64,000 nucleotides of DNA from Caenorhabditis remanei (Eukaryota > Nematoda > Chromadorea > Rhabditida > Rhabditidae), in contig NC_071331.1 of assembly GCF_010183535.1 (NCBI RefSeq), positions 10,354,001 to 10,418,000 of the forward strand. The letters run 5' to 3'. The notes under the pieces are model-generated. The model saw nothing but the letters and a program-made list of their open reading frames with translations, had not been told where the DNA came from and ran no database searches. Of this stretch, positions 1 to 64,000 are shown in pieces. Within the stretch, counting starts at the first letter, position 1. Each line of letters starts with the position of its first letter. Position numbers and translations under genes: made by a program.

Positions 1-258
1 GAATAATTTTTACCCGAACTTATTCTCAGTCTGAACTTATTCTCAGTCAAACCACAAATTCAAAATGTGGTTCAAAACGGACCAGGCCGTGTGATGTCTG
101 ATTTTTTTCCATCGGCATCATTCGTACAGAATATCATTCTAAACAAAAAAAAAAACTCTAACAGCACGTTGAAACATATATTTTATATAGTTTGCTCTTT
201 CCTATCACAACACTGAACATTTTAGAGTTTTGAAAAGTTTCAATAATCAAAAACTCAC

Positions 259-3065
259 TTGACATGCAGATTCCTTTGCTCCACAAAAAGTGACGCCTCC
301 TGATATCCTAACGGTTTCTTCACCAACTTCTGAGATCTTAGACACAACAAAGCCATCGTTCCGAACAAATACTCCACATTCACGTTCTTCACTGAAGACG
401 TTTCCACTGGGGGTAAATTACATAAAACATGTTTCAACTCCTTGGTTGTCAGAAATAAATTCATGTAATGTCTCTTGCTGTCTTCACTTAATTCATCACA
501 TTTTGTCAGTGCAATGAGAATTGGTTTCTTGGTTTTCGATATTGATTTGGCGATGTTCAAGACATGATTCGAGTGGAGTGGGGAGTCCTTGGACACGGCA
601 CATGCTAGGATAAAGCCGTCGACGTTGAACTTTCCATCAGGGAGGAGGTGTTGGGGGAATTCAGATTCCAGACCGAGTTGTTCCTGCAAGAGATACAAAA
701 TTACCTATTGTAAGTCGAAATAGACTTTTTGATATACTAAAATCTATTTGTATTGTTTTTAATATTTTTTTTTGAAGATAGAGAGCTTACATTTTGTGCC
801 TCCATTATCAGAAACCAATTTTATTCATTTAAAAAAATGGCTGATTCACATTGTGTTTAAAACAGTTTTTGATACAAAAGTTCAATCCAAAGCGTCAGAG
901 AAGTTTGTTCTTTTATCGAAAAATCAACATTCGATGTCATTGACCATCCTACTATTTAAAAAATATTTCAATCTACAAATAAGAACAATCTGAAACAGTC
1001 AAATGCTAACTCACTTTCTGTATATACATCAACTTGTCCCGACTCTGTAAACTCGTCCTGCTGCATCTCTGACTGTAGTTTTCAGATTTCGAACATCCAG
1101 CGATGGTTTCGAACGTTTCGTCATCCAGGAATTCTGTAAATTAATATAAAATTCGGTTTCATACTGATTTGAAAGTCAGTGAAATATTGAAATAGGTGTT
1201 TCATGCGGAGTTGATTGCTAGATTGTTTTTGGTCAGTGAGATACCAAAGAAAGGGTTTCGCAGTGCGCTAACTTCGCACTAACTAAAAAAAAAGACAAAT
1301 CAGTACTGCGTTGATTTTTCGATTCCTAGAACGAACTATCTTGACGCAAGTTTATTCCTATGAAACTGTTAGCAAATACAGTAATTTTTTTTGAATTTTT
1401 GCAATATGCTTTGAGAAAAAATTTTCCGTTTCGCTGATGTGTGAAATCAAACTTTATTAGATGATCACTCAATGGGTTATTTGTAAACTTTATAACAGTA
1501 CCAACCCTTTGCATAACAGGGACTTGTGATCCGTGTTACCGATTCCTAGCCAACAAAAAAAACGGAAAGTTTACCAGAAAATTTAAAAATTGGCACGGTG
1601 AAAACTTCTTTACCATAACCATAAAGACCAACTACCCTGTGGCTTTCTGTTTCAATCACAGCTTTTATGATACTAACCTTCTAAGTTCTCAATACGGACA
1701 TATCATACAAAATTTACATTGTAAATCCATCTAACTGAAGCTTCTCCTCATTTGGTGATTTTTCAATTTTTCGGTTTCAGTTAAGTCTCGATTTTGAGTT
1801 TCATGCATAATGTATGATAAATGTTCCACGGCTTACCATTGGCACTGGGTCTGGGGATGAGTACTGAAATCGAACGCGGTCCACTAGACATTGGCGGCAA
1901 ATTCAAATTTCAATTTTTCTCAATTAGAATGTTTTGATACGCAGCTTAATCGACCACTTTTGAGCCGATTTATATCCATTTTCACGAATTTTTGGCCGGT
2001 TTTTCGACTGTCTCGTGCCTTTTCCAGATCAATTCTATTAAAAAAAAATTTTAACTTTTATTAAAAAATTAATTTTGAATTTCGCGCTAAAATTTTCGGC
2101 GATTTCAGCGGAACGCGTTATTTTCAGTACTGCTTCTCCAGACCCCGTGCATTGACAAAAAGTTGAAAAACCCCTTACCTGTCTGCTCGGCGACCCGAAT
2201 GACAACACTTGGAGTTGAACCCTCTGGACAGTTCAACAAACGACTTCCCCAGTATAACCAATGGTCTTTGTTGATGACTGGACTACCGCAGAAGTCTATC
2301 TGAAAATTATAAAGAGTAGAGATTGGCTTCAATTGATAGTTGTATTCTTAAACAGAAAGTGTGAGACAGCGAATAATTCGAATTCAGCAGCATCGAAATG
2401 TTATTTCACCATGCAAACTTCGTAATCCGGTAAACAGGAAACGGATATTTTTTTCAATACGTTTTTAGATTATCCTAAAAACTACCGTTATGTTTTCAAC
2501 TTGTAATTGAAAGACCTTTTCCAAATGTGCTTGTATTATCGTGTTGAGCTTAAAATTACATTCGTGTAATTACTTTTCACAGAACCTGCTAATGAAGTGG
2601 AGCATTTGAAACCGCTCGAAAATATTTTTAGATAAAATTTTAAAAATATGTGTTCCTTCTAATCTAGCATTAGTTATTATCAATTTTTTATCAAAATTAT
2701 TTGTCGATGTATCCTCACACTACTGTCCATATGTGAAATGTGGATAAGGTAAAACCACATTGAAACGGAAAACTCGAAGGAAAATTTGCTTTTTTTTCAT
2801 TTTTACTTTTCTCTTTCTCAGCGCTATTAAACTATCAGTATGTTGAAATACTTACTAGTCAACTTTAAACACCCTCCCCCCTTACCTGTGACAAAACCGA
2901 TGAATGTTCTCTATGAAATTCATCTGCTGCAGGTCGGACGAATCGATTGCAAAGAAGAGATTTCCCAACTCCAGACGGCCCTTTGACGGTTTCCGAACCA
3001 CTAACACCAACCACGATCACATTGATTTCTTTGATTTTGTTTGAGGTTGAAGAGGAAGAAGACAT
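259..3065 (-). CDS. p190 RhoGAP-like protein, N-terminal GTPase part (partial, 4 exons)
   Basis: Exons on the minus strand: 3065-2886, 2299-2179, 1133-1015, 683-259; phases 0, 1, 0, 2 join cleanly, and the gene runs off the left edge. The visible 281 residues match the N-terminal pseudo/GTPase domain of p190 RhoGAP (ARHGAP35/GRLF1 family). Seen: P-loop GPSGVGKS at residues 29-36, the family stretch [15 protein letters not shown] right after it, KDHWLYWG in exon 2, EQLGLE opening exon 4, base-recognition TKCD at 200-203 and ETSS at 234-237. In this family the GTPase domain precedes FF and RhoGAP domains, which would lie beyond position 1; the full protein would down-regulate Rho in the cytoplasm. 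Start at 3065 lies 14 nt after a TTTCCAG acceptor, a possible trans-splice site. Introns of 331, 1045 and 586 nt are noncoding, and two carry piRNA-type promoters. Confidence 0.9.
991..998 (-). promoter_or_regulatory. Ruby motif (CTGTTTCA), 21U-RNA promoter 1
   Basis: Exact core on the minus strand in an intron of the p190-like gene. TAGT puts the predicted 5' U at 951, 40 nt past the core, so the 21U product would be 951-931. Confidence 0.65.
1647..1654 (+). promoter_or_regulatory. Ruby motif, 21U-RNA promoter 2
   Basis: Exact CTGTTTCA in the 1-kb p190-like intron, antisense to the host gene. CAAT puts the predicted 5' U at 1693 (39 nt). Confidence 0.65.
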
Positions 3066-3885
3066 CCACGATTTACATGCTGGAAATGAACAGTTTAAGC
3101 AGAACATAATGGAAAAAGTGAAGAAAGAAATGAAGAGGCAATGAAAAAGCAACATTTATCATTTTGCACAATTGGTCTGTGTAAAATAAAAATGAATGAT
3201 CAGTTGAGATTTGATTTTAATATTTGTGCGAAACAGTTTTGTACGTAATTATATATGAATTCACAGCAGTAAGATGATAGTTTTATCGATTTCAGAAATC
3301 TCATTAGAGAATTCAGCGAAACTAGTTGATATTGGATCATCGAGTCCATTTAATTTGAAAATCATTCAGAAAAACAAGGACAGATGAGTGAGACAACGAG
3401 TAACAAAAAGTTTTTCCTGAAAATTGAAGACAATTCTATAGGTTACCATAGAAGAGCACGTAATTTTGAGACGTTTGAAACATTAAATATCTTTCAAAAA
3501 CCGTTTAAAGACAAAACAACAAATAGTGAGAACGAGGTTCGACGTTTGTTTTAATTTGCAGCAGCAGAGTGGGGCGAGGAGTAAGGTCCGCAACAAAAAT
3601 ATTTAAAATCAGACAGACATAAGACAAACAACCAAAAAAAAACCATCCTAAAACATCCTAAAACATCAACGAAAAAATTTCAGAAACTGAGCAACACTCG
3701 ATTAATCCGTGACCTCCGTGGGCAAGTGACTGTCTTCAAAATTCAGTTGGAAGAACTTCAGTACAATTACTAGAAAGAAATTGAAGAAATCAAATGTTAT
3801 TAGTATTCCGAAACAGAAAAAAAAACTGTTCAAAGGCGTAAAATTGTACTGTGTACTCGTAATATCTATGCCAATCAGTTAATTT

Positions 3886-3893
3886 CTGTTTCA
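3886..3893 (+). promoter_or_regulatory. Ruby motif, 21U-RNA promoter 3
   Basis: Exact CTGTTTCA. The nearest YRNT (TGGT) puts the U at 3935, 42 nt past the core, at the loose end of the spacing range. Confidence 0.55.
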
Positions 3894-4248
3894 AAGAAGG
3901 CTGATCCCTTGAAAGTTCGAATAACAAAAGTTGGTTCTTATCAAAACGAAATTTTCAGATGATCGGAAGAGAATAATAAGACAGCGGAAAAGCTTTTCCA
4001 GAAACAAAAATGATGATTCGATCATGCGACAGAAAATCAATTTAAGAGAAGATAAAATTGAAAGGGTGAACGATCACTATAGAAACACTTGTCAATAATA
4101 GAAAACGCGAAACAGGAAAAAAGGATTTCACAACTGTTAAGGAGCAAGTAACCAACAAATAAGCAGTAGAAACTGTGAATTCCGCACACACTACATAAAA
4201 ATAAGTTAATCTAATATGTAGAGAAATTGAAACATGATGCAAATTCTA

Positions 4249-4256
4249 CTGTTTCA
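4249..4256 (+). promoter_or_regulatory. Ruby motif, 21U-RNA promoter 4
   Basis: Exact CTGTTTCA. TAGT puts the predicted U at 4297 (41 nt), product 4297-4317. Confidence 0.6.
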
Positions 4257-4613
4257 ATACTGCAGGAAATAACATGAGATTTAGTAAATGATTTAGTAAA
4301 CCATTCAAAAAAAATGGAGAGCCTCAATTTTAAATGATTCAAAAAGTTTAGAAAATAAAAAAGGAAAACGTTGTTAACAGTCTTTTGCCAGGAGACAAAA
4401 AATACAAAAATATTCTCGAAGTAAGATTTTGAATCGCCGAAGTAACAAGGTTCATAGAAATTTAAATTACGATTACTAGTTCCAAATATCACTCATTCGA
4501 GAAAAATTTAGGGTATCAATGAAAAAAAATCGAGAAAAATAGAAATGGCAGGAAGTTCTCTTTAAGCCCCAATTATCGTAGGAACAGAAATCCGTGAACA
4601 CAAAAAAGCTTAT

Positions 4614-4621
4614 TGAAACAG
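4614..4621 (-). promoter_or_regulatory. Ruby motif, 21U-RNA promoter 5
   Basis: Exact core on the minus strand. CGAT gives a U at 4575 (39 nt); an alternative TAAT gives 4572 (42 nt). Confidence 0.6.
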
Positions 4622-5577
4622 AAAAATTAAGAAACCCAGACCACGAGAATGAAATATTCACAGAATAATTTGAGAACGAGAGCGTAAATTATAGCGAACT
4701 AACCAGTTTATATGGATAATACTAGAATTAAATATGTTACAAATTAGGAATTTCTCCGCAAGTCTCGTTTAGATATGAATTATATAATTTACCAGTCGGT
4801 TAACGCAGCCTAACGGCTGCTCAACCTCCTTTTCTACACCACCCTTTTGGGTGTTACAGCGCCTGTGGCGTCTCTCAAATTGTTCAGAGTATCGAGGTCT
4901 CAGAATTTTCTCCTTCCCCTGGATCGTATTAATTTTCTTCACTTGCCGGTAGTTTTTGTTAGCTAAACAGCTCGTTCCGGTAGAGAAAAATTAAAACATC
5001 TCTTCTTTTCTGATACGATTTCGACAAATTTACTCAAGGACATTTCTACCCTGATCAAAAATGGATTTCAATATGAGCAGTTTTCAATTCACTATTCAGA
5101 ACTGTATTCATTTTTTTCTTTATCTAACATACTATTTTAAAAGAACAGGAACTTTTCTCCTTTTCTCCCTCCTCAAGAGGCGAGTGATCTTTCAAATATT
5201 AATGTCAAATTTCGGCGGCAATGCCGTCTCCCTCTATGAATATGGCAGACTAAGACCATGTTTTAACAAATCCTCATCCTAGAAGTTATTGCCATTTGAA
5301 GGTAATCGATCAACGACAAATTTACTTATTCACAAATCACCATCACTTTTTGAGTAATGTTTTTTTCATTCAATTTATTTCTATTAAGCTTCTGACTGTT
5401 GCAACTTCTTTAATAATGGAGACATATGAAGTCTCAGAATGAATTGTACTAAACACAGAAAATGACCAACTCCTTTACTGAAGCTTTGAAATTTGGAAAC
5501 TTTCCTATTCACATCTTTAAAAAATTAACTTAAAGTATTACTTTTAAGTTTTTGACTGATCGGCAGCAATGCCGCTT

Positions 5578-5598
5578 CCCCCCCCCCCCCCCCCCCCC
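5578..5598 (+). repeat. Poly-C tract, 21 nt
   Basis: Uninterrupted run of 21 C in otherwise AT-rich DNA. Its length is likely to be unstable in sequencing. Confidence 0.9.
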
Positions 5599-5842
5599 AA
5601 AATCTTTCAAAATTGTTTTTCATATACACGGAAATCTTCTCTTCAGTCTGGTTTGATCTGAAAAGTTTTGTTTCCTGAATTTTTTCTCTGAAAGACTTCA
5701 AAACTATTCTACATATTTCTAAGTTTAAAAGTTAGACAGCCGCTAAAAATGGAGTACAGTAATGGCTATAAATCAAACAACTTTGACCGTTTTCAGTTAA
5801 AATGTCCAACTTTGAAAGAGTGTCAAGAAAAAAAGACTATAT

Positions 5843-6436
5843 TGAAAACTCGAACGTCTCAAAAAACACTAAGACGTTCCTTAAACATTTAAGCACCTTT
5901 TAAAACACTTAGACATCCCTCAAAACATTTAAACGTTCTTTGGGGTCCTAAAACCGTTTAGATGTCCCATAAAATATTTAGACGTTCCTTGAAATCCTGA
6001 AATTTGCTTTAACTAATTAGTTGTCCAAAAAATATTCGGACGTCCTTTGAACTTTCAAAACCAAGAGATTGCTGTGACACCTATAAGTAGTGATTGTCTA
6101 AAAACAAAAACGTCTTTGAATCTTGGCACGGTTCTTAGGCTCCGCACACGGAAGTAGTGGATTTCTTAACACAGAAACATCAAGTTTAAAGTTATGGAAA
6201 AAAGTGCAAGCAAGTATCAGTGTGTCTCTGTTTTAAGGAAACCACTACTTCCAGGGTGCTGAGCCTTTGGAATTTCTTGGAGACGTCTAAACATTTTATG
6301 GAACTTTTAAACATTTTTTGGGACGTTTAAACATTCGAAAGGACGTTTTAACTTTCGGAAAAAAATTAGGTCATGATAGGACGTTTAAGTGTTTCAAGGG
6401 ACGTCTAAGTGTTTCATGGAACGTTCGAGTTTTCAA
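5843..6436. repeat. Foldback element built from GACGTTTAAA-like subrepeats
   Basis: The left end (TTGAAAACTCGAACGT) is the exact reverse complement of the right end. Each arm holds a degenerate 20-30 bp tandem motif of the form (g/a)acgt(t/c)taaacattt. Nearer the centre, GGAAGTAGTGG pairs with CCACTACTTCC around 6150-6250. No ORF. Confidence 0.75.
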
Positions 6437-7046
6437 AGGACATCTAACCTGGAATAAAGCCAAAAAATAGTTTGAAACCCACGCATTTTCTAGACGATTT
6501 GAAGAAATGAATTTATTTGAAGAATGAAAAGTTTCTATAACTATTTTTCCCGTGAACTCCTATTTCCCTATTTCGAAAATGGAAGGCAATGAAAGGCTTG
6601 AAAACCACGTTTTTTCACGTAGTGACCTATTTTCGAACTATTCTATCTAAAAAAAATAGACGGGCATCATCCGGGGAAAATTTCCAAGCGATCTGTGTAA
6701 GTTTCATTAAAAACGGTTCAGTACAGAAGGCGCTGGAGTCGGCGACAGACGGACAGACAAACGGATCTGCTGAATATTATTAGTAAAGATTGACGAAGAA
6801 ATAGAATTTCAAGTGAGCTGTGCGCAATTAATGTTCAAATTTGTCAACGCCAACTTCACTTTATAGTGAAAGAGAAAAATTTTAAACTTTCAGAAGTACA
6901 TATCTCTAAAATTTTTTTTACAGATTCAGAGAGCACGTATGTTAGTGAAAAACTAAAATGTTACACTTCGAAGTCAGAATGAGTTAGAAAATTAATTTGT
7001 CATGTGCCATAAAATTTTAAAATGGTTCAAAGCAATCCTTCAAACG

Positions 7047-7054
7047 TGAAACAG
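7047..7054 (-). promoter_or_regulatory. Ruby motif, 21U-RNA promoter 6
   Basis: Exact core on the minus strand, but no YRNT start signal at the usual distance. It may be inactive. Confidence 0.35.
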
Positions 7055-7303
7055 TTTTTTAACGCTGAAAAACTGAGAATCAGATAACGAGCCGTTAAAA
7101 ACGGCGAGTGTGCTCTAATGAGAAGGAAGTCTTTAACGACGTCATTCAAAAATAATGAGGCACTGATAACGTGCGAGAGTCGGTTACGTGTGGGCCAAGG
7201 TCAGTCGTGGGTCAGCTAGTAAGGAGCTTATACTCATTTTTGCAGACCTATTTTTAATGACCCATTAAAATTTCAAAGCACAATTTAAAATCAGTTAGTA
7301 ACA

Positions 7304-7311
7304 TGAAACAG
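7304..7311 (-). promoter_or_regulatory. Ruby motif, 21U-RNA promoter 7
   Basis: Exact core on the minus strand, just outside the 7316-7521 palindrome. TAAT puts the U at 7264 (40 nt). Confidence 0.65.
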
Positions 7312-7315
7312 ACTA

Positions 7316-7521
7316 ACTAGGGAAGGAAATGAAGTCAGTTTGGAGTTATGGGACGTAACCTTTATCATTGGAAAGCTAAGAAAACGCTGATTCCAAATAT
7401 ATGTTCAGTTATTTTCTTTCGAGGTCTGGTGAATATGTATTTGAAGTCAGCGTTTTCTTAGTTTTCCAATCATAAAGATTACGTCCCATAACTCCAAACT
7501 GACTTCATGACCTTTCCTAGT
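7316..7521. repeat. Palindromic MITE-like element, 206 bp
   Basis: Inverted arms of about 75 bp (7316-7393 and 7447-7521) match with few mismatches; ends are ACTAGG/CCTAGT, with a spacer of about 55 bp. No ORF. No clear target-site duplication. Confidence 0.8.
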
Positions 7522-8538
7522 AGTGAGTAACATGGGAAAATGTGTAATGATCGAAATAAAAGAGATCGGAACACTTAGAAAACTACCTAAAACAGATATA
7601 GAGAAATAGAAACAGAGGACTTATGAAATAGAAAAAAATAGAAAAAAGGAACTTTAACAGATTCCTAAAATCAAAATACCCCAAAATGACCCCAAATAAA
7701 TATAGAAATTGAAACATATTGTTGTGATTTCTCGAAATGAATTCGTTCATTCCGATATCCGAAATGTCTCTAATTTATGTGATCATCAAAAAGTGTAAAA
7801 GAATGCTCTCTATCTCCCTTTCTTCTCACTCAAATGTTGTAATCATCAAATAGAACAGAGAGCGAGAGAGTGGAGAGACGCAGACACTGACAGATAACAT
7901 TTAGTAGACAACTGTCGACACCCCGAAGGAAAGAACAGAAAAATTGTGGGAAAAAACGGAGGAAAAAGGGAAGAGAGAGAGAGGAAATGGAAACAATTGT
8001 GTATGTGTGCAAGTGTAGGGCAACAAATGGTTGATGTCACGGTGGCGGTGAGGAGAAGGAGAAGGAGAAGAAAATGATGATGGAGGAAATGGAGATGGGT
8101 GCGAGAACTAATGAACAAGTGTCACTTTATGTGGATGCTGTATTGGAATTTCACTGTTTCTTTACGATTCACTGAATTTATGATTTTTAGGAAACAAAAA
8201 TGTTTCAGCACCCCAGTGAAACCAACTAGAAAATTCGTTCTATAATATAACTCGTTTGATTTCTAAAATGATTCGAAATATTCAGTGCTACGAATAGGAT
8301 CACAAAATAAGAACTATTCTATGACTTATTCATGTTTTTATTAGCTACAAGAAACAGGAATCTGACTTCCGTTACTTTTTTTCAGGATTGTCACGGGCCA
8401 AAATCAAAAATATTCACCTTAAAAAATGAGTACCCACTTTTGAATCCGGGCTGACCGGGCCGGGAACGGCCAGAACTTTTGATAAGTCGGGTTTTTTCTC
8501 AAATTTAAAAACCATTCATCAGTGATTCACACTAGATT

Positions 8539-8546
8539 CTGTTTCA
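8539..8546 (+). promoter_or_regulatory. Ruby motif, 21U-RNA promoter 8
   Basis: Exact CTGTTTCA. CATT puts the U at 8585 (39 nt). Confidence 0.65.
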
Positions 8547-8793
8547 TTGTTTCCGTGTAACACAATTTTTTGAATGAGAGTCATTCTGGCAACTTCATCA
8601 AAATATAATAGAAATAATTGTGTATACTGGAAGGTGTACATATTTGTTAATCGGAACAACACTCACAAGTTTTGAACAACACGCTCAACACAGGAATTAA
8701 TTAGTTTGTCTAATTCACTATTACAACACTTGGAAAGATTTGAAATATCCATGGGAAACAACTAGAAAAGTTATCAAACTAATTGCTTGCAAA

Positions 8794-8801
8794 CTGTTTC
8801 A
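8794..8801 (+). promoter_or_regulatory. Ruby motif, 21U-RNA promoter 9
   Basis: Exact CTGTTTCA. The only nearby YRNT (CAAT) is 48 nt away, so the start is doubtful. Confidence 0.4.
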
Positions 8802-9097
8802 AAGTCTATATTTAACACGCTTTTTAGTATGGGTTTGGATTCGTCCAATTTCCTAGTTTCTTCGGAAAACAATTTCACTGGGTCAACTAATAATTTCATC
8901 AGCTCGTTGTTTCAAGATTATTCTGTAACAGGGCATTTTGTGGACCTGGGTGATCAAGATAGGATTTTAATCGATATGAATCTACTCTAATCACTAGACG
9001 TTTCTGAAGAAAATAAAAACACTAGCAGTAAAAATTTACAAGTTTTTGAAATTTGAAATTTAGCAAAAACTGTAATGAAATAATTGTCTATATTCCG

Positions 9098-9169
9098 CAC
9101 GGCCTCCTGCAGAGGCCCTCTCAAAGTACTGTGCGCAGTGCATTGAGAGGGCCTCCGCTGGAGGTCGTG
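9098..9169. repeat. GC-rich hairpin
   Basis: Near-perfect inverted repeat with arms of about 27 bp (CACGGCCTCC... and ...GGAGGTCGTG) around an 18-nt loop. Much richer in GC than its surroundings. Confidence 0.8.
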
Positions 9170-9950
9170 ATTCCGTTATATAAAAGTAGTACAATCAAAA
9201 AATATTTTTTGGAGAGAGCAATAGGAACATACTTTGCACGGAAACGCCATTCGACGATTTGAGCGAGTTTTAGCAAAAAGAAAACAATTGGAAGAGAGAA
9301 ATATCAGAGTCATCACATTTTGATTCATAGAATCAACAAAAATTAACAGTTATCAGGGCAATGAACGAAATCGATTTGCATGAATGAGTGATTATTTTTA
9401 TTTACCGTTTTATCACTTCCTCGTAACATAGTTTTTTTTTGTAAAAGTTACTTATTTAAATATATGTTCATATAAAACTGCTACCTTCAGAATGAAAACA
9501 ATAATCATGTTCCGGAAAGAAAACTTGGAAAAAACCCTCTTAATGAAGTAAAGTTTAGTGTTTCATGAATTTTTTGTAATTTTCATTCATATTTTGCTGA
9601 TTAGTACTATCATCAGCAATTTTGTTTCTATATTTGCTTTTTGGTATCCCAGACTGGCTCCCAATAGTTGTTCAATGAAATGAACAAAATTTTATCCTCA
9701 CTTCGAAACATTGAAACATTATTGAGACAGCATAACTCAATTTTCACTAGTGCCGTTTCAAGTATTTTGTATGAACTGTTTTTTGAATCAGAATATTACA
9801 ACCAGGAATCGAATTTCTAGAGGAAAAAAGGATAGATAGCAACAGATTTGAAATACAGAAGTTTTCAACTTTCTTTGCATAATAGACTTTGCAGAACAGA
9901 CAACAGATCAGTAGTGTCAAGTCATTGATAACCTGGACATAATTTGTTTC

Positions 9951-9958
9951 TGAAACAG
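9951..9958 (-). promoter_or_regulatory. Ruby motif, 21U-RNA promoter 10
   Basis: Exact core on the minus strand. CACT puts the U at 9913 (38 nt). Confidence 0.65.
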
Positions 9959-10367
9959 ATGTCAGTAAGAAAATGTTTCTGTGTTTCAATGTTTCTGATT
10001 TGGCTAAATTCACAAAGTTTAGGTCCAGCATGATTGTTAACGAAACAACACTCTAAAACATAATGAATAAGCAAAAGTAGAAATCCGTTTCTATGAATGT
10101 TCGAATAGATGTTCTCGAAGAAAAACTGATATTGTATTAATTTTAACAAACTGAGTAATCTTCCGGTAATGTAAGAAAATTAGGTGAGATTGTGAGTAGC
10201 AAGACTGGAGAAGCTACGGATGAGTCCAGACCGAGTAAAAAATAATTTCCTTTCCAATAGACCGGCGTATCAAATATCAAAATTGACCGGCTGTAAATTT
10301 CTCATAGTACACCAACGATACTAGATCATTATAGGAAATCTAAATTTATAGAAAACAACGGTTTCAG

Positions 10368-10528
10368 CTAAATATCTGCGTGTGAAAAATGACACTGATT
10401 TTGCCGAGCTGAACAAGAACAAAGTAAAAACTCAAGACAAGAATATGAAACCGCACCGAAAAAAATTCCCAGCGAGATCACTAACAACAAACGGAAGGTC
10501 AATCAACACGAGAAGCTTATCCCGAAAA
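10368..10528 (+). CDS. Candidate internal exon of an unidentified gene
   Basis: Open stretch between a GTTTCAG acceptor and a GTGAGT donor, reading KYLRVKNDTDFAELNKNK... and ending RSLSRK. It is basic and lysine-rich and I recognise no family. It ends in phase 0, which suits the candidate exon at 13306-13371, but no first or last exon could be found, so the gene model is incomplete. It may be a remnant. Confidence 0.3.
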
Positions 10529-11213
10529 GTGAGTCGCCCTTCTTCTTCTCTACTTACACTTGTTTTAACAAATACAAAAAACAAACAAGTATAAGTCCAA
10601 AAAGTAAATAGACGCCACACATTTCAACAGGTTTCTCTCTTTCTCTCTTCTTCCCATTTCGTTAAGATATGCGCGGAATGATGATGAGATAACAATCTAT
10701 GTATCTCCTTTTCTTCACACAGTAACGCGTGAATACATTACATTCGAAAAGGAGAGTATGTGGAATTGGAAGTGGAAGAGAAATGATGCAACAAGTTACA
10801 ATGAAAGGAAGGGGATGGAAGGGGGAAATACTAACCGTATTGGAACTGAAAGAACTGAATTTGGTCTAGCTGACAATCAGACGCCATCAAAACACACACA
10901 ACATAACTCTAGAACTCACATAAAAATGAAAATGCGCAGAATCAGCAATATTTTTTTCTTGGAGCTACAACCTGTAATCGTGCTTGTAATACTTTTCTTT
11001 TTTTTCTAGAAGTTAATGTCTGAGATTCCAAAGTTATGCCATAAAAATAATATCGGAGATTATACTAGCACAGTTATTTCTCTCCTGAATAGAAATTCGG
11101 TTTTACTGTTTTTTTCATGAAACAAAAAGAAGAAGATAACGTAAATCGATTAATTGAAGAACCCGTGTACAATTGGAACACCTCCAGGAACTTTTCAATT
11201 ACAATTTCACAAT

Positions 11214-11595
11214 TTTTTGAAGGGGCTGCGGTATTCCAAAAATCGAGATTTTTTGATATGGATCGACTCAGAATTTTGTAGAAAAGAGAAAAGTCTCTTG
11301 GGTCCAGGTCCGAAAATTTGTCTAAAACGAGTTATGAGGCCTCAAAGTGTCAAAAAAGGGCCTCTCGTCGTGAAGATTTGCGTTATATTTCTAAATTTTT
11401 TCATGTTCGCGGCGAGAGAATTTTACTTTGAAAATAAGGCAAATCTTCACGGCGAGAGGCCCCTTTTTTGACAATTTGAGGCCTCATAACTCGGTTTAGA
11501 CTAATTTTTGGACCCGGCTTCAAGAGACATTCTCTTTTGTTTAAAATTCTGAGTCGATTCATATCAAAAATCAATTTTTTGGAATATCCCCCTTT
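11214..11595. repeat. Foldback element, 382 bp
   Basis: Arms 11214-11380 and about 11430-11595 are inverted copies (for example ATGAGGCCTCAAA and its complement, and GGGCCTCTCG / CGAGAGGCCC). The short ORF across the left arm is a by-product. Confidence 0.75.
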
Positions 11596-11779
11596 AAATT
11601 GTTATCCAGAATTAACAACATTTTTTTTATCTAGCATGTACAAATGACCTGTGATCGAACCTGGAATATTTTTACTTTTTTCCAGAAATTAATGACTGAG
11701 ATCCTGAAATTATGCCATAAAAAAATACTAGAATCGAAATGTAAACGAACACAATTGTTTTCCTTCCCGAATAAAAATA

Positions 11780-11787
11780 CTGTTTCA
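11780..11787 (+). promoter_or_regulatory. Ruby motif, 21U-RNA promoter 11
   Basis: Exact CTGTTTCA in the second copy of the segmental duplication. The other copies read CTGTTTTA at the same place. CATT puts a U at 11830 (43 nt). Confidence 0.45.
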
Positions 11788-13305
11788 CATTAAACATGAA
11801 TATTTTGACAAAAATCAAATAAAGAACATTCCGATTTTTTCATAACATTCCGATTTTTTCATGAAACCGATGCAAAAAAAGAAGTTACCGTAAATCGCGT
11901 AATTGAAGAACACCTGTACTATTGAAACGCCTCCAGGAATTTTGCACTTACGATTTCACGTTTTTTTAAATTCTTATCCTGTTGTTCTGAATATTCGTGC
12001 AAACTCGGTTTAATCTGACTTGCTGAATAAAGATGAAACATGGAAGGGGGCGGAAGTGGGAAAAAAGTGAAAAATACTATCCTTACAACTGGAAGTGTAA
12101 GAAGATCTGAATTTGTTCAAATCACAATTAGATGTCACCGGAAAATACACAATGAAAATAGCAACTCATAGAACTCCTGTAAAAAATAAACATGGATAGA
12201 ATGAGCAATATTTTGTTTTTGTGCCAGCAATGGCCTGTAATCGAACATGGAACACTTTCATTCTTTCCAGAAGCTAACAACTGACAAGATTCTGAAATTA
12301 TGCCACTAAAATAATACTAGAATTTTAATTTATACGAACACAGTTGCTTTCCCTCCCGAATAGAGTTTCTGTTTTACGGTCAACATGAATATTTCGAAAA
12401 ACCAAATAAATTATTCTTGAAATTAAAAAATGTTTATTTCACAAAGCCCACGATAGAAATTTTGAGGTCAAATAGGGATAGTGATTGCTAAACACGTTTA
12501 GATTACACATGTCTAGATCAAATATTTTGAAACAAAAAAAATTTTTTTAAAGGTTTTTCAACCGGATTTTTTTGTCACATTATAGGACCAAACATAGTTT
12601 AATCTATAACACGTTGTTGAAACCGGAAAGTGAATCTATCATGAAACCAATGCAAAAAAAGAAGATACCGTAAATTCTGTAATTGAAGCACGCCTGTAAA
12701 ATAAGAGCACCTTCAGAGCCTGTGTATTCGCTTACAATTTCACTTCTGTTAAAATCTCCCAATCCTACTTTCATCAAATATGAAGCATGTGTTCACAATA
12801 TAGACATGAACAGAATCAGTAATTTTTAAGTTTGCTTATGTAACCGATCCTATTTCTATTTTTCAGAAACTTAACAGTAATGAGCGAGTAAACTTCTCAA
12901 AACACGGGCGTGTTGCACAAAAATAATCTATTCTAAAATTCATAGGAATATACTTTTTTCCTTCACTTATTGAGTGACTGCTTTACTACCCACATAATAA
13001 TTTTGAAAACAATAAAATATTTTAATTCGTCCTATTAGCACGGGACGCTGCTCACAACCGCGCTCTACCGAAATCGAATAAAACATTGTGCGAAATTGAG
13101 AGACGTCAGAGAAAAAGAGATATTTCTGGAGGGGATTTCGGTGGAGCGCAGTTGCAAAGAACTGCTCCGAGCTGTAACTTTGCTTAATAATGCTCATATT
13201 TGAAATTTCGAGCACATATTGATCTCAGTGATATTGCTAGAAACGTTTAGATTACTGATTTACAGCCCAAATATGGAACAACAAAACTAATGTTTACAAT
13301 TTCAG

Positions 13306-13371
13306 GCTTACCACAAAATGGAAGCGACTAGAAAAGGGACTATTGCGGAAGAGTCTCAATTGAAACGTGAT
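13306..13371 (+). CDS. Candidate 22-codon exon of an unidentified gene
   Basis: Between a TTTCAG acceptor and a GATGTAAAT donor, 22 codons read AYHKMEATRKGTIAEESQLK.... It is in phase with the candidate exon at 10368-10528, giving an intron of about 2.8 kb filled with the duplicated repeat. An internal ATG at 13318 would allow a 51-residue ORF instead. No family recognised. Confidence 0.25.
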
Positions 13372-13874
13372 GTAAATATTCTTTCCAATTTCAACGTTCC
13401 GAAACTTTATTTAAAATGTGTCCTCTCTTATCTTCAAGGAAATATGAGAGGACACGTTCTGCAATTATTCTAACTTTGGGAGACACTTCCGAATGGTCAC
13501 GATGCAGTTAAGAAAAATCATTTTTATAATCCTGTGTTATCTAGCTTTAGTGCTCGTGGTAGATTAATTGAAATTTTATCCAAAATCAAAAATTCTGACG
13601 AAGAAACAGAATTTCAATCGAAAACTCACTTCAGCTGATGTCGGTGAGTATTATCATGGATTGGATATTATAAATACGTGTCAAAAATATTTGATTGAAC
13701 ACCGAGCGATCACAAAAAGACACCCGATTGAAAATTTAATAGACTACGTGAAGCACTTATTTTTTTTATTGAAAAGTCTTCAGTGTGTTACTGGAGAGAA
13801 AAACAAATTTGTTTCACGGAAACTGCATCTCTACTACATATTTACGTATTCTTTGTACTTCAGGCTTCAAAACT

Positions 13875-13882
13875 CTGTTTCA
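13875..13882 (+). promoter_or_regulatory. Ruby motif, 21U-RNA promoter 12
   Basis: Exact CTGTTTCA. CAAT puts the U at 13920 (38 nt), upstream of the receptor gene. Confidence 0.65.
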
Positions 13883-14290
13883 AAAACTTATTATATATAA
13901 TCACAAAATTATATTTCAATCCAGCTCATGGATGTTCGTCGAAATCGTGGAAGGAGTTTTCTGTATTTTGTTGATGTTCACCTATAAATTTATTTCCTTT
14001 GGAGAATTATTCTCAATTCCTTGCAATTATTTTCAAACTCTCCCAAATTGTACATTGTACCCACATACATATATATATTTGTTCCAAATCTTACTAATCC
14101 CCTTGTCGCTGAAAAAACACTTCACCTGCCATTCCAACAAAACTCTATTATCACCTGCGTCGAGCTCAACATAACACTCTTAAATCTCCATGGTTACCTC
14201 TTCTGTTTTTCATTTATTTTTCGGTTTCAGTCGGGAGATTTCAGTCGTCGGGGTTTTTGTTCGCTGCTTCTTCCAGATCAAAAGGTACAA

Positions 14291-16407
14291 ATGATGATCG
14301 ATATTTGTGTTCCGTATGAAGATTTCGAGTACAATGTGGTTGGACATTGTGAGTTTTTATTTTTAAAGGCTTCTTTCTATTCGCACCAACTAACAAGTAT
14401 AAAAATCAACTGTTTCATAGAATCGGTAAAACTGCAAAATTCAAACATTCCTCTGTTATATAGTTCGTTCCACGACGACAATGCAATAAATCCATTCTTT
14501 CAGACCGTGGCTACTTCATCATTGCTGAGCACATTTTCATGATCTACCTCACTGTTTTATACTTCCGAATGCGTGCAAATAAGACACCGACTGAAATGTA
14601 TATCAGCAATTTGTGTGAGTTTATCAATTGGTACAGTGAAGAAGTTTTTGATAGCAAAAAATGTATGAAAATCTAATGGTAAGTGAGTCTTCGGTAAAAC
14701 TTCTGTTTCGAAACAGCAATTTGAGAAAATAAAATCTTAATATTTGTTCATCATGTTTCTATTCTCAGTAATCATCGCCTGGCCACTCCTCCCTATCCGA
14801 TTGATCAAAGCTGCATTCACTGCCTATTTCCCGCTGGAAGCATCCCAGAGGTATGTGAATTTTACGGTTACAAATAGGGCAACTAAATCAATGACGATAT
14901 TCGCAAATGGTATTCTCCAAGATTATTGGTCTCAATGTTCCAGCAACTTCCTATGTCTACTCATCCGCATCGAAACCACTCTCCAGTACACCTTCACTCT
15001 TGCCCATCTTCTGATGCTGAACTACTTCTCCCGCGAAGTCAGAGTACATAGATCTGTCAGTTTTGAGGCCACATCGAGAATGAGGTGAGAGGAGATAGGT
15101 TCACAAAATCCGGGGCGTAGTACTCGATTCATATGTGAAAAACTTAAAAAATTACTGACTAATTTAAAAAATTACTGACTGAAACAGAAAATAGCTCACA
15201 ATGTGTTTACATAAATTAGTAAGAGTCAACTGTTTCAATAAGAACTTATTTTTGTAACAACGAGTTTCATTTCAATAACACGTGATAAAACGCATGGAAT
15301 TTCAGAATTTCGCAGTAATTGTTATAAAAAAGAGGGAAGTGGAAATCGTATGCAAGAACGTCCCACCCTTAATATACACTTTTGAGCAAGGCTGTCTTAA
15401 AACAGGTCTAGCCGTTCGTTTAAGTGGGCTGTCATAACAAAATCTGGGTCGTTTATTCAAAAATGAATTCTGCAGTCTAGAAACCCTGGGCTGTAATTAA
15501 GTTTTGAGTCTGTGAGTACCCTATACAGAATTCCGCGCCCGACCATTGAAAATTCTTGCTTTTGACCCATTAGTTGTTTAAAAGTAAAATAAAAACTTTT
15601 CATGTTTCATAAAATTTTCAAAGTTCCTATTTTTCGAGTTCACCAATAGTTCGCGCGTTTCGAAAACCCAATTACACCCAAATTTCAGAAAAACCCTCCA
15701 CTGCTTCAATTTATACTCCCTCATCACCTCAATTCTATTTGTAAATCTTCAAATTTCATCTGGAATTGTGAAAGTGTTCAGTTGTATTTATGCACTTTCA
15801 TTCGTTGTCTGCCTACCAATCTACCTGATCTCTCATTTTGTGGTTTGTGTTTTTACCTGAAAAATGACTAAAAACGGAATGGAATTCAGGCTCTCATCAA
15901 AAGCACCTGCAAACGATTCCTACGTAAGAAAGATGGCGATGAGAATCATTTCAGTTTTTTATGGTTTTATATTTTACAGTTTTTAGCTACAATGGCACAT
16001 ATTTATCACTTTTGTGAGTTCTTCCAGTCTCTCGGATTATCGAAATTTTTAAAATTCAAAAAACACAAAAATAACTGTTTCAAAGTGATCATTAGATGCA
16101 TTGAAGTTTTTAGATATTGCTAACGCTCCTCATACCATGCAATTTTCCAGGCGTCATCCAAACATTCCTAATCCCTGCCATATTTCCCCAATTCGCCAGT
16201 GACTATCTCATAACATTTCGTTATGTGACGGGCGTCCTAGCTGTCCGTTTCATGGTTTCCATAATTTTCGCTTCGGGACCCTTGATCCTTCTCCCACCGA
16301 TTCGACGACAGATATTCAGACCGATTTTGAAGAGAAAACAGGATAGAGTGGCGGCTGCTCCCGAATTGAGATCCGCTGAGCAGATTCAAGTGTCGTTTGT
16401 GAATTAA
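14291..16407 (+). CDS. Nematode 7TM serpentine receptor-like protein (8 exons, 287 aa)
   Basis: Exons 14291-14348, 14504-14614, 14769-14850, 14944-15084, 15689-15842, 15890-15923, 15987-16013, 16151-16407; 864 nt, and every junction joins in phase. The protein has a short extracellular N-terminus and seven hydrophobic segments: GYFIIAEHIFMIYLTVLYF, about residues 54-75, FLCLLIRIETTLQYTFTLAH, LITSILFVNLQI, FSCIYALSFVVCLPIYLISH, a segment with VIQTFLIPAIF, and VRFMVSIIFASGPLILLPPI. It ends in a basic cytoplasmic tail. The layout fits Caenorhabditis chemoreceptor-type GPCRs acting at the plasma membrane, often in sensory neurons; I cannot assign the sr subfamily. At 287 aa it is slightly short for these families. 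Start choice: first ATG after a TTCCAG acceptor; an ATG one codon later is also possible. An AATAAA lies at 16451. Three introns hold 21U-type promoters. Confidence 0.85.
14410..14417 (+). promoter_or_regulatory. Ruby motif, 21U-RNA promoter 13
   Basis: Exact CTGTTTCA in intron 1 of the 7TM gene. TGTT puts the U at 14457 (40 nt). Confidence 0.6.
15180..15187 (-). promoter_or_regulatory. Ruby motif, 21U-RNA promoter 14
   Basis: Exact core on the minus strand in intron 4 of the 7TM gene, diverging from promoter 15. No YRNT at the usual spacing. Confidence 0.4.
15230..15237 (+). promoter_or_regulatory. Ruby motif, 21U-RNA promoter 15
   Basis: Exact CTGTTTCA in intron 4 of the 7TM gene. CAAT puts the U at 15276 (39 nt). 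Confidence 0.65.
16075..16082 (+). promoter_or_regulatory. Ruby motif, 21U-RNA promoter 16
   Basis: Exact CTGTTTCA in the last intron of the 7TM gene. YRNT only at 36 nt (16118) or 45 nt (16127). Confidence 0.45.
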
Positions 16408-16450
16408 TCAGTTTCACACGATAATTCATGTATTGCTTCCAATGTTATTT

Positions 16451-16456
16451 AATAAA
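16451..16456 (+). terminator. AATAAA polyadenylation signal of the 7TM gene
   Basis: Exact AATAAA 44 nt after the stop codon of the receptor gene. Confidence 0.7.
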
Positions 16457-16649
16457 AAACTAATTTTAAAACTTTCCAAGAACTTTATGAATTAAATGTG
16501 AAACTGTAAATATTTTTTCACTATCAGTCTAACGTTACTATTTTCTCACAATCTCTCTGTTTTCATACTAATTGGGATTTTTTAAACAAGGAAATTTTTT
16601 GAGACGAAAGTAGTCAAAGTAATCAAGGTTTGATACAGCCGATGAGAGA

Positions 16650-17600
16650 TTAGAAGCTGAAAATTAATCAAAAATGCTCAAATATTCAATATTCGATCAG
16701 AAAAACTTTGTTTCTTCTGTTACAAATGGGTCATATGAAACCGCAAACTTTTTCTAGCAGTTTTTGTCAGGGAATAATCAATTTTGAAACACGAGGCTGC
16801 TTCTATTTCCATCACGGAAAGCTTCATTTTTTGAATTCAACATTTCTGATGAAAGCTCATTCGATAAGTGAAACAAGTCCCCACGTTCAATAGCTGTGAT
16901 CATTTCATAATAGTCGTCTAAAATGGGAGTAAACTACTTCTTGGACATTCTGGAGTAGTTGCCAAATCTTAAAGAAATGAAAAAAGTTTCATTGATATTG
17001 AGGTATGATCTTTATGTTTGAAAGTAACAGTTTAATTTTAATTGACCTCGTTTATATGCACATCTTTAATGAAAACGCTCACTTTTCCTATTTAAAATGT
17101 GTTACCTGAAACCGTATCATTTTTTCACATTCCAACAGAAGTTTTTGTTTTTTATTCCTTTAAAAAAATAATAAGTTGTGCAGCATGAAAATCATTTGAG
17201 ACTGATATAATCTTAGGTGGCTCGGCGCAGTTCGAGGGCCAGGAAACTTGAAGGTAACATTCAAATCTCGAATTTTTTCCTAAATTTTGGCAAAGTAGTC
17301 TACAATTCTGAATTTTGCAGATAAAAAGTTGAAAATTAATCAAAAATGCTCAAATTTTCGATATTTTTCGTTAAGTATTAAAATTTCAGCTATTTATCAA
17401 AACAACTTTATTTCTTCTGTTACAAATGGGTCACTTGAAACGGCGTACTTTTTCTTGCAAGTTTTGGCGAAACCAGTTTCATTGATATTAAGGTATGAAC
17501 TTTATGTTTGAGAGTAACAGTTTTTTTTTCGCGAACTTCAATGATAAAATTCAAAACATCCATTTTCCTATCCAAAATGTGTTACCTGAAACCGGAACAT
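16650..17600. repeat. Two-copy local duplication
   Basis: Block AAAATTAATCAAAAATGCTC occurs at about 16658 and 17331. Block GTTACAAATGGGTCA...GAAAC occurs at about 16719 and 17418. Block GTTTCATTGATATT occurs at about 16988 and 17476. Block AATGTGTTACCTGAAACCG occurs at about 17096 and 17576. Copies are diverged and show no clear gene. Confidence 0.7.
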
Positions 17601-18116
17601 GCTTTCCAAATCCCCTAGAATGCACTTCCTCATTCCCACTGATTCACCAAATGTCTCAATTTGCATAAATGAGAATGACCCTGTTCTTAATTGCATTCCC
17701 ATAGCCATCAGAGAAAACGAAGCCCAGCTGACAAACCATTTCTCGAAATACCTCAATATATCCGGTCGGATATGAACAAGAAGCAGAAGACGTTGAAAAG
17801 AATAAGAAGAAGACGGTAATCATCGGTCAAATGACCGTTGAAACGACGAAAGCAGTGGCATAACAAAAGCCTTACGAGGCGAAAGTTTGGATGAGGCGAC
17901 GAGAAAATGAGAAGGAGAGGAGGAGGAGGTCAGAATTGAACCCTCTCTCTTCATAAAACCATTTCACTTTCGAGACGAACTTTCTGTTTGGATATACGCC
18001 TGCTTATTCGGGAATTCCCTTTCTGCTTATGTTAGCTATGCGTTTCTTTGTTAGAATCTGGTGGCTGCTGAGGCTTATCAATAGAAATCTGACATTTTTT
18101 TGGAAGCGACTTTTCT

Positions 18117-18124
18117 CTGTTTCA
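18117..18124 (+). promoter_or_regulatory. Ruby motif, 21U-RNA promoter 17 (tandem family A)
   Basis: Exact CTGTTTCA followed by AGATAACTAACTTCCAC. CAAT puts the U at 18162 (38 nt); predicted product 18162-18182. Confidence 0.7.
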
Positions 18125-18930
18125 GATAACTAACTTCCACGTTAATACATTTTTGTAGCAATATAACAGGTATGATGATTAAAGATTTTGATCATTATGA
18201 CAACTAGATAATAACTTTTTGGAAATGATTCTTCTATTGTACAAAGTTTACTTCCACAATAACGCGTTTTTGTAGCAATGAGGTTGCATGTAACTTGAGA
18301 TCAAAATTGTAACTAGGTAATAACCAAATCCGCGCTGATTTTTTCACAAGTTGATAGATGTGTGTTCAAAGTAAATGAGCCAATTTCCTTAATGGAAACA
18401 GTAACATCCGGAATCGACCTTCTCATTTCTTGGAAAACTCCTTGTGCAGTTTTCTAATTCTTTTTCTGTTGTACAAGGTCAAATTTGAACCCATCTCTCT
18501 CTTCATAAAACCATTTCACTTTCGAGTCGAACTTTCTGTTTGGATATACGCCTGCTTATTCGGGAATTCCCTTTCTGCTTATGTTAGCTATGCGGTTGTT
18601 TTTCTTTGATAGAACCTGGTGGCTGCTGATGCCCCTCACAAGAAACTCTGACATTTTTTTGAAATAATTCTTCTGTTCTACAAAACTTACTTCCGAAACA
18701 ATACGTTTTAGTTGGAATGTGGTTTCTTCCCAAAATACGAACAACATGGTAACTAGGTAATAACCACCTCTTCCGCGTTGATTTTTCCCAAGCTGCCAGA
18801 TGCCTGTTCGAAGTAAATTAGTCGATTTCCCTGAATATCTCTGAAATCAAAATGAGTCTTATGGTTGTTGAAAAAAACTGTGCTTGACATATAAATACCT
18901 ATTTAGTCAAATATTTTGAAAGGGTGTTAT

Positions 18931-18938
18931 CTGTTTCA
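18931..18938 (+). promoter_or_regulatory. Ruby motif, 21U-RNA promoter 18 (tandem family B)
   Basis: Exact CTGTTTCA in the second promoter-bearing segment. At the expected distance the bases read GAAT, which fails the Y position, so activity is uncertain. Confidence 0.45.
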
Positions 18939-19573
18939 CGCAGTGGTTGAATATTTCGAACGAATAGCACCAAGAATTAGGTCGTAAAGATTGGATCATG
19001 AGTTATTTTTCTTTTTTTCAAGTGCTCGTCAGGGAAATATTTTTCGAGTGTTCATCTGATATTCAGTCAGTTTATTTCAAAGTTTGAGTTTAACACGTCA
19101 TATCCAAAAGCATATTAGTTTTTTAAACTATGGTATGGAAACAGTGATTTCCGGTTTCGACCTTCTCCTTTTTTGGAAACTCTTTTTGCATTTTTCTAAT
19201 CCTCATTCTCTTTTACAATAGTCATATGGTCATATTTGAACCTTCTCTCTTCATAAAACCATTTCACTTTCGAGACGAACTTTCTGTTTGGATACACGTC
19301 TGCTTATTCGGGAATTCCCTTTCGGCATATGTTCTTTGTTAGAATCTGATGGCTGCTGAAGCTCTTCACAAGAAATCTGACATTTTTGAGAAATAACTTT
19401 TCTCTGATTCAGATAACTAACTTCCACAAAAAAGCACATCTGTTGCGTTGTGATTGCACTGGACGTTGGATCAACTCGGTAATTAGGTATTCTAAAGATG
19501 CCATATTCCTGTTCACAGTAAATTAGCCGATTTTCCTGAAGTAAAATAGTAAAATAAGTTGAAAGGATTATAT

Positions 19574-19581
19574 CTGTTTCA
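19574..19581 (+). promoter_or_regulatory. Ruby motif, 21U-RNA promoter 19 (tandem family B)
   Basis: Exact CTGTTTCA. TGGT puts a U at 19616 (35 nt). It lies only 83 nt before promoter 20. Confidence 0.45.
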
Positions 19582-19656
19582 TGTAGCGGTTGGGTTCTTT
19601 TTTGTTAGAACTTGGTGGCACAAGAAATCTGAAATTTTTTGGAAGTGACTTTTTTT

Positions 19657-19664
19657 CTGTTTCA
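19657..19664 (+). promoter_or_regulatory. Ruby motif, 21U-RNA promoter 20 (tandem family A)
   Basis: Exact core with the same downstream 38 nt as promoter 17. CAAT puts the U at 19702; the product differs from promoter 17 after the third base. Confidence 0.7.
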
Positions 19665-20192
19665 GATAACTAACTTCCACATTAATACATTTTTGTAGCA
19701 ATATGACTGGCAGGCTATATTAAATATTTCGAACAAATAGCACTAAGGATTGGTTCTGAAAAAATCGATCGTTATTGTTCCCCGGTTTTCATGTGCTCAA
19801 GGAAATATATTTTGAGTGTTCGTGTCTGATATTGAGTCATTTTATCTCCCTCTTCGGAGATTGCTTATCGTTTCCACAAACATAATAGTTTTTTTAAACA
19901 ATGATATGGAAACGGTAATTTCCGGTTTTGACCTTCTCATTTTTCAAAACTCTTTTTGCGTTTTTTCATCCACTTTCTGTTCTATAATAATTTTGTCAAG
20001 GCCAAACTTGAACCCATCTCACTTCTCTACATAAAAGTATTTCACTTTCGAGACGAACTTTTTGTTTGGATATACAGCTGCTTATTCGGGAATTCCCTTA
20101 TGTTAGCCATGCGGCTGTCTTTCTTTGTTAGAATCTGGTGGCTGCTGATGCCCCTCACAAGAATTCTGAAATTTTTTGGAAGTCACTTTTCT

Positions 20193-20200
20193 CTGTTTCA
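20193..20200 (+). promoter_or_regulatory. Ruby motif, 21U-RNA promoter 21 (tandem family A)
   Basis: Exact core, same family. CAAT puts the U at 20238 (38 nt); predicted product 20238-20258 is unrelated to those of promoters 17 and 20. Confidence 0.7.
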
Positions 20201-20272
20201 GATAACTAACTTGTACAATAATATATTTTTGTTGCAATTTGATTTTCGTCAAATATATTGAAAGGATGATAT

Positions 20273-20280
20273 CTGTTTCA
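20273..20280 (+). promoter_or_regulatory. Ruby motif, 21U-RNA promoter 22 (tandem family B)
   Basis: Exact CTGTTTCA. The copy aligns with promoter 18 and likewise lacks a Y at the start signal. Confidence 0.45.
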
Positions 20281-21363
20281 TTTAGCGGTTGAATATTTCG
20301 AACAAATAGCACCAAGGATTGGATCGTAAAATGGGTTATTTTTATTGTTCCCGGTTTTCAAGTGCTCAAGGAACAACTTTTTTGAATTTTCATGTCTGAT
20401 ATTGAGTCATTTTATCTCACCATGTTTGAAAATAACTTATTATTCCCACAAACATAATGGTTTTTAACCATGATATGGAAACAGTGATTTCCGTATTCAA
20501 CCTTCTCATTTAAAAATTCTATCTGCTTATGTTAGCTTTGCATATGTCTGTGGCTGAGCCCAACGCTGTTTTTTTTACTTCAATTTTTGAGCATTCTGCA
20601 ATATCTCTGCAAGGTTGATAGTGTCATCGATAACTGAGCAACTGTGATCATCGTTTCAATTAGGGGAATTTTACTTTACCAAATTAGGAAAATTCCGAAA
20701 CAGTGTCATGTGAATTTTTTTTGATGTTCCAACTACACATCTTCATAATTTATTCCGCGATCCGGCCTTACAGTCAGGAACTTTTATTGGCAAGACACTG
20801 TAACTACTTTTTCTTTCCAAAAGGGAAAACTCATATTTTTTATACAGGAAACTTTGTTCCGTATTATTGTTATCGATTCAGTTACTAATCATCAAGTTAT
20901 TATGGATACCTAACACTAAAAACATATCTCCACAGTTCTTCACCAAAGCATGCAACTATACTTTTCCCTTTTTTATGGATATTTAATCGGTTTCGAAAAC
21001 TCATTTTCTGATTTGGTTTTCTGTGCTCTATATTGCCTCTTGCCTCAGACATTTGTACTCTTCTCAAAAACATACCCATCGCCATTACTTGCTAACAATT
21101 CCTCATTATCAACGAGAATACACTACGAGTGACAGTAGATAGAAATTGGTGACTGCTTCAAAAGTTCTATGACATTGACCACTCCTTCCCATTTTTAATA
21201 ACTTTTCTTTATCAATTATTGTGAAGAGAAGGTTAGGCCGGCCGGGTTAGAGTCCGGTAACCGCCTCAATCCCTAAGCTGATGCACCAGTTGTATGTTTG
21301 GGTATGCTAGAGAGAGAACACGTTGTACCAATTCACATCTTTATTAGAGGTCTTTGACAGATC

Positions 21364-22236
21364 TATTTATTTATTTATTTATTTACTTCAAGGGATAAGA
21401 GACTATAAGATACAAAGAAGACTTGAAACATATCCCTCACGAGAAAGTCTCAAGTAAAGAAAAAAAATAGGACTAATAAGGTGCATGTCATAAAAAGAAT
21501 AACGGGGGGAGGCAACAATTGAAATGACTACAACGGGTTCCAACTGAGATATGGAATTGAGATCAAGGAGAATTAAAGGAACTAGGCAATTAAAGGCAGG
21601 GAATAGAAAAAAACTGTTAATTATGCAACAAGAAGGGAGCAAGAAATATTAGAACCGGGTGATTGAGGAATCAAGTAAAATAATAAATTGTGAGGGAGAA
21701 AGAAAAATATTTACATTGTAGGTAATGGCATTCCAAAACGGAACAGTGAAAGAGAAAAAGTTATCAGATAGAGGAGATAGATAGACAAGAGACATGGGTC
21801 TTCTGGGAGAGTTTGAGAGTCTGACATAGGTGTTAAGGAAGGGGAAGTGAGATGCGCCAGCAATGAATTTGTAAAGTAAGGGTAATTGGGGTTTGAGTCT
21901 ACGGTGTCTAATGGAGTGCATTGAGAGGAGTTCCAGACGTTGCGAGTAGGAAGAGAAAGAGATGTTGCAACGCTGGAGAGTTTTTCTAGAGTATACTCTG
22001 AGGGTGGATTCCAGAAGTCTAGAGAGATGAGATGAGGGGGACAAACAGAAAATAACAGAGCAATACTCCAAGATAGGAAGAACATAAGTTTTGAATAAGA
22101 ATGAGTAGAAAGCAGGATTATTAGACTTGAAAGGACAGATGAATGATTGGAGTTGGCGATCGGCTTGGCTGGTAGCTGAGCTTGTCCGAGAGCCTTCCCT
22201 TCTCACCCATAGCCTTTTCTCACCCATAATGCTCAC
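21364..22236 (-). mobile_element. 5'-truncated non-LTR retrotransposon (LINE) with ATTT-repeat tail
   Basis: A 195-aa ORF (22236-21649) matches the C-terminal end of LINE reverse transcriptase ORFs: YVLPILEYCSVIF, then LLESTLRVYSRKTLQR, YSQRLELLSMHSIRHRR and PLLYKFIAG, a layout typical of CR1/Jockey-like ORF2 after the RT core. The catalytic RT core and endonuclease are absent, so this is a dead 5'-truncated copy. About 260 nt of 3' UTR follows and ends in (AAAT)n on the minus strand (21364-21386), the usual tail of such elements. The ORF is still open, suggesting a fairly recent insertion. Confidence 0.8.
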
Positions 22237-23983
22237 TCCTTAAACGGCAAGGAGGAGCTACTCTAAGGTAGGGAGCGAAGTGCTCATGCTGGTAGTTGTG
22301 GTGTCGTTAACATGTTGTTGAAAAAACGTCTGCCCAAATTCCTTTATGATTCCAAATATTTTTATTTTACTTTTGAAATGTGCTATTAGTACCAGTCCCA
22401 CCTATTTTTTCTGCTATTTATCAAATTTTCACGAAACATTACAATATTTACCAAAAAATCAACTTTCTTATCCCAACTAATCTCTCCTCCACCACTTCTC
22501 TCTTTTATGAAACTAACCACACTCCGTTCCAAAAAATGTCAAAGTCATTAGTCGCGGGGATTTCCCCCCAAAAGATACAAATCTTCGCACTTTCTCTCAA
22601 AAAAACCTCCCTCACTTCCTCCTTTTACGCAACATTCTCGTATGGATTTCACTTTGTACATTTCATTTTCTTTTTGAGAGTGTACAGTTCAATTATTGAG
22701 GTATAGAAGAAGGAGAAGGATGGGAGAGGTATTTGGGTGGACATGAAAAAAGAGGGAGAAAGTGTAAGCAATCTGTGAATGGAATTCCTTGCCTTTTTAA
22801 AATGGAATGCATGTCTTTTTAAAGTTCCATTTTTTGACAGTGCGAGAGAGAGAGAGAGGGAGGAGAGAAGTCATACTGTCTCGTTTCTCTGTTTTGTGGT
22901 TATGTGTGCTGTAATACTCCAGACGTATGAGTAACACTATTGTTGCAAAAATATTTTTTAAACTTAAAGTATGTCTGAAACCGGGAAAATCTCTATCATC
23001 TCCTTGTACAGTTCGCTTTCTTACTCTGTTCAATTTGAGCTCGATATTCCGATGTTGACCTAGCAAACGCGCCCTTTTGAGAAAAATCGCATTTATAAAT
23101 TTGTTTTTCAGACTGAATAATTTTGACGGGCTTTAAGAAGAAATGTAATCGAGAAAGGCCAATTTGAAAAAAAAGTTAGTTCACAAAACTATTAAAATAG
23201 TGCAAATTAAGTTTTAAATAATATGAGCAAAAATGTAGTCTCAACAAAGCGTGTTTGCATTGATCCATAAACTATATTTTTCGGATGAAGCTCCATATTA
23301 AAAATTCTGCCTAATTAATGATTTCATAAAACAGTAAAATGTTTATGATGCTACTTGATTTTGAATTGCTGACCGACAACAATTTGCTTTTTCTCTGTTT
23401 AGTGAAGTCATTAAAGACCTAGGTGAGATAGTACGTTTACTACCAACATGGCTTATTTTAGAAAACTGAAAGTGGGAAGGATTTTTTTTTTAATTTCTCA
23501 TTCGTAGCATCGCAGAAAAGTTGATTGGGTTCGAAGCATTTTTTCAAAAATCTTTCCTTTCCTCATATAAGTTATACATATAAGGCAGAAATGCTACTCT
23601 AGAACTGTCGATTTTTCGATTTTGAAGAAAACGTTGAAGAGTCTTCGAAAAAACTGCAAAAAATTTAATGATTAAATGTTCAACTGATTTTGGCAGTGAA
23701 CTTTAAAATTTCTGCAGTTGCGAAATGTTTCTATCAGAGTTCCCAAATGAAAAATTAATTTCCGATCTCATCATCCGCAAAATTGCGGAAATTTGAAGTA
23801 ATTACCAATGATATCAACTTTTTCGTGAAATTATATGTTTCAGAAAGTTTATTTTCCAACATAAAAATAGAACATTTTTGATCATATTCCACGTTCTTTT
23901 AGGAAACGTAAATTCCCAAGTGTCATTTTCTTTCACCTGCAAGTCATTTCTTCAAGAACTTTTCCCTATTTTTTCCACTCGAA

Positions 23984-24285
23984 TCAGGGTTGGGAAATTC
24001 CGGGCCGGGCCGACTGAAAAATTTTCCTCGGCCCGGCTCCTGTAGAAATTTGAAATTTTTTGAAAAAATATTGAATTTTTTTTTGATTTTTTTTGCAAAA
24101 AAGTGGATTTTTCGACTGTGTTTTTAAACAAACATCGGTAAAAGCCTTAGCGTACGAGAAAATTTGAGAACTTTGACTTTTTTTAAATGAAAAATTTTGT
24201 AGAAATTTGTGAAAAAATGGTGCGCTTTTTGAATCCGGGCCGGAAGAATTTTTTGTCAGCCCGGCCCGGAATTTACCAACCCTGA
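23984..24285. mobile_element. Palindromic MITE with CCGGGCCGGGC arms
   Basis: Ends TCAGGGTTGG / CCAACCCTGA, followed inward by AATTCCGGGCCGGGC and its complement. The flanks are CTCGAA at 23978-23983 and again at 24286-24291, a good 6-bp target-site duplication. No ORF needed for function. A fragment with related GC-rich words lies near 8440-8480. Confidence 0.8.
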
Positions 24286-24947
24286 CTCGAATCCAAGAAA
24301 GTCTCATTATTTGTTTTTTGAATATAGCGACCAAAATACAATTCCTCCGTGATGAAAAACATCGAAAAAAGCATGAACATGCAGAGAATTTCCGTTTCAA
24401 ACTAGATAAAGATCAATCTAGAAATCAGATTACCCAACACCAACCGACGGTGAACTTCAAAAATCGACTGTTTCGAAATGTATGGGAATGTAACATGGTA
24501 GACCGGAAAGCAGTTACTGGAATTTCATATCACCATCTCATTTTTTTTCTCTGAAAGTATGTAAAATCCGTTTCAGAAAGTTCATTTTCCCATCTTTTGA
24601 ACATCACCATCGTTCTTCTTCCAATGATATTCATAACATAACTTCCCAAGTGTAACTTTAAAATTCTTCCCCTTTTCATTCTTGAACACTTCCCCTCCTC
24701 CCTCCAATCATTTTTTCCATAACTGTCCCGTATTTTTTTCTTTCTTGCATACATAATCGTCTAGCCTCCAACTGTAATACAAGAACTTCTTCTTTTTCTT
24801 CTTATTCTTATTCTTTCCTTTTTTCAAACACGACCGTCTGTTTGAGATTAAGATCTGACAAAACGATGCTTCATCGCCTTCCCAACTTCATTCAAACTGA
24901 TTGAGACGTGTCACCTTCACTTGTTCGTGTCTGACTTGTTAGGAACT

Positions 24948-27900
24948 ATGAGAAGTATTTTATGGATTTGGTGGCTTTTGGTTGGAAATTGGATTGAGAG
25001 AAGTGATGGATTCCTGTGGACACTGTTTGGAGGTGAGTTGTTTTGTGGATCACCGTTTCAAACTGTTTATTTCTTTCCAAAGTGAAATTTAAAACGATTT
25101 TTGTGACTTCCTATCCCTCCATAGAAAATTATTTGAACACTCTGACTACGAAAATTTTTGAATCGCTTCTGCAATGTTTTCTCGAAGATTCACTGTTTCC
25201 TATACTCCATAATTAGCATTTGTTTTTGAGTGACCGTTGACCAAGTGAAAATAAAATTACTTTCCCAATTCCAGGCAACAACTGTAACTGCTGTCGATGC
25301 CCATCTCCACCTCGATTCCAACCGCAACCCAATTTCCCTACCCTCATCCCTCAGTATCAAAGTTCATATGCCTACTCCTACTCACCTCATCCTATTGCTC
25401 CAATCGTCTATGCTCAAAGTCCAACTCCCATGTACTCTGCTCCTCTATTCACGACTACTGCTAGCTATCGGGGACCACCAGCGGCTGCTCCGACAAGTCA
25501 AGAGCAACTTTATCAGGAGAGGAAATACTCGACGAATCAAGTGGCTTATCATTCAGGTTAGAATAACATAGAAGCAGTACTGGAGAAAATTTGAGAATGG
25601 TTTTTGATAAGAACACTTTGAAACTGACAAATAAAATTTTTCAGTTTCAAAATTTTGTTGCCATTTGTTAGTACTCAACAGATCAATGTTCCTAGTTTCT
25701 CATTTATTTTCCATAATCATAAAAAGGGAAAAACGCGTAAATCGTTTAGAAATAAGTTAACTCCTGAAAACCTTCCTTTTTAATTTTGATTTCTGTTCCG
25801 TCCATTTTATATAATTGAACATTACACACCTACTATACTCAATTGTTTGGAAATTATCAAATTTTATATCTCAAACTGTTTGTTTTGAAAAGTGGGGCAC
25901 AAATATCAATGGTGTTCAAAGAAATTTTCTCATTTTTTTCGGAAAATAGTTTTTCGCAGTTTAGCATGTTGCTGATTACCGATTTTGTTAAATTCCCTTG
26001 ATTTGTGGATATAGAAAGAATTCCTATAATTCGTTCTTGATTGAAAAATAGATTCATCAAATTCATACTTGTCGAGGCATGGCTACAAAAACAATAACCA
26101 ATTAAAAACACTTGTCGACTTTTTTTTTCAATTTTTCTTGATGATTTTGCAAAATGTTTTGAATGTCTGAGTCATGGTCGAAAATCTGACTTTTTGGTGA
26201 CAAAAATTCAAAAAAATTGAAATTTGGCGCATGATCGATTGAAGCATGATTGATTTTATATTTCCGTTTCTCTGATGCAATGAATTCAAAACAGTGAAAT
26301 GTCAGTTTGATATTTTGAACAAACTATTGAAGAGACGATGTCAGTAATTCTCGAACTGCCCATGGAACACATCGGCCAAACGCAATTAGCCCATTTGGTT
26401 TTTTGATATTATGGGTCCCTATGATGAACTTATAAAAAAACCGTACAGCTTTTTAGGCTCCGCCCCCTTTCACATATAGAAAAAAATCGTGGGAGTGAAA
26501 AAATTAATTTTTTCCCTTCAACTGATAACTGAAAAAAAAGTTCAGAAATGAGTTTTATGCATGTTTTTGAACATTTTTTGTGTTGAAAACTTTTGAAAGA
26601 TCTTTTGGCATCAGTCAGAAAAAAATTTGTTTGAAAAAAATTTCAGTTTTTTGCCTACCCCCAACAATTTTATCATTAGTTCCAAAAAGTTTTTTATAGC
26701 AGTTTGATCGTCTTTAGGCCGTCCAAGTATGTGCCAATTTTCATCCCGAAATTTTGACACCTTTTTTTTCTATAAGCAAAAATGTGTGTTTTTTCCATGG
26801 TGAAAAAAGTGAAAGTCTCAAAATTTCATGAAACTTTGTATTTGAGTTCATCTAACAGTAACTGAAATGTTCACAAAGTATGAAAACCTATAATGCATTT
26901 CTTCGGAAGTTATTATACCTCAAAACTCGATTTCACTATTTTTAGATGCTTTCTTTGAAAATCAAATTTTTTCAAACTTTCATCAGTTTATTCTCTAATT
27001 TTTTTACTGAAAACGTTTTTTATTTTCAAGTACCTTTTTTCCGTTATTTTCCTCTTCTCCAAACTCTTGTTTTTCTAAAATAAAAAAAATTCCTTTTTTT
27101 CAATTTCACGGAAAATTTGACCAACTTTGAAACTTTGTCACGAGGTTCCCTGTTATCTAATTGAAAACAATTTTACTGGTCATATAGATCAAATCTAGTT
27201 CTACATTTTTACAGTTGACTACTTTTTTGTACGGTCCTACCGTAGAGAACTATAGCCATCTGAAGCAAAGTAGGTGTTCATCCCGTTTATCTGAAGACAT
27301 GATGGTATACCTACTCCGCCATACCATATCTCGCTAGGGACTGCCCGTACAAAAAAGTAGTCAACTGTAAAAATGTAGAACTAGATTTGATCTATATGAC
27401 CAGTAAAATTGTTTTCAATTAGATAACAGGGAACCTCGTGACAAAGTTTCAAAGTTGGTCAAATTTTCCGTGAAATTGAAAAAAAGGAAATTTTTTTATT
27501 TTAGAAAAACAAGAGTTTGGAGAAGAGGAAAATAACGGAAAAAAGGTACTTGAAAATAAAAAACGTTTTCAGTAAAAAAATTAGAGAATAAACTGATGAA
27601 AGTTTGAAAAAAATTGATTTTCAAAGAAAGCATCTAAAAATAGTGAAATCGAGTTTTGAGGTATAATAACTTCCGAAGAAATGCATTATAGGTTTTCATA
27701 CTTTGTGAACATTTCAGTTACTGTTAGATGAACTCAAATACAAAGTTTCATGAAATTTTGAGACTTTCACTTTTTTCACCATGGAGGGGGGTACGTGAAA
27801 ATTTCGTGAAAAAACACACATTTTTGCTTATAGAAAAAAAAGGTGTCAAAATTTCGGGATGAAAATTGGCACATACTTGGACGGCCTAAAGACGATCAAA

Positions 27901-30565
27901 CTGCAATAAAAAACTTTTTGGAACTAATGATAAAATTGTTGGGGGTAGGCAAAAAACTGAAATTTTTTTCAAAAAATTTTTTTTCTGACTGATACCAAAA
28001 GATCTTTCAAAAGTTTTCAACACAAAAAATGTTCAAAAACATGCATAAAACTCATTACTGAACTTTTTTTTCAGATATCAGTTGAAGGGAAAAAATTAAT
28101 TTTTTCACTCCCACGATTTTTTTCTATATGTGAAAGGGGGCGGAGCCTAAAAAGCTGTACGGTTTTTTTATAAGTTCATCATAGGGACCCATAATATCAA
28201 AAAACCAAATGGGCTAATTGCGTTTGGCCGATGTGTTCCATGGGCTATTGGCCTTAGGTCGATCACTAGAGAAAGTGTCTCTGAAATGCTTAAAATTATT
28301 TTCTTGTTTCAAATCATATTTATCTAAAAACGAACCTTAATCTCATGTTTCGTTTTGATCTTTTAGAATCCCGCCCCGTCAGTGTCTCCCAATCAGACTA
28401 CGGAAATCAAGCGATGAGTCAGTTGGAAGATGAATTGGCAGCCGAAAAATACAAGTACAATTTACAAAAAGCTGCTGAAAAGGAGAGAGAAGAGAAGAAA
28501 CAGCAACAGAAGATTCGAGTTTTCAAGATGAAACCACATAAATCATCGAGAGTCAACATGGGAATGGTCGAGTGGCAAGCATCGCAGGTCGCCAAGTGTG
28601 AGTTTTTTTCTCTAGAAGTCAACGATTAATGGATCTCAGGGAATGTGTGAAGAGCTTCTGGTTGAAAATTTGTCAAAAGTCTGAAACAGAGTCTGATATT
28701 TTTGGTTTCTCATGTAACAATGTCGCAAAATTGAAGCCAATTATACATTGAACTCATCTTGAATTTGAGAGACAGTATAGTTTATTACGAGTTACGATAG
28801 TTTTAAGACTTTCGAAAACTATATCAGCTAAATATTTCACCCTCCAAAACTATTTTCACGATCATATTATCAGTTTAGCCTGTTTCAACTTTTCCTTAAA
28901 TTTTGAAACTCCATAAAAATGAATTCATGTTCCCCTTTTGGATTCCATTCACCACTCCATAGTTTCCAGTAATTCCAGACACAAACGAGAAAGCAATCGA
29001 CAAGTTTATCGAAGCGACATCTGATACAAATGGATTGAATGAAAATGAGAGTTTGGAAGAATTCATTCCGATTGAAATTGGATCTGAGCCTGAGTTTGCA
29101 GATGAAGAACCTGCAGGACCACCTCCAAATGTTCGGAACCGGGTGAGTCGGGGGTTATCTAGAAGAACTAGAAGGTGAGCATTGAAATATAGAATAGGTC
29201 AAAAAAATTCCCAGTTTGAAACAGTAAGTCGAAGATCGGACTGAGAAGAACATTTAAATGATTTGTACAACTACAAATATAGCTTACCTGTTTCCAATTC
29301 CAGAAAGATTAAGAACTTGTTAGGTTTCTATGCTATTACAAACAGACCTAGTGCGGTAATAGTTTGAACAGATGAAAATATGTACGATGTTAGTAACTTG
29401 GAGAGCCTTTCATAATCACTTAACTCGTTTTAAACCTTGTCGTTTTATTTAACTAGCCAACATCAAAAACTGTGACCAAGAGTTACTCCCTATGTTTATG
29501 GAAATCGGAATACGATTAACTAATCAGAATCGACTTCACAATAAGTGCTCATCGGCAGTTCTTGAAATAGTAGTTTTTCTAACGAGCAAAACAGCATATA
29601 ACCAAGTAGGAGCAAACAGCATATAACCAAGTAAAACACGTTTTTTAGAACATTCGGAAACAGTACACCTTTGAATAGATTATAAGACTTCATTTTTGTC
29701 TACAGTTTCATGACTGAGTGGCTGATAAAACCCTATTTTTTCGTGGACTTCATAACCATTGACTTGCTATTAGCTAAATCATTAATGGTACAAACTTTAT
29801 TTCTATAATCGAATGCTTTTTGACTATAGTTTTTCTCACCAGAGGGTCTATTCAATCGATTCCAGTGATCAAATGGTTTAAACATTTTTTACAGCAGAAC
29901 ATATCCTTCAAAATAAATAATAATTACGCAAAAAAATATTGATAGAGACTTTCAATTTTCAATGTTTCATGATATTTTATTGGCCGAAATGATTCAGCAT
30001 ATGTCGATAAATAGGAGTTGTTCTAATTCGAAGTCAATTATGTATCTCATTACAAAAACGCGCGGAAGTCACTGGAAGTTTTTAGGAAATACGCCTAACC
30101 TAGCATATCGAAGTATGGTGATTATGACAAAAAGAAAAAATGAAACAGAAATATTATATTGAGGGAATATTGTTTATTTCTGTTTGTGATTGTTATCCAC
30201 CTTCCTGTAGTATATCTGCATCCAAGCTTATAATTGATTCTTATAATTTTCTTGGAAATTTCCAACAACGCAAAGAGTATGATTTTTTCCACCTTATTGT
30301 TAGAAACGGGCCAGCAACAACGCTTAAAATTTTGCGTTATTTAAATCTTACTGTAAACTAAATGTTTTATTAGATTGTGTTTTTCACTTATCATCTGATT
30401 GCAATCAAAAATAACGATACCCTACTCAAGTACAATCTGATTCTCTCCACGTCTCCCGATTCTCCATTTCTCATCCCGTCATGATAAACAATTTGATCTT
30501 TTTTTCAGATTTCTCACGACCCGGTTCTCGTCAACAGTGTCAATAGAAGGCGGTTCATTTTATGA
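24948..30565 (+). CDS. Secreted Pro/Tyr/Gln-rich protein with a charged helical middle (5 exons, 275 aa)
   Basis: Exons 24948-25032, 25275-25556, 28367-28597, 28970-29142, 30509-30565; 828 nt, all phases join. Residues 1-21 are a signal peptide (MRSILWIWWLLVGNW...). A cysteine knot-like cluster CNCCRC follows at 32-37. Residues 38-122 are low-complexity rich in Pro, Tyr, Ser and Gln (QYQSSYAYSYSPHPIAPIVY). Residues about 142-175 form a strongly charged coiled coil (LEDELAAEKYKYNLQKAAEK). The tail is acidic and ends NRRRFIL. I recognise no named family; a secreted or extracellular role is inferred only from the signal peptide. The exon 2 donor is GTTAGA, a weak one. Intron 2 (2.8 kb) holds a 1.9-kb foldback, and introns 3 and 4 hold Ruby promoters. 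An AATAAA lies at 30739. The next gene, on the same strand, starts 541 nt downstream. Confidence 0.8.
26358..28245. mobile_element. 1.9-kb near-perfect foldback element in intron 2
   Basis: Arms 26358-27234 and 27345-28245 are almost exact inverted copies, starting GCCCATGGAACACATCGGCC and ending in its complement, around a 110-bp loop. The right arm has one extra segment of about 25 bp after CCATGG. No ORF. Such symmetry implies either a young insertion or arm-to-arm conversion. Confidence 0.9.
28682..28689 (-). promoter_or_regulatory. Ruby motif, 21U-RNA promoter 23
   Basis: Exact core on the minus strand in intron 3 of the Pro/Tyr-rich gene. CATT puts the U at 28642 (40 nt). Confidence 0.65.
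28880..28887 (+). promoter_or_regulatory. Ruby motif, 21U-RNA promoter 24
   Basis: Exact CTGTTTCA in the same intron as promoter 23, opposite strand. TGTT puts a U at 28931 (44 nt), longer than usual. Confidence 0.45.
29217..29224 (-). promoter_or_regulatory. Ruby motif, 21U-RNA promoter 25
   Basis: Exact core on the minus strand in intron 4. TGCT puts the U at 29178 (39 nt). Confidence 0.6.
30141..30148 (-). promoter_or_regulatory. Ruby motif, 21U-RNA promoter 26
   Basis: Exact core on the minus strand in intron 4. TGCT puts the U at 30102 (39 nt). Confidence 0.6.
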
Positions 30566-31106
30566 TTCTTCAACAATTAATGACCTTGTTTTTTTCTGTT
30601 TCTTTTTTCAATTCTTCTTCTTCTTCTTTTTTCATTTCATCGTGATGATTACGGTTCAAACTAACACACTTCAACAATGATTCCATTTTACGTGTATATT
30701 CTTTGGTTTTTATTTTAATTAAATTTTTTCGAATTTTAAATAAATTGTAAATGAGTTTTTTGAATTGAGTGATTAAATAAATTGATACCATTCTCATCAA
30801 AACCACTGTTTAAAACGGAAAAATATAGAAAACAGGTTTAGTTTTTTGTGTTTTTCACATCAAGATCTCAAATCACAGTACATAAAATATCTCAGCAAAC
30901 ACGCTCTACTGAAACATAGCATTTTTCACACTACATTTCTCCTCAAGTAGCACATTTACTGGAATCTCGCCAACCCAATACATGTAACTAGACGGACTGA
31001 GTTCTGTTTCCTCTGGCTCTTTCTTACAGTTTCCAGTTTCACTAACTTTATTCTTTCTATTTCCGTTTAACAATTAGAAGTATTAAGTCCGTTTTTTTCA
31101 GCCACC

Positions 31107-34100
31107 ATGATACTAATCCTGCTTCTCCTCACTATCTTTTTCTCCCTGTCATCTTCTACTCCAACCAACACAACCCACAAACCACCATCCCAACTTCACC
31201 ATTTCGAAATCAACCATCCCGATGGAATCAATGCGATTTTTGACCTTTTGCCAAAGGTAGGTTCTTTTTCGAACGCAATTCTACTCATATAAGACTAATG
31301 TGGGTGCTTTACATAAAAAAATTTGACAGATTTGAAAAACAGTGAGAAAAAGATATTACGCTTATAAATCTTTACCCTTTTTCCAGGATTTGTTGAATTT
31401 CGGCTGTGCCTAAATGACATCAAAGGTGGACTAAACTCAACTCTGATATTTCCATAGAATAATGTATGTGTACATGTGAGTTCATTTTCATATCGAAAGA
31501 ATTTTTAAATTCGGTCTGAAACCCGCTGAGAGCGATCGCCGGTGAGTTTGGACATTTCGGTGGCCTAGAAATTCGACGTCGGCCATGTTTTTTCAAACTT
31601 TGTCGGTATTTGCGCTTATTTTTGTTGTGTTCTTTCAATAATTTTGAAAGTAAACGGCAAAAATTGATAGAATTATTACAAAAATGTTAGAAAAAAACCG
31701 AAAAAACCAATATGTTCGAAAAAAGTTCTAAAATGTTCCACGGCTACTGAAATGCCCAAACTGTTTTGCCGCTTGTTCTCAGCGGGGGTTGGACTAAATT
31801 GAAAAGGTCTTTCGATATGATAATGAACTCACGGAAATGAACAAATGAACATACGTCCGAAGTCAAATTTCTGGGGCTCAACGCCAATTTTCACCGGCCA
31901 GCGAAGTGCCCAAACTCACCGGCGATCGCTCTCAGCGGGTTCCAGACCGAATTTAAAAATTCTTTTGATATGAAAATGAACTCACATGTACTCATACATT
32001 ATTCTATGAAAATATCAGAGTTGACTTTAGTCCACCTTTCATTCTTGCTGTATGAAAAAATACGAATAAAAAATCTACTGAGGCTTGTGAGATCGAAAAT
32101 TGTTGAAAGTTTTGAGAATTTTTTTAAATAGAAATCGCCATACATCACGATGTTATCAACGGATGGAAATCGTTGTTCTCTAAAATTGCTGATTGAAACG
32201 TTATAACTTTCCTTCTAAAAAAACAAAACTAACTTTTCGAATAAAGATTTTCCCTCGCTTCCATTCTCAACCGCATCCAACGTTTCCCTTTTCCAGGTGT
32301 GCAAGAAAAACGGGAAATCCTACAAAGTTGGCGAAGAGTTCGACGTGGGAAACCTCCGTTACACTTGTCAGGAATTCGGTGTCTACGTGATTGCCGGATG
32401 TCGGACACACACTGGAAAACCACTGAAACTCGGAGATATCGAAGTGATTGATCACGTGAAATTCCATTGTTTGGCTCATGGAACATCTGTTTATTATCGA
32501 GAGACTGCGTGTGGACAGAAGGGAGAAGTCGATTGTGATAAGGTTCCGTTGCCACGTGGGTATGAGCAGGCTGTGCAGAATGAGGTATGAATGAAAGAAT
32601 GTAAACAATTTAAAACATTTCAATTGAGCAAGTACTGCTTATGAAACAGATGTTTCTAGAAAATAGACTGTTTGGCATAAATTTAAAATATGTAGTATGT
32701 GGAGTTGGACGCAGCGAACATGTTTGGGATTTAAAATTTGTTTTTTTTACTGTTTCATATAGCGCGTATTTAGAACCATTGAGTTGAAACAATGTTCCAG
32801 AGGATTCAGTTAGTGCACAGTCTCCCAGTCTCCCAAAAACAACTGCAAGGAAATTTTTGATCTACTCACACAAAACGAAAATTTTGAGAAATTTGCAGGT
32901 CTAAAACTGTATTACTTTAATTTTTAGCGTAAAGCTCAAGGTCGGAAGTAAGAAAATTTCAGTTTTAGAATTATTCTGACTGCATTATCTACCTATTCAA
33001 TGCAAAAAATCCTGGTTTCAGATTTTATTTCAGGTCGAAATGGCAGTTTTTCATTTTCGATTTCATTAAAATCTATCAGCGTTTTCAATTCTCAATATTA
33101 TCAAACAAATGATAGCTTAAAACATGCGCCAGAAATTTTTAAACATTTTTGATGGATGGCACCAAATTTGGCTCAGTAGTTTTCGAGAAATCGATCAAAT
33201 TCCGAAAATTTTGTGGTTTTTTGTTATTTTCTCAAAAATTACTGAGCCAAATTTGGTGCCATCCATCAAAAATGTTTAAAAATTTCTGGCGCATGTTTTA
33301 AGCTATCATTTGTTTGATAATATTGAGAATTGAAAACGCTGATAGATTTTAATGAAATCGAAAATGAAAAACTGCCATTTCGACCTGAAATAAAATCTGA
33401 AACCAGGATTTTTTGCATTGAATAGGTAGATAATGCAGTCAGAATAATTCTAAAACTGAAATTTTCTTACTTCCGACCTTGAGCTTTACGCTAAAAATTA
33501 AAGTAATACAGTTTTAGACCTGCAAATTTCTCAAAATTTTCGTTTTGTGTGAGTAGATCAAAAATTTCCTTGCAGTTGTTTTTGGGAGACTGGGAGACTG
33601 TGTAGTGTGCAAAATAACTACAGCCAACAATTTTTTATTGGAATGTATGAACTAAATTAGTTAAAATCACCACTTATATAAAAGTACGATTAAAACATAC
33701 TTTCATAGCTAGAAAACTTAATGAAGTACAATAAAACCGCGGAAAAAAGGCACACGAACTGTTTAATTTTGGTGCGGAGTTTTATTATCCACTCGAAAAA
33801 CGGAAAAGTAGGTTTGGGTCGTTTTAATTTTTTGTAACACAAGCATAAGAAGAATAGGAGCATAATGAATATCTACTGATTTTAAATAATTGCTCTAAGC
33901 TTTGTCAAAAACCTGAAACATTAAAGTTTACCTTTTGAAATCCTCGATTTTGACTGAAAGTCTGCTAGTATACTATAAACGGTATTTCTTTGTTTTTTCA
34001 AAAGATCGTGACCGCGCCCCACCAAAAATCATATCTTAATAAATCCTAATTTTATCGTTGCTTCATATAACTGTTTCGAGACTGTTTTAACTGTTTCGAG

Positions 34101-36084
34101 ACTGTTTTAAACTTTACATGGAATGTATTTTGACTGCCCCCCCTAAAATACTGATTTTTTTTGCTCATTCGATGAGTTTTCCCAAGACAAAATAACCCGT
34201 AAAGGGTTTTCCTGTGACGTGACCTCGTTTTTGAAAAATTGAGATTTTTCGAAAATGCAATTTTTTCGAAAAATTTTTTTCATTAATTTTTTTCATTGTT
34301 TTACCGGATTGTTGAGAAAATGGGCTTTGCACATAGTTGTAGCAAATTTTATGTAGTTTTTGACAAAAATATGAAACATATGAAAAAACAATTTTTTGGT
34401 CCTGAATTAGGTGAAAATTTGACACCCTCCAAAAAAAAATTTTTTTTTTTGAGAATACCGGGGGTTTTGAATGTTTGGTGAAAAAGTACAACTTATCTGG
34501 ATTATTTTGGTATATAGCAGTTTAGCGACTCCCGATCGAAAATTAAGGAAAAAATTGCTCTGAAAATTTTCATTTTTCGAAAAAAGTGACATGTCGGAAA
34601 TGAGTTCAAATTTCTGACATTGACTAAGTTCTTAATAAAATTTGATAAGAACAATAATTTTCAGATTATTTTCCATCATTTTCGAAAAAAAAATGGACAT
34701 CCCTGTTAACTTCTCTTGTCATAACACTCGTTCAAATATTGCAAGTTTTCTCATGTGGAGAAACTTCGACTGCTCATAACTCCTCTGAAACTGAAGGAAA
34801 CAATTTCAAAAACACAGAGCAATTTAAAAATAATTATTGATTTTCAAAAATCATATTTGGAATGTTTTTAGAAAAAATAATTTTTTTCGATTTTTGATAA
34901 GGGGGGACCACATGAAATTTTTTTCAAAAACTTGAAAAAAATTTTTTTCGAAAACAACTCAAAACTAGTTATCCAGCTACAAAAAAAGCTAAAACTATCA
35001 ATTCTGTTTATTTTCGAAAAAATTTTTTTCAAGTTTTTGAAAAAAATTTCATGTGGTCCCCCCTTATCAAAAATCGAAAAAAATTATTTTTTCTAAAAAC
35101 ATTCCAAATATGATTTTTGAAAATCAATAATTATTTTTAAATTGCTCTGTGTTTTTGAAATTGTTTACTTCAGTTTCAGAGGAGTTATGAGCAGTCGAAG
35201 TTTCTCCACATGAGAAAACTTGCAATATTTGAACGAGTGTTATGACAAGAGAAGTTAACAGGGATGTCCATTTTTTCTCGAAAATGGTGGAAAATAATCT
35301 GAAAATTATTGTTCTTATCAAATTTTATTAAGAACTTAGTCAATGTCAGAAATTTGAACTCATTTCCGACATGTCACTTTTTTCGAAAAATGAAAATTTT
35401 CAGAGCAATTTTTTCCTTAATTTTCGATCGGGAGTCGCTAAACTGCTATATACCAAAATAATCCAGATAAGTTGTACTTTTTCACCAAACATTCAAAACA
35501 CCCGGTATTCTCAAAAAAAAAAATTTTTTTTTGGAGGGTGTCAAATTTTCACCTAATTCAGGACCAAAAAATTGTTTTTTCATATGTTTCATATTTTTGT
35601 CAAAAACTACATAAAATTTGCTACAACTATGTGCTAAGCCCGTTTTCTCAACAATCCGGTAAAACAATGAAAAAAATTAATGAAAAAAAATTTTCGAAAA
35701 AATTGCATTTTCGAAAAATCTCAATTTTTCAAAAACGAGGTCACGTCACAGGAAAACCCTTTACGGGTTATTTTGTCTTGGGAAAACTCATCGAATGAGC
35801 AAAAAAAATCAGTATTTTAGGGGGGGCAGTCAAAATACATTCCATGTTAGCTTCTTTTTTTTTCATTACTACGAGTTTTTAAATTCTTCGACTATTTCCA
35901 GCACATCGAAACAACTGAAAAACCACCAACCCATCTGACTCATGTGAATGGGAAAGAGCTACCAAAAGGATGGGTTCTCATTCACGGAGGAACAAAAGAA
36001 TCAGAGAATTCGAATGATACTCTGTCTACTCATATTCTTATGTATCATCCACAACTCCATCATTCTGCAAAACATGTTAATTGA
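31107..36084 (+). CDS. Secreted protein with MIG-18-like fibronectin type I-like modules (3 exons, 206 aa)
   Basis: Exons 31107-31256, 32297-32584, 35902-36084; 621 nt, all junctions phase 0. Start: GCCACCATG, 5 nt after a TTTTTCAG acceptor (likely SL trans-splice). Residues 1-17 are a signal peptide; a Thr/Asn-rich stretch follows. Residues 52-123 read as two similar modules: CKKNGKSYKVGEEF...LRYTCQEFGVYVIAGC and GKPLKLGD...KFHCLAHG...YYRETACG; cysteines at 52, 74, 85, 108, 122 and 130. This spacing resembles the fibronectin type I-like domain described for C. elegans MIG-18, a secreted protein of cell migration. The family call is from memory of the pattern and is moderate. The C-terminus is His-rich and ends at TGA 36082-36084. 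Introns of 1.0 and 3.3 kb are mostly foldback elements. Confidence 0.8.
31422..32039. mobile_element. Foldback element in intron 1 of the MIG-18-like gene
   Basis: Ends AAAGGTGGACTAAA / TTTAGTCCACCTTT. Further in, CGCTGAGAGCGATCGCCGG pairs with its complement. The arms are about 90% alike by eye. Without this 618-bp element the intron would be about 420 nt. Confidence 0.8.
32642..32649 (-). promoter_or_regulatory. Ruby motif, 21U-RNA promoter 27
   Basis: Exact core on the minus strand in intron 2 of the MIG-18-like gene. TGTT puts the U at 32604 (38 nt), so the product would reach the exon border at 32584. CATT at 32598 is an alternative. Confidence 0.5.
32750..32757 (+). promoter_or_regulatory. 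Ruby motif, 21U-RNA promoter 28
   Basis: Exact CTGTTTCA. TGTT puts the U at 32796 (39 nt). The 21-nt product would end at the first base of the adjacent foldback. Confidence 0.6.
32816..33602. mobile_element. 787-bp foldback element with TAGTG target duplication
   Basis: Ends CACAGTCTCCCAGTCTCCC and its exact complement; arms 32816-33195 and 33233-33602 are nearly perfect. TAGTG stands directly outside both ends (32811-32815 and 33603-33607), a 5-bp target-site duplication. It lies in intron 2 of the MIG-18-like gene. No ORF. Confidence 0.85.
34117..35846. mobile_element. 1.73-kb foldback element in intron 2 of the MIG-18-like gene
   Basis: Ends CATGGAATGTATTTTGACTG and complement; arms about 34117-34955 and 35010-35846 are nearly identical. 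Hence the same 108- and 61-residue ORFs appear on each arm in opposite orientation; these are by-products. TTA stands outside both ends, a possible 3-bp duplication of the PIF/Harbinger kind. Confidence 0.85.
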
Positions 36085-36099
36085 TTATTCTATGAGGAA

Positions 36100-36105
36100 A
36101 ATAAA
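36100..36105 (+). terminator. AATAAA polyadenylation signal of the MIG-18-like gene
   Basis: Exact AATAAA 16 nt after the stop codon, in GAAAATAAAGGG. Confidence 0.75.
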
Positions 36106-36630
36106 GGGTTTTAGAGTTTGAATATCACATGAATTGTGTCAGTTTCACTACACTCATTATGATTTAGATTCATTTCAAGAGAGTATTATGACCAGGCTTT
36201 TTTTTAAAGCTTTCTTTTGAAAACTTGGCAGTTTATCAAGATTGGTAAATTGTAAATCATACGAACGTATTTACCTCAGGGACACTTATAGAAAACCTTA
36301 TTAACGATCGGAGAGGTATAACGTCAGAAAGGAAGCAATTCTCACATTCAGAAATAACACCATTCAAAGTCAGATGTTGAAATACTCAACAAAGCACCAC
36401 TAACAGATTTTATTGAAGACCATTGTATAGGTATCAAAAAACCGTAAATATATCAAACTAATTGAGATTAACGCGAGACCTGTAAAATATTTGGAATTAT
36501 ACTAATTTAGGTTGTTTCTAAAAATCTCAAACACTTTGAAAACTATAATTGTTTTTATTTTGAAAGTAACACTATATCAAATCAATAGTGTAACAATACA
36601 CAATGACTAATTGTGTACTTACTACATAAC

Positions 36631-36638
36631 TGAAACAG
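36631..36638 (-). promoter_or_regulatory. Ruby motif, 21U-RNA promoter 29
   Basis: Exact core on the minus strand between the MIG-18-like gene and the satellite. TGTT puts the U at 36592 (39 nt). It is the last core before a 16-kb gap. Confidence 0.6.
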
Positions 36639-36963
36639 TTTCACGAGCTCATTGAAAACTTCATTGTTTCATATTCTCCCAGTTTCTAGTGTTCCATAAA
36701 TTAGGTCATATGTAGTCTTTTTTGAGACTATATGCTCGTATTAACCAAAGCTCAAATTGTATGAACTTCAAGGAATTCCCGACAAAACACTCACATTATA
36801 AAATTTCAACAAAACACATCTTCAGATAATTTTTTCAGAACCTTCAATGTTACCCAGTTATCTTATCTTTCTAATAACGTTCATTTTTCGTTAGGGTGAT
36901 GTGATAGTTCATATTTTGGTTTTGAAGTTAGGCTGTGCATAATCGCAGTTTCACAAGTTTCAT

Positions 36964-39900
36964 GAAATAAAGAGAGAATGAAAATATAGTTGTTCTCGAT
37001 CACCTCCTATTGAGATGAGAGAAAAAAGAAATAATGAGAGAATGAAAATACAGATGTTCTCGATCACCTCCTATTGAGATGAGAGAAAAAAGAAATAATG
37101 AGAGAATGAAAATACAGATGTTCTCGATCATCTCCTATTGAGATGAGAGAAAAAAGAAATAATGAGAGAATGAAAATACAGATGTTCTCGATCACCTCCT
37201 ATTGAGATGAGAGAAAAAAGAAATAAAGAGAGAATGAAAATACAGATGTTCTCGATCACCTCCTATTGAGATGAGAGAAAAAAGAAGTAAAGAGAGAATG
37301 AAAATACAGATGGTCTCGATCACCTCCTATTGAGATGAGAGAAAAAAGAAATAAAGAGAGAATGAAAATACAGATGGTCTCGATCACCTCCTATTGAGAT
37401 GAGAGAAAAAAGAAGTAAAGAGAGAATGAAAATACAGATGGTCTCGATCACCTCCTATTGAGATGAGAGAAAAAAGAAATAAAGAGAGAATGAAAATACA
37501 GATGGTCTCGATCACCTCCTATTGAGATGAGAGAAAAAAGAAATAAAGAGAGAATGAAAATACAGATGTTCTCGATCACCTCCTATTGAGATGAGAGAAA
37601 AAGAAATAAAGAGAGAATGAAAATACAGATGTTCTCGATCACCTCCTATTGAGATGAGAGAAAAAAGAAGTAAAGAGAGAATGAAAATACAGATGTTCTC
37701 GATCACCTCCTATTGAGATGAGAGAAAAAAGAAATAAAGAGAGAATGAAAATACAGATGGTCTCGATCACCTCCTATTGAGATGAGAGAAAAAAGAAGTA
37801 AAGAGAGAATGAAAATACAGATGGTCTCGATCACCTCCTATTGAGATGAGAGAAAAAAGAAATAAAGAGAGAATGAAAATACAGATGGTCTCGATCACCT
37901 CCTATTGAGATGAGAGAAAAAAGAAATAAAGAGAGAATGAAAATACAGATGTTCTCGATCACCTCCTATTGAGATGAGAGAAAAAAGAAATAAAGAGAGA
38001 ATGAAAATACAGATGTTCTCGATCACCTCCTATTGAGATGAGAGAAAAAAGAAGTAAAGAGAGAATGAAAATACAGATGGTCTCGATCACCTCCTATTGA
38101 GATGAGAGAAAAAAGAAATAAAGAGAGAATGAAAATACAGATGGTCTCGATCACCTCCTATTGAGATGAGAGAAAAAAGAAATAAAGAGAGAATGAAAAT
38201 ACAGATGTTCTCGATCACCTCCTATTGAGATGAGAGAAAAAAGAAATAAAGAGAGAATGAAAATACAGATGGTCTCGATCACCTCCTATTGAGATGAGAG
38301 AAAAAAGAAGTAAAGAGAGAATGAAAATACAGATGGTCTCGATCACCTCCTATTGAGATGAGAGAAAAAAGAAATAAAGAGAGAATGAAAATACAGATGG
38401 TCTCGATCACCTCCTATTGAGATGAGAGAAAAAAGAAATAAAGAGAGAATGAAAATACAGATGTTCTCGATCACCTCCTATTGAGATGAGAGAAAAAAGA
38501 AATAAAGAGAGAATGAAAATACAGATGTTCTCGATCACCTCCTATTGAGATGAGAGAAAAAAGAAATAAAGAGAGAATGAAAATACAGATGTTCTCGATC
38601 ACCTCCTATTGAGATGAGAGAAAAAAGAAATAATGAGAGAATGAAAATACAGATGGTCTCGATCACCTCCTATTGAGATGAGAGAAAAAAGAAATAAAGA
38701 GAGAATGAAAATACAGATGGTCTCGATCACCTCCTATTGAGATGAGAGAAAAAAGAAATAATGAGAGAATGAAAATACAGATGTTCTCGATCATCTCCTA
38801 TTGAGATGAGAGAAAAAAGAAATAAAGAGAGAATGAAAATACAGATGGTCTCGATCACCTCCTATTGAGATGAGAGAAAAAAGAAATAAAGAGAGAATGA
38901 AAATACAGATGTTCTCGATCACCTCCTATTGAGATGAGAGAAAAAAGAAATAATGAGAGAATGAAAATACAGATGGTCTCGATCACCTCCTATTGAGATG
39001 AGAGAAAAAAGAAATAATGAGAGAATGAAAATACAGATGTTCTCGATCATCTCCTATTGAGATGAGAGAAAAAAGAAATAAAGAGAGAATGAAAATACAG
39101 ATGGTCTCGATCACCTCCTATTGAGATGAGAGAAAAAAGAAATAATGAGAGAATGAAAATACAGATGTTCTCGATCACCTCCTATTGAGATGAGAGAAAA
39201 AAGAAATAAAGAGAGAATGAAAATACAGATGGTCTCGATCACCTCCTATTGAGATGAGAGAAAAAAGAAATAATGAGAGAATGAAAATACAGATGTTCTC
39301 GATCATCTCCTATTGAGATGAGAGAAAAAAGAAATAAAGAGAGAATGAAAATACAGATGTTCTCGATCACCTCCTATTGAGATGAGAGAAAAAAGAAATA
39401 AAGAGAGAATGAAAATACAGATGTTCTCGATCACCTCCTATTGAGATGAGAGAAAAAAGAAATAAAGAGAGAATGAAAATACAGATGTTCTCGATCATCT
39501 CCTATTGAGATGAGAGAAAAAAGAAATAAAGAGAGAATGAAAATACAGATGTTCTCGATCACCTCCTATTGAGATGAGAGAAAAAAGAAATAAAGAGAGA
39601 ATGAAAATACAGATGTTCTCGATCACCTCCTATTGAGATGAGAGAAAAAAGAAATAAAGAGAGAATGAAAATACAGATGTTCTCGATCACCTCCTATTGA
39701 GATGAGAGAAAAAAGAAATAAAGAGAGAATGAAAATACAGATGTTCTCGATCACCTCCTATTGAGATGAGAGAAAAAAGAAATAATGAGAGAATGAAAAT
39801 ACAGATGGTCTCGATCACCTCCTATTGAGATGAGAGAAAAAAGAAATAAAGAGAGAATGAAAATACAGATGTTCTCGATCACCTCCTATTGAGATGAGAG

Positions 39901-42900
39901 AAAAAAGAAATAAAGAGAGAATGAAAATACAGATGTTCTCGATCACCTCCTATTGAGATGAGAGAAAAAAGAAATAATGAGAGAATGAAAATACAGATGG
40001 TCTCGATCACCTCCTATTGAGATGAGAGAAAAAAGAAATAAAGAGAGAATGAAAATACAGATGTTCTCGATCACCTCCTATTGAGATGAGAGAAAAAAGA
40101 AATAATGAGAGAATGAAAATACAGATGTTCTCGATCATCTCCTATTGAGATGAGAGAAAAAAGAAATAATGAGAGAATGAAAATACAGATGTTCTCGATC
40201 ACCTCCTATTGAGATGAGAGAAAAAAGAAATAAAGAGAGAATGAAAATACAGATGTTCTCGATCACCTCCTATTGAGATGAGAGAAAAAAGAAATAAAGA
40301 GAGAATGAAAATACAGATGTTCTCGATCACCTCCTATTGAGATGAGAGAAAAAAGAAATAAAGAGAGAATGAAAATACAGATGTTCTCGATCACCTCCTA
40401 TTGAGATGAGAGAAAAAAGAAATAATGAGAGAATGAAAATACAGATGGTCTCGATCACCTCCTATTGAGATGAGAGAAAAAAGAAATAAAGAGAGAATGA
40501 AAATACAGATGTTCTCGATCACCTCCTATTGAGATGAGAGAAAAAAGAAATAAAGAGAGAATGAAAATACAGATGTTCTCGATCACCTCCTATTGAGATG
40601 AGAGAAAAAAGAAATAATGAGAGAATGAAAATACAGATGGTCTCGATCACCTCCTATTGAGATGAGAGAAAAAAGAAATAAAGAGAGAATGAAAATACAG
40701 ATGTTCTCGATCACCTCCTATTGAGATGAGAGAAAAAAGAAATAATGAGAGAATGAAAATACAGATGGTCTCGATCACCTCCTATTGAGATGAGAGAAAA
40801 AAGAAATAATGAGAGAATGAAAATACAGATGTTCTCGATCACCTCCTATTGAGATGAGAGAAAAAAGAAATAAAGAGAGAATGAAAATACAGATGTTCTC
40901 GATCACCTCCTATTGAGATGAGAGAAAAAAGAAATAAAGAGAGAATGAAAATACAGATGTTCTCGATCACCTCCTATTGAGATGAGAGAAAAAAGAAATA
41001 ATGAGAGAATGAAAATACAGATGGTCTCGATCACCTCCTATTGAGATGAGAGAAAAAAGAAATAAAGAGAGAATGAAAATACAGATGGTCTCGATCACCT
41101 CCTATTGAGATGAGAGAAAAAAGAAATAATGAGAGAATGAAAATACAGATGTTCTCGATCATCTCCTATTGAGATGAGAGAAAAAAGAAATAAAGAGAGA
41201 ATGAAAATACAGATGTTCTCGATCACCTCCTATTGAGATGAGAGAAAAAAGAAATAAAGAGAGAATGAAAATACAGATGTTCTCGATCACCTCCTATTGA
41301 GATGAGAGAAAAAAGAAATAATGAGAGAATGAAAATACAGATGGTCTCGATCACCTCCTATTGAGATGAGAGAAAAAAGAAATAAAGAGAGAATGAAAAT
41401 ACAGATGTTCTCGATCACCTCCTATTGAGATGAGAGAAAAAAGAAATAAAGAGAGAATGAAAATACAGATGTTCTCGATCATCTCCTATTGAGATGAGAG
41501 AAAAAAGAAATAAAGAGAGAATGAAAATACAGATGGTCTCGATCACCTCCTATTGAGATGAGAGAAAAAGAAATAAAGAGAGAATGAAAATACAGATGTT
41601 CTCGATCACCTCCTATTGAGATGAGAGAAAAAAGAAATAAAGAGAGAATGAAAATACAGATGTTCTCGATCACCTCCTATTGAGATGAGAGAAAAAAGAA
41701 ATAATGAGAGAATGAAAATACAGATGGTCTCGATCACCTCCTATTGAGATGAGAGAAAAAAGAAATAAAGAGAGAATGAAAATACAGATGGTCTCGATCA
41801 CCTCCTATTGAGATGAGAGAAAAAAGAAATAATGAGAGAATGAAAATACAGATGTTCTCGATCATCTCCTATTGAGATGAGAGAAAAAAGAAATAAAGAG
41901 AGAATGAAAATACAGATGGTCTCGATCACCTCCTATTGAGATGAGAGAAAAAAGAAATAATGAGAGAATGAAAATACAGATGTTCTCGATCACCTCCTAT
42001 TGAGATGAGAGAAAAAAGAAATAAAGAGAGAATGAAAATACAGATGTTCTCGATCACCTCCTATTGAGATGAGAGAAAAAAGAAATAAAGAGAGAATGAA
42101 AATACAGATGTTCTCGATCATCTCCTATTGAGATGAGAGAAAAAAGAAATAAAGAGAGAATGAAAATACAGATGTTCTCAATCACCTCCTATTGAGATGA
42201 GAGAAAAAAGAAAAAAAAAGAAATAAAGAGAGAATGAAAATACAGATGTTCTCGATCACCTCCTATTGAGATGAGAGAAAAAAGAAATAAAGAGAGAATG
42301 AAAATACAGATGTTTCTCGATCACCTCCTATTGAGATGAGAGAAAAAGGAAATAAAGAGAGAATGAACATACAGATGTCTCGAATCACCTCCTATTGAGA
42401 TGAGAGAAAAAAGAATAAGAGAGAATGAAAATACAGATGTTCTCGATCATCCTCCTATTGAGATGAGAGAAAAAGAAATAAGAGAGAATGAAATACAGAT
42501 GTTCTCGATCATCCTCCTATTGAGATGAGAGAAAAAAGAAATAAAGAGAGAATGAAAATACAGATGTTCTCATCACCTTCTATTGAGATGAGAGAAAAAA
42601 GAAATAAAGAGAGAATGAAAAATACAGATGTTCTCGATCACCTCCTATTGAGATGAGAGAAAAAAGAAATAATGAGAGAATGAAAATACAGATGTTCTCG
42701 ATCATCTCCTATTGAGATGAGAGAAAAAAGAAATAAAGAGAGAATGAAAATACAGATGTTCTCGATCACCTCCTATTGAGATGAGAGAAAAAAGAAATAA
42801 AGAGAGAATGAAAATACAGATGTTCTCGATCATCTCCTATTGAGATGAGAGAAAAAAGAAATAAAGAGAGAATGAAAATACAGATGTTCTCGATCACCTC

Positions 42901-45900
42901 CTATTGAGATGAGAGAAAAAAGAAATAAAGAGAGAATGAAAATACAGATGTTCTCGATCATCTCCTATTGAGATGAGAGAAAAAAGAAATAAAGAGAGAA
43001 TGAAAATACAGATGTTCTCGATCATCTCCTATTGAGATGAGAGAAAAAAGAAATAAAGAGAGAATGAAAATACAGATGTTCTCGATCATCTCCTATTGAG
43101 ATGAGAGAAAAAAGAAATAAAGAGAGAATGAAAATACAGATGTTCTCGATCACCTCCTATTGAGATGAGAGAAAAAAGAAATAATGAGAGAATGAAAATA
43201 CAGATGTTCTCGATCATCTCCTATTGAGATGAGAGAAAAAAGAAATAAAGAGAGAATGAAAATACAGATGTTCTCGATCACCTCCTATTGAGATGAGAGA
43301 AAAAAGAAATAATGAGAGAATGAAAATACAGATGTTCTCGATCATCTCCTATTGAGATGAGAGAAAAAGAAATAAGAGAGAATGAAAATACAGATGTTCT
43401 CGATCACCTCCTATTGAGATGAGAGAAAAAAGAAATAAAGAGAGAATGAAAATACAGATGTTCTCGATCACCTCCTATTGAGATGAGAGAAAAAAGAAAT
43501 AAAGAGAGAATGAAAATACAGATGTTCTCGATCATCTCCTATTGAGATGAGAGAAAAAAGAAATAATGAGAGAATGAAAATACAGATGTTCTCGATCATC
43601 TCCTATTGAGATGAGAGAAAAAAGAAATAATGAGAGAATGAAAATACAGATGTTCTCAGATCACCTCCTATTGAGATGAGAGAAAAAAGAAATAATGAGA
43701 GAATGAAAATACAGATGTTCTCGATCATCTCCTATTGAGATGAGAGAAAAAAGAAATAATGAGAGAATGAAAATACAGATGTTCTCGATCATCTCCTATT
43801 GAGATGAGAGAAAAAAGAAATAAAGAGAGAATGAAAATACAGATGTTCTCGATCATCTCCTATTGAGATGAGAGAAAAAAGAAATAAGAGAGAATGAAAA
43901 TACAGATGTTCTCGATCACCTCCTATTGAGATGAGAGAAAAAGAAATAATGAGAGAATGAAAATACAGATGTTCTCGATCATCTCCTATTGAGATGAGAG
44001 AAAAAGAAATAAAAGAGAATGAAATACAGATGTTCTCGATCACCTCCTATTGAGATGAGAGAAAAAGAAATAAAGAGAGAATGAAAATACAGATGTTCTC
44101 ATCACCTCCTATTGAGATGAGAGAAAAAAGAAATAATGAGAGAATGAAAATACAGATGTTCTCGATCATCTCCTATTGAGATGAGAGAAAAAAGAAATAA
44201 AGAGAGAATGAAAATACAGATGTTCTCGATCACCTCCTATTGAGATGAGAGAAAAAAAGAAATAAAGAGAGAATGAAAATACAGATGTTCTCGATCATCT
44301 CCTATTGAGATGAGAGAAAAAAGAAATAAAGAGAGAATGAAAATACAGATGTTCTCGATCACCTCCTATTGAGATGAGAGAAAAAAGAAATAAATGAGAG
44401 AATGAAAATACAGATGTTCTCGATCATCTCCTATTGAGATGAGAGAAAAAAGAAATAAAGAGAGAATGAAAATACAGATGTTCTCGATCACCTCCTATTG
44501 AGATGAGAGAAAAAAGAAATAATGAGAGAATGAAAATACAGATGTTCTCGATCATCTCCTATTGAGATGAGAGAAAAAAGAAATAAAGAGAGAATGAAAA
44601 TACAGATGTTCTCGATCACCTCCTATTGAGATGAGAGAAAAAAGAAATAAAGAGAGAATGAAAATACAGATGTTCTCGATCATCTCCTATTGAGATGAGA
44701 GAAAAAAGAAATAAATGAGAGAATGAAAATACAGATGTTCTCGATCATCTCCTATTGAGATGAGAGAAAAAAGAAATAATGAGAGAATGAAAATACAGAT
44801 GTTCTCGATCATCTCCTATTGAGATGAGAGAAAAAAGAAATAATGAGAGAATGAAAATACAGATGTTCTCGATCATCTCCTATTGAGATGAGAGAAAAAA
44901 GAAATAATGAGAGAATGAAAATACAGATGTTCTCGATCACCTCCTATTGAGATGAGAGAAAAAAGAAATAATGAGAGAATGAAAATACAGATGTTCTCGA
45001 TCACCTCCTATTGAGATGAGAGAAAAAAGAAATAATGAGAGAATGAAAATACAGATGTTCTCGATCACCTCCTATTGAGATGAGAGAAAAAAGAAATAAT
45101 GAGAGAATGAAAATACAGATGTTCTCGATCACCTCCTATTGAGATGAGAGAAAAAAGAAATAATGAGAGAATGAAAATACAGATGTTCTCGATCACCTCC
45201 TATTGAGATGAGAGAAAAAAGAAATAATGAGAGAATGAAAATACAGATGTCTCGATCACCTCCTATTGAGATGAGAGAAAAAAGAAATAATGAGAGAATG
45301 AAAATACAGATGTTCTCGATCACCTCCTATTGAGATGAGAGAAAAAAGAAATAATGAGAGAATGAAAATACAGATGTTCTCGATCACCTCCTATTGAGAT
45401 GAGAGAAAAAGAATAAGAGAGATGAAATACAGATGTTCTCGATCACCTCCTATTGAGATGAGAGAAAAAGAATATGAGAATGAAATACAGATGTTCTCGA
45501 TCATCCTCCTATTGAGATGAGAGAAAAAAGAAATAATGAGAGAATGAAAATACAGATGTTCTCGATCACCTCCTATTGAGATGAGAGAAAAAAGAAATAA
45601 TGAGAGAATGAAAATACAGATGTTCTCGATCACCTCCTATTGAGATGAGAGAAAAAGAAATAATGAGAGAATGAAAATACAGATGTTCTCGATCACCTCC
45701 TATTGAGATGAGAGAAAAAAGAAATAATGAGAGAATGAAAATACAGATGTTCTCGATCATCTCCTATTGAGATGAGAGAAAAAGAAATAATGAGAGAATG
45801 AAATACAGATGTTCTCGATCACCTCCTATTGAGATGAGAGAAAAAAGAAATAATGAGAGAATGAAATACAGATGTTCTCGATCACCTCCTATTGAGATGA

Positions 45901-48900
45901 GAGAAAAAGAAATAATGAGAGAATGAAAATACAGATGTTCTCGATCACCTCCTATTGAGATGAGAGAAAAAAGAAATAATGAGAGAATGAAAATACAGAT
46001 GTTCTCGATCATCCTCCTATTGAGATGAGAGAAAAAAGAAATAATGAGAGAATGAAATACAGATGTTCTCGATCACCTCCTATTGAGATGAGAGAAAAAG
46101 AAATAATGAGAGAATGAAAATACAGATGTTCTCGATCACCTCCTATTGAGATGAGAGAAAAAAGAAATAATGAGAGAATGAAAATACAGATGTTCTCGAT
46201 CATCTCCTATTGAGATGAGAGAAAAAAGAATAATGAGAGAATGAAAATACAGATGTTCTCGATCATCTCCTATTGAGATGAGAGAAAAAAGAAATAATGA
46301 GAGAATGAAAATACAGATGTTCTCGATCACCTCCTATTGAGATGAGAGAAAAAAGAAATAATGAGAGAATGAAAATACAGATGTTCTCGATCACCTCCTA
46401 TTGAGATGAGAGAAAAAAGAAATAATGAGAGAATGAAAATACAGATGTTCTCGATCATCTCCTATTGAGATGAGAGAAAAAGAAATAATGAGAGAATGAA
46501 AATACAGATGTTCTCGATCACCTCCTATTGAGATGAGAGAAAAAAGAAATAATGAGAGAATGAAAATACAGATGTTCTCGATCACCTCCTATTGAGATGA
46601 GAGAAAAAAGAAATAATGAGAGAATGAAAATACAGATGTTCTCGATCATCTCCTATTGAGATGAGAGAAAAAAGAAATAATGAGAGAATGAAAATACAGA
46701 TGTTCTCGATCATCTCCTATTGAGATGAGAGAAAAAAGAAATAATGAGAGAATGAAAATACAGATGTTCTCGATCACCTCCTATTGAGATGAGAGAAAAA
46801 AGAAATAATGAGAGAATGAAAATACAGATGTTCTCGATCATCTCCTATTGAGATGAGAGAAAAAAGAAATAATGAGAGAATGAAAATACAGATGTTCTCG
46901 ATCATCTCCTATTGAGATGAGAGAAAAAAGAAATAATGAGAGAATGAAAATACAGATGTTCTCGATCATCTCCTATTGAGATGAGAGAAAAAAGAAATAA
47001 TGAGAGAATGAAAATACAGATGTTCTCGATCACCTCCTATTGAGATGAGAGAAAAAGAAATAATGAGAGAATGAAAATACAGATGTTCTCGATCATCTCC
47101 TATTGAGATGAGAGAAAAAAGAAATAATGAGAGAATGAAAATACAGATGTTCTCGATCATCTCCTATTGAGATGAGAGAAAAAGAAATAATGAGAGAATG
47201 AAATACAGATGTTCTCGATCACCTCCTATTGAGATGAGAGAAAAAAGAAATAATGAGAGAATGAAAATACAGATGTTCTCGATCACCTCCTATTGAGATG
47301 AGAGAAAAAAGAAATAATGAGAGAATGAAAATACAGATGTTCTCGATCATCTCCTATTGAGATGAGAGAAAAAAGAAATAATGAGAGAATGAAAATACAG
47401 ATGTTCTCGATCATCTCCTATTGAGATGAGAGAAAAAAGAAATAATGAGAGAATGAAAATACAGATGTTCTCGATCATCTCCTATTGAGATGAGAGAAAA
47501 AAGAAATAATGAGAGAATGAAAATACAGATGTTCTCGATCATCTCCTATTGAGATGAGAGAAAAAAGAAATAAAGAGAGAATGAAAATACAGATGTTCTC
47601 GATCACCTCCTATTGAGATGAGAGAAAAAAGAAATAATGAGAGAATGAAAATACAGATGTTCTCGATCACCTCCTATTGAGATGAGAGAAAAAAGAAATA
47701 ATGAGAGAATGAAAATACAGATGTTCTCGATCATCTCCTATTGAGATGAGAGAAAAAAGAAATAAAGAGAGAATGAAAATACAGATGTTCTCGATCACCT
47801 CCTATTGAGATGAGAGAAAAAAGAAATAATGAGAGAATGAAAATACAGATGTTCTCGATCATCTCCTATTGAGATGAGAGAAAAAAGAAATAATGAGAGA
47901 ATGAAAATACAGATGTTCTCGATCATCTCCTATTGAGATGAGAGAAAAAAGAAATAATGAGAGAATGAAAATACAGATGTTCTCGATCATCTCCTATTGA
48001 GATGAGAGAAAAAAGAAATAATGAGAGAATGAAAATACAGATGTTCTCGATCATCTCCTATTGAGATGAGAGAAAAAAGAAATAATGAGAGAATGAAAAT
48101 ACAGATGTTCTCGATCACCTCCTATTGAGATGAGAGAAAAAAGAAATAATGAGAGAATGAAAATACAGATGTTCTCGATCATCTCCTATTGAGATGAGAG
48201 AAAAAAGAAATAATGAGAGAATGAAAATACAGATGTTCTCGATCATCTCCTATTGAGATGAGAGAAAAAAGAAATAATGAGAGAATGAAAATACAGATGT
48301 TCTCGATCATCTCCTATTGAGATGAGAGAAAAAAGAAATAATGAGAGAATGAAAATACAGATGTTCTCGATCATCTCCTATTGAGATGAGAGAAAAAAGA
48401 AATAATGAGAGAATGAAAATACAGATGTTCTCGATCACCTCCTATTGAGATGAGAGAAAAAAGAAATAAAGAGAGAATGAAAATACAGATGTTCTCGATC
48501 ACCTCCTATTGAGATGAGAGAAAAAAGAAATAATGAGAGAATGAAAATACAGATGTTCTCGATCATCTCCTATTGAGATGAGAGAAAAAAGAAATAATGA
48601 GAGAATGAAAATACAGATGTTCTCGATCATCTCCTATTGAGATGAGAGAAAAAGAAATAATGAGAGAATGAAAATACAGATGTTCTCGATCATCTCCTAT
48701 TGAGATGAGAGAAAAAAGAAATAATGAGAGAATGAAAATACAGATGTTCTCGATCATCTCCTATTGAGATGAGAGAAAAAAGAAATAAAGAGAGAATGAA
48801 AATACAGATGTTCTCGATCACCTCCTATTGAGATGAGAGAAAAAAGAAATAATGAGAGAATGAAAATACAGATGTTCTCGATCACCTCCTATTGAGATGA

Positions 48901-49607
48901 GAGAAAAAAGAAATAATGAGAGAATGAAAATACAGATGTTCTCGATCATCTCCTATTGAGATGAGAGAAAAAAGAAATAATGAGAGAATGAAAATACAGA
49001 TGTTCTCGATCACCTCCTATTGAGATGAGAGAAAAAGAAATAATGAGAGAATGAAAATACAGATGTTCTCGATCACCTCCTATTGAGATGAGAGAAAAAA
49101 GAAATAATGAGAGAATGAAAATACAGATGTTCTCGATCACCTCCTATTGAGATGAGAGAAAAAAGAAATAATGAGAGAATGAAAATACAGATGTTCTCGA
49201 TCATCTCCTATTGAGATGAGAGAAAAAAGAAATAATGAGAGAATGAAAATACAGATGTTCTCGATCATCTCCTATTGAGATGAGAGAAAAAAGAAATAAT
49301 GAGAGAATGAAAATACAGATGTTCTCGATCATCTCCTATTGAGATGAGAGAAAAAAGAAATAATGAGAGAATGAAAATACAGATGTTCTCGATCACCTCC
49401 TATTGAGATGAGAGAAAAAAGAAATAATGAGAGAATGAAAATACAGATGTTCTCGATCACCTCCTATTGAGATGAGAGAAAAAAGATAAAAGAGAGAATG
49501 AAAATACAGATGTTCTCGATCACCTCCTATTGAGATGAGAGAAAAAAGATAAAAGAGAGAATGAAAATACAGATGTTCTCGATCACCTCCTATTGAGATG
49601 AGAGAAA
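36964..49607. repeat. 64-bp satellite array, about 197 copies, 12.6 kb
   Basis: Unit of 64 bp containing GAGAATGAAAATACAGATG, TTCTCGATCACCTCCTATTG and AGATGAGAGAAAAAAGAAAT. Copies differ mainly at three sites: AAAGAG or AATGAG, GATGGTC or GATGTTC, GATCACC or GATCATC. Within each unit TTCTCGATC can pair imperfectly with GATGAGAGAA. Since 64 is not a multiple of three, minus-strand ORFs run through all three frames in three units (64 residues) and are not genes. The first unit (TATAGTTG) and the last three (AAAAGATAAAAG or GAAAGTAAG) are diverged, as expected of array edges. Confidence 0.97.
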
Positions 49608-49639
49608 GTAAGAGAGTCCTGAGCCTATAGTATAAGAAC

Positions 49640-49741
49640 TCACCTGTCTTGCAGTTTGTTCATTCTGCTGCCTGTCCCTCTGTACCTTTTATGTCGTCGA
49701 TTGATTGGTCTGTGTCGTTGGCTGGGTGTAGCTGGTCGTGG
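49640..49741 (-). CDS. Possible orphan exon beside the satellite
   Basis: On the minus strand an ATTTCAG acceptor is followed by an open 33-codon stretch reading PRPATPSQRHRPINRRHKRY..., ending LQDR and TGA at 49642-49640. The same place also offers a CAGGTGAGT donor. It is not part of the UNC-93-like gene, which has its own stop at 50197. No family recognised; it may be a remnant exon cut off by the satellite. Confidence 0.25.
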   Translation of the reverse strand, partial: PRPATPSQRHRPINRRHKRYRGTGSRMNKLQDR

Positions 49742-50196
49742 CTGAAATTTTATCAATATTAATGTCATGAATTAAATAAAAAGAAACCAAGAGATTTAAC
49801 ATAAAGAAGTAAATTGAGCAAAAAATGAAAAAGGGACGTAAGCGTCGCAGGTTTGTCGAAGGCGATGAAAACCAGAGAGCTCAAAAAAAAAAGGACTGCT
49901 CGGTGCGGTAGTGAAAGGAAGACTGACTGTATTCTAAATGTCTACTCTCATATTGTCATGGGGGCGTGTCCTATTTGCTGTCATCCATTAGATTCCCCAG
50001 GAAGATAAGTGACAGGTGGGAGCGTTTGCGGCAATAACAATAAGAACACAGGCCGACTTCTTCACATTGTCATGTATTTATTGTTTTGTGGTTGCACCTG
50101 CCGACATGAGATATTTACATAACTATCTACCAAGTAGTGCAATTACGGTTCTCTGGGAAATGTATCGATTGACTGAAGCAATTTATGTCTCTAAAA
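49742..50196. other. Spacer between satellite edge and transporter gene
   Basis: No supported gene. A short plus-strand ORF at about 49825 (basic, 28 codons) has nothing to support it. Confidence 0.5.
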
Positions 50197-52092
50197 TCAA
50201 GGTTCCGTGTTCATCTGCTCCGTCATTTTCCTCTCCATCGTCACCGTGTTATCGACAACTTGAAAGAATAGGAAAGTAGAGCAAATGGAGAGAACGGGGA
50301 GTACAAAAGTATAAATGTATAATGGGACAATAGGTGAGAAAAAGAAACAAGTCATACACGCGGCTGCGTGATACATTCGAGTTACTGCATAGGATTGAGC
50401 ACGTCTTTGCGGCAGGACGAGGGCGCAGATCACACTTCGGACACCATTGATACAACAATCACTTATTCCGCAGAAAAATGAGATGATGAAGATCAAAGGG
50501 TAGCTGAAAATGATAAGATCGAGAAATGCGTCAAATCACCGAAAATGCGTCAGTGTCGTTTTCCTTTGCGCATTTCCGGATACCATACCCCTGTTGAATC
50601 CAAATCGAATCCTGACTGGTTGGTCGCATTGGAGCTTCAAATGGGGTTGAAATATGGACCAGACCACAATATATACATACACTGAGTGCACCAATTACCA
50701 TAGTTGGTTTCAGCCCGAATCCCTTGATTCGTTTTGATAAAGCTGAGATCAGGAGACCCACTGAAAAAAAAGAGATCGAGAAATGCGCCAACATGTAGAG
50801 TGCTGACGCGATTCTCGTGACAAAACCCAACTCACTCAAAACCTCGCCGAGACCAGCCCCTAGACTGTAGATTGCAGGGATGTAGATCAAACTTGAATTG
50901 CTTTTTGTGAAATTCATCGCTGTTGGGAAAATGGCCAACCAGAAGGATACATTGAATCCTCCGAGAATTGTCAAGGGTAGAAGTTGCACAAGTTTTGGGG
51001 AGATTACTGTAGTGCAAGTGAGTTCTGAAAGACACGTGGTATCGGATCGAGAAATGCGTCAAGGTGAGTGACACTGACGCACTTTCGGTGCTTGACGCGT
51101 TTCTTGTGACTTACTCAAAGACTCCACAAATCCGTGTTTTTTCTCAGCGCTTTCCAGTGAGTTCTCCACACTTTTCGATGGCATCAAGGCGAATGTTACA
51201 ATGGCCAGCGCTGACATTCCAGAAAATGCGGCAGATAACATTCTTCTGAAATTAAAATTGTTTTGATCTACACAACTTTGTGTTGGCTTCTCACATCTCA
51301 TTATCACTATATCTCCGTTCATGTTGATGGAATGTTTCTTGCAAAGTGGAATTCTGGGTTACTGTAGGAATCGTGGGCACGGTGAAGGAGGTGATACCAG
51401 CGAGGATACCAGCACCAATCATTAAACTGGAAAATTTGAGATCGGAAAATGCGTCAATGCACCGAAAGTGCGCCAACTCACCAACAACATCCAACGGACC
51501 ACGAGATCGAGACATTCGACTCGATAGTCTCTCTTGTTGAGTGTTGTGACAAATAGTTTCCCATTCCCAAGTAGTAAACTGAATTATGAATTGTTTTTTT
51601 TTATCTACATTCAAAATTTTTTGACCTACATGATGTGCCAATACCCAGTAAAACAGCTGAGAAAAAGTAGAAGTAAATATTGAAAAATAGGAATCCGAGG
51701 GGGAACAGTGTGTAGGAGACTGCGGAGAAAATCAGCAAACTTTTGGAAGTGCTGATGTGAAGAATTGATGGGGCGAAGAGGCAAGTGGTCATGTAGGCGG
51801 CGAAGATCACGGCTTGGCTGGAAAATGGAGATCGAGAAATGCGTCAAGTCACCAAAAGCGCATCAAGTCACGAGAAGTGCGCCAAGGCTCTAAAAGCGCG
51901 TCAAGACACCAAAACCACGTCAACTCACCCATAATAACCAGCATACTGACTGACTTTCTCCGGATTCCTCTCATGAATCGAATGAATTACTGATTCCAGA
52001 ATGAAGGATTCAGAATCATAGCCGACCATAATGCATAGCTGACCAAAGCCCAGCATGGCAGCACACAGCAATTCAAAGTTTCGTTGCTTCAT
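50197..52092 (-). CDS. UNC-93-like major facilitator superfamily transporter (8 exons, 453 aa)
   Basis: Exons on the minus strand: 52092-51929, 51817-51630, 51578-51482, 51426-51295, 51245-51115, 51006-50836, 50760-50589, 50503-50197; 1362 nt, every phase joins. Start ATG is 6 nt after a TTTCCAG acceptor (likely SL site). N-terminal GQLCIMVGYDSESFILESV and SQYAGYYGQAVIFAAYM, then GIGTSFYYLGMGNYLSQHST across exons 2-3, match the UNC-93-like branch of the MFS. About 11-12 hydrophobic segments are visible, with a glycosylation-type NST loop near the first half's end. UNC-93 itself modulates a two-pore potassium channel in C. elegans muscle; the substrate or partner of this paralogue is unknown. 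Intron 6 (75 nt) has no stop and keeps frame. Five of the seven introns share a repeat. An alternative exon 6 acceptor upstream (TTTCAG) would meet a stop and was not used. Confidence 0.88.
50504..51928 (-). repeat. Shared TTGACGCATTTCTCGATC repeat in five introns of the transporter gene
   Basis: Introns 1 (51928-51818), 3 (51481-51427), 5 (51114-51007), 6 (50835-50761) and 7 (50588-50504) each carry TGACGCATTTCTCGATC or a close variant, 15-50 nt before the acceptor, plus diverged (t)tgacgc..ttt..gtga units. Introns 2 and 4 lack it. Three of the five also begin GTGAGTTG. Confidence 0.85.
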
Positions 52093-52724
52093 CTTTTTCT
52101 GGAAATTGGGAAAAACTTTCCTGATTTTCAAAAAAAAATGTTGTCTGAAATTTTTTTCAGTTTTTCAGGCAAAACTGAAAATGCAACGTGCAACGTCTCC
52201 ACACAAACTATGGTCAGTTTATAAACTTTCCTCTCTTTCTGTCCTTTCCCTCCCCTTAATTTGCATAACTCCTGTCCGAGACAAAAAATTCAAACTTGAT
52301 ATTTTGCACTGAGTATTCCAGCCATATGAGTGATATTATGCAATGTTACAGAAAAGTGATATTGAATTTGAATTATTCAAATTTTGAACTAAAAAAAGAG
52401 AATAAAATTGTATGGAACGGCACGTTGAACTTACGCACACGTATTGTCTGTCATTTTTGTTATTCTTCGTGAGGGTACTGTACCCAGTTTCAGACAAAGT
52501 CGAAAGCTATATCACTAGAAAGCTGAGGACGTGTGGATTCTGAATCTAGTTTTAGATTTTATTAAAAATAAATTTGAGATGAGTTACAGGGGGCAGACTC
52601 GGGTGTTCCTGATAGTAGCGACAACCAATAGCTCGACTGATCGATCCGATGGGAAAAGTACGCAAGAATTATCGAAATTTCACATTTGAAAATAAACAAT
52701 TCCATGGTAATAACGATTAGGTTA

Positions 52725-52732
52725 CTGTTTCA
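52725..52732 (+). promoter_or_regulatory. Ruby motif, 21U-RNA promoter 30
   Basis: Exact CTGTTTCA. TATT puts the U at 52772 (40 nt). Confidence 0.6.
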
Positions 52733-53632
52733 GAAATTTGAAAAATAAAAGGAACTCAACTTATTAAGTATTAGTCATCGGTTTTGACACACAAAAACCA
52801 GAAATCAAAAAGTATGTGCCACAAAACTAAAAAACATGAGAATTTTCATTTTCAGAAAATAAAACAAGAAAATAGAAATTAAGATCACCGATCTATCTGG
52901 GTTCTGAATTTATATGAGTTAATATTTCAGATTGGTTCTTTTTCAGAGATGTATTTTCTCATAAGGAAGATTTGAATAAAAACAGTTTCAGCTTGGTAGT
53001 AAATCTCAGGTCATTATACATGACTGATGCTCTTAGTTAGCGTGTTGACAAATAGAGTAGAATCTATGATTATCTGATGGGTAATGTTATTTAAGACAGT
53101 TTGACGTCTATCAAATTTTCACGGTTTTCAGAATTTATGAAATGAAGATTTGTTGTGCGACGATCAATGCATGACTATTCTACCTATCCATAGTTTTGAT
53201 TTTCCTGTTCGAGGAATTATTCGTTGTGAGTAACTATACATTTATAAAGTTGTAAGAACGCTTTATTAATTCTTGAACGAATCCTAGAGTTTTCAACATT
53301 TACCAAATAACAGAAACCGTTACAGTTCCATATTATTCACAATTCTTAATTTTCAATGATATAGATTGACGAGTGCCAACTTCGCCTTTATAGTAATAGT
53401 CTTCACAGTTCACGTCTGCCATTAGAATTATGATGGTAATCTGGAGAAAAAACGATTAAAAAGGAAAACCTCTACGAATTTTTTACGGCTTTCAGAAGTT
53501 ACCAAAAAAGGAATTGGTCAGCTGAGATCAGTTTTAAAAGCATAGATTCGAAAAGTATCTTCCTGATTTCTTTAAGAAATTAACTTTTTTTCAAAAATAT
53601 TTTTGGAAGTTTTTCAAATGTCAGAGAATTTA

Positions 53633-53640
53633 CTGTTTCA
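53633..53640 (+). promoter_or_regulatory. Ruby motif, 21U-RNA promoter 31
   Basis: Exact CTGTTTCA. TGAT puts the U at 53678 (38 nt). Confidence 0.6.
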
Positions 53641-53849
53641 TATTTTTGGTATAAACCGAGGAAAAAAAAGCAACTGATTCGATACCTACTTTCGCCAAGT
53701 TTTTTACGAAAGGTTCACAAAATATAACCCTTTTTTCCCTATAGATCTGAAAAGAAGAGCCGAATTAGAGTTTTTCTGTTTCTATAACTCAATGAAGCTT
53801 TCGAAGTAATGTTCGAAAACGTTTGTTCTGTCAAAGTATTGAAGAGTGA

Positions 53850-53857
53850 CTGTTTCA
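53850..53857 (+). promoter_or_regulatory. Ruby motif, 21U-RNA promoter 32
   Basis: Exact CTGTTTCA, about 217 bp after promoter 31. TAGT puts the U at 53896 (39 nt). Confidence 0.65.
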
Positions 53858-54122
53858 ATTGGATAGTAAATTGTTGTGTTTTTCGAATGAGGTAGTGCTG
53901 TTCGCATAAGCCCTCATTTTATTTTAAACGGTTCCCACAAATTAGGATTTGGCGATCTAAGAATAGTCATTCAATAATCGAAAGGTATCAAGCACTATTG
54001 TAGTTCGATTCAAACAATTGGCCTCTTTAGGGATGTCATTTGCAACACAAAACTAGGGAAAAACACACAATTTTTCGGAATATGAAGGATTCTGGAGGAA
54101 GCATCTCAAACAGTAGCCGTTA

Positions 54123-54130
54123 CTGTTTCA
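54123..54130 (+). promoter_or_regulatory. Ruby motif, 21U-RNA promoter 33
   Basis: Exact CTGTTTCA. TGAT puts the U at 54167 (37 nt). Last core before the retroelement-like segment. Confidence 0.6.
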
Positions 54131-55289
54131 GATTGATTTCAATTCTCATTTTTCTCATTAGATTGATTCGTCGATTAACTGTTACATCTTTGTTATTAAT
54201 CTCAAGTTTTTATTCATGGTGTAGTGCGGCTTTTCCACCATCAACAAGTCCAATTATGATGATAATCTGAAGGATAACGATGTTGAAATAAGAAAACCTT
54301 AACGAAATTTTTAGAATTTTCAGAAATTATCAAACAAGGATTTCTTCAAAATTATTGTTGACAAAAAATTATGTTTGAAAAAAAGAAATCTAAAAGAATC
54401 TTCCTGAAATCTAGATGAAATACACAAGAACTATAAAACTTATTATTATTGTTCTTACTGGAAAATTATTCGAAAACATCAACCGGGACTCCAGTTGCAT
54501 CAAATATAAGAAGTGAACCCGAAGCAGTCAAAACTTAGTTTATTACTGCTTCAGAGTTGTTGAGAGGGCAATGAAGGTAGCGGTCGGAGACTATTGCCTC
54601 TCAGAAGAAATATAAATCGTCCCAAAATAAAGTGTATGCGGCATGTTTGTAAGATAAGCAATGTTAGAAAGAACACAAAGTATCAGTGACCCGTTTATTG
54701 AACCTTCTTCTAGGAAAAATCCTCGAAGAATAACCAAAATAGAGAAAGGGTGATAAAAAAGAGAATAAAAGAGAGCGTCGTGTCCTGAGGAGAAGTTGAG
54801 TCGACGAAGACAGGAAGACGAACGCGGCGGGACTGAACGGCGGGAAAAAGAGACTAAAAGTCCCAAAAACCGGAAGAATAGAATTTAGCCTAAGCTCTCA
54901 AACTCGCGCCAGATTCTGATGGCACGGGAAAATATAGTGCTAACATCAGAATCTCCTCAACAACTCTCTCAAAGCGAAGACGGTCGGAGAAACGACCGTC
55001 GTCGGCGGGAAAACACGAACGAACTGAATTACTCTGGCCTAAAAAGGATAACATGAGCAATGACACGCGACGCGACCGCTCGCGAGTAACGACATAGGCG
55101 TCTACTTGCGAGAGAGCGTTACGGAAGAGAGAGTGTTGGGGTTATTGGAGCGCATTAGCTGAATTTGGAGTTTTAGAGAGGGAATTTGAATTATAATTAT
55201 TTATAATAATTTAGAATAATTAAATATAAACCAGATAACTGGAAATAACGATGATAATTGTAACATTGTTAATAAACAGATTGAATAAA

Positions 55290-55425
55290 AGGTAATTAAA
55301 GGCTCCGATGGTCCTAGTTTTGTGGGCAAAACCAGAGGGGACCGTCGGATTGCCTTTGGTAGCCAAGTAAGGGGGTACCCAAAGGGGGAACCTTGGCTAC
55401 ACTCCCGGGGGGAGGGGACGGCGGG
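55290..55425. repeat. Pair of strong imperfect hairpins
   Basis: CCGATGGTCC pairs with GGGACCGTCGG around GTTTTGTGGGCAAAAC (about 55298-55350). Next to it GGTAGCCAAG pairs with CTTGGCTAC around GGGGGTACCCAAAGGGGG (about 55360-55402). Confidence 0.6.
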
Positions 55426-55637
55426 CTCCTGCACTTCAGCAAGTTTTTACGCAGTTGATGAGCAAGTCTGTAGCTGTTTGCGAGAGAAGTATGCTCTCAC
55501 TCAGCCCGACGGCCACTACAAAACTACTGCATCGGCGGGATTTTCCTCAACCTCCAGTCTTGACTGGTGTAATTCAAAATCTGCATCATCGAGATTCTCG
55601 AGTTGATCGGTGTTTGGGTTCAGCCAAAGCTGTCGCA

Positions 55638-56870
55638 CGGCCGGCCGCGGCCGGCCGCGGCCGGCCGAGGTAGGGCCGCGGCCTCGGCCGGCCGCGAGAA
55701 GAAAAAAATGAAAAAGCCGCGGCCGGCCGCGGCCGAGGCCGCGGCTTTTTTTTCAAAGTTGCAAAACTTTGTCGTTTTTGAAAAAAGTTTTGCTGGTTTT
55801 TTGCTTTCTGGTACAAATCTGACAACCGGGGATCGATCCCCACTCGTGCCAAAACTTTTTTGTTTTTTGTTTTTGAGATTTTGGTACCAATCTGACAACC
55901 GGGGTTCGATCCCCACTCGTGCCAAAACTTTTTTGTTTTTTGTTTTTGACCTTCTGGTACCAATCTGACAACCGAGGTTCGATCCACACTCGTGCCAAAA
56001 CTTTTTTGTTTTTTGTTTTTGACATTTTAGTACCAATCTGACAATCATGGTTCAACCCTACTCGTGCAAAAACTTTTTTGTTTTTTGTTTTTGACATTTT
56101 GATGCCAATCTGACAATCATGGTTCAACCCCACTGGTGTCAAAGTTGTTTTTCATTTCATTTTTGGTTTTTGGTGAAAATCTGAAGACCAAAGTTGCCTT
56201 TTCGGAGAAGGACTGTTTTGAAAAAAAAACACTTGTAATCTATCTAAAAATGTTTTTTTTTTGTTTTGAAATGGTTTCAGAATGGTACCAAAAAGCAAGA
56301 AATGAAATGAAAAAAGGTTTGACACCGGAGGGGTCGAACCCTGGTGATCAGATTGTTACTAAAAAGTCGAAAACAAAAAACAAAAAAGTTTTGGCACGAG
56401 TTGGGATTGAACCCCGGTTGTCAGATTGGTACCAAAAAGTCGAAAACAAAAAACAAGAAAGTTTTGGCACGAGTTGGGATTGAACCCCGGTTGTCAGATT
56501 GGTACCAAAAAGTCAAAAACAAAAAACAAAAAAGTTTTGGCACGAGTTGGGATTGAACCCCGGTTGTCAGATTGGTACCAAAAAGTCAAAAACAAAAAAC
56601 AAAAAAGTTTTGCCACGAGGGGGGTCGAACCCTGGTTGTCAAATTTGTACCAAAAAGCCAAAAACAAAAAACAAAAAAGTTTTGCCACGAGGGGGGGTCG
56701 AACCCTGGTTGTCAGATTTGTACCAAAAAGCCAAAAGCATATCAAGTCATGTTTTCAGTTGATATGCTAGAAAGCCGCGGCCGGCCGCGGCTTTTTTGAG
56801 ATTTTTAAGAAAAAGCCGCGGCCGGCCGCGGCCCTTCACGGCCGGCCGCGGCTTCGGCCGGCCGCGATTT
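55638..56870. repeat. Inverted tandem arrays with tRNA B-box-like units between GC palindromes
   Basis: CCGCGGCCGGCCGCGG-type palindromes at 55638-55745 and 56774-56868 flank two arrays. On the left, five units of about 72 bp hold GGTTCGATCCC-like words (about 55829, 55903, 55976, 56049, 56120), each followed by CACTCGTGCC and TTTTTTG. On the right, six units hold the reverse complement (56331, 56403, 56476, 56549, 56622, 56695). The words match the T-arm/B box of a tRNA (GGTTCGANNCC), with a 3'-acceptor-like end, but no 5' half or D-arm is present, so these are not tRNA genes. Confidence 0.8.
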
Positions 56871-57013
56871 TCAACAGCCTTGGGTTCAGCGGTAGTGAAT
56901 AATTGAATAATTTTTGATAAGTTTTAGTAATAGCTTTTAGATTCTGTTATAGATTGGCTGATGTTGTGACTTTTCTGGCATATCTCATGTGTTTATCTTT
57001 TAGAACGGCGGGA

Positions 57014-58376
57014 GCTGGCAATTCTTTTAGACGATTGTTCTGTGCGTTATCTGTGCTATCCTCCGCTGCGGTATTTAGGCGGTTCAGTGGATTTTATTCC
57101 AGCGGAATCAGCTAACAGCATGCACGTGAATCTACACTGCCTAGCATTAGGCAATCTCATGGTGAAATTGTCCGTCACGTTCACACGGATGATGATTGCC
57201 GATGACCAATTGTATCTTTTTTAGAATCGTTTTTCAATGATGACCACCTGTCCAACGGCGGGACGCAATGGCGACAGCCGTTTTTTCCGTATGCTCTCTG
57301 GAAAGAAGATATCGATCAGATTTTTCGTACCAGTCAGATAGCTTGATGCGACTTATCCAGATGGGTTGTGTGATAACCTCTGTACTCGAGTGAAGAGTAT
57401 CTGATGTGTATACGTCGGCAAGAGGTACAAGCTTGACTTTATAGAATGTAAAGTCTTTTGATAACGGAGCAGTTTTCTTCTTGGACAGTTATGTTGTGGA
57501 ATCAATTGGGTTAATTAGTATGAATTTTTACAATTTTTACAATGTATCGATATAAGTGCTCCTTGAGTACTTTGTGATTTAAATTTTGTCAAATTTTGGA
57601 ACTCGATATCCGATGGGAATTATAGCTTTGAGATTCACAGCCTTTTTGATTCTCGTTGTTGCTGAGCAATCTAACTGTTTTATATCAATTGATTGATAAA
57701 TCAGACTTGGTGGGCTGTTTCATCGTATGGCTTGCCTATGATCGGATTTTTAGTATTTTATTGAACTTTGAACGTTGTTAGTACAATTTGAAATGATTTT
57801 ATGAGAGAATTATGTTGCTGTAAGGGTGGTAGTTGATGCCTACAGTCTTGACTGTTTCGGCGGGACTGGATCGAGCTTTATTATTCGAGCTCAATGGGCA
57901 GTTGCTGAGGTTAGACGACTGTTACTATCAACAATCATTGTTGTGTCAGCCAGTCCTTGTGATTTCGTAAAGGAATTTTGTATTGCTGAAAATGAAGTGA
58001 CAATTGGTGGTCTCTCACCCAAGACATTGTAGGCGTAACAGTCTGCCGCACAGTTGTCATGTGACGCACTGCTAGACATAGGCAAGATTCTTTCGGAAAA
58101 TTCGTTTCCGTCGTAAGCTGTCTAGGGATGACGATCACTCTGTCTGTGAAGGTGCTACGCAGAGCTCTCCCATACGGGTAGCAGCTCATTTGGGATGAGA
58201 CTCTTCCAATTGTTGTCATTACTTCATGCTGGATGTAAGCGATCACCAGATTAGTGAGATCGACATGTACAGTTTGACATTTTCAGCAACTTTGGAAGCA
58301 ACTTCTCTGTTTTTAGATGTTTACTTTGTTAGAATTTTGCTCTTCTCCCGAGTTTATCCATAAGTATTGTGACCAT

Positions 58377-58414
<38 letters not shown>

Positions 58415-59266
58415 CTGAGATGTTGTGTCTGTGAGCCATCGGCGGGAATAGTGAGCCTTGGTGACGGTTGTACGATCTTTGTAACGGAGTCTATGCCAGT
58501 GATCTTCCGAGTAGGAAAAGGTATCACGGTACTTGGACTAAACTTGAATCGAAAGCAATATACGCTTGTCAAGAACTTTTTTCATTCTTTTCCCGTGTTT
58601 TTATAGCACTTGGTCAATCATTGGATCATTGTGGAGCCTTGAACATCTATTTGGAAGACTTGGCTTGACCACGATCATGATGTACAGTGGATGCTTGGAA
58701 ATCGGAGAAGAGCTTTGGATACAATTTTATCGTTCTGGCTGATATTGTAGGATATTTGGACTGATTACTGTGTTTGTTTCAAGATCATGAGGTATAAGAG
58801 TTATTTAGTTGCTTTTTAGGAAGAGTGACAATTGAGCGCCCGATTCGACAGAGCCAGACGAGTTACTCACTCTGAGATCTCAATGTAGGCGTAAAGTGAT
58901 TGTAGTCACAATAAGGCATTAGCATTATACTCTTGTTAGAATTTCGATCTTGCGAAAAAGTTGGTAAACATCAGTGTGTCCAGTTTTATTGGATCCTCAG
59001 CTTTGGAACAGTTAGCTCGAGAAAACAAAAAACAAAAAACTATATATGTGTATATATATAGAAAAAAATTGAAAAATAAAAGAGCTTATTGGTTTGTTAG
59101 GTTAGTGATGGCTCCAACGGCGGGACGAGAACAGTTTTATCAGAAACGGAATTAGTAGAACAAGCAGGAAAATCTATCTTTATCAACTGATTTTAGTATT
59201 GCTGTTGGCAAGTCAGCTTATGACACAGAGTTCGGTACATTTGACTCTGTGCCTGCCGTAATGCCT
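57014..59266. other. Noncoding part of the retroelement-like segment
   Basis: Where a pol region would be expected downstream of the Gag ORF I find no reverse transcriptase, protease or integrase motifs. ORFs are all short. The stretch holds five copies of CGGCGGGA (57256-59125), the poly-T run and one stray CTGTTTCA at 57715. Confidence 0.55.
58378..58414 (+). repeat. Poly-T run, 37 nt
   Basis: Uninterrupted T run. Read on the minus strand it is A37, but no polyadenylation signal precedes it, so a retroposed tail is not proven. Confidence 0.9.
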
Positions 59267-61411
59267 TTACTTAGATTTGTTGGATTTTGTGCCACGGAAG
59301 AATTTTCTCACCGGCTTGGCACCTGCTGGGTAGTTCTCTTTATTTCTGTAGTACTCTTTGGCTGGACAGCCGCCCATGTGGTGGAGACCATCACAGTATC
59401 CGCAGCGGAGTTGAGCAGTACATTCTTTGATGCCATGCTTTTTAGCACAAATTGGACACAATCTCTTTTTCTTGCACTGACGTCTGAATTCGGCACTAGA
59501 TAGTGTGCATCTGATCTCGTGGTGTTTACCGTAGCACACCCGGCACTTTGACTTTTCGGCTTTGCAGTATGGAAAAGTGCGGTGAATGATGTTCAGGTTA
59601 GCACCTTTCGCTCCTGGAGCGTAGTAACCTTCCAATCGGAGGTTGGTAGCCGGGTCAATGAATTCGGCGGGATGATCACTTGGAATATACGTCAATGTGC
59701 ATGGTTTCTTGTGCAGTGAGTTTGGAGAGATTTGAGCGGTCGGTGTCAAAACCGAGTTCAGGTTCGCATTTGCAGAGTTTACTGACGCATAGGACGGCGG
59801 GAGTTCATTCAGTGGTTGCTGACCGATTTGACTCTTGTAGATTTGATCCATGACTAGTGTCTCAATATCTCTACAGACGCGGTCAATGACCATTGTATGA
59901 GTGAGTGAATCGCCAATTTTGACACTGTATTTAGCCAGACTCTTTCTCAAGTCTTCTGGAAGTTTTCGGGCTACCTCCCAAATAGTCCAATAGTCATCGG
60001 CGGGAACTCCTCTGTCTGTCATTTGTTGAAGTACAACTGATATAGCAACCACATCCAGGCGCATGGCTTCTGGATCTGATTGATGGAATGGCAATTGCTG
60101 TAGCTTTTGCATTAGATTATGCTTGCTGTCGACTTTGCCGTAAACTCTGTTCAATGAAACGAATGTTGTTGCAATGGCAATAACTGACTCCTTTGCTCGG
60201 GATATGCATTGCTGTGCTTCTCCCTTGATATGGGCTCGCAGCACTGCGTATTTTCCTTCTGGGCTCAATGCTTCTGAGGACATGACAAATTTATTAAACA
60301 TTCTTTCGAAGAGTTCTAAGTCACCATTTTCATCGAACGTTGGCAAGAGATCAATCAAAGCGTCTAGTTGTAGACCTTCGTTTTGTGGTCTTGGGCTTCG
60401 ACTTCGGCTCTCTGCGCATTGGCGGCGGGAACGCTTTGTACGAGGCGGTGTGGAGCCCAGTGATTCCGTTTCGGATTCAGACGTATCTCCTTGCTCATAT
60501 CTCTTAGCGTTACTCGACTCAGAAATCACCGAACTCTTTGCGTGTGATCTTTTAGTTATTCGTGATCTGATGAACTCAGCTCTGTCAGAAGTTGGAACGT
60601 TTCTTTCTAGAGCCACTTGTGCTTCAATGTTAGCATTCGTTGTATTTTTGAATGCAATTGTATGATGCTTTGCAGCTTCCATAAAAGACAGATCGGTTGC
60701 TGTAGATGACGTGACTGGATAATCTGAGCGTGATGGAGAACGTATGTATAAGTTTTTCGAGCCTGCTCCCGTAGGTGTTGGCTCTTTGTGAGTGCGAACT
60801 GTGTTCGACTCGTTGGAACTGTTTCTATCATCGGCGGGATTAACGTCAGTTGAGATGTCATCAGCAACTCTGAAGCTGTGCTGGAAGCCGCTTAGCGGTT
60901 GGCCGCGGTTAGCCAACGCTTCGATCATGTTTTCGATGCATGTATTGATTTTGATTAGAATCTGATCAGCACCGCTTTCCATGAAAACGTTGGTAACGTC
61001 ACGGAGATGTGTTTCTCTGTCCGCAGAGTTTAGAATCTCTGGCATTTGGAACTGTTCGTAGATATACATGTCAAGTGTCTCGATCCGAGATGCCGTGTCC
61101 TTCATGTCGAAGGCAAGTGTGGCTGCGGATGAGAGCATTTCTTGATCAATGTATTCAAGGATCTTATTGTTGGGATCACACAAGAGTTTCAAGGATGCTT
61201 CCGACTCCACCAGGAGTTCTTCGGCTTTCTTTACTGTTCTTGTGATCGCCGTTTTGATTTGCCCGGCAATCAATTGCGTGAGCGTATTTGATTGTAATTT
61301 TGAGCGGGACTTTGCTCGAATACGAGGCTTTTTCGGCTCCGAGAGAGCCGAGAGAGCCTGAGGACTTCTGTTTGATGGAGATGTCGAGCGGCGAGAGCGA
61401 CTGGACATCAT
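59267..61411 (-). CDS. Retroelement Gag polyprotein, BEL/Pao-like (714 aa)
   Basis: Single open frame with a Ser/Arg-rich N-terminus (MMSSRSRRSTSPSNRSP). The middle helical region (LELFERMFNKFV, YAVLRAHIKGEAQQCI, LQQLPFHQSDPEAMR) is typical of the capsid-like DUF1759 domain of BEL/Pao elements. Three zinc knuckles of spacing C-x2-C-x3-H-x4-C lie near the C-terminus (CRVCYGKHHEIRC, CPICAKKHGIKEC, CGYCDGLHHMGGC). Such proteins package element RNA into particles. Start: the frame continues upstream to a TTTTCAG acceptor at 61454, so a spliced leader exon is possible; the first ATG is at 61411. No frameshift or internal stop, so it may still be expressed. No pol ORF follows, making this a gag-only or non-autonomous copy. 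It contains five CGGCGGGA sites. Confidence 0.82.
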   Translation of the reverse strand: MMSSRSRRSTSPSNRSPQALSALSEPKKPRIRAKSRSKLQSNTLTQLIAGQIKTAITRTVKKAEELLVESEASLKLLCDPNNKILEYIDQEMLSSAATLAFDMKDTASRIETLDMYIYEQFQMPEILNSADRETHLRDVTNVFMESGADQILIKINTCIENMIEALANRGQPLSGFQHSFRVADDISTDVNPADDRNSSNESNTVRTHKEPTPTGAGSKNLYIRSPSRSDYPVTSSTATDLSFMEAAKHHTIAFKNTTNANIEAQVALERNVPTSDRAEFIRSRITKRSHAKSSVISESSNAKRYEQGDTSESETESLGSTPPRTKRSRRQCAESRSRSPRPQNEGLQLDALIDLLPTFDENGDLELFERMFNKFVMSSEALSPEGKYAVLRAHIKGEAQQCISRAKESVIAIATTFVSLNRVYGKVDSKHNLMQKLQQLPFHQSDPEAMRLDVVAISVVLQQMTDRGVPADDYWTIWEVARKLPEDLRKSLAKYSVKIGDSLTHTMVIDRVCRDIETLVMDQIYKSQIGQQPLNELPPSYASVNSANANLNSVLTPTAQISPNSLHKKPCTLTYIPSDHPAEFIDPATNLRLEGYYAPGAKGANLNIIHRTFPYCKAEKSKCRVCYGKHHEIRCTLSSAEFRRQCKKKRLCPICAKKHGIKECTAQLRCGYCDGLHHMGGCPAKEYYRNKENYPAGAKPVRKFFRGTKSNKSK

Positions 61412-61747
61412 TGGAGAGGGTGAGAGCTTGTCAGAGACAACGAAACCAGTCAACTGAAAATGAAATGAATGATTTTTTGAAGGATTGATGTTAACCTTCG
61501 TGGAATCGTCGTATTGACATGAGATGAGTACAAGAGGATTCCTCTTGATGCACTGTAATTCTCAATAATGTTATATCCGGAACTATACACTACTAGATGC
61601 ATGTAGGTGAACTTGAGAGTTCACCGGATCTAGTCTGGTGTGTGAGTTCGCGGATGTTGTAGGGGCTACTTTCCAGATAACTACGTATTCCTGTGGTGAC
61701 AGGTCAATAGCTGTGCGCGGTCAGTAGGAGTGTTACGAATGCTTTTT

Positions 61748-61925
61748 ATAGATACGCATGCATCTCTAAGATTACCGGTTTCTGGTAATCCGCCTGATAT
61801 AATCCCATATCAGAAGGGTTTTTTATAGACGCTCTGGGAGTTCGTCTCTAAGATTACCGGTTTCTGGTAATCCGCCTGATATCGTTAGATATCAGTGATT
61901 TTTATACATACGAGTGTGCATGTCT
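61748..61925. repeat. Tandem hairpin repeat, about 77-bp unit
   Basis: Two full units share TTTTTATAGA, CTCTAAGATTACCGG, TTTCTGGTAATCCGCCTGAT and an ATATC/GATAT hairpin. ATTACC-gGTTTCT-GGTAAT forms a stem-loop. A third, diverged unit begins TTTTTATACATACG. Confidence 0.75.
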
Positions 61926-62027
61926 TGGGTTATTGACGTCGTAACCCGAGTGGTCCAGAAGTCGGACATGTACTCTACAGTACCCTATGTGTAGGGGAAA
62001 AGGTCGACCGTGGTCCTTTTCTGATTA

Positions 62028-62094
62028 CTACGTACAGCCGTATGGTCGCAGCTTCGATGAAATCGACATAACCTGGCCTGGTTATGGTACGTAG
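62028..62094. repeat. Multi-branch palindromic structure
   Basis: An outer 8-bp stem CTACGTAC / GTACGTAG encloses hairpins TCGAT-gaa-ATCGA and CATAACC-tggcct-GGTTATG. Just upstream, AAAAGG..GACC-gt-GGTC-CTTTT (about 61998-62020) is another hairpin. Confidence 0.6.
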
Positions 62095-64000
62095 GTCAAA
62101 CTGACGTGAGCAGTAACATACTTTGGTGTGCTACCGTTCCAGATCAAAGGACACGAACACGATTCGGATCACTCTAGCAATGTAGAAGTGATGCATTTGA
62201 ATCGTTCGTTTGTCACTTTGACTTTTGCAGTTAGGAATATCGATTACCATTCGAGAGAAGTTGCAGTCATATAGATCACGCATTACATGGATTTGTTGAA
62301 TCCTCTCTTCGAGATTGATTTCAATCCACTCGTTTAGATGCACATATAGTACGGGAAAGAGCAATGGATGTGTGTGCCAGTGTGGCTATCACTCTGCTCG
62401 TGATTCGCATTTGTACTTGTATGTTTATGCATGATTTTCCAGACTGCGCGTTCTCACAAACGTATTCGATATTAATCGATACGGATATGATAGTAGAACG
62501 TGATAAAAACGCCGCCCTGTCGGTGGCCTTGGCCATATTCTATCTCGCTGTAGTGCGATATTCAATGGACTTGTATCAAGTTCTCTGGCTGCCAACCAGA
62601 GGCTCGATTCGTGAAATATCGCTGCCAACTTCTCACTCTATAGGGTCCGCTGCGTACCAGAAAGCGCTTTCCGGCACAGACAACCTTCTTCTGCTTTCAA
62701 TCTGTAACTGCCACTTATAGACATCTTTCAGCCGTCAAAGACTGTGGTGCAGGGAATATAGAGTGATAGGTCGGGTCTTCGAGGGTTGGCGGCCCTCTCC
62801 GATACAACAGTGTCATTGATACAACACGGATTCGGTTGCCGACAGCGCCATAGTTTATGATTTCTAAGATCCGATCAGTATTGTCAATTGTAGACGAATC
62901 TACAACCTAACTTTTGGAATACATATCACCTCTTCGGAAGGGGATGCCTTTCCGTATGAAGAGGGTTTCTTTTTTTGCATGATCGATTGAGGGCTTACTC
63001 GCGCTGTCAGCACATGACAGTGAATTACTTGGACAATCGATACAATGCTAGTAGTTTAGATGTTAAACTACCATTATTGAAAACTTTTCGAAAAGCAGAG
63101 CTCTTCTAGAGTTGGATAGGGTCTTATAAATTCTAGTGTGTTAGAATTTTTCGTATTGGAGACATGTGCTTGGCAACTTTTCGCACAGCTGAAACAACGG
63201 CGGGATGTTACGTCTGATGTCTCTGTGTGTTCCGAAGTAGTTCATGATGTTATTTGAACGCCTACTTCTCGGAACATTATATTTTCAGAAGCTTACACCT
63301 CTGAACAGGATCTGTTGGGAGTTCAACAAATGCAATTCGCTCATCGGCGGGACTTCTGTACTCGGGAATCTGTTATAATGAGTTATCATTATGTGATTCC
63401 GTTTTGAGTATTGTAATTTTTTCGGATTCTAGAGCTTCTGCTCTTGTGTCATTATTTTTCAGAGACAGATCAAGTGACTGTTTGTCACGAATTCTGCTCT
63501 TCTGATGTAATGTAGTCTGTTAGAGTAAAGTATATTACTCGTGTATAGACTGTGGTTGTGAAACCATTGGTAGGCGTTTGTGAATCTAATGATTTGATTC
63601 GAATTACACGCTTTTATAACCAACGGCGGGACAAACAGATTATTTTTTATCTGATTGTTTGTATAATTTACTGAATGTGGGACGTACCCTGTACTCAGTA
63701 TCATTTTGCGCTCGAACTTATTCTTGCGTCTTGTTTTTCCAAGTGTTGGGACGTACCCGTGACACCCAGATTTTAGTTGAAAATTTATAAGGGTTTATCA
63801 TCCCCTTGGTGTTTGAGTGCTTTTTAAGCAGCTCAGAAGTTGTGGCTAAAGTGCCTAGTTTTTTGTGCTCGAAAAGATCGTCTCGGGCTGCTCTCATTAT
63901 CATCTCATATCAATACGGACTCTCCACATGAAGGTCTTTTGGAAGCAAGTATGTTTAGAGTAGAATGACTCATTTAGGTTTCAAAAAAGAAAGAACAGAT

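What the first reader, a model, noticed from the sequence alone, without database searches (positions are those of the whole stretch)
991..54130. A piRNA (21U-RNA) gene cluster marked by 33 Ruby motifs
The exact core CTGTTTCA occurs 33 times on either strand (22 plus, 11 minus) in the first 54 kb, 12.6 kb of which is satellite without any. With about 18% each of C and G, chance predicts one to two. In C. elegans this core is the promoter element of type I 21U-RNA genes, bound by the USTC complex (PRDE-1, SNPC-4, TOFU-4, TOFU-5), and such genes cluster on chromosome IV. The window thus appears to be part of a germline small-RNA factory laid over ordinary genes.
Basis: partly seen in the sequence, partly recalled or inferred. 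Interest (0 to 1): 0.9.

Follow-up and report, generated by a model that had tools for sequence, protein, structure and literature searches.

The report
Worm piRNA gene cluster, chromosome IV
This stretch of a roundworm chromosome appears to hold some 25 to 30 of the tiny one-promoter genes that make germline piRNAs, built as in the laboratory worm C. elegans: a known kind of cluster, seen here in a less-studied relative.

Summary
CTGTTTCA occurs 34 times in the window (33 in the stated range, one more at 57715) against 4.6 in shuffles. The window is 10.35-10.42 Mb of contig C4; the six large contigs have the published chromosome lengths of Caenorhabditis remanei PX506, C4 being chromosome IV.

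The density is local: 0.66 per kb outside the satellite, 0.15 genome-wide, 0.09 in 15 sparse samples of IV. Tagged sites run at 5.0 per Mb on IV, 0.6-0.8 on other chromosomes.

The decisive sequence test is phasing: the YRNT start signal peaks at a 38-nt spacer, as in C. elegans, in 10 of 34 window sites (background 2.6) and 15 of 35 in five dense samples (background 2.4). Composition around the predicted starts fits too.

So this is very probably part of a type I piRNA cluster, with about 25-29 perfect-core genes. No small-RNA reads were available. C. remanei 21U-RNAs are known, so the kind is not new. Fresh are the map and a local array of duplicated promoter units, some with decayed cores.

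The parts
931..998 (-). core 991-998 + predicted 21U 931-951
   Evidence: YRNT at spacer 39
1647..1713 (+). core + predicted 21U 1693-1713
   Evidence: YRNT at 38
3886..3955 (+). core + predicted 21U 3935-3955
   Evidence: YRNT at 41
4249..4317 (+). core + predicted 21U 4297-4317
   Evidence: YRNT at 35 and 40
4555..4621 (-). core 4614-4621 + predicted 21U 4555-4575
   Evidence: YRNT at 38 and 41
6989..7054 (-). core 7047-7054, weak start
   Evidence: no YRNT at 35-42; a T at 37
7244..7311 (-). core 7304-7311 + predicted 21U 7244-7264
   Evidence: YRNT at 39
8539..8605 (+). core + predicted 21U 8585-8605
   Evidence: YRNT at 38
8794..8860 (+). core, weak start
   Evidence: T at 38, no YRNT at 35-42
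9893..9958 (-). core 9951-9958 + predicted 21U 9893-9913
   Evidence: YRNT at 37 and 40
11780..11850 (+). core + predicted 21U 11830-11850
   Evidence: YRNT at 42
13875..13940 (+). core + predicted 21U 13920-13940
   Evidence: YRNT at 37
14410..14477 (+). core + predicted 21U 14457-14477
   Evidence: YRNT at 39
15121..15187 (-). core 15180-15187, weak start; back to back with 15230
   Evidence: T at 38, no YRNT at 35-42
15230..15296 (+). core + predicted 21U 15276-15296
   Evidence: YRNT at 38
16075..16141 (+). core + predicted 21U 16121-16141
   Evidence: YRNT at 35 and 38
17927..20526 (+). local array of diverged duplicate units carrying 6 intact cores and at least 2 copies with decayed cores
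   Evidence: self-comparison, 74-89% identity; alignments; the 904-bp probe 17927-18830 gave no match outside the array
18117..18182 (+). core + predicted 21U 18162-18182 (array copy A1)
   Evidence: YRNT at 37
18931..18997 (+). core (array copy B1), weak start
   Evidence: T at 38, no YRNT at 35-42
19574..19581 (+). core (array copy B2), no T at 35-42: probably inactive
   Evidence: inactivity is inference
19657..19722 (+). core + predicted 21U 19702-19722 (array copy A2)
   Evidence: YRNT at 37
20193..20258 (+). core + predicted 21U 20238-20258 (array copy A3)
   Evidence: YRNT at 37 and 42
20273..20339 (+). core (array copy B3), weak start
   Evidence: T at 38, no YRNT at 35-42
28622..28689 (-). 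core 28682-28689 + predicted 21U 28622-28642
   Evidence: YRNT at 39
28880..28945 (+). core, weak start
   Evidence: T at 37, no YRNT at 35-42
29158..29224 (-). core 29217-29224 + predicted 21U 29158-29178
   Evidence: YRNT at 35 and 38
30082..30148 (-). core 30141-30148 + predicted 21U 30082-30102
   Evidence: YRNT at 38
32584..32649 (-). core 32642-32649 + predicted 21U 32584-32604
   Evidence: YRNT at 37
32750..32816 (+). core + predicted 21U 32796-32816
   Evidence: YRNT at 35 and 38
36572..36638 (-). core 36631-36638 + predicted 21U 36572-36592
   Evidence: YRNT at 35 and 38
52725..52792 (+). core + predicted 21U 52772-52792
   Evidence: YRNT at 39 and 42
53633..53698 (+). core + predicted 21U 53678-53698
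   Evidence: YRNT at 37 and 42
53850..53916 (+). core + predicted 21U 53896-53916
   Evidence: YRNT at 38 and 41
54123..54187 (+). core + predicted 21U 54167-54187
   Evidence: YRNT at 36
   Evidence: YRNT at 39

Best explanation
The window is part of a type I piRNA (21U-RNA) gene cluster on chromosome IV of Caenorhabditis remanei. Each functional CTGTTTCA core is the promoter element of one tiny gene. By analogy with C. elegans, the upstream-sequence complex (PRDE-1, SNPC-4, TOFU-4, TOFU-5) binds the core; RNA polymerase II starts at the purine of a YR initiator about 36 nt after the core, makes a short capped RNA, and pauses and ends in the A/T-rich stretch beyond the 21U; the cap and two bases are removed to leave a 21-nt RNA with 5' U for the Piwi protein PRG-1. 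Shown here: motif excess, clustering on chromosome IV, phased start signal, composition profile. Inferred from C. elegans and C. briggsae: protein binding, transcription, processing, silencing. About 25-29 of the 34 perfect cores are probably real genes; single-mismatch cores may add up to some 30 more, on weaker evidence.
For: Excess of cores: 34 against 4.6 shuffled; 0.66 per kb against 0.093 in 150 kb of sparse chromosome IV samples (p 6e-11). Phasing: YRNT at a 38-nt spacer in 10 of 34 window sites (background 2.6 per position, p 2e-4) and 15 of 35 sites in five dense 10-kb samples (background 2.4, p 4e-9); anywhere at 37-39 in 23 of 34 against a mean of 7.8 and 28 of 35 against 7.2. In the window no other triplet of positions among 82 exceeds 13 of 34; with near-duplicates collapsed, 24 of 65 at 38 against 4.7. 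The offset is that of C. elegans: spacer about 35-42 nt, G of the core most often at -44 (PMC3597512, passages). Among 51 of 69 sites with the start signal at 37-39: spacer 72-75% A+T, first ten bases after the start T 60%, +21 to +28 75%, background 64%, in line with the pausing model (PMC6436959, passages). Of the six large contigs only C4 is enriched. Contig lengths equal C. remanei PX506 I, II, III, IV, V and X (PMC10461856 Table 1, passage). 21U-RNAs of C. remanei have been sequenced and have largely the features of those of C. elegans (PMC6468775, passages).
Against: No small-RNA or chromatin data were available. Seven of 34 cores lack YRNT at spacers 35-42, one of them lacking any T there. 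The sparse chromosome IV samples also show some excess of start signals (6 of 14 at 37-39 against 2.7; 2 of 14 at 38, p 0.22), so they are not a clean negative control. Split by sub-region, the peak at 38 is clear only in 28-37 kb (p 0.0014), marginal in 1-12 kb (p 0.04) and not significant in 12-22 kb and 52-58 kb (p 0.24 and 0.30, 11 and 5 sites). A PRG-1 gene was not pinned down.
Confidence: 0.95

Rival explanations
1. The word is a binding site for another factor (for example forkhead proteins) or a compositional bias of chromosome IV, without piRNA genes.
For: Forkhead proteins are reported to bind a CTGTTTCA-containing probe in vitro (PMC3597512, passage).
Against: It predicts no start signal at a fixed 38-nt spacer and no low-melting stretch just after a 21-nt unit; both are found in aggregate. 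The reversed word is rarer, 6,781 against 19,000 genome-wide.
Confidence: 0.02
2. The sites ride on a dispersed repeat or transposon that happens to contain the word.
For: Some sites elsewhere do lie in repeats: identical matched strings recur on C4 and on other contigs, and six window sites lie in a local array.
Against: Collapsing similar flanks leaves 31 of 34 window sites, and the phasing stays. The array probe has no match outside the array (that search scores only the best candidates, so it is not proof of absence). The satellite contains no core. Copy number of the flanks of the other window sites was not searched one by one.
Confidence: 0.02
3. A decayed cluster: former piRNA genes that no longer make RNA.
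For: Local density is moderate compared with the 23.1-23.95 Mb domain, and two of five aligned A-type array copies have lost the core.
Against: 23 of 34 sites keep a start signal at 37-39 against 7.8 by chance, not far below the 28 of 35 of the dense samples.
Confidence: 0.04

Closest known systems
C. elegans type I 21U-RNA clusters, chromosome IV 4.75-7.5 and 13.5-17.5 Mb (coordinates as given in PMC9683057, passage)
   Same: Core CTGTTTCA, modal spacer 38 nt, YRNT start, A/T-rich spacer and downstream stretch, both strands, chromosome IV.
   Different: Here the tagged sites fall in four stretches of chromosome IV (about 1-5, 6-12.8, 18.6-20.5 and 23.1-23.95 Mb), the first partly repeats, rather than two.
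C. briggsae piRNA clusters (PMC9683057, passages)
   Same: Same Ruby core, YR initiator, A/T-rich flanks.
   Different: C. briggsae has a cluster on chromosome I as well as two on IV; here C1 (chromosome I) is at the level of the other non-IV chromosomes in tagged sampling.
Pristionchus-type dispersed piRNA genes (PMC6436959, passages)
   Same: Short single-promoter piRNA genes with an upstream motif.
   Different: Those are not clustered and lie within introns of active genes; here the sites are concentrated on one chromosome.

Membership tests
type I 21U-RNA genes | CTGTTTCA core in excess over chance | tested here: met
   34 against 4.6; 7-fold over sparse chromosome IV samples
type I 21U-RNA genes | start T with YR before it, 35-42 nt after the core, mode 38 | tested here: met
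   in aggregate: 27 of 34 have YRNT at 35-42 against 14-20 of 34 in twelve other 8-wide windows; peak at 38
type I 21U-RNA genes | A/T-rich spacer; low-melting stretch after the 21U | tested here: met
   in aggregate over 51 of 69 sites of window plus dense samples; not tested for significance or for the window alone
type I 21U-RNA genes | clustering over megabases on chromosome IV | tested here: met
   5.0 tagged sites per Mb on C4 against 0.6-0.8 on C1, C2, C3, C5, C6
type I 21U-RNA genes | 21-nt 5'-U RNAs bound to PRG-1, lost in prg-1 and prde-1 mutants | not testable with these tools
   no reads at hand
type I 21U-RNA genes | USTC occupancy and H3K27me3 chromatin | not testable with these tools
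   no chromatin data
type I 21U-RNA genes | Piwi-clade Argonaute (PRG-1) in the genome | tested here: inconclusive
   67 Piwi-domain matches; of these only two loci, L033 and L041, were compared with solved structures, and both scored best against Argonaute chains; PRG-1 not identified
type II 21U-RNA genes | lack of the Ruby core | tested here: not met
   the sites described are defined by the core; motif-less type II loci were not looked for

The most novel reading that the evidence does not exclude
New 21U-RNA genes arise by local duplication of promoter units. The 17.9-20.5 kb array is a snapshot of their birth and death: in three of five aligned A-type copies the core and a start signal survive while the predicted 21U sequences have already diverged, and in two the core has mutated. 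On a large scale this would refill clusters with ever-changing piRNAs and help answer the question, called open in PMC9683057 (passage), of how worm piRNA genes arise.
Probability: 0.4. Interest if true: 0.5.

Novelty: new member of a known kind. Interest (0 to 1): 0.3.

Why it matters
It places probable piRNA domains of an outcrossing Caenorhabditis on its chromosome assembly from sequence alone, shows that the promoter geometry of C. elegans (38-nt spacer) is kept, and gives predicted 21U starts that small-RNA libraries could check at once. The local array offers a testable route for turnover of piRNA genes.

Tried and rejected
Chance and composition: rejected by shuffles, by the reversed-word control and by phasing. 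Repeat-borne motif: made unlikely for most window sites. Rfam (gathering threshold) and tRNA scans of the window: no match. Finding PRG-1 through Piwi-domain loci: 67 matches, two loci (three queries) compared with solved structures, inconclusive. Pfam on 30 open frames of the window, some overlapping: UNC-93 in three, DUF1759 in one, four sub-threshold matches in two others, nothing in the remaining 24; most of the 271 open frames of 55 aa or more were not scanned, so gene boundaries, and whether each core is intergenic or intronic, stay unresolved. Female-type core ATGTTTCA: 16 in the window, 0.31 per kb against 0.15 in sparse samples but 0.10 in dense ones, so no clear enrichment. Ten variants picked after seeing their phasing are not used for the estimate.

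Limits of the map. Listings were cut at 100 of 110 and 100 of 112: C5 and C6 may be undercounted by up to ten, and C4 beyond 23.95 Mb is unseen. One search listed only the first 100 of 19,000 places and was used for its totals and for eight C1 loci. Repeated strings were not removed from the tallies, and six rows on small contigs (one: five) were left out of its per-chromosome rates. The dense samples (L011, L012, L014, L017, L025 of 20) were picked as those with 4 or more cores; one of their 36 cores, too near an end, was dropped. The C1 control had 12 rows, only 8 distinct sites, from 24-50 kb of that contig.
Full report
What was checked. Dinucleotide shuffles give a mean of 4.6 and at most 12. 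Among the 40 8-mers shown as most over-represented against a second-order Markov expectation, this word is the first that is neither G/C-rich nor, by my reading, part of the 73-bp tandem arrays.

Where it lies. The window is C4:10354001-10418000 of a 130,466,896-bp genome in 186 contigs. Contigs C1 to C6 have the lengths 17,247,545, 19,935,723, 17,877,849, 25,790,997, 22,502,457 and 21,501,900, which equal chromosomes I, II, III, IV, V and X of C. remanei PX506 in Table 1 of PMC10461856 (passage). The species is therefore C. remanei and the chromosome IV. By that table the window lies in the low-recombination centre of IV (8.6-17.1 Mb).

Genome-wide density. There are 19,000 cores in the genome and 6,781 of the reversed word. 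The window has 0.66 per kb outside the satellite. Twenty 10-kb samples of chromosome IV hold 0 to 11 each; five with 4 or more (at 2.8, 4.0, 6.4, 9.6 and 19.4 Mb) average 0.72 per kb and the other fifteen 0.093. To map sites over all chromosomes, the core plus four fixed bases some 20 bases away was searched. On C4 lay 21 of 51, 26 of 55 and 82 of the 100 listed of 110. Summed, that is 5.0 per Mb on C4 against 0.60-0.81 on C1, C2, C3, C5 and C6 (ten rows unlisted, six rows on small contigs left out, repeats kept). With the flank TTA before the core, 30 of 35 and 97 of the 100 listed of 112 are on C4, while the reversed controls gave 0 and 4 in the whole genome. Over the five searches, 1-Mb bins of C4 show sites at 1-5, 6-12.8, 18.6-20.5 and 23.1-23.95 Mb; bins 0, 13, 14, 17, 21, 22, 24 and 25 hold none, bin 5 one, bins 15 and 16 together seven (for nothing beyond 23.95 Mb was listed). 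The 1-5 Mb stretch contains several identical strings and is partly repeats.

Phasing, the decisive test. In C. [quoted passage not shown] a YR dinucleotide lies 3 and 2 nt before the start T (PMC9683057, passages). I counted YRNT at each spacer from 3 to 109 nt. In the window the peak is at 38: 10 of 34 against a background of 2.6 (p 2e-4); at 37-39 together 23 of 34 sites against a mean of 7.8. In the five dense samples, independent of the window and chosen by density alone, 15 of 35 at 38 against 2.4 (p 4e-9), and 28 of 35 against 7.2. Collapsing similar flanks leaves 24 of 65 at 38 against 4.7. In the sparse samples there are 2 of 14 at 38 (p 0.22) and 6 of 14 at 37-39 against 2.7, a weak excess that leaves room for a few real genes there. 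Eight distinct C1 sites show 1, 0 and 2 at 37, 38 and 39, too few to judge. Within the window the peak is clear by itself only at 28-37 kb.

Composition around the predicted start. Over 51 of 69 sites with the start signal at 37-39, A+T is 72-75% in the spacer, 60% in the first ten bases after the start T, 68% in the next ten, 75% at +21 to +28 and 66-67% further on; the background is 64%. High then low melting is the pausing signature described for nematode piRNA genes (PMC6436959, passages; A/T-rich downstream motifs in C. briggsae, PMC9683057, passage). I made no significance test of this profile.

How many genes. From density, 51 kb at the sparse rate of 0.093 per kb would give about 5 cores, leaving about 29. 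From phasing, 23 of 34 against 7.8, with the dense-sample rate as a ceiling, gives roughly 25. Cores with one mismatch number 137 in the window, 62 of them with YRNT at 37-39 against a mean of 32.8; but another triplet of positions reaches 51, and the sparse samples show 68 of 255 against 53.9 with another triplet at 69. So up to some 30 further genes, on weak evidence.

A local array. From 17.9 to 20.5 kb the sequence consists of diverged duplicates, 74-89% alike, carrying six intact cores. Of five aligned A-type copies, three keep CTGTTTCA with YRNT at 37 and have different predicted 21U sequences, and two read CTGTTCTA and CTGATTCA. The three B-type copies keep the core but lack YRNT at 35-42, one having no T there at all. 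A 904-bp probe (17927-18830) matched only inside the array (the tool scores only its best candidates; the B-type copies were not probed). This looks like local birth and decay of piRNA promoters. PMC9683057 calls the origin of new worm piRNA genes an open question (passage); one search for tandem duplication together with 21U-RNA terms showed no paper on this point by title among the eight listed of 14 (listing only).

What is known. C. remanei 21U-RNAs have been sequenced; C. [quoted passage not shown] elegans, C. remanei and C. brenneri in 2-3 times larger numbers (PMC6468775, passages). Clusters of C. elegans (IV) and C. briggsae (I and IV) are published (PMC9683057, passages). I saw no map of C. 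remanei clusters on the chromosome assembly in four listings, and PMC10461856, on the C. remanei chromosomes, does not contain the word piRNA in its main text; most subscription papers are not held, so a map may well exist. The roles of USTC, PRG-1 and Pol II pausing are taken from the papers named and were not tested here.

Verdict. A real feature, correctly read by the first stage: very probably a stretch of a type I piRNA cluster. It is a new member of a known kind; the window adds a map position, predicted 21U starts and a small duplication array.

Noticed in passing
36964-49607: Satellite of 198 copies of a 64-bp unit, 97% matches, with strong A and G strand bias and no Ruby core.
   Followed up: no
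59270-61561 minus: 764-aa open frame with DUF1759 (E 7e-8), a domain I recall from BEL/Pao retrotransposons; the surrounding G+C-richer 56-64 kb has one Ruby core only.
   Followed up: no
55640-56866: Inverted pair of tandem arrays of a 73-bp unit with a tRNA B-box-like stretch (my reading), flanked by GGCCGG-rich repeats in inverted orientation; ARAGORN and Rfam find nothing.
   Followed up: partly
50200-51358 minus: UNC-93-like gene over three adjacent open frames.
   Followed up: no
C3 and C4 left arm, 1.5-4.5 Mb (outside the window): One 34-base string with a Ruby core recurs eight times on C3 and C4, so a dispersed repeat may carry the piRNA core; another 33-base string recurs nine times on C5, C6 and small contigs.
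   Followed up: no
C4:19.45, 19.48, 20.20, 23.59, 23.64 and 23.68 Mb (outside the window): Six pairs of cores on opposite strands, starting 30 bases apart and pointing away from each other, as 15180/15230 do in the window at 50 bases: possible bidirectional piRNA promoters. The search pattern itself favours this geometry, so the frequency is not measured.
   Followed up: no
1-36 kb and 52-58 kb: Variant cores CTGTTTCG, CCGTTTCA, CAGTTTCA and CGGTTTCA show more YRNT at 37-39 than background in window plus dense samples, suggesting tolerance at the second and last base in C. remanei.
   Followed up: partly
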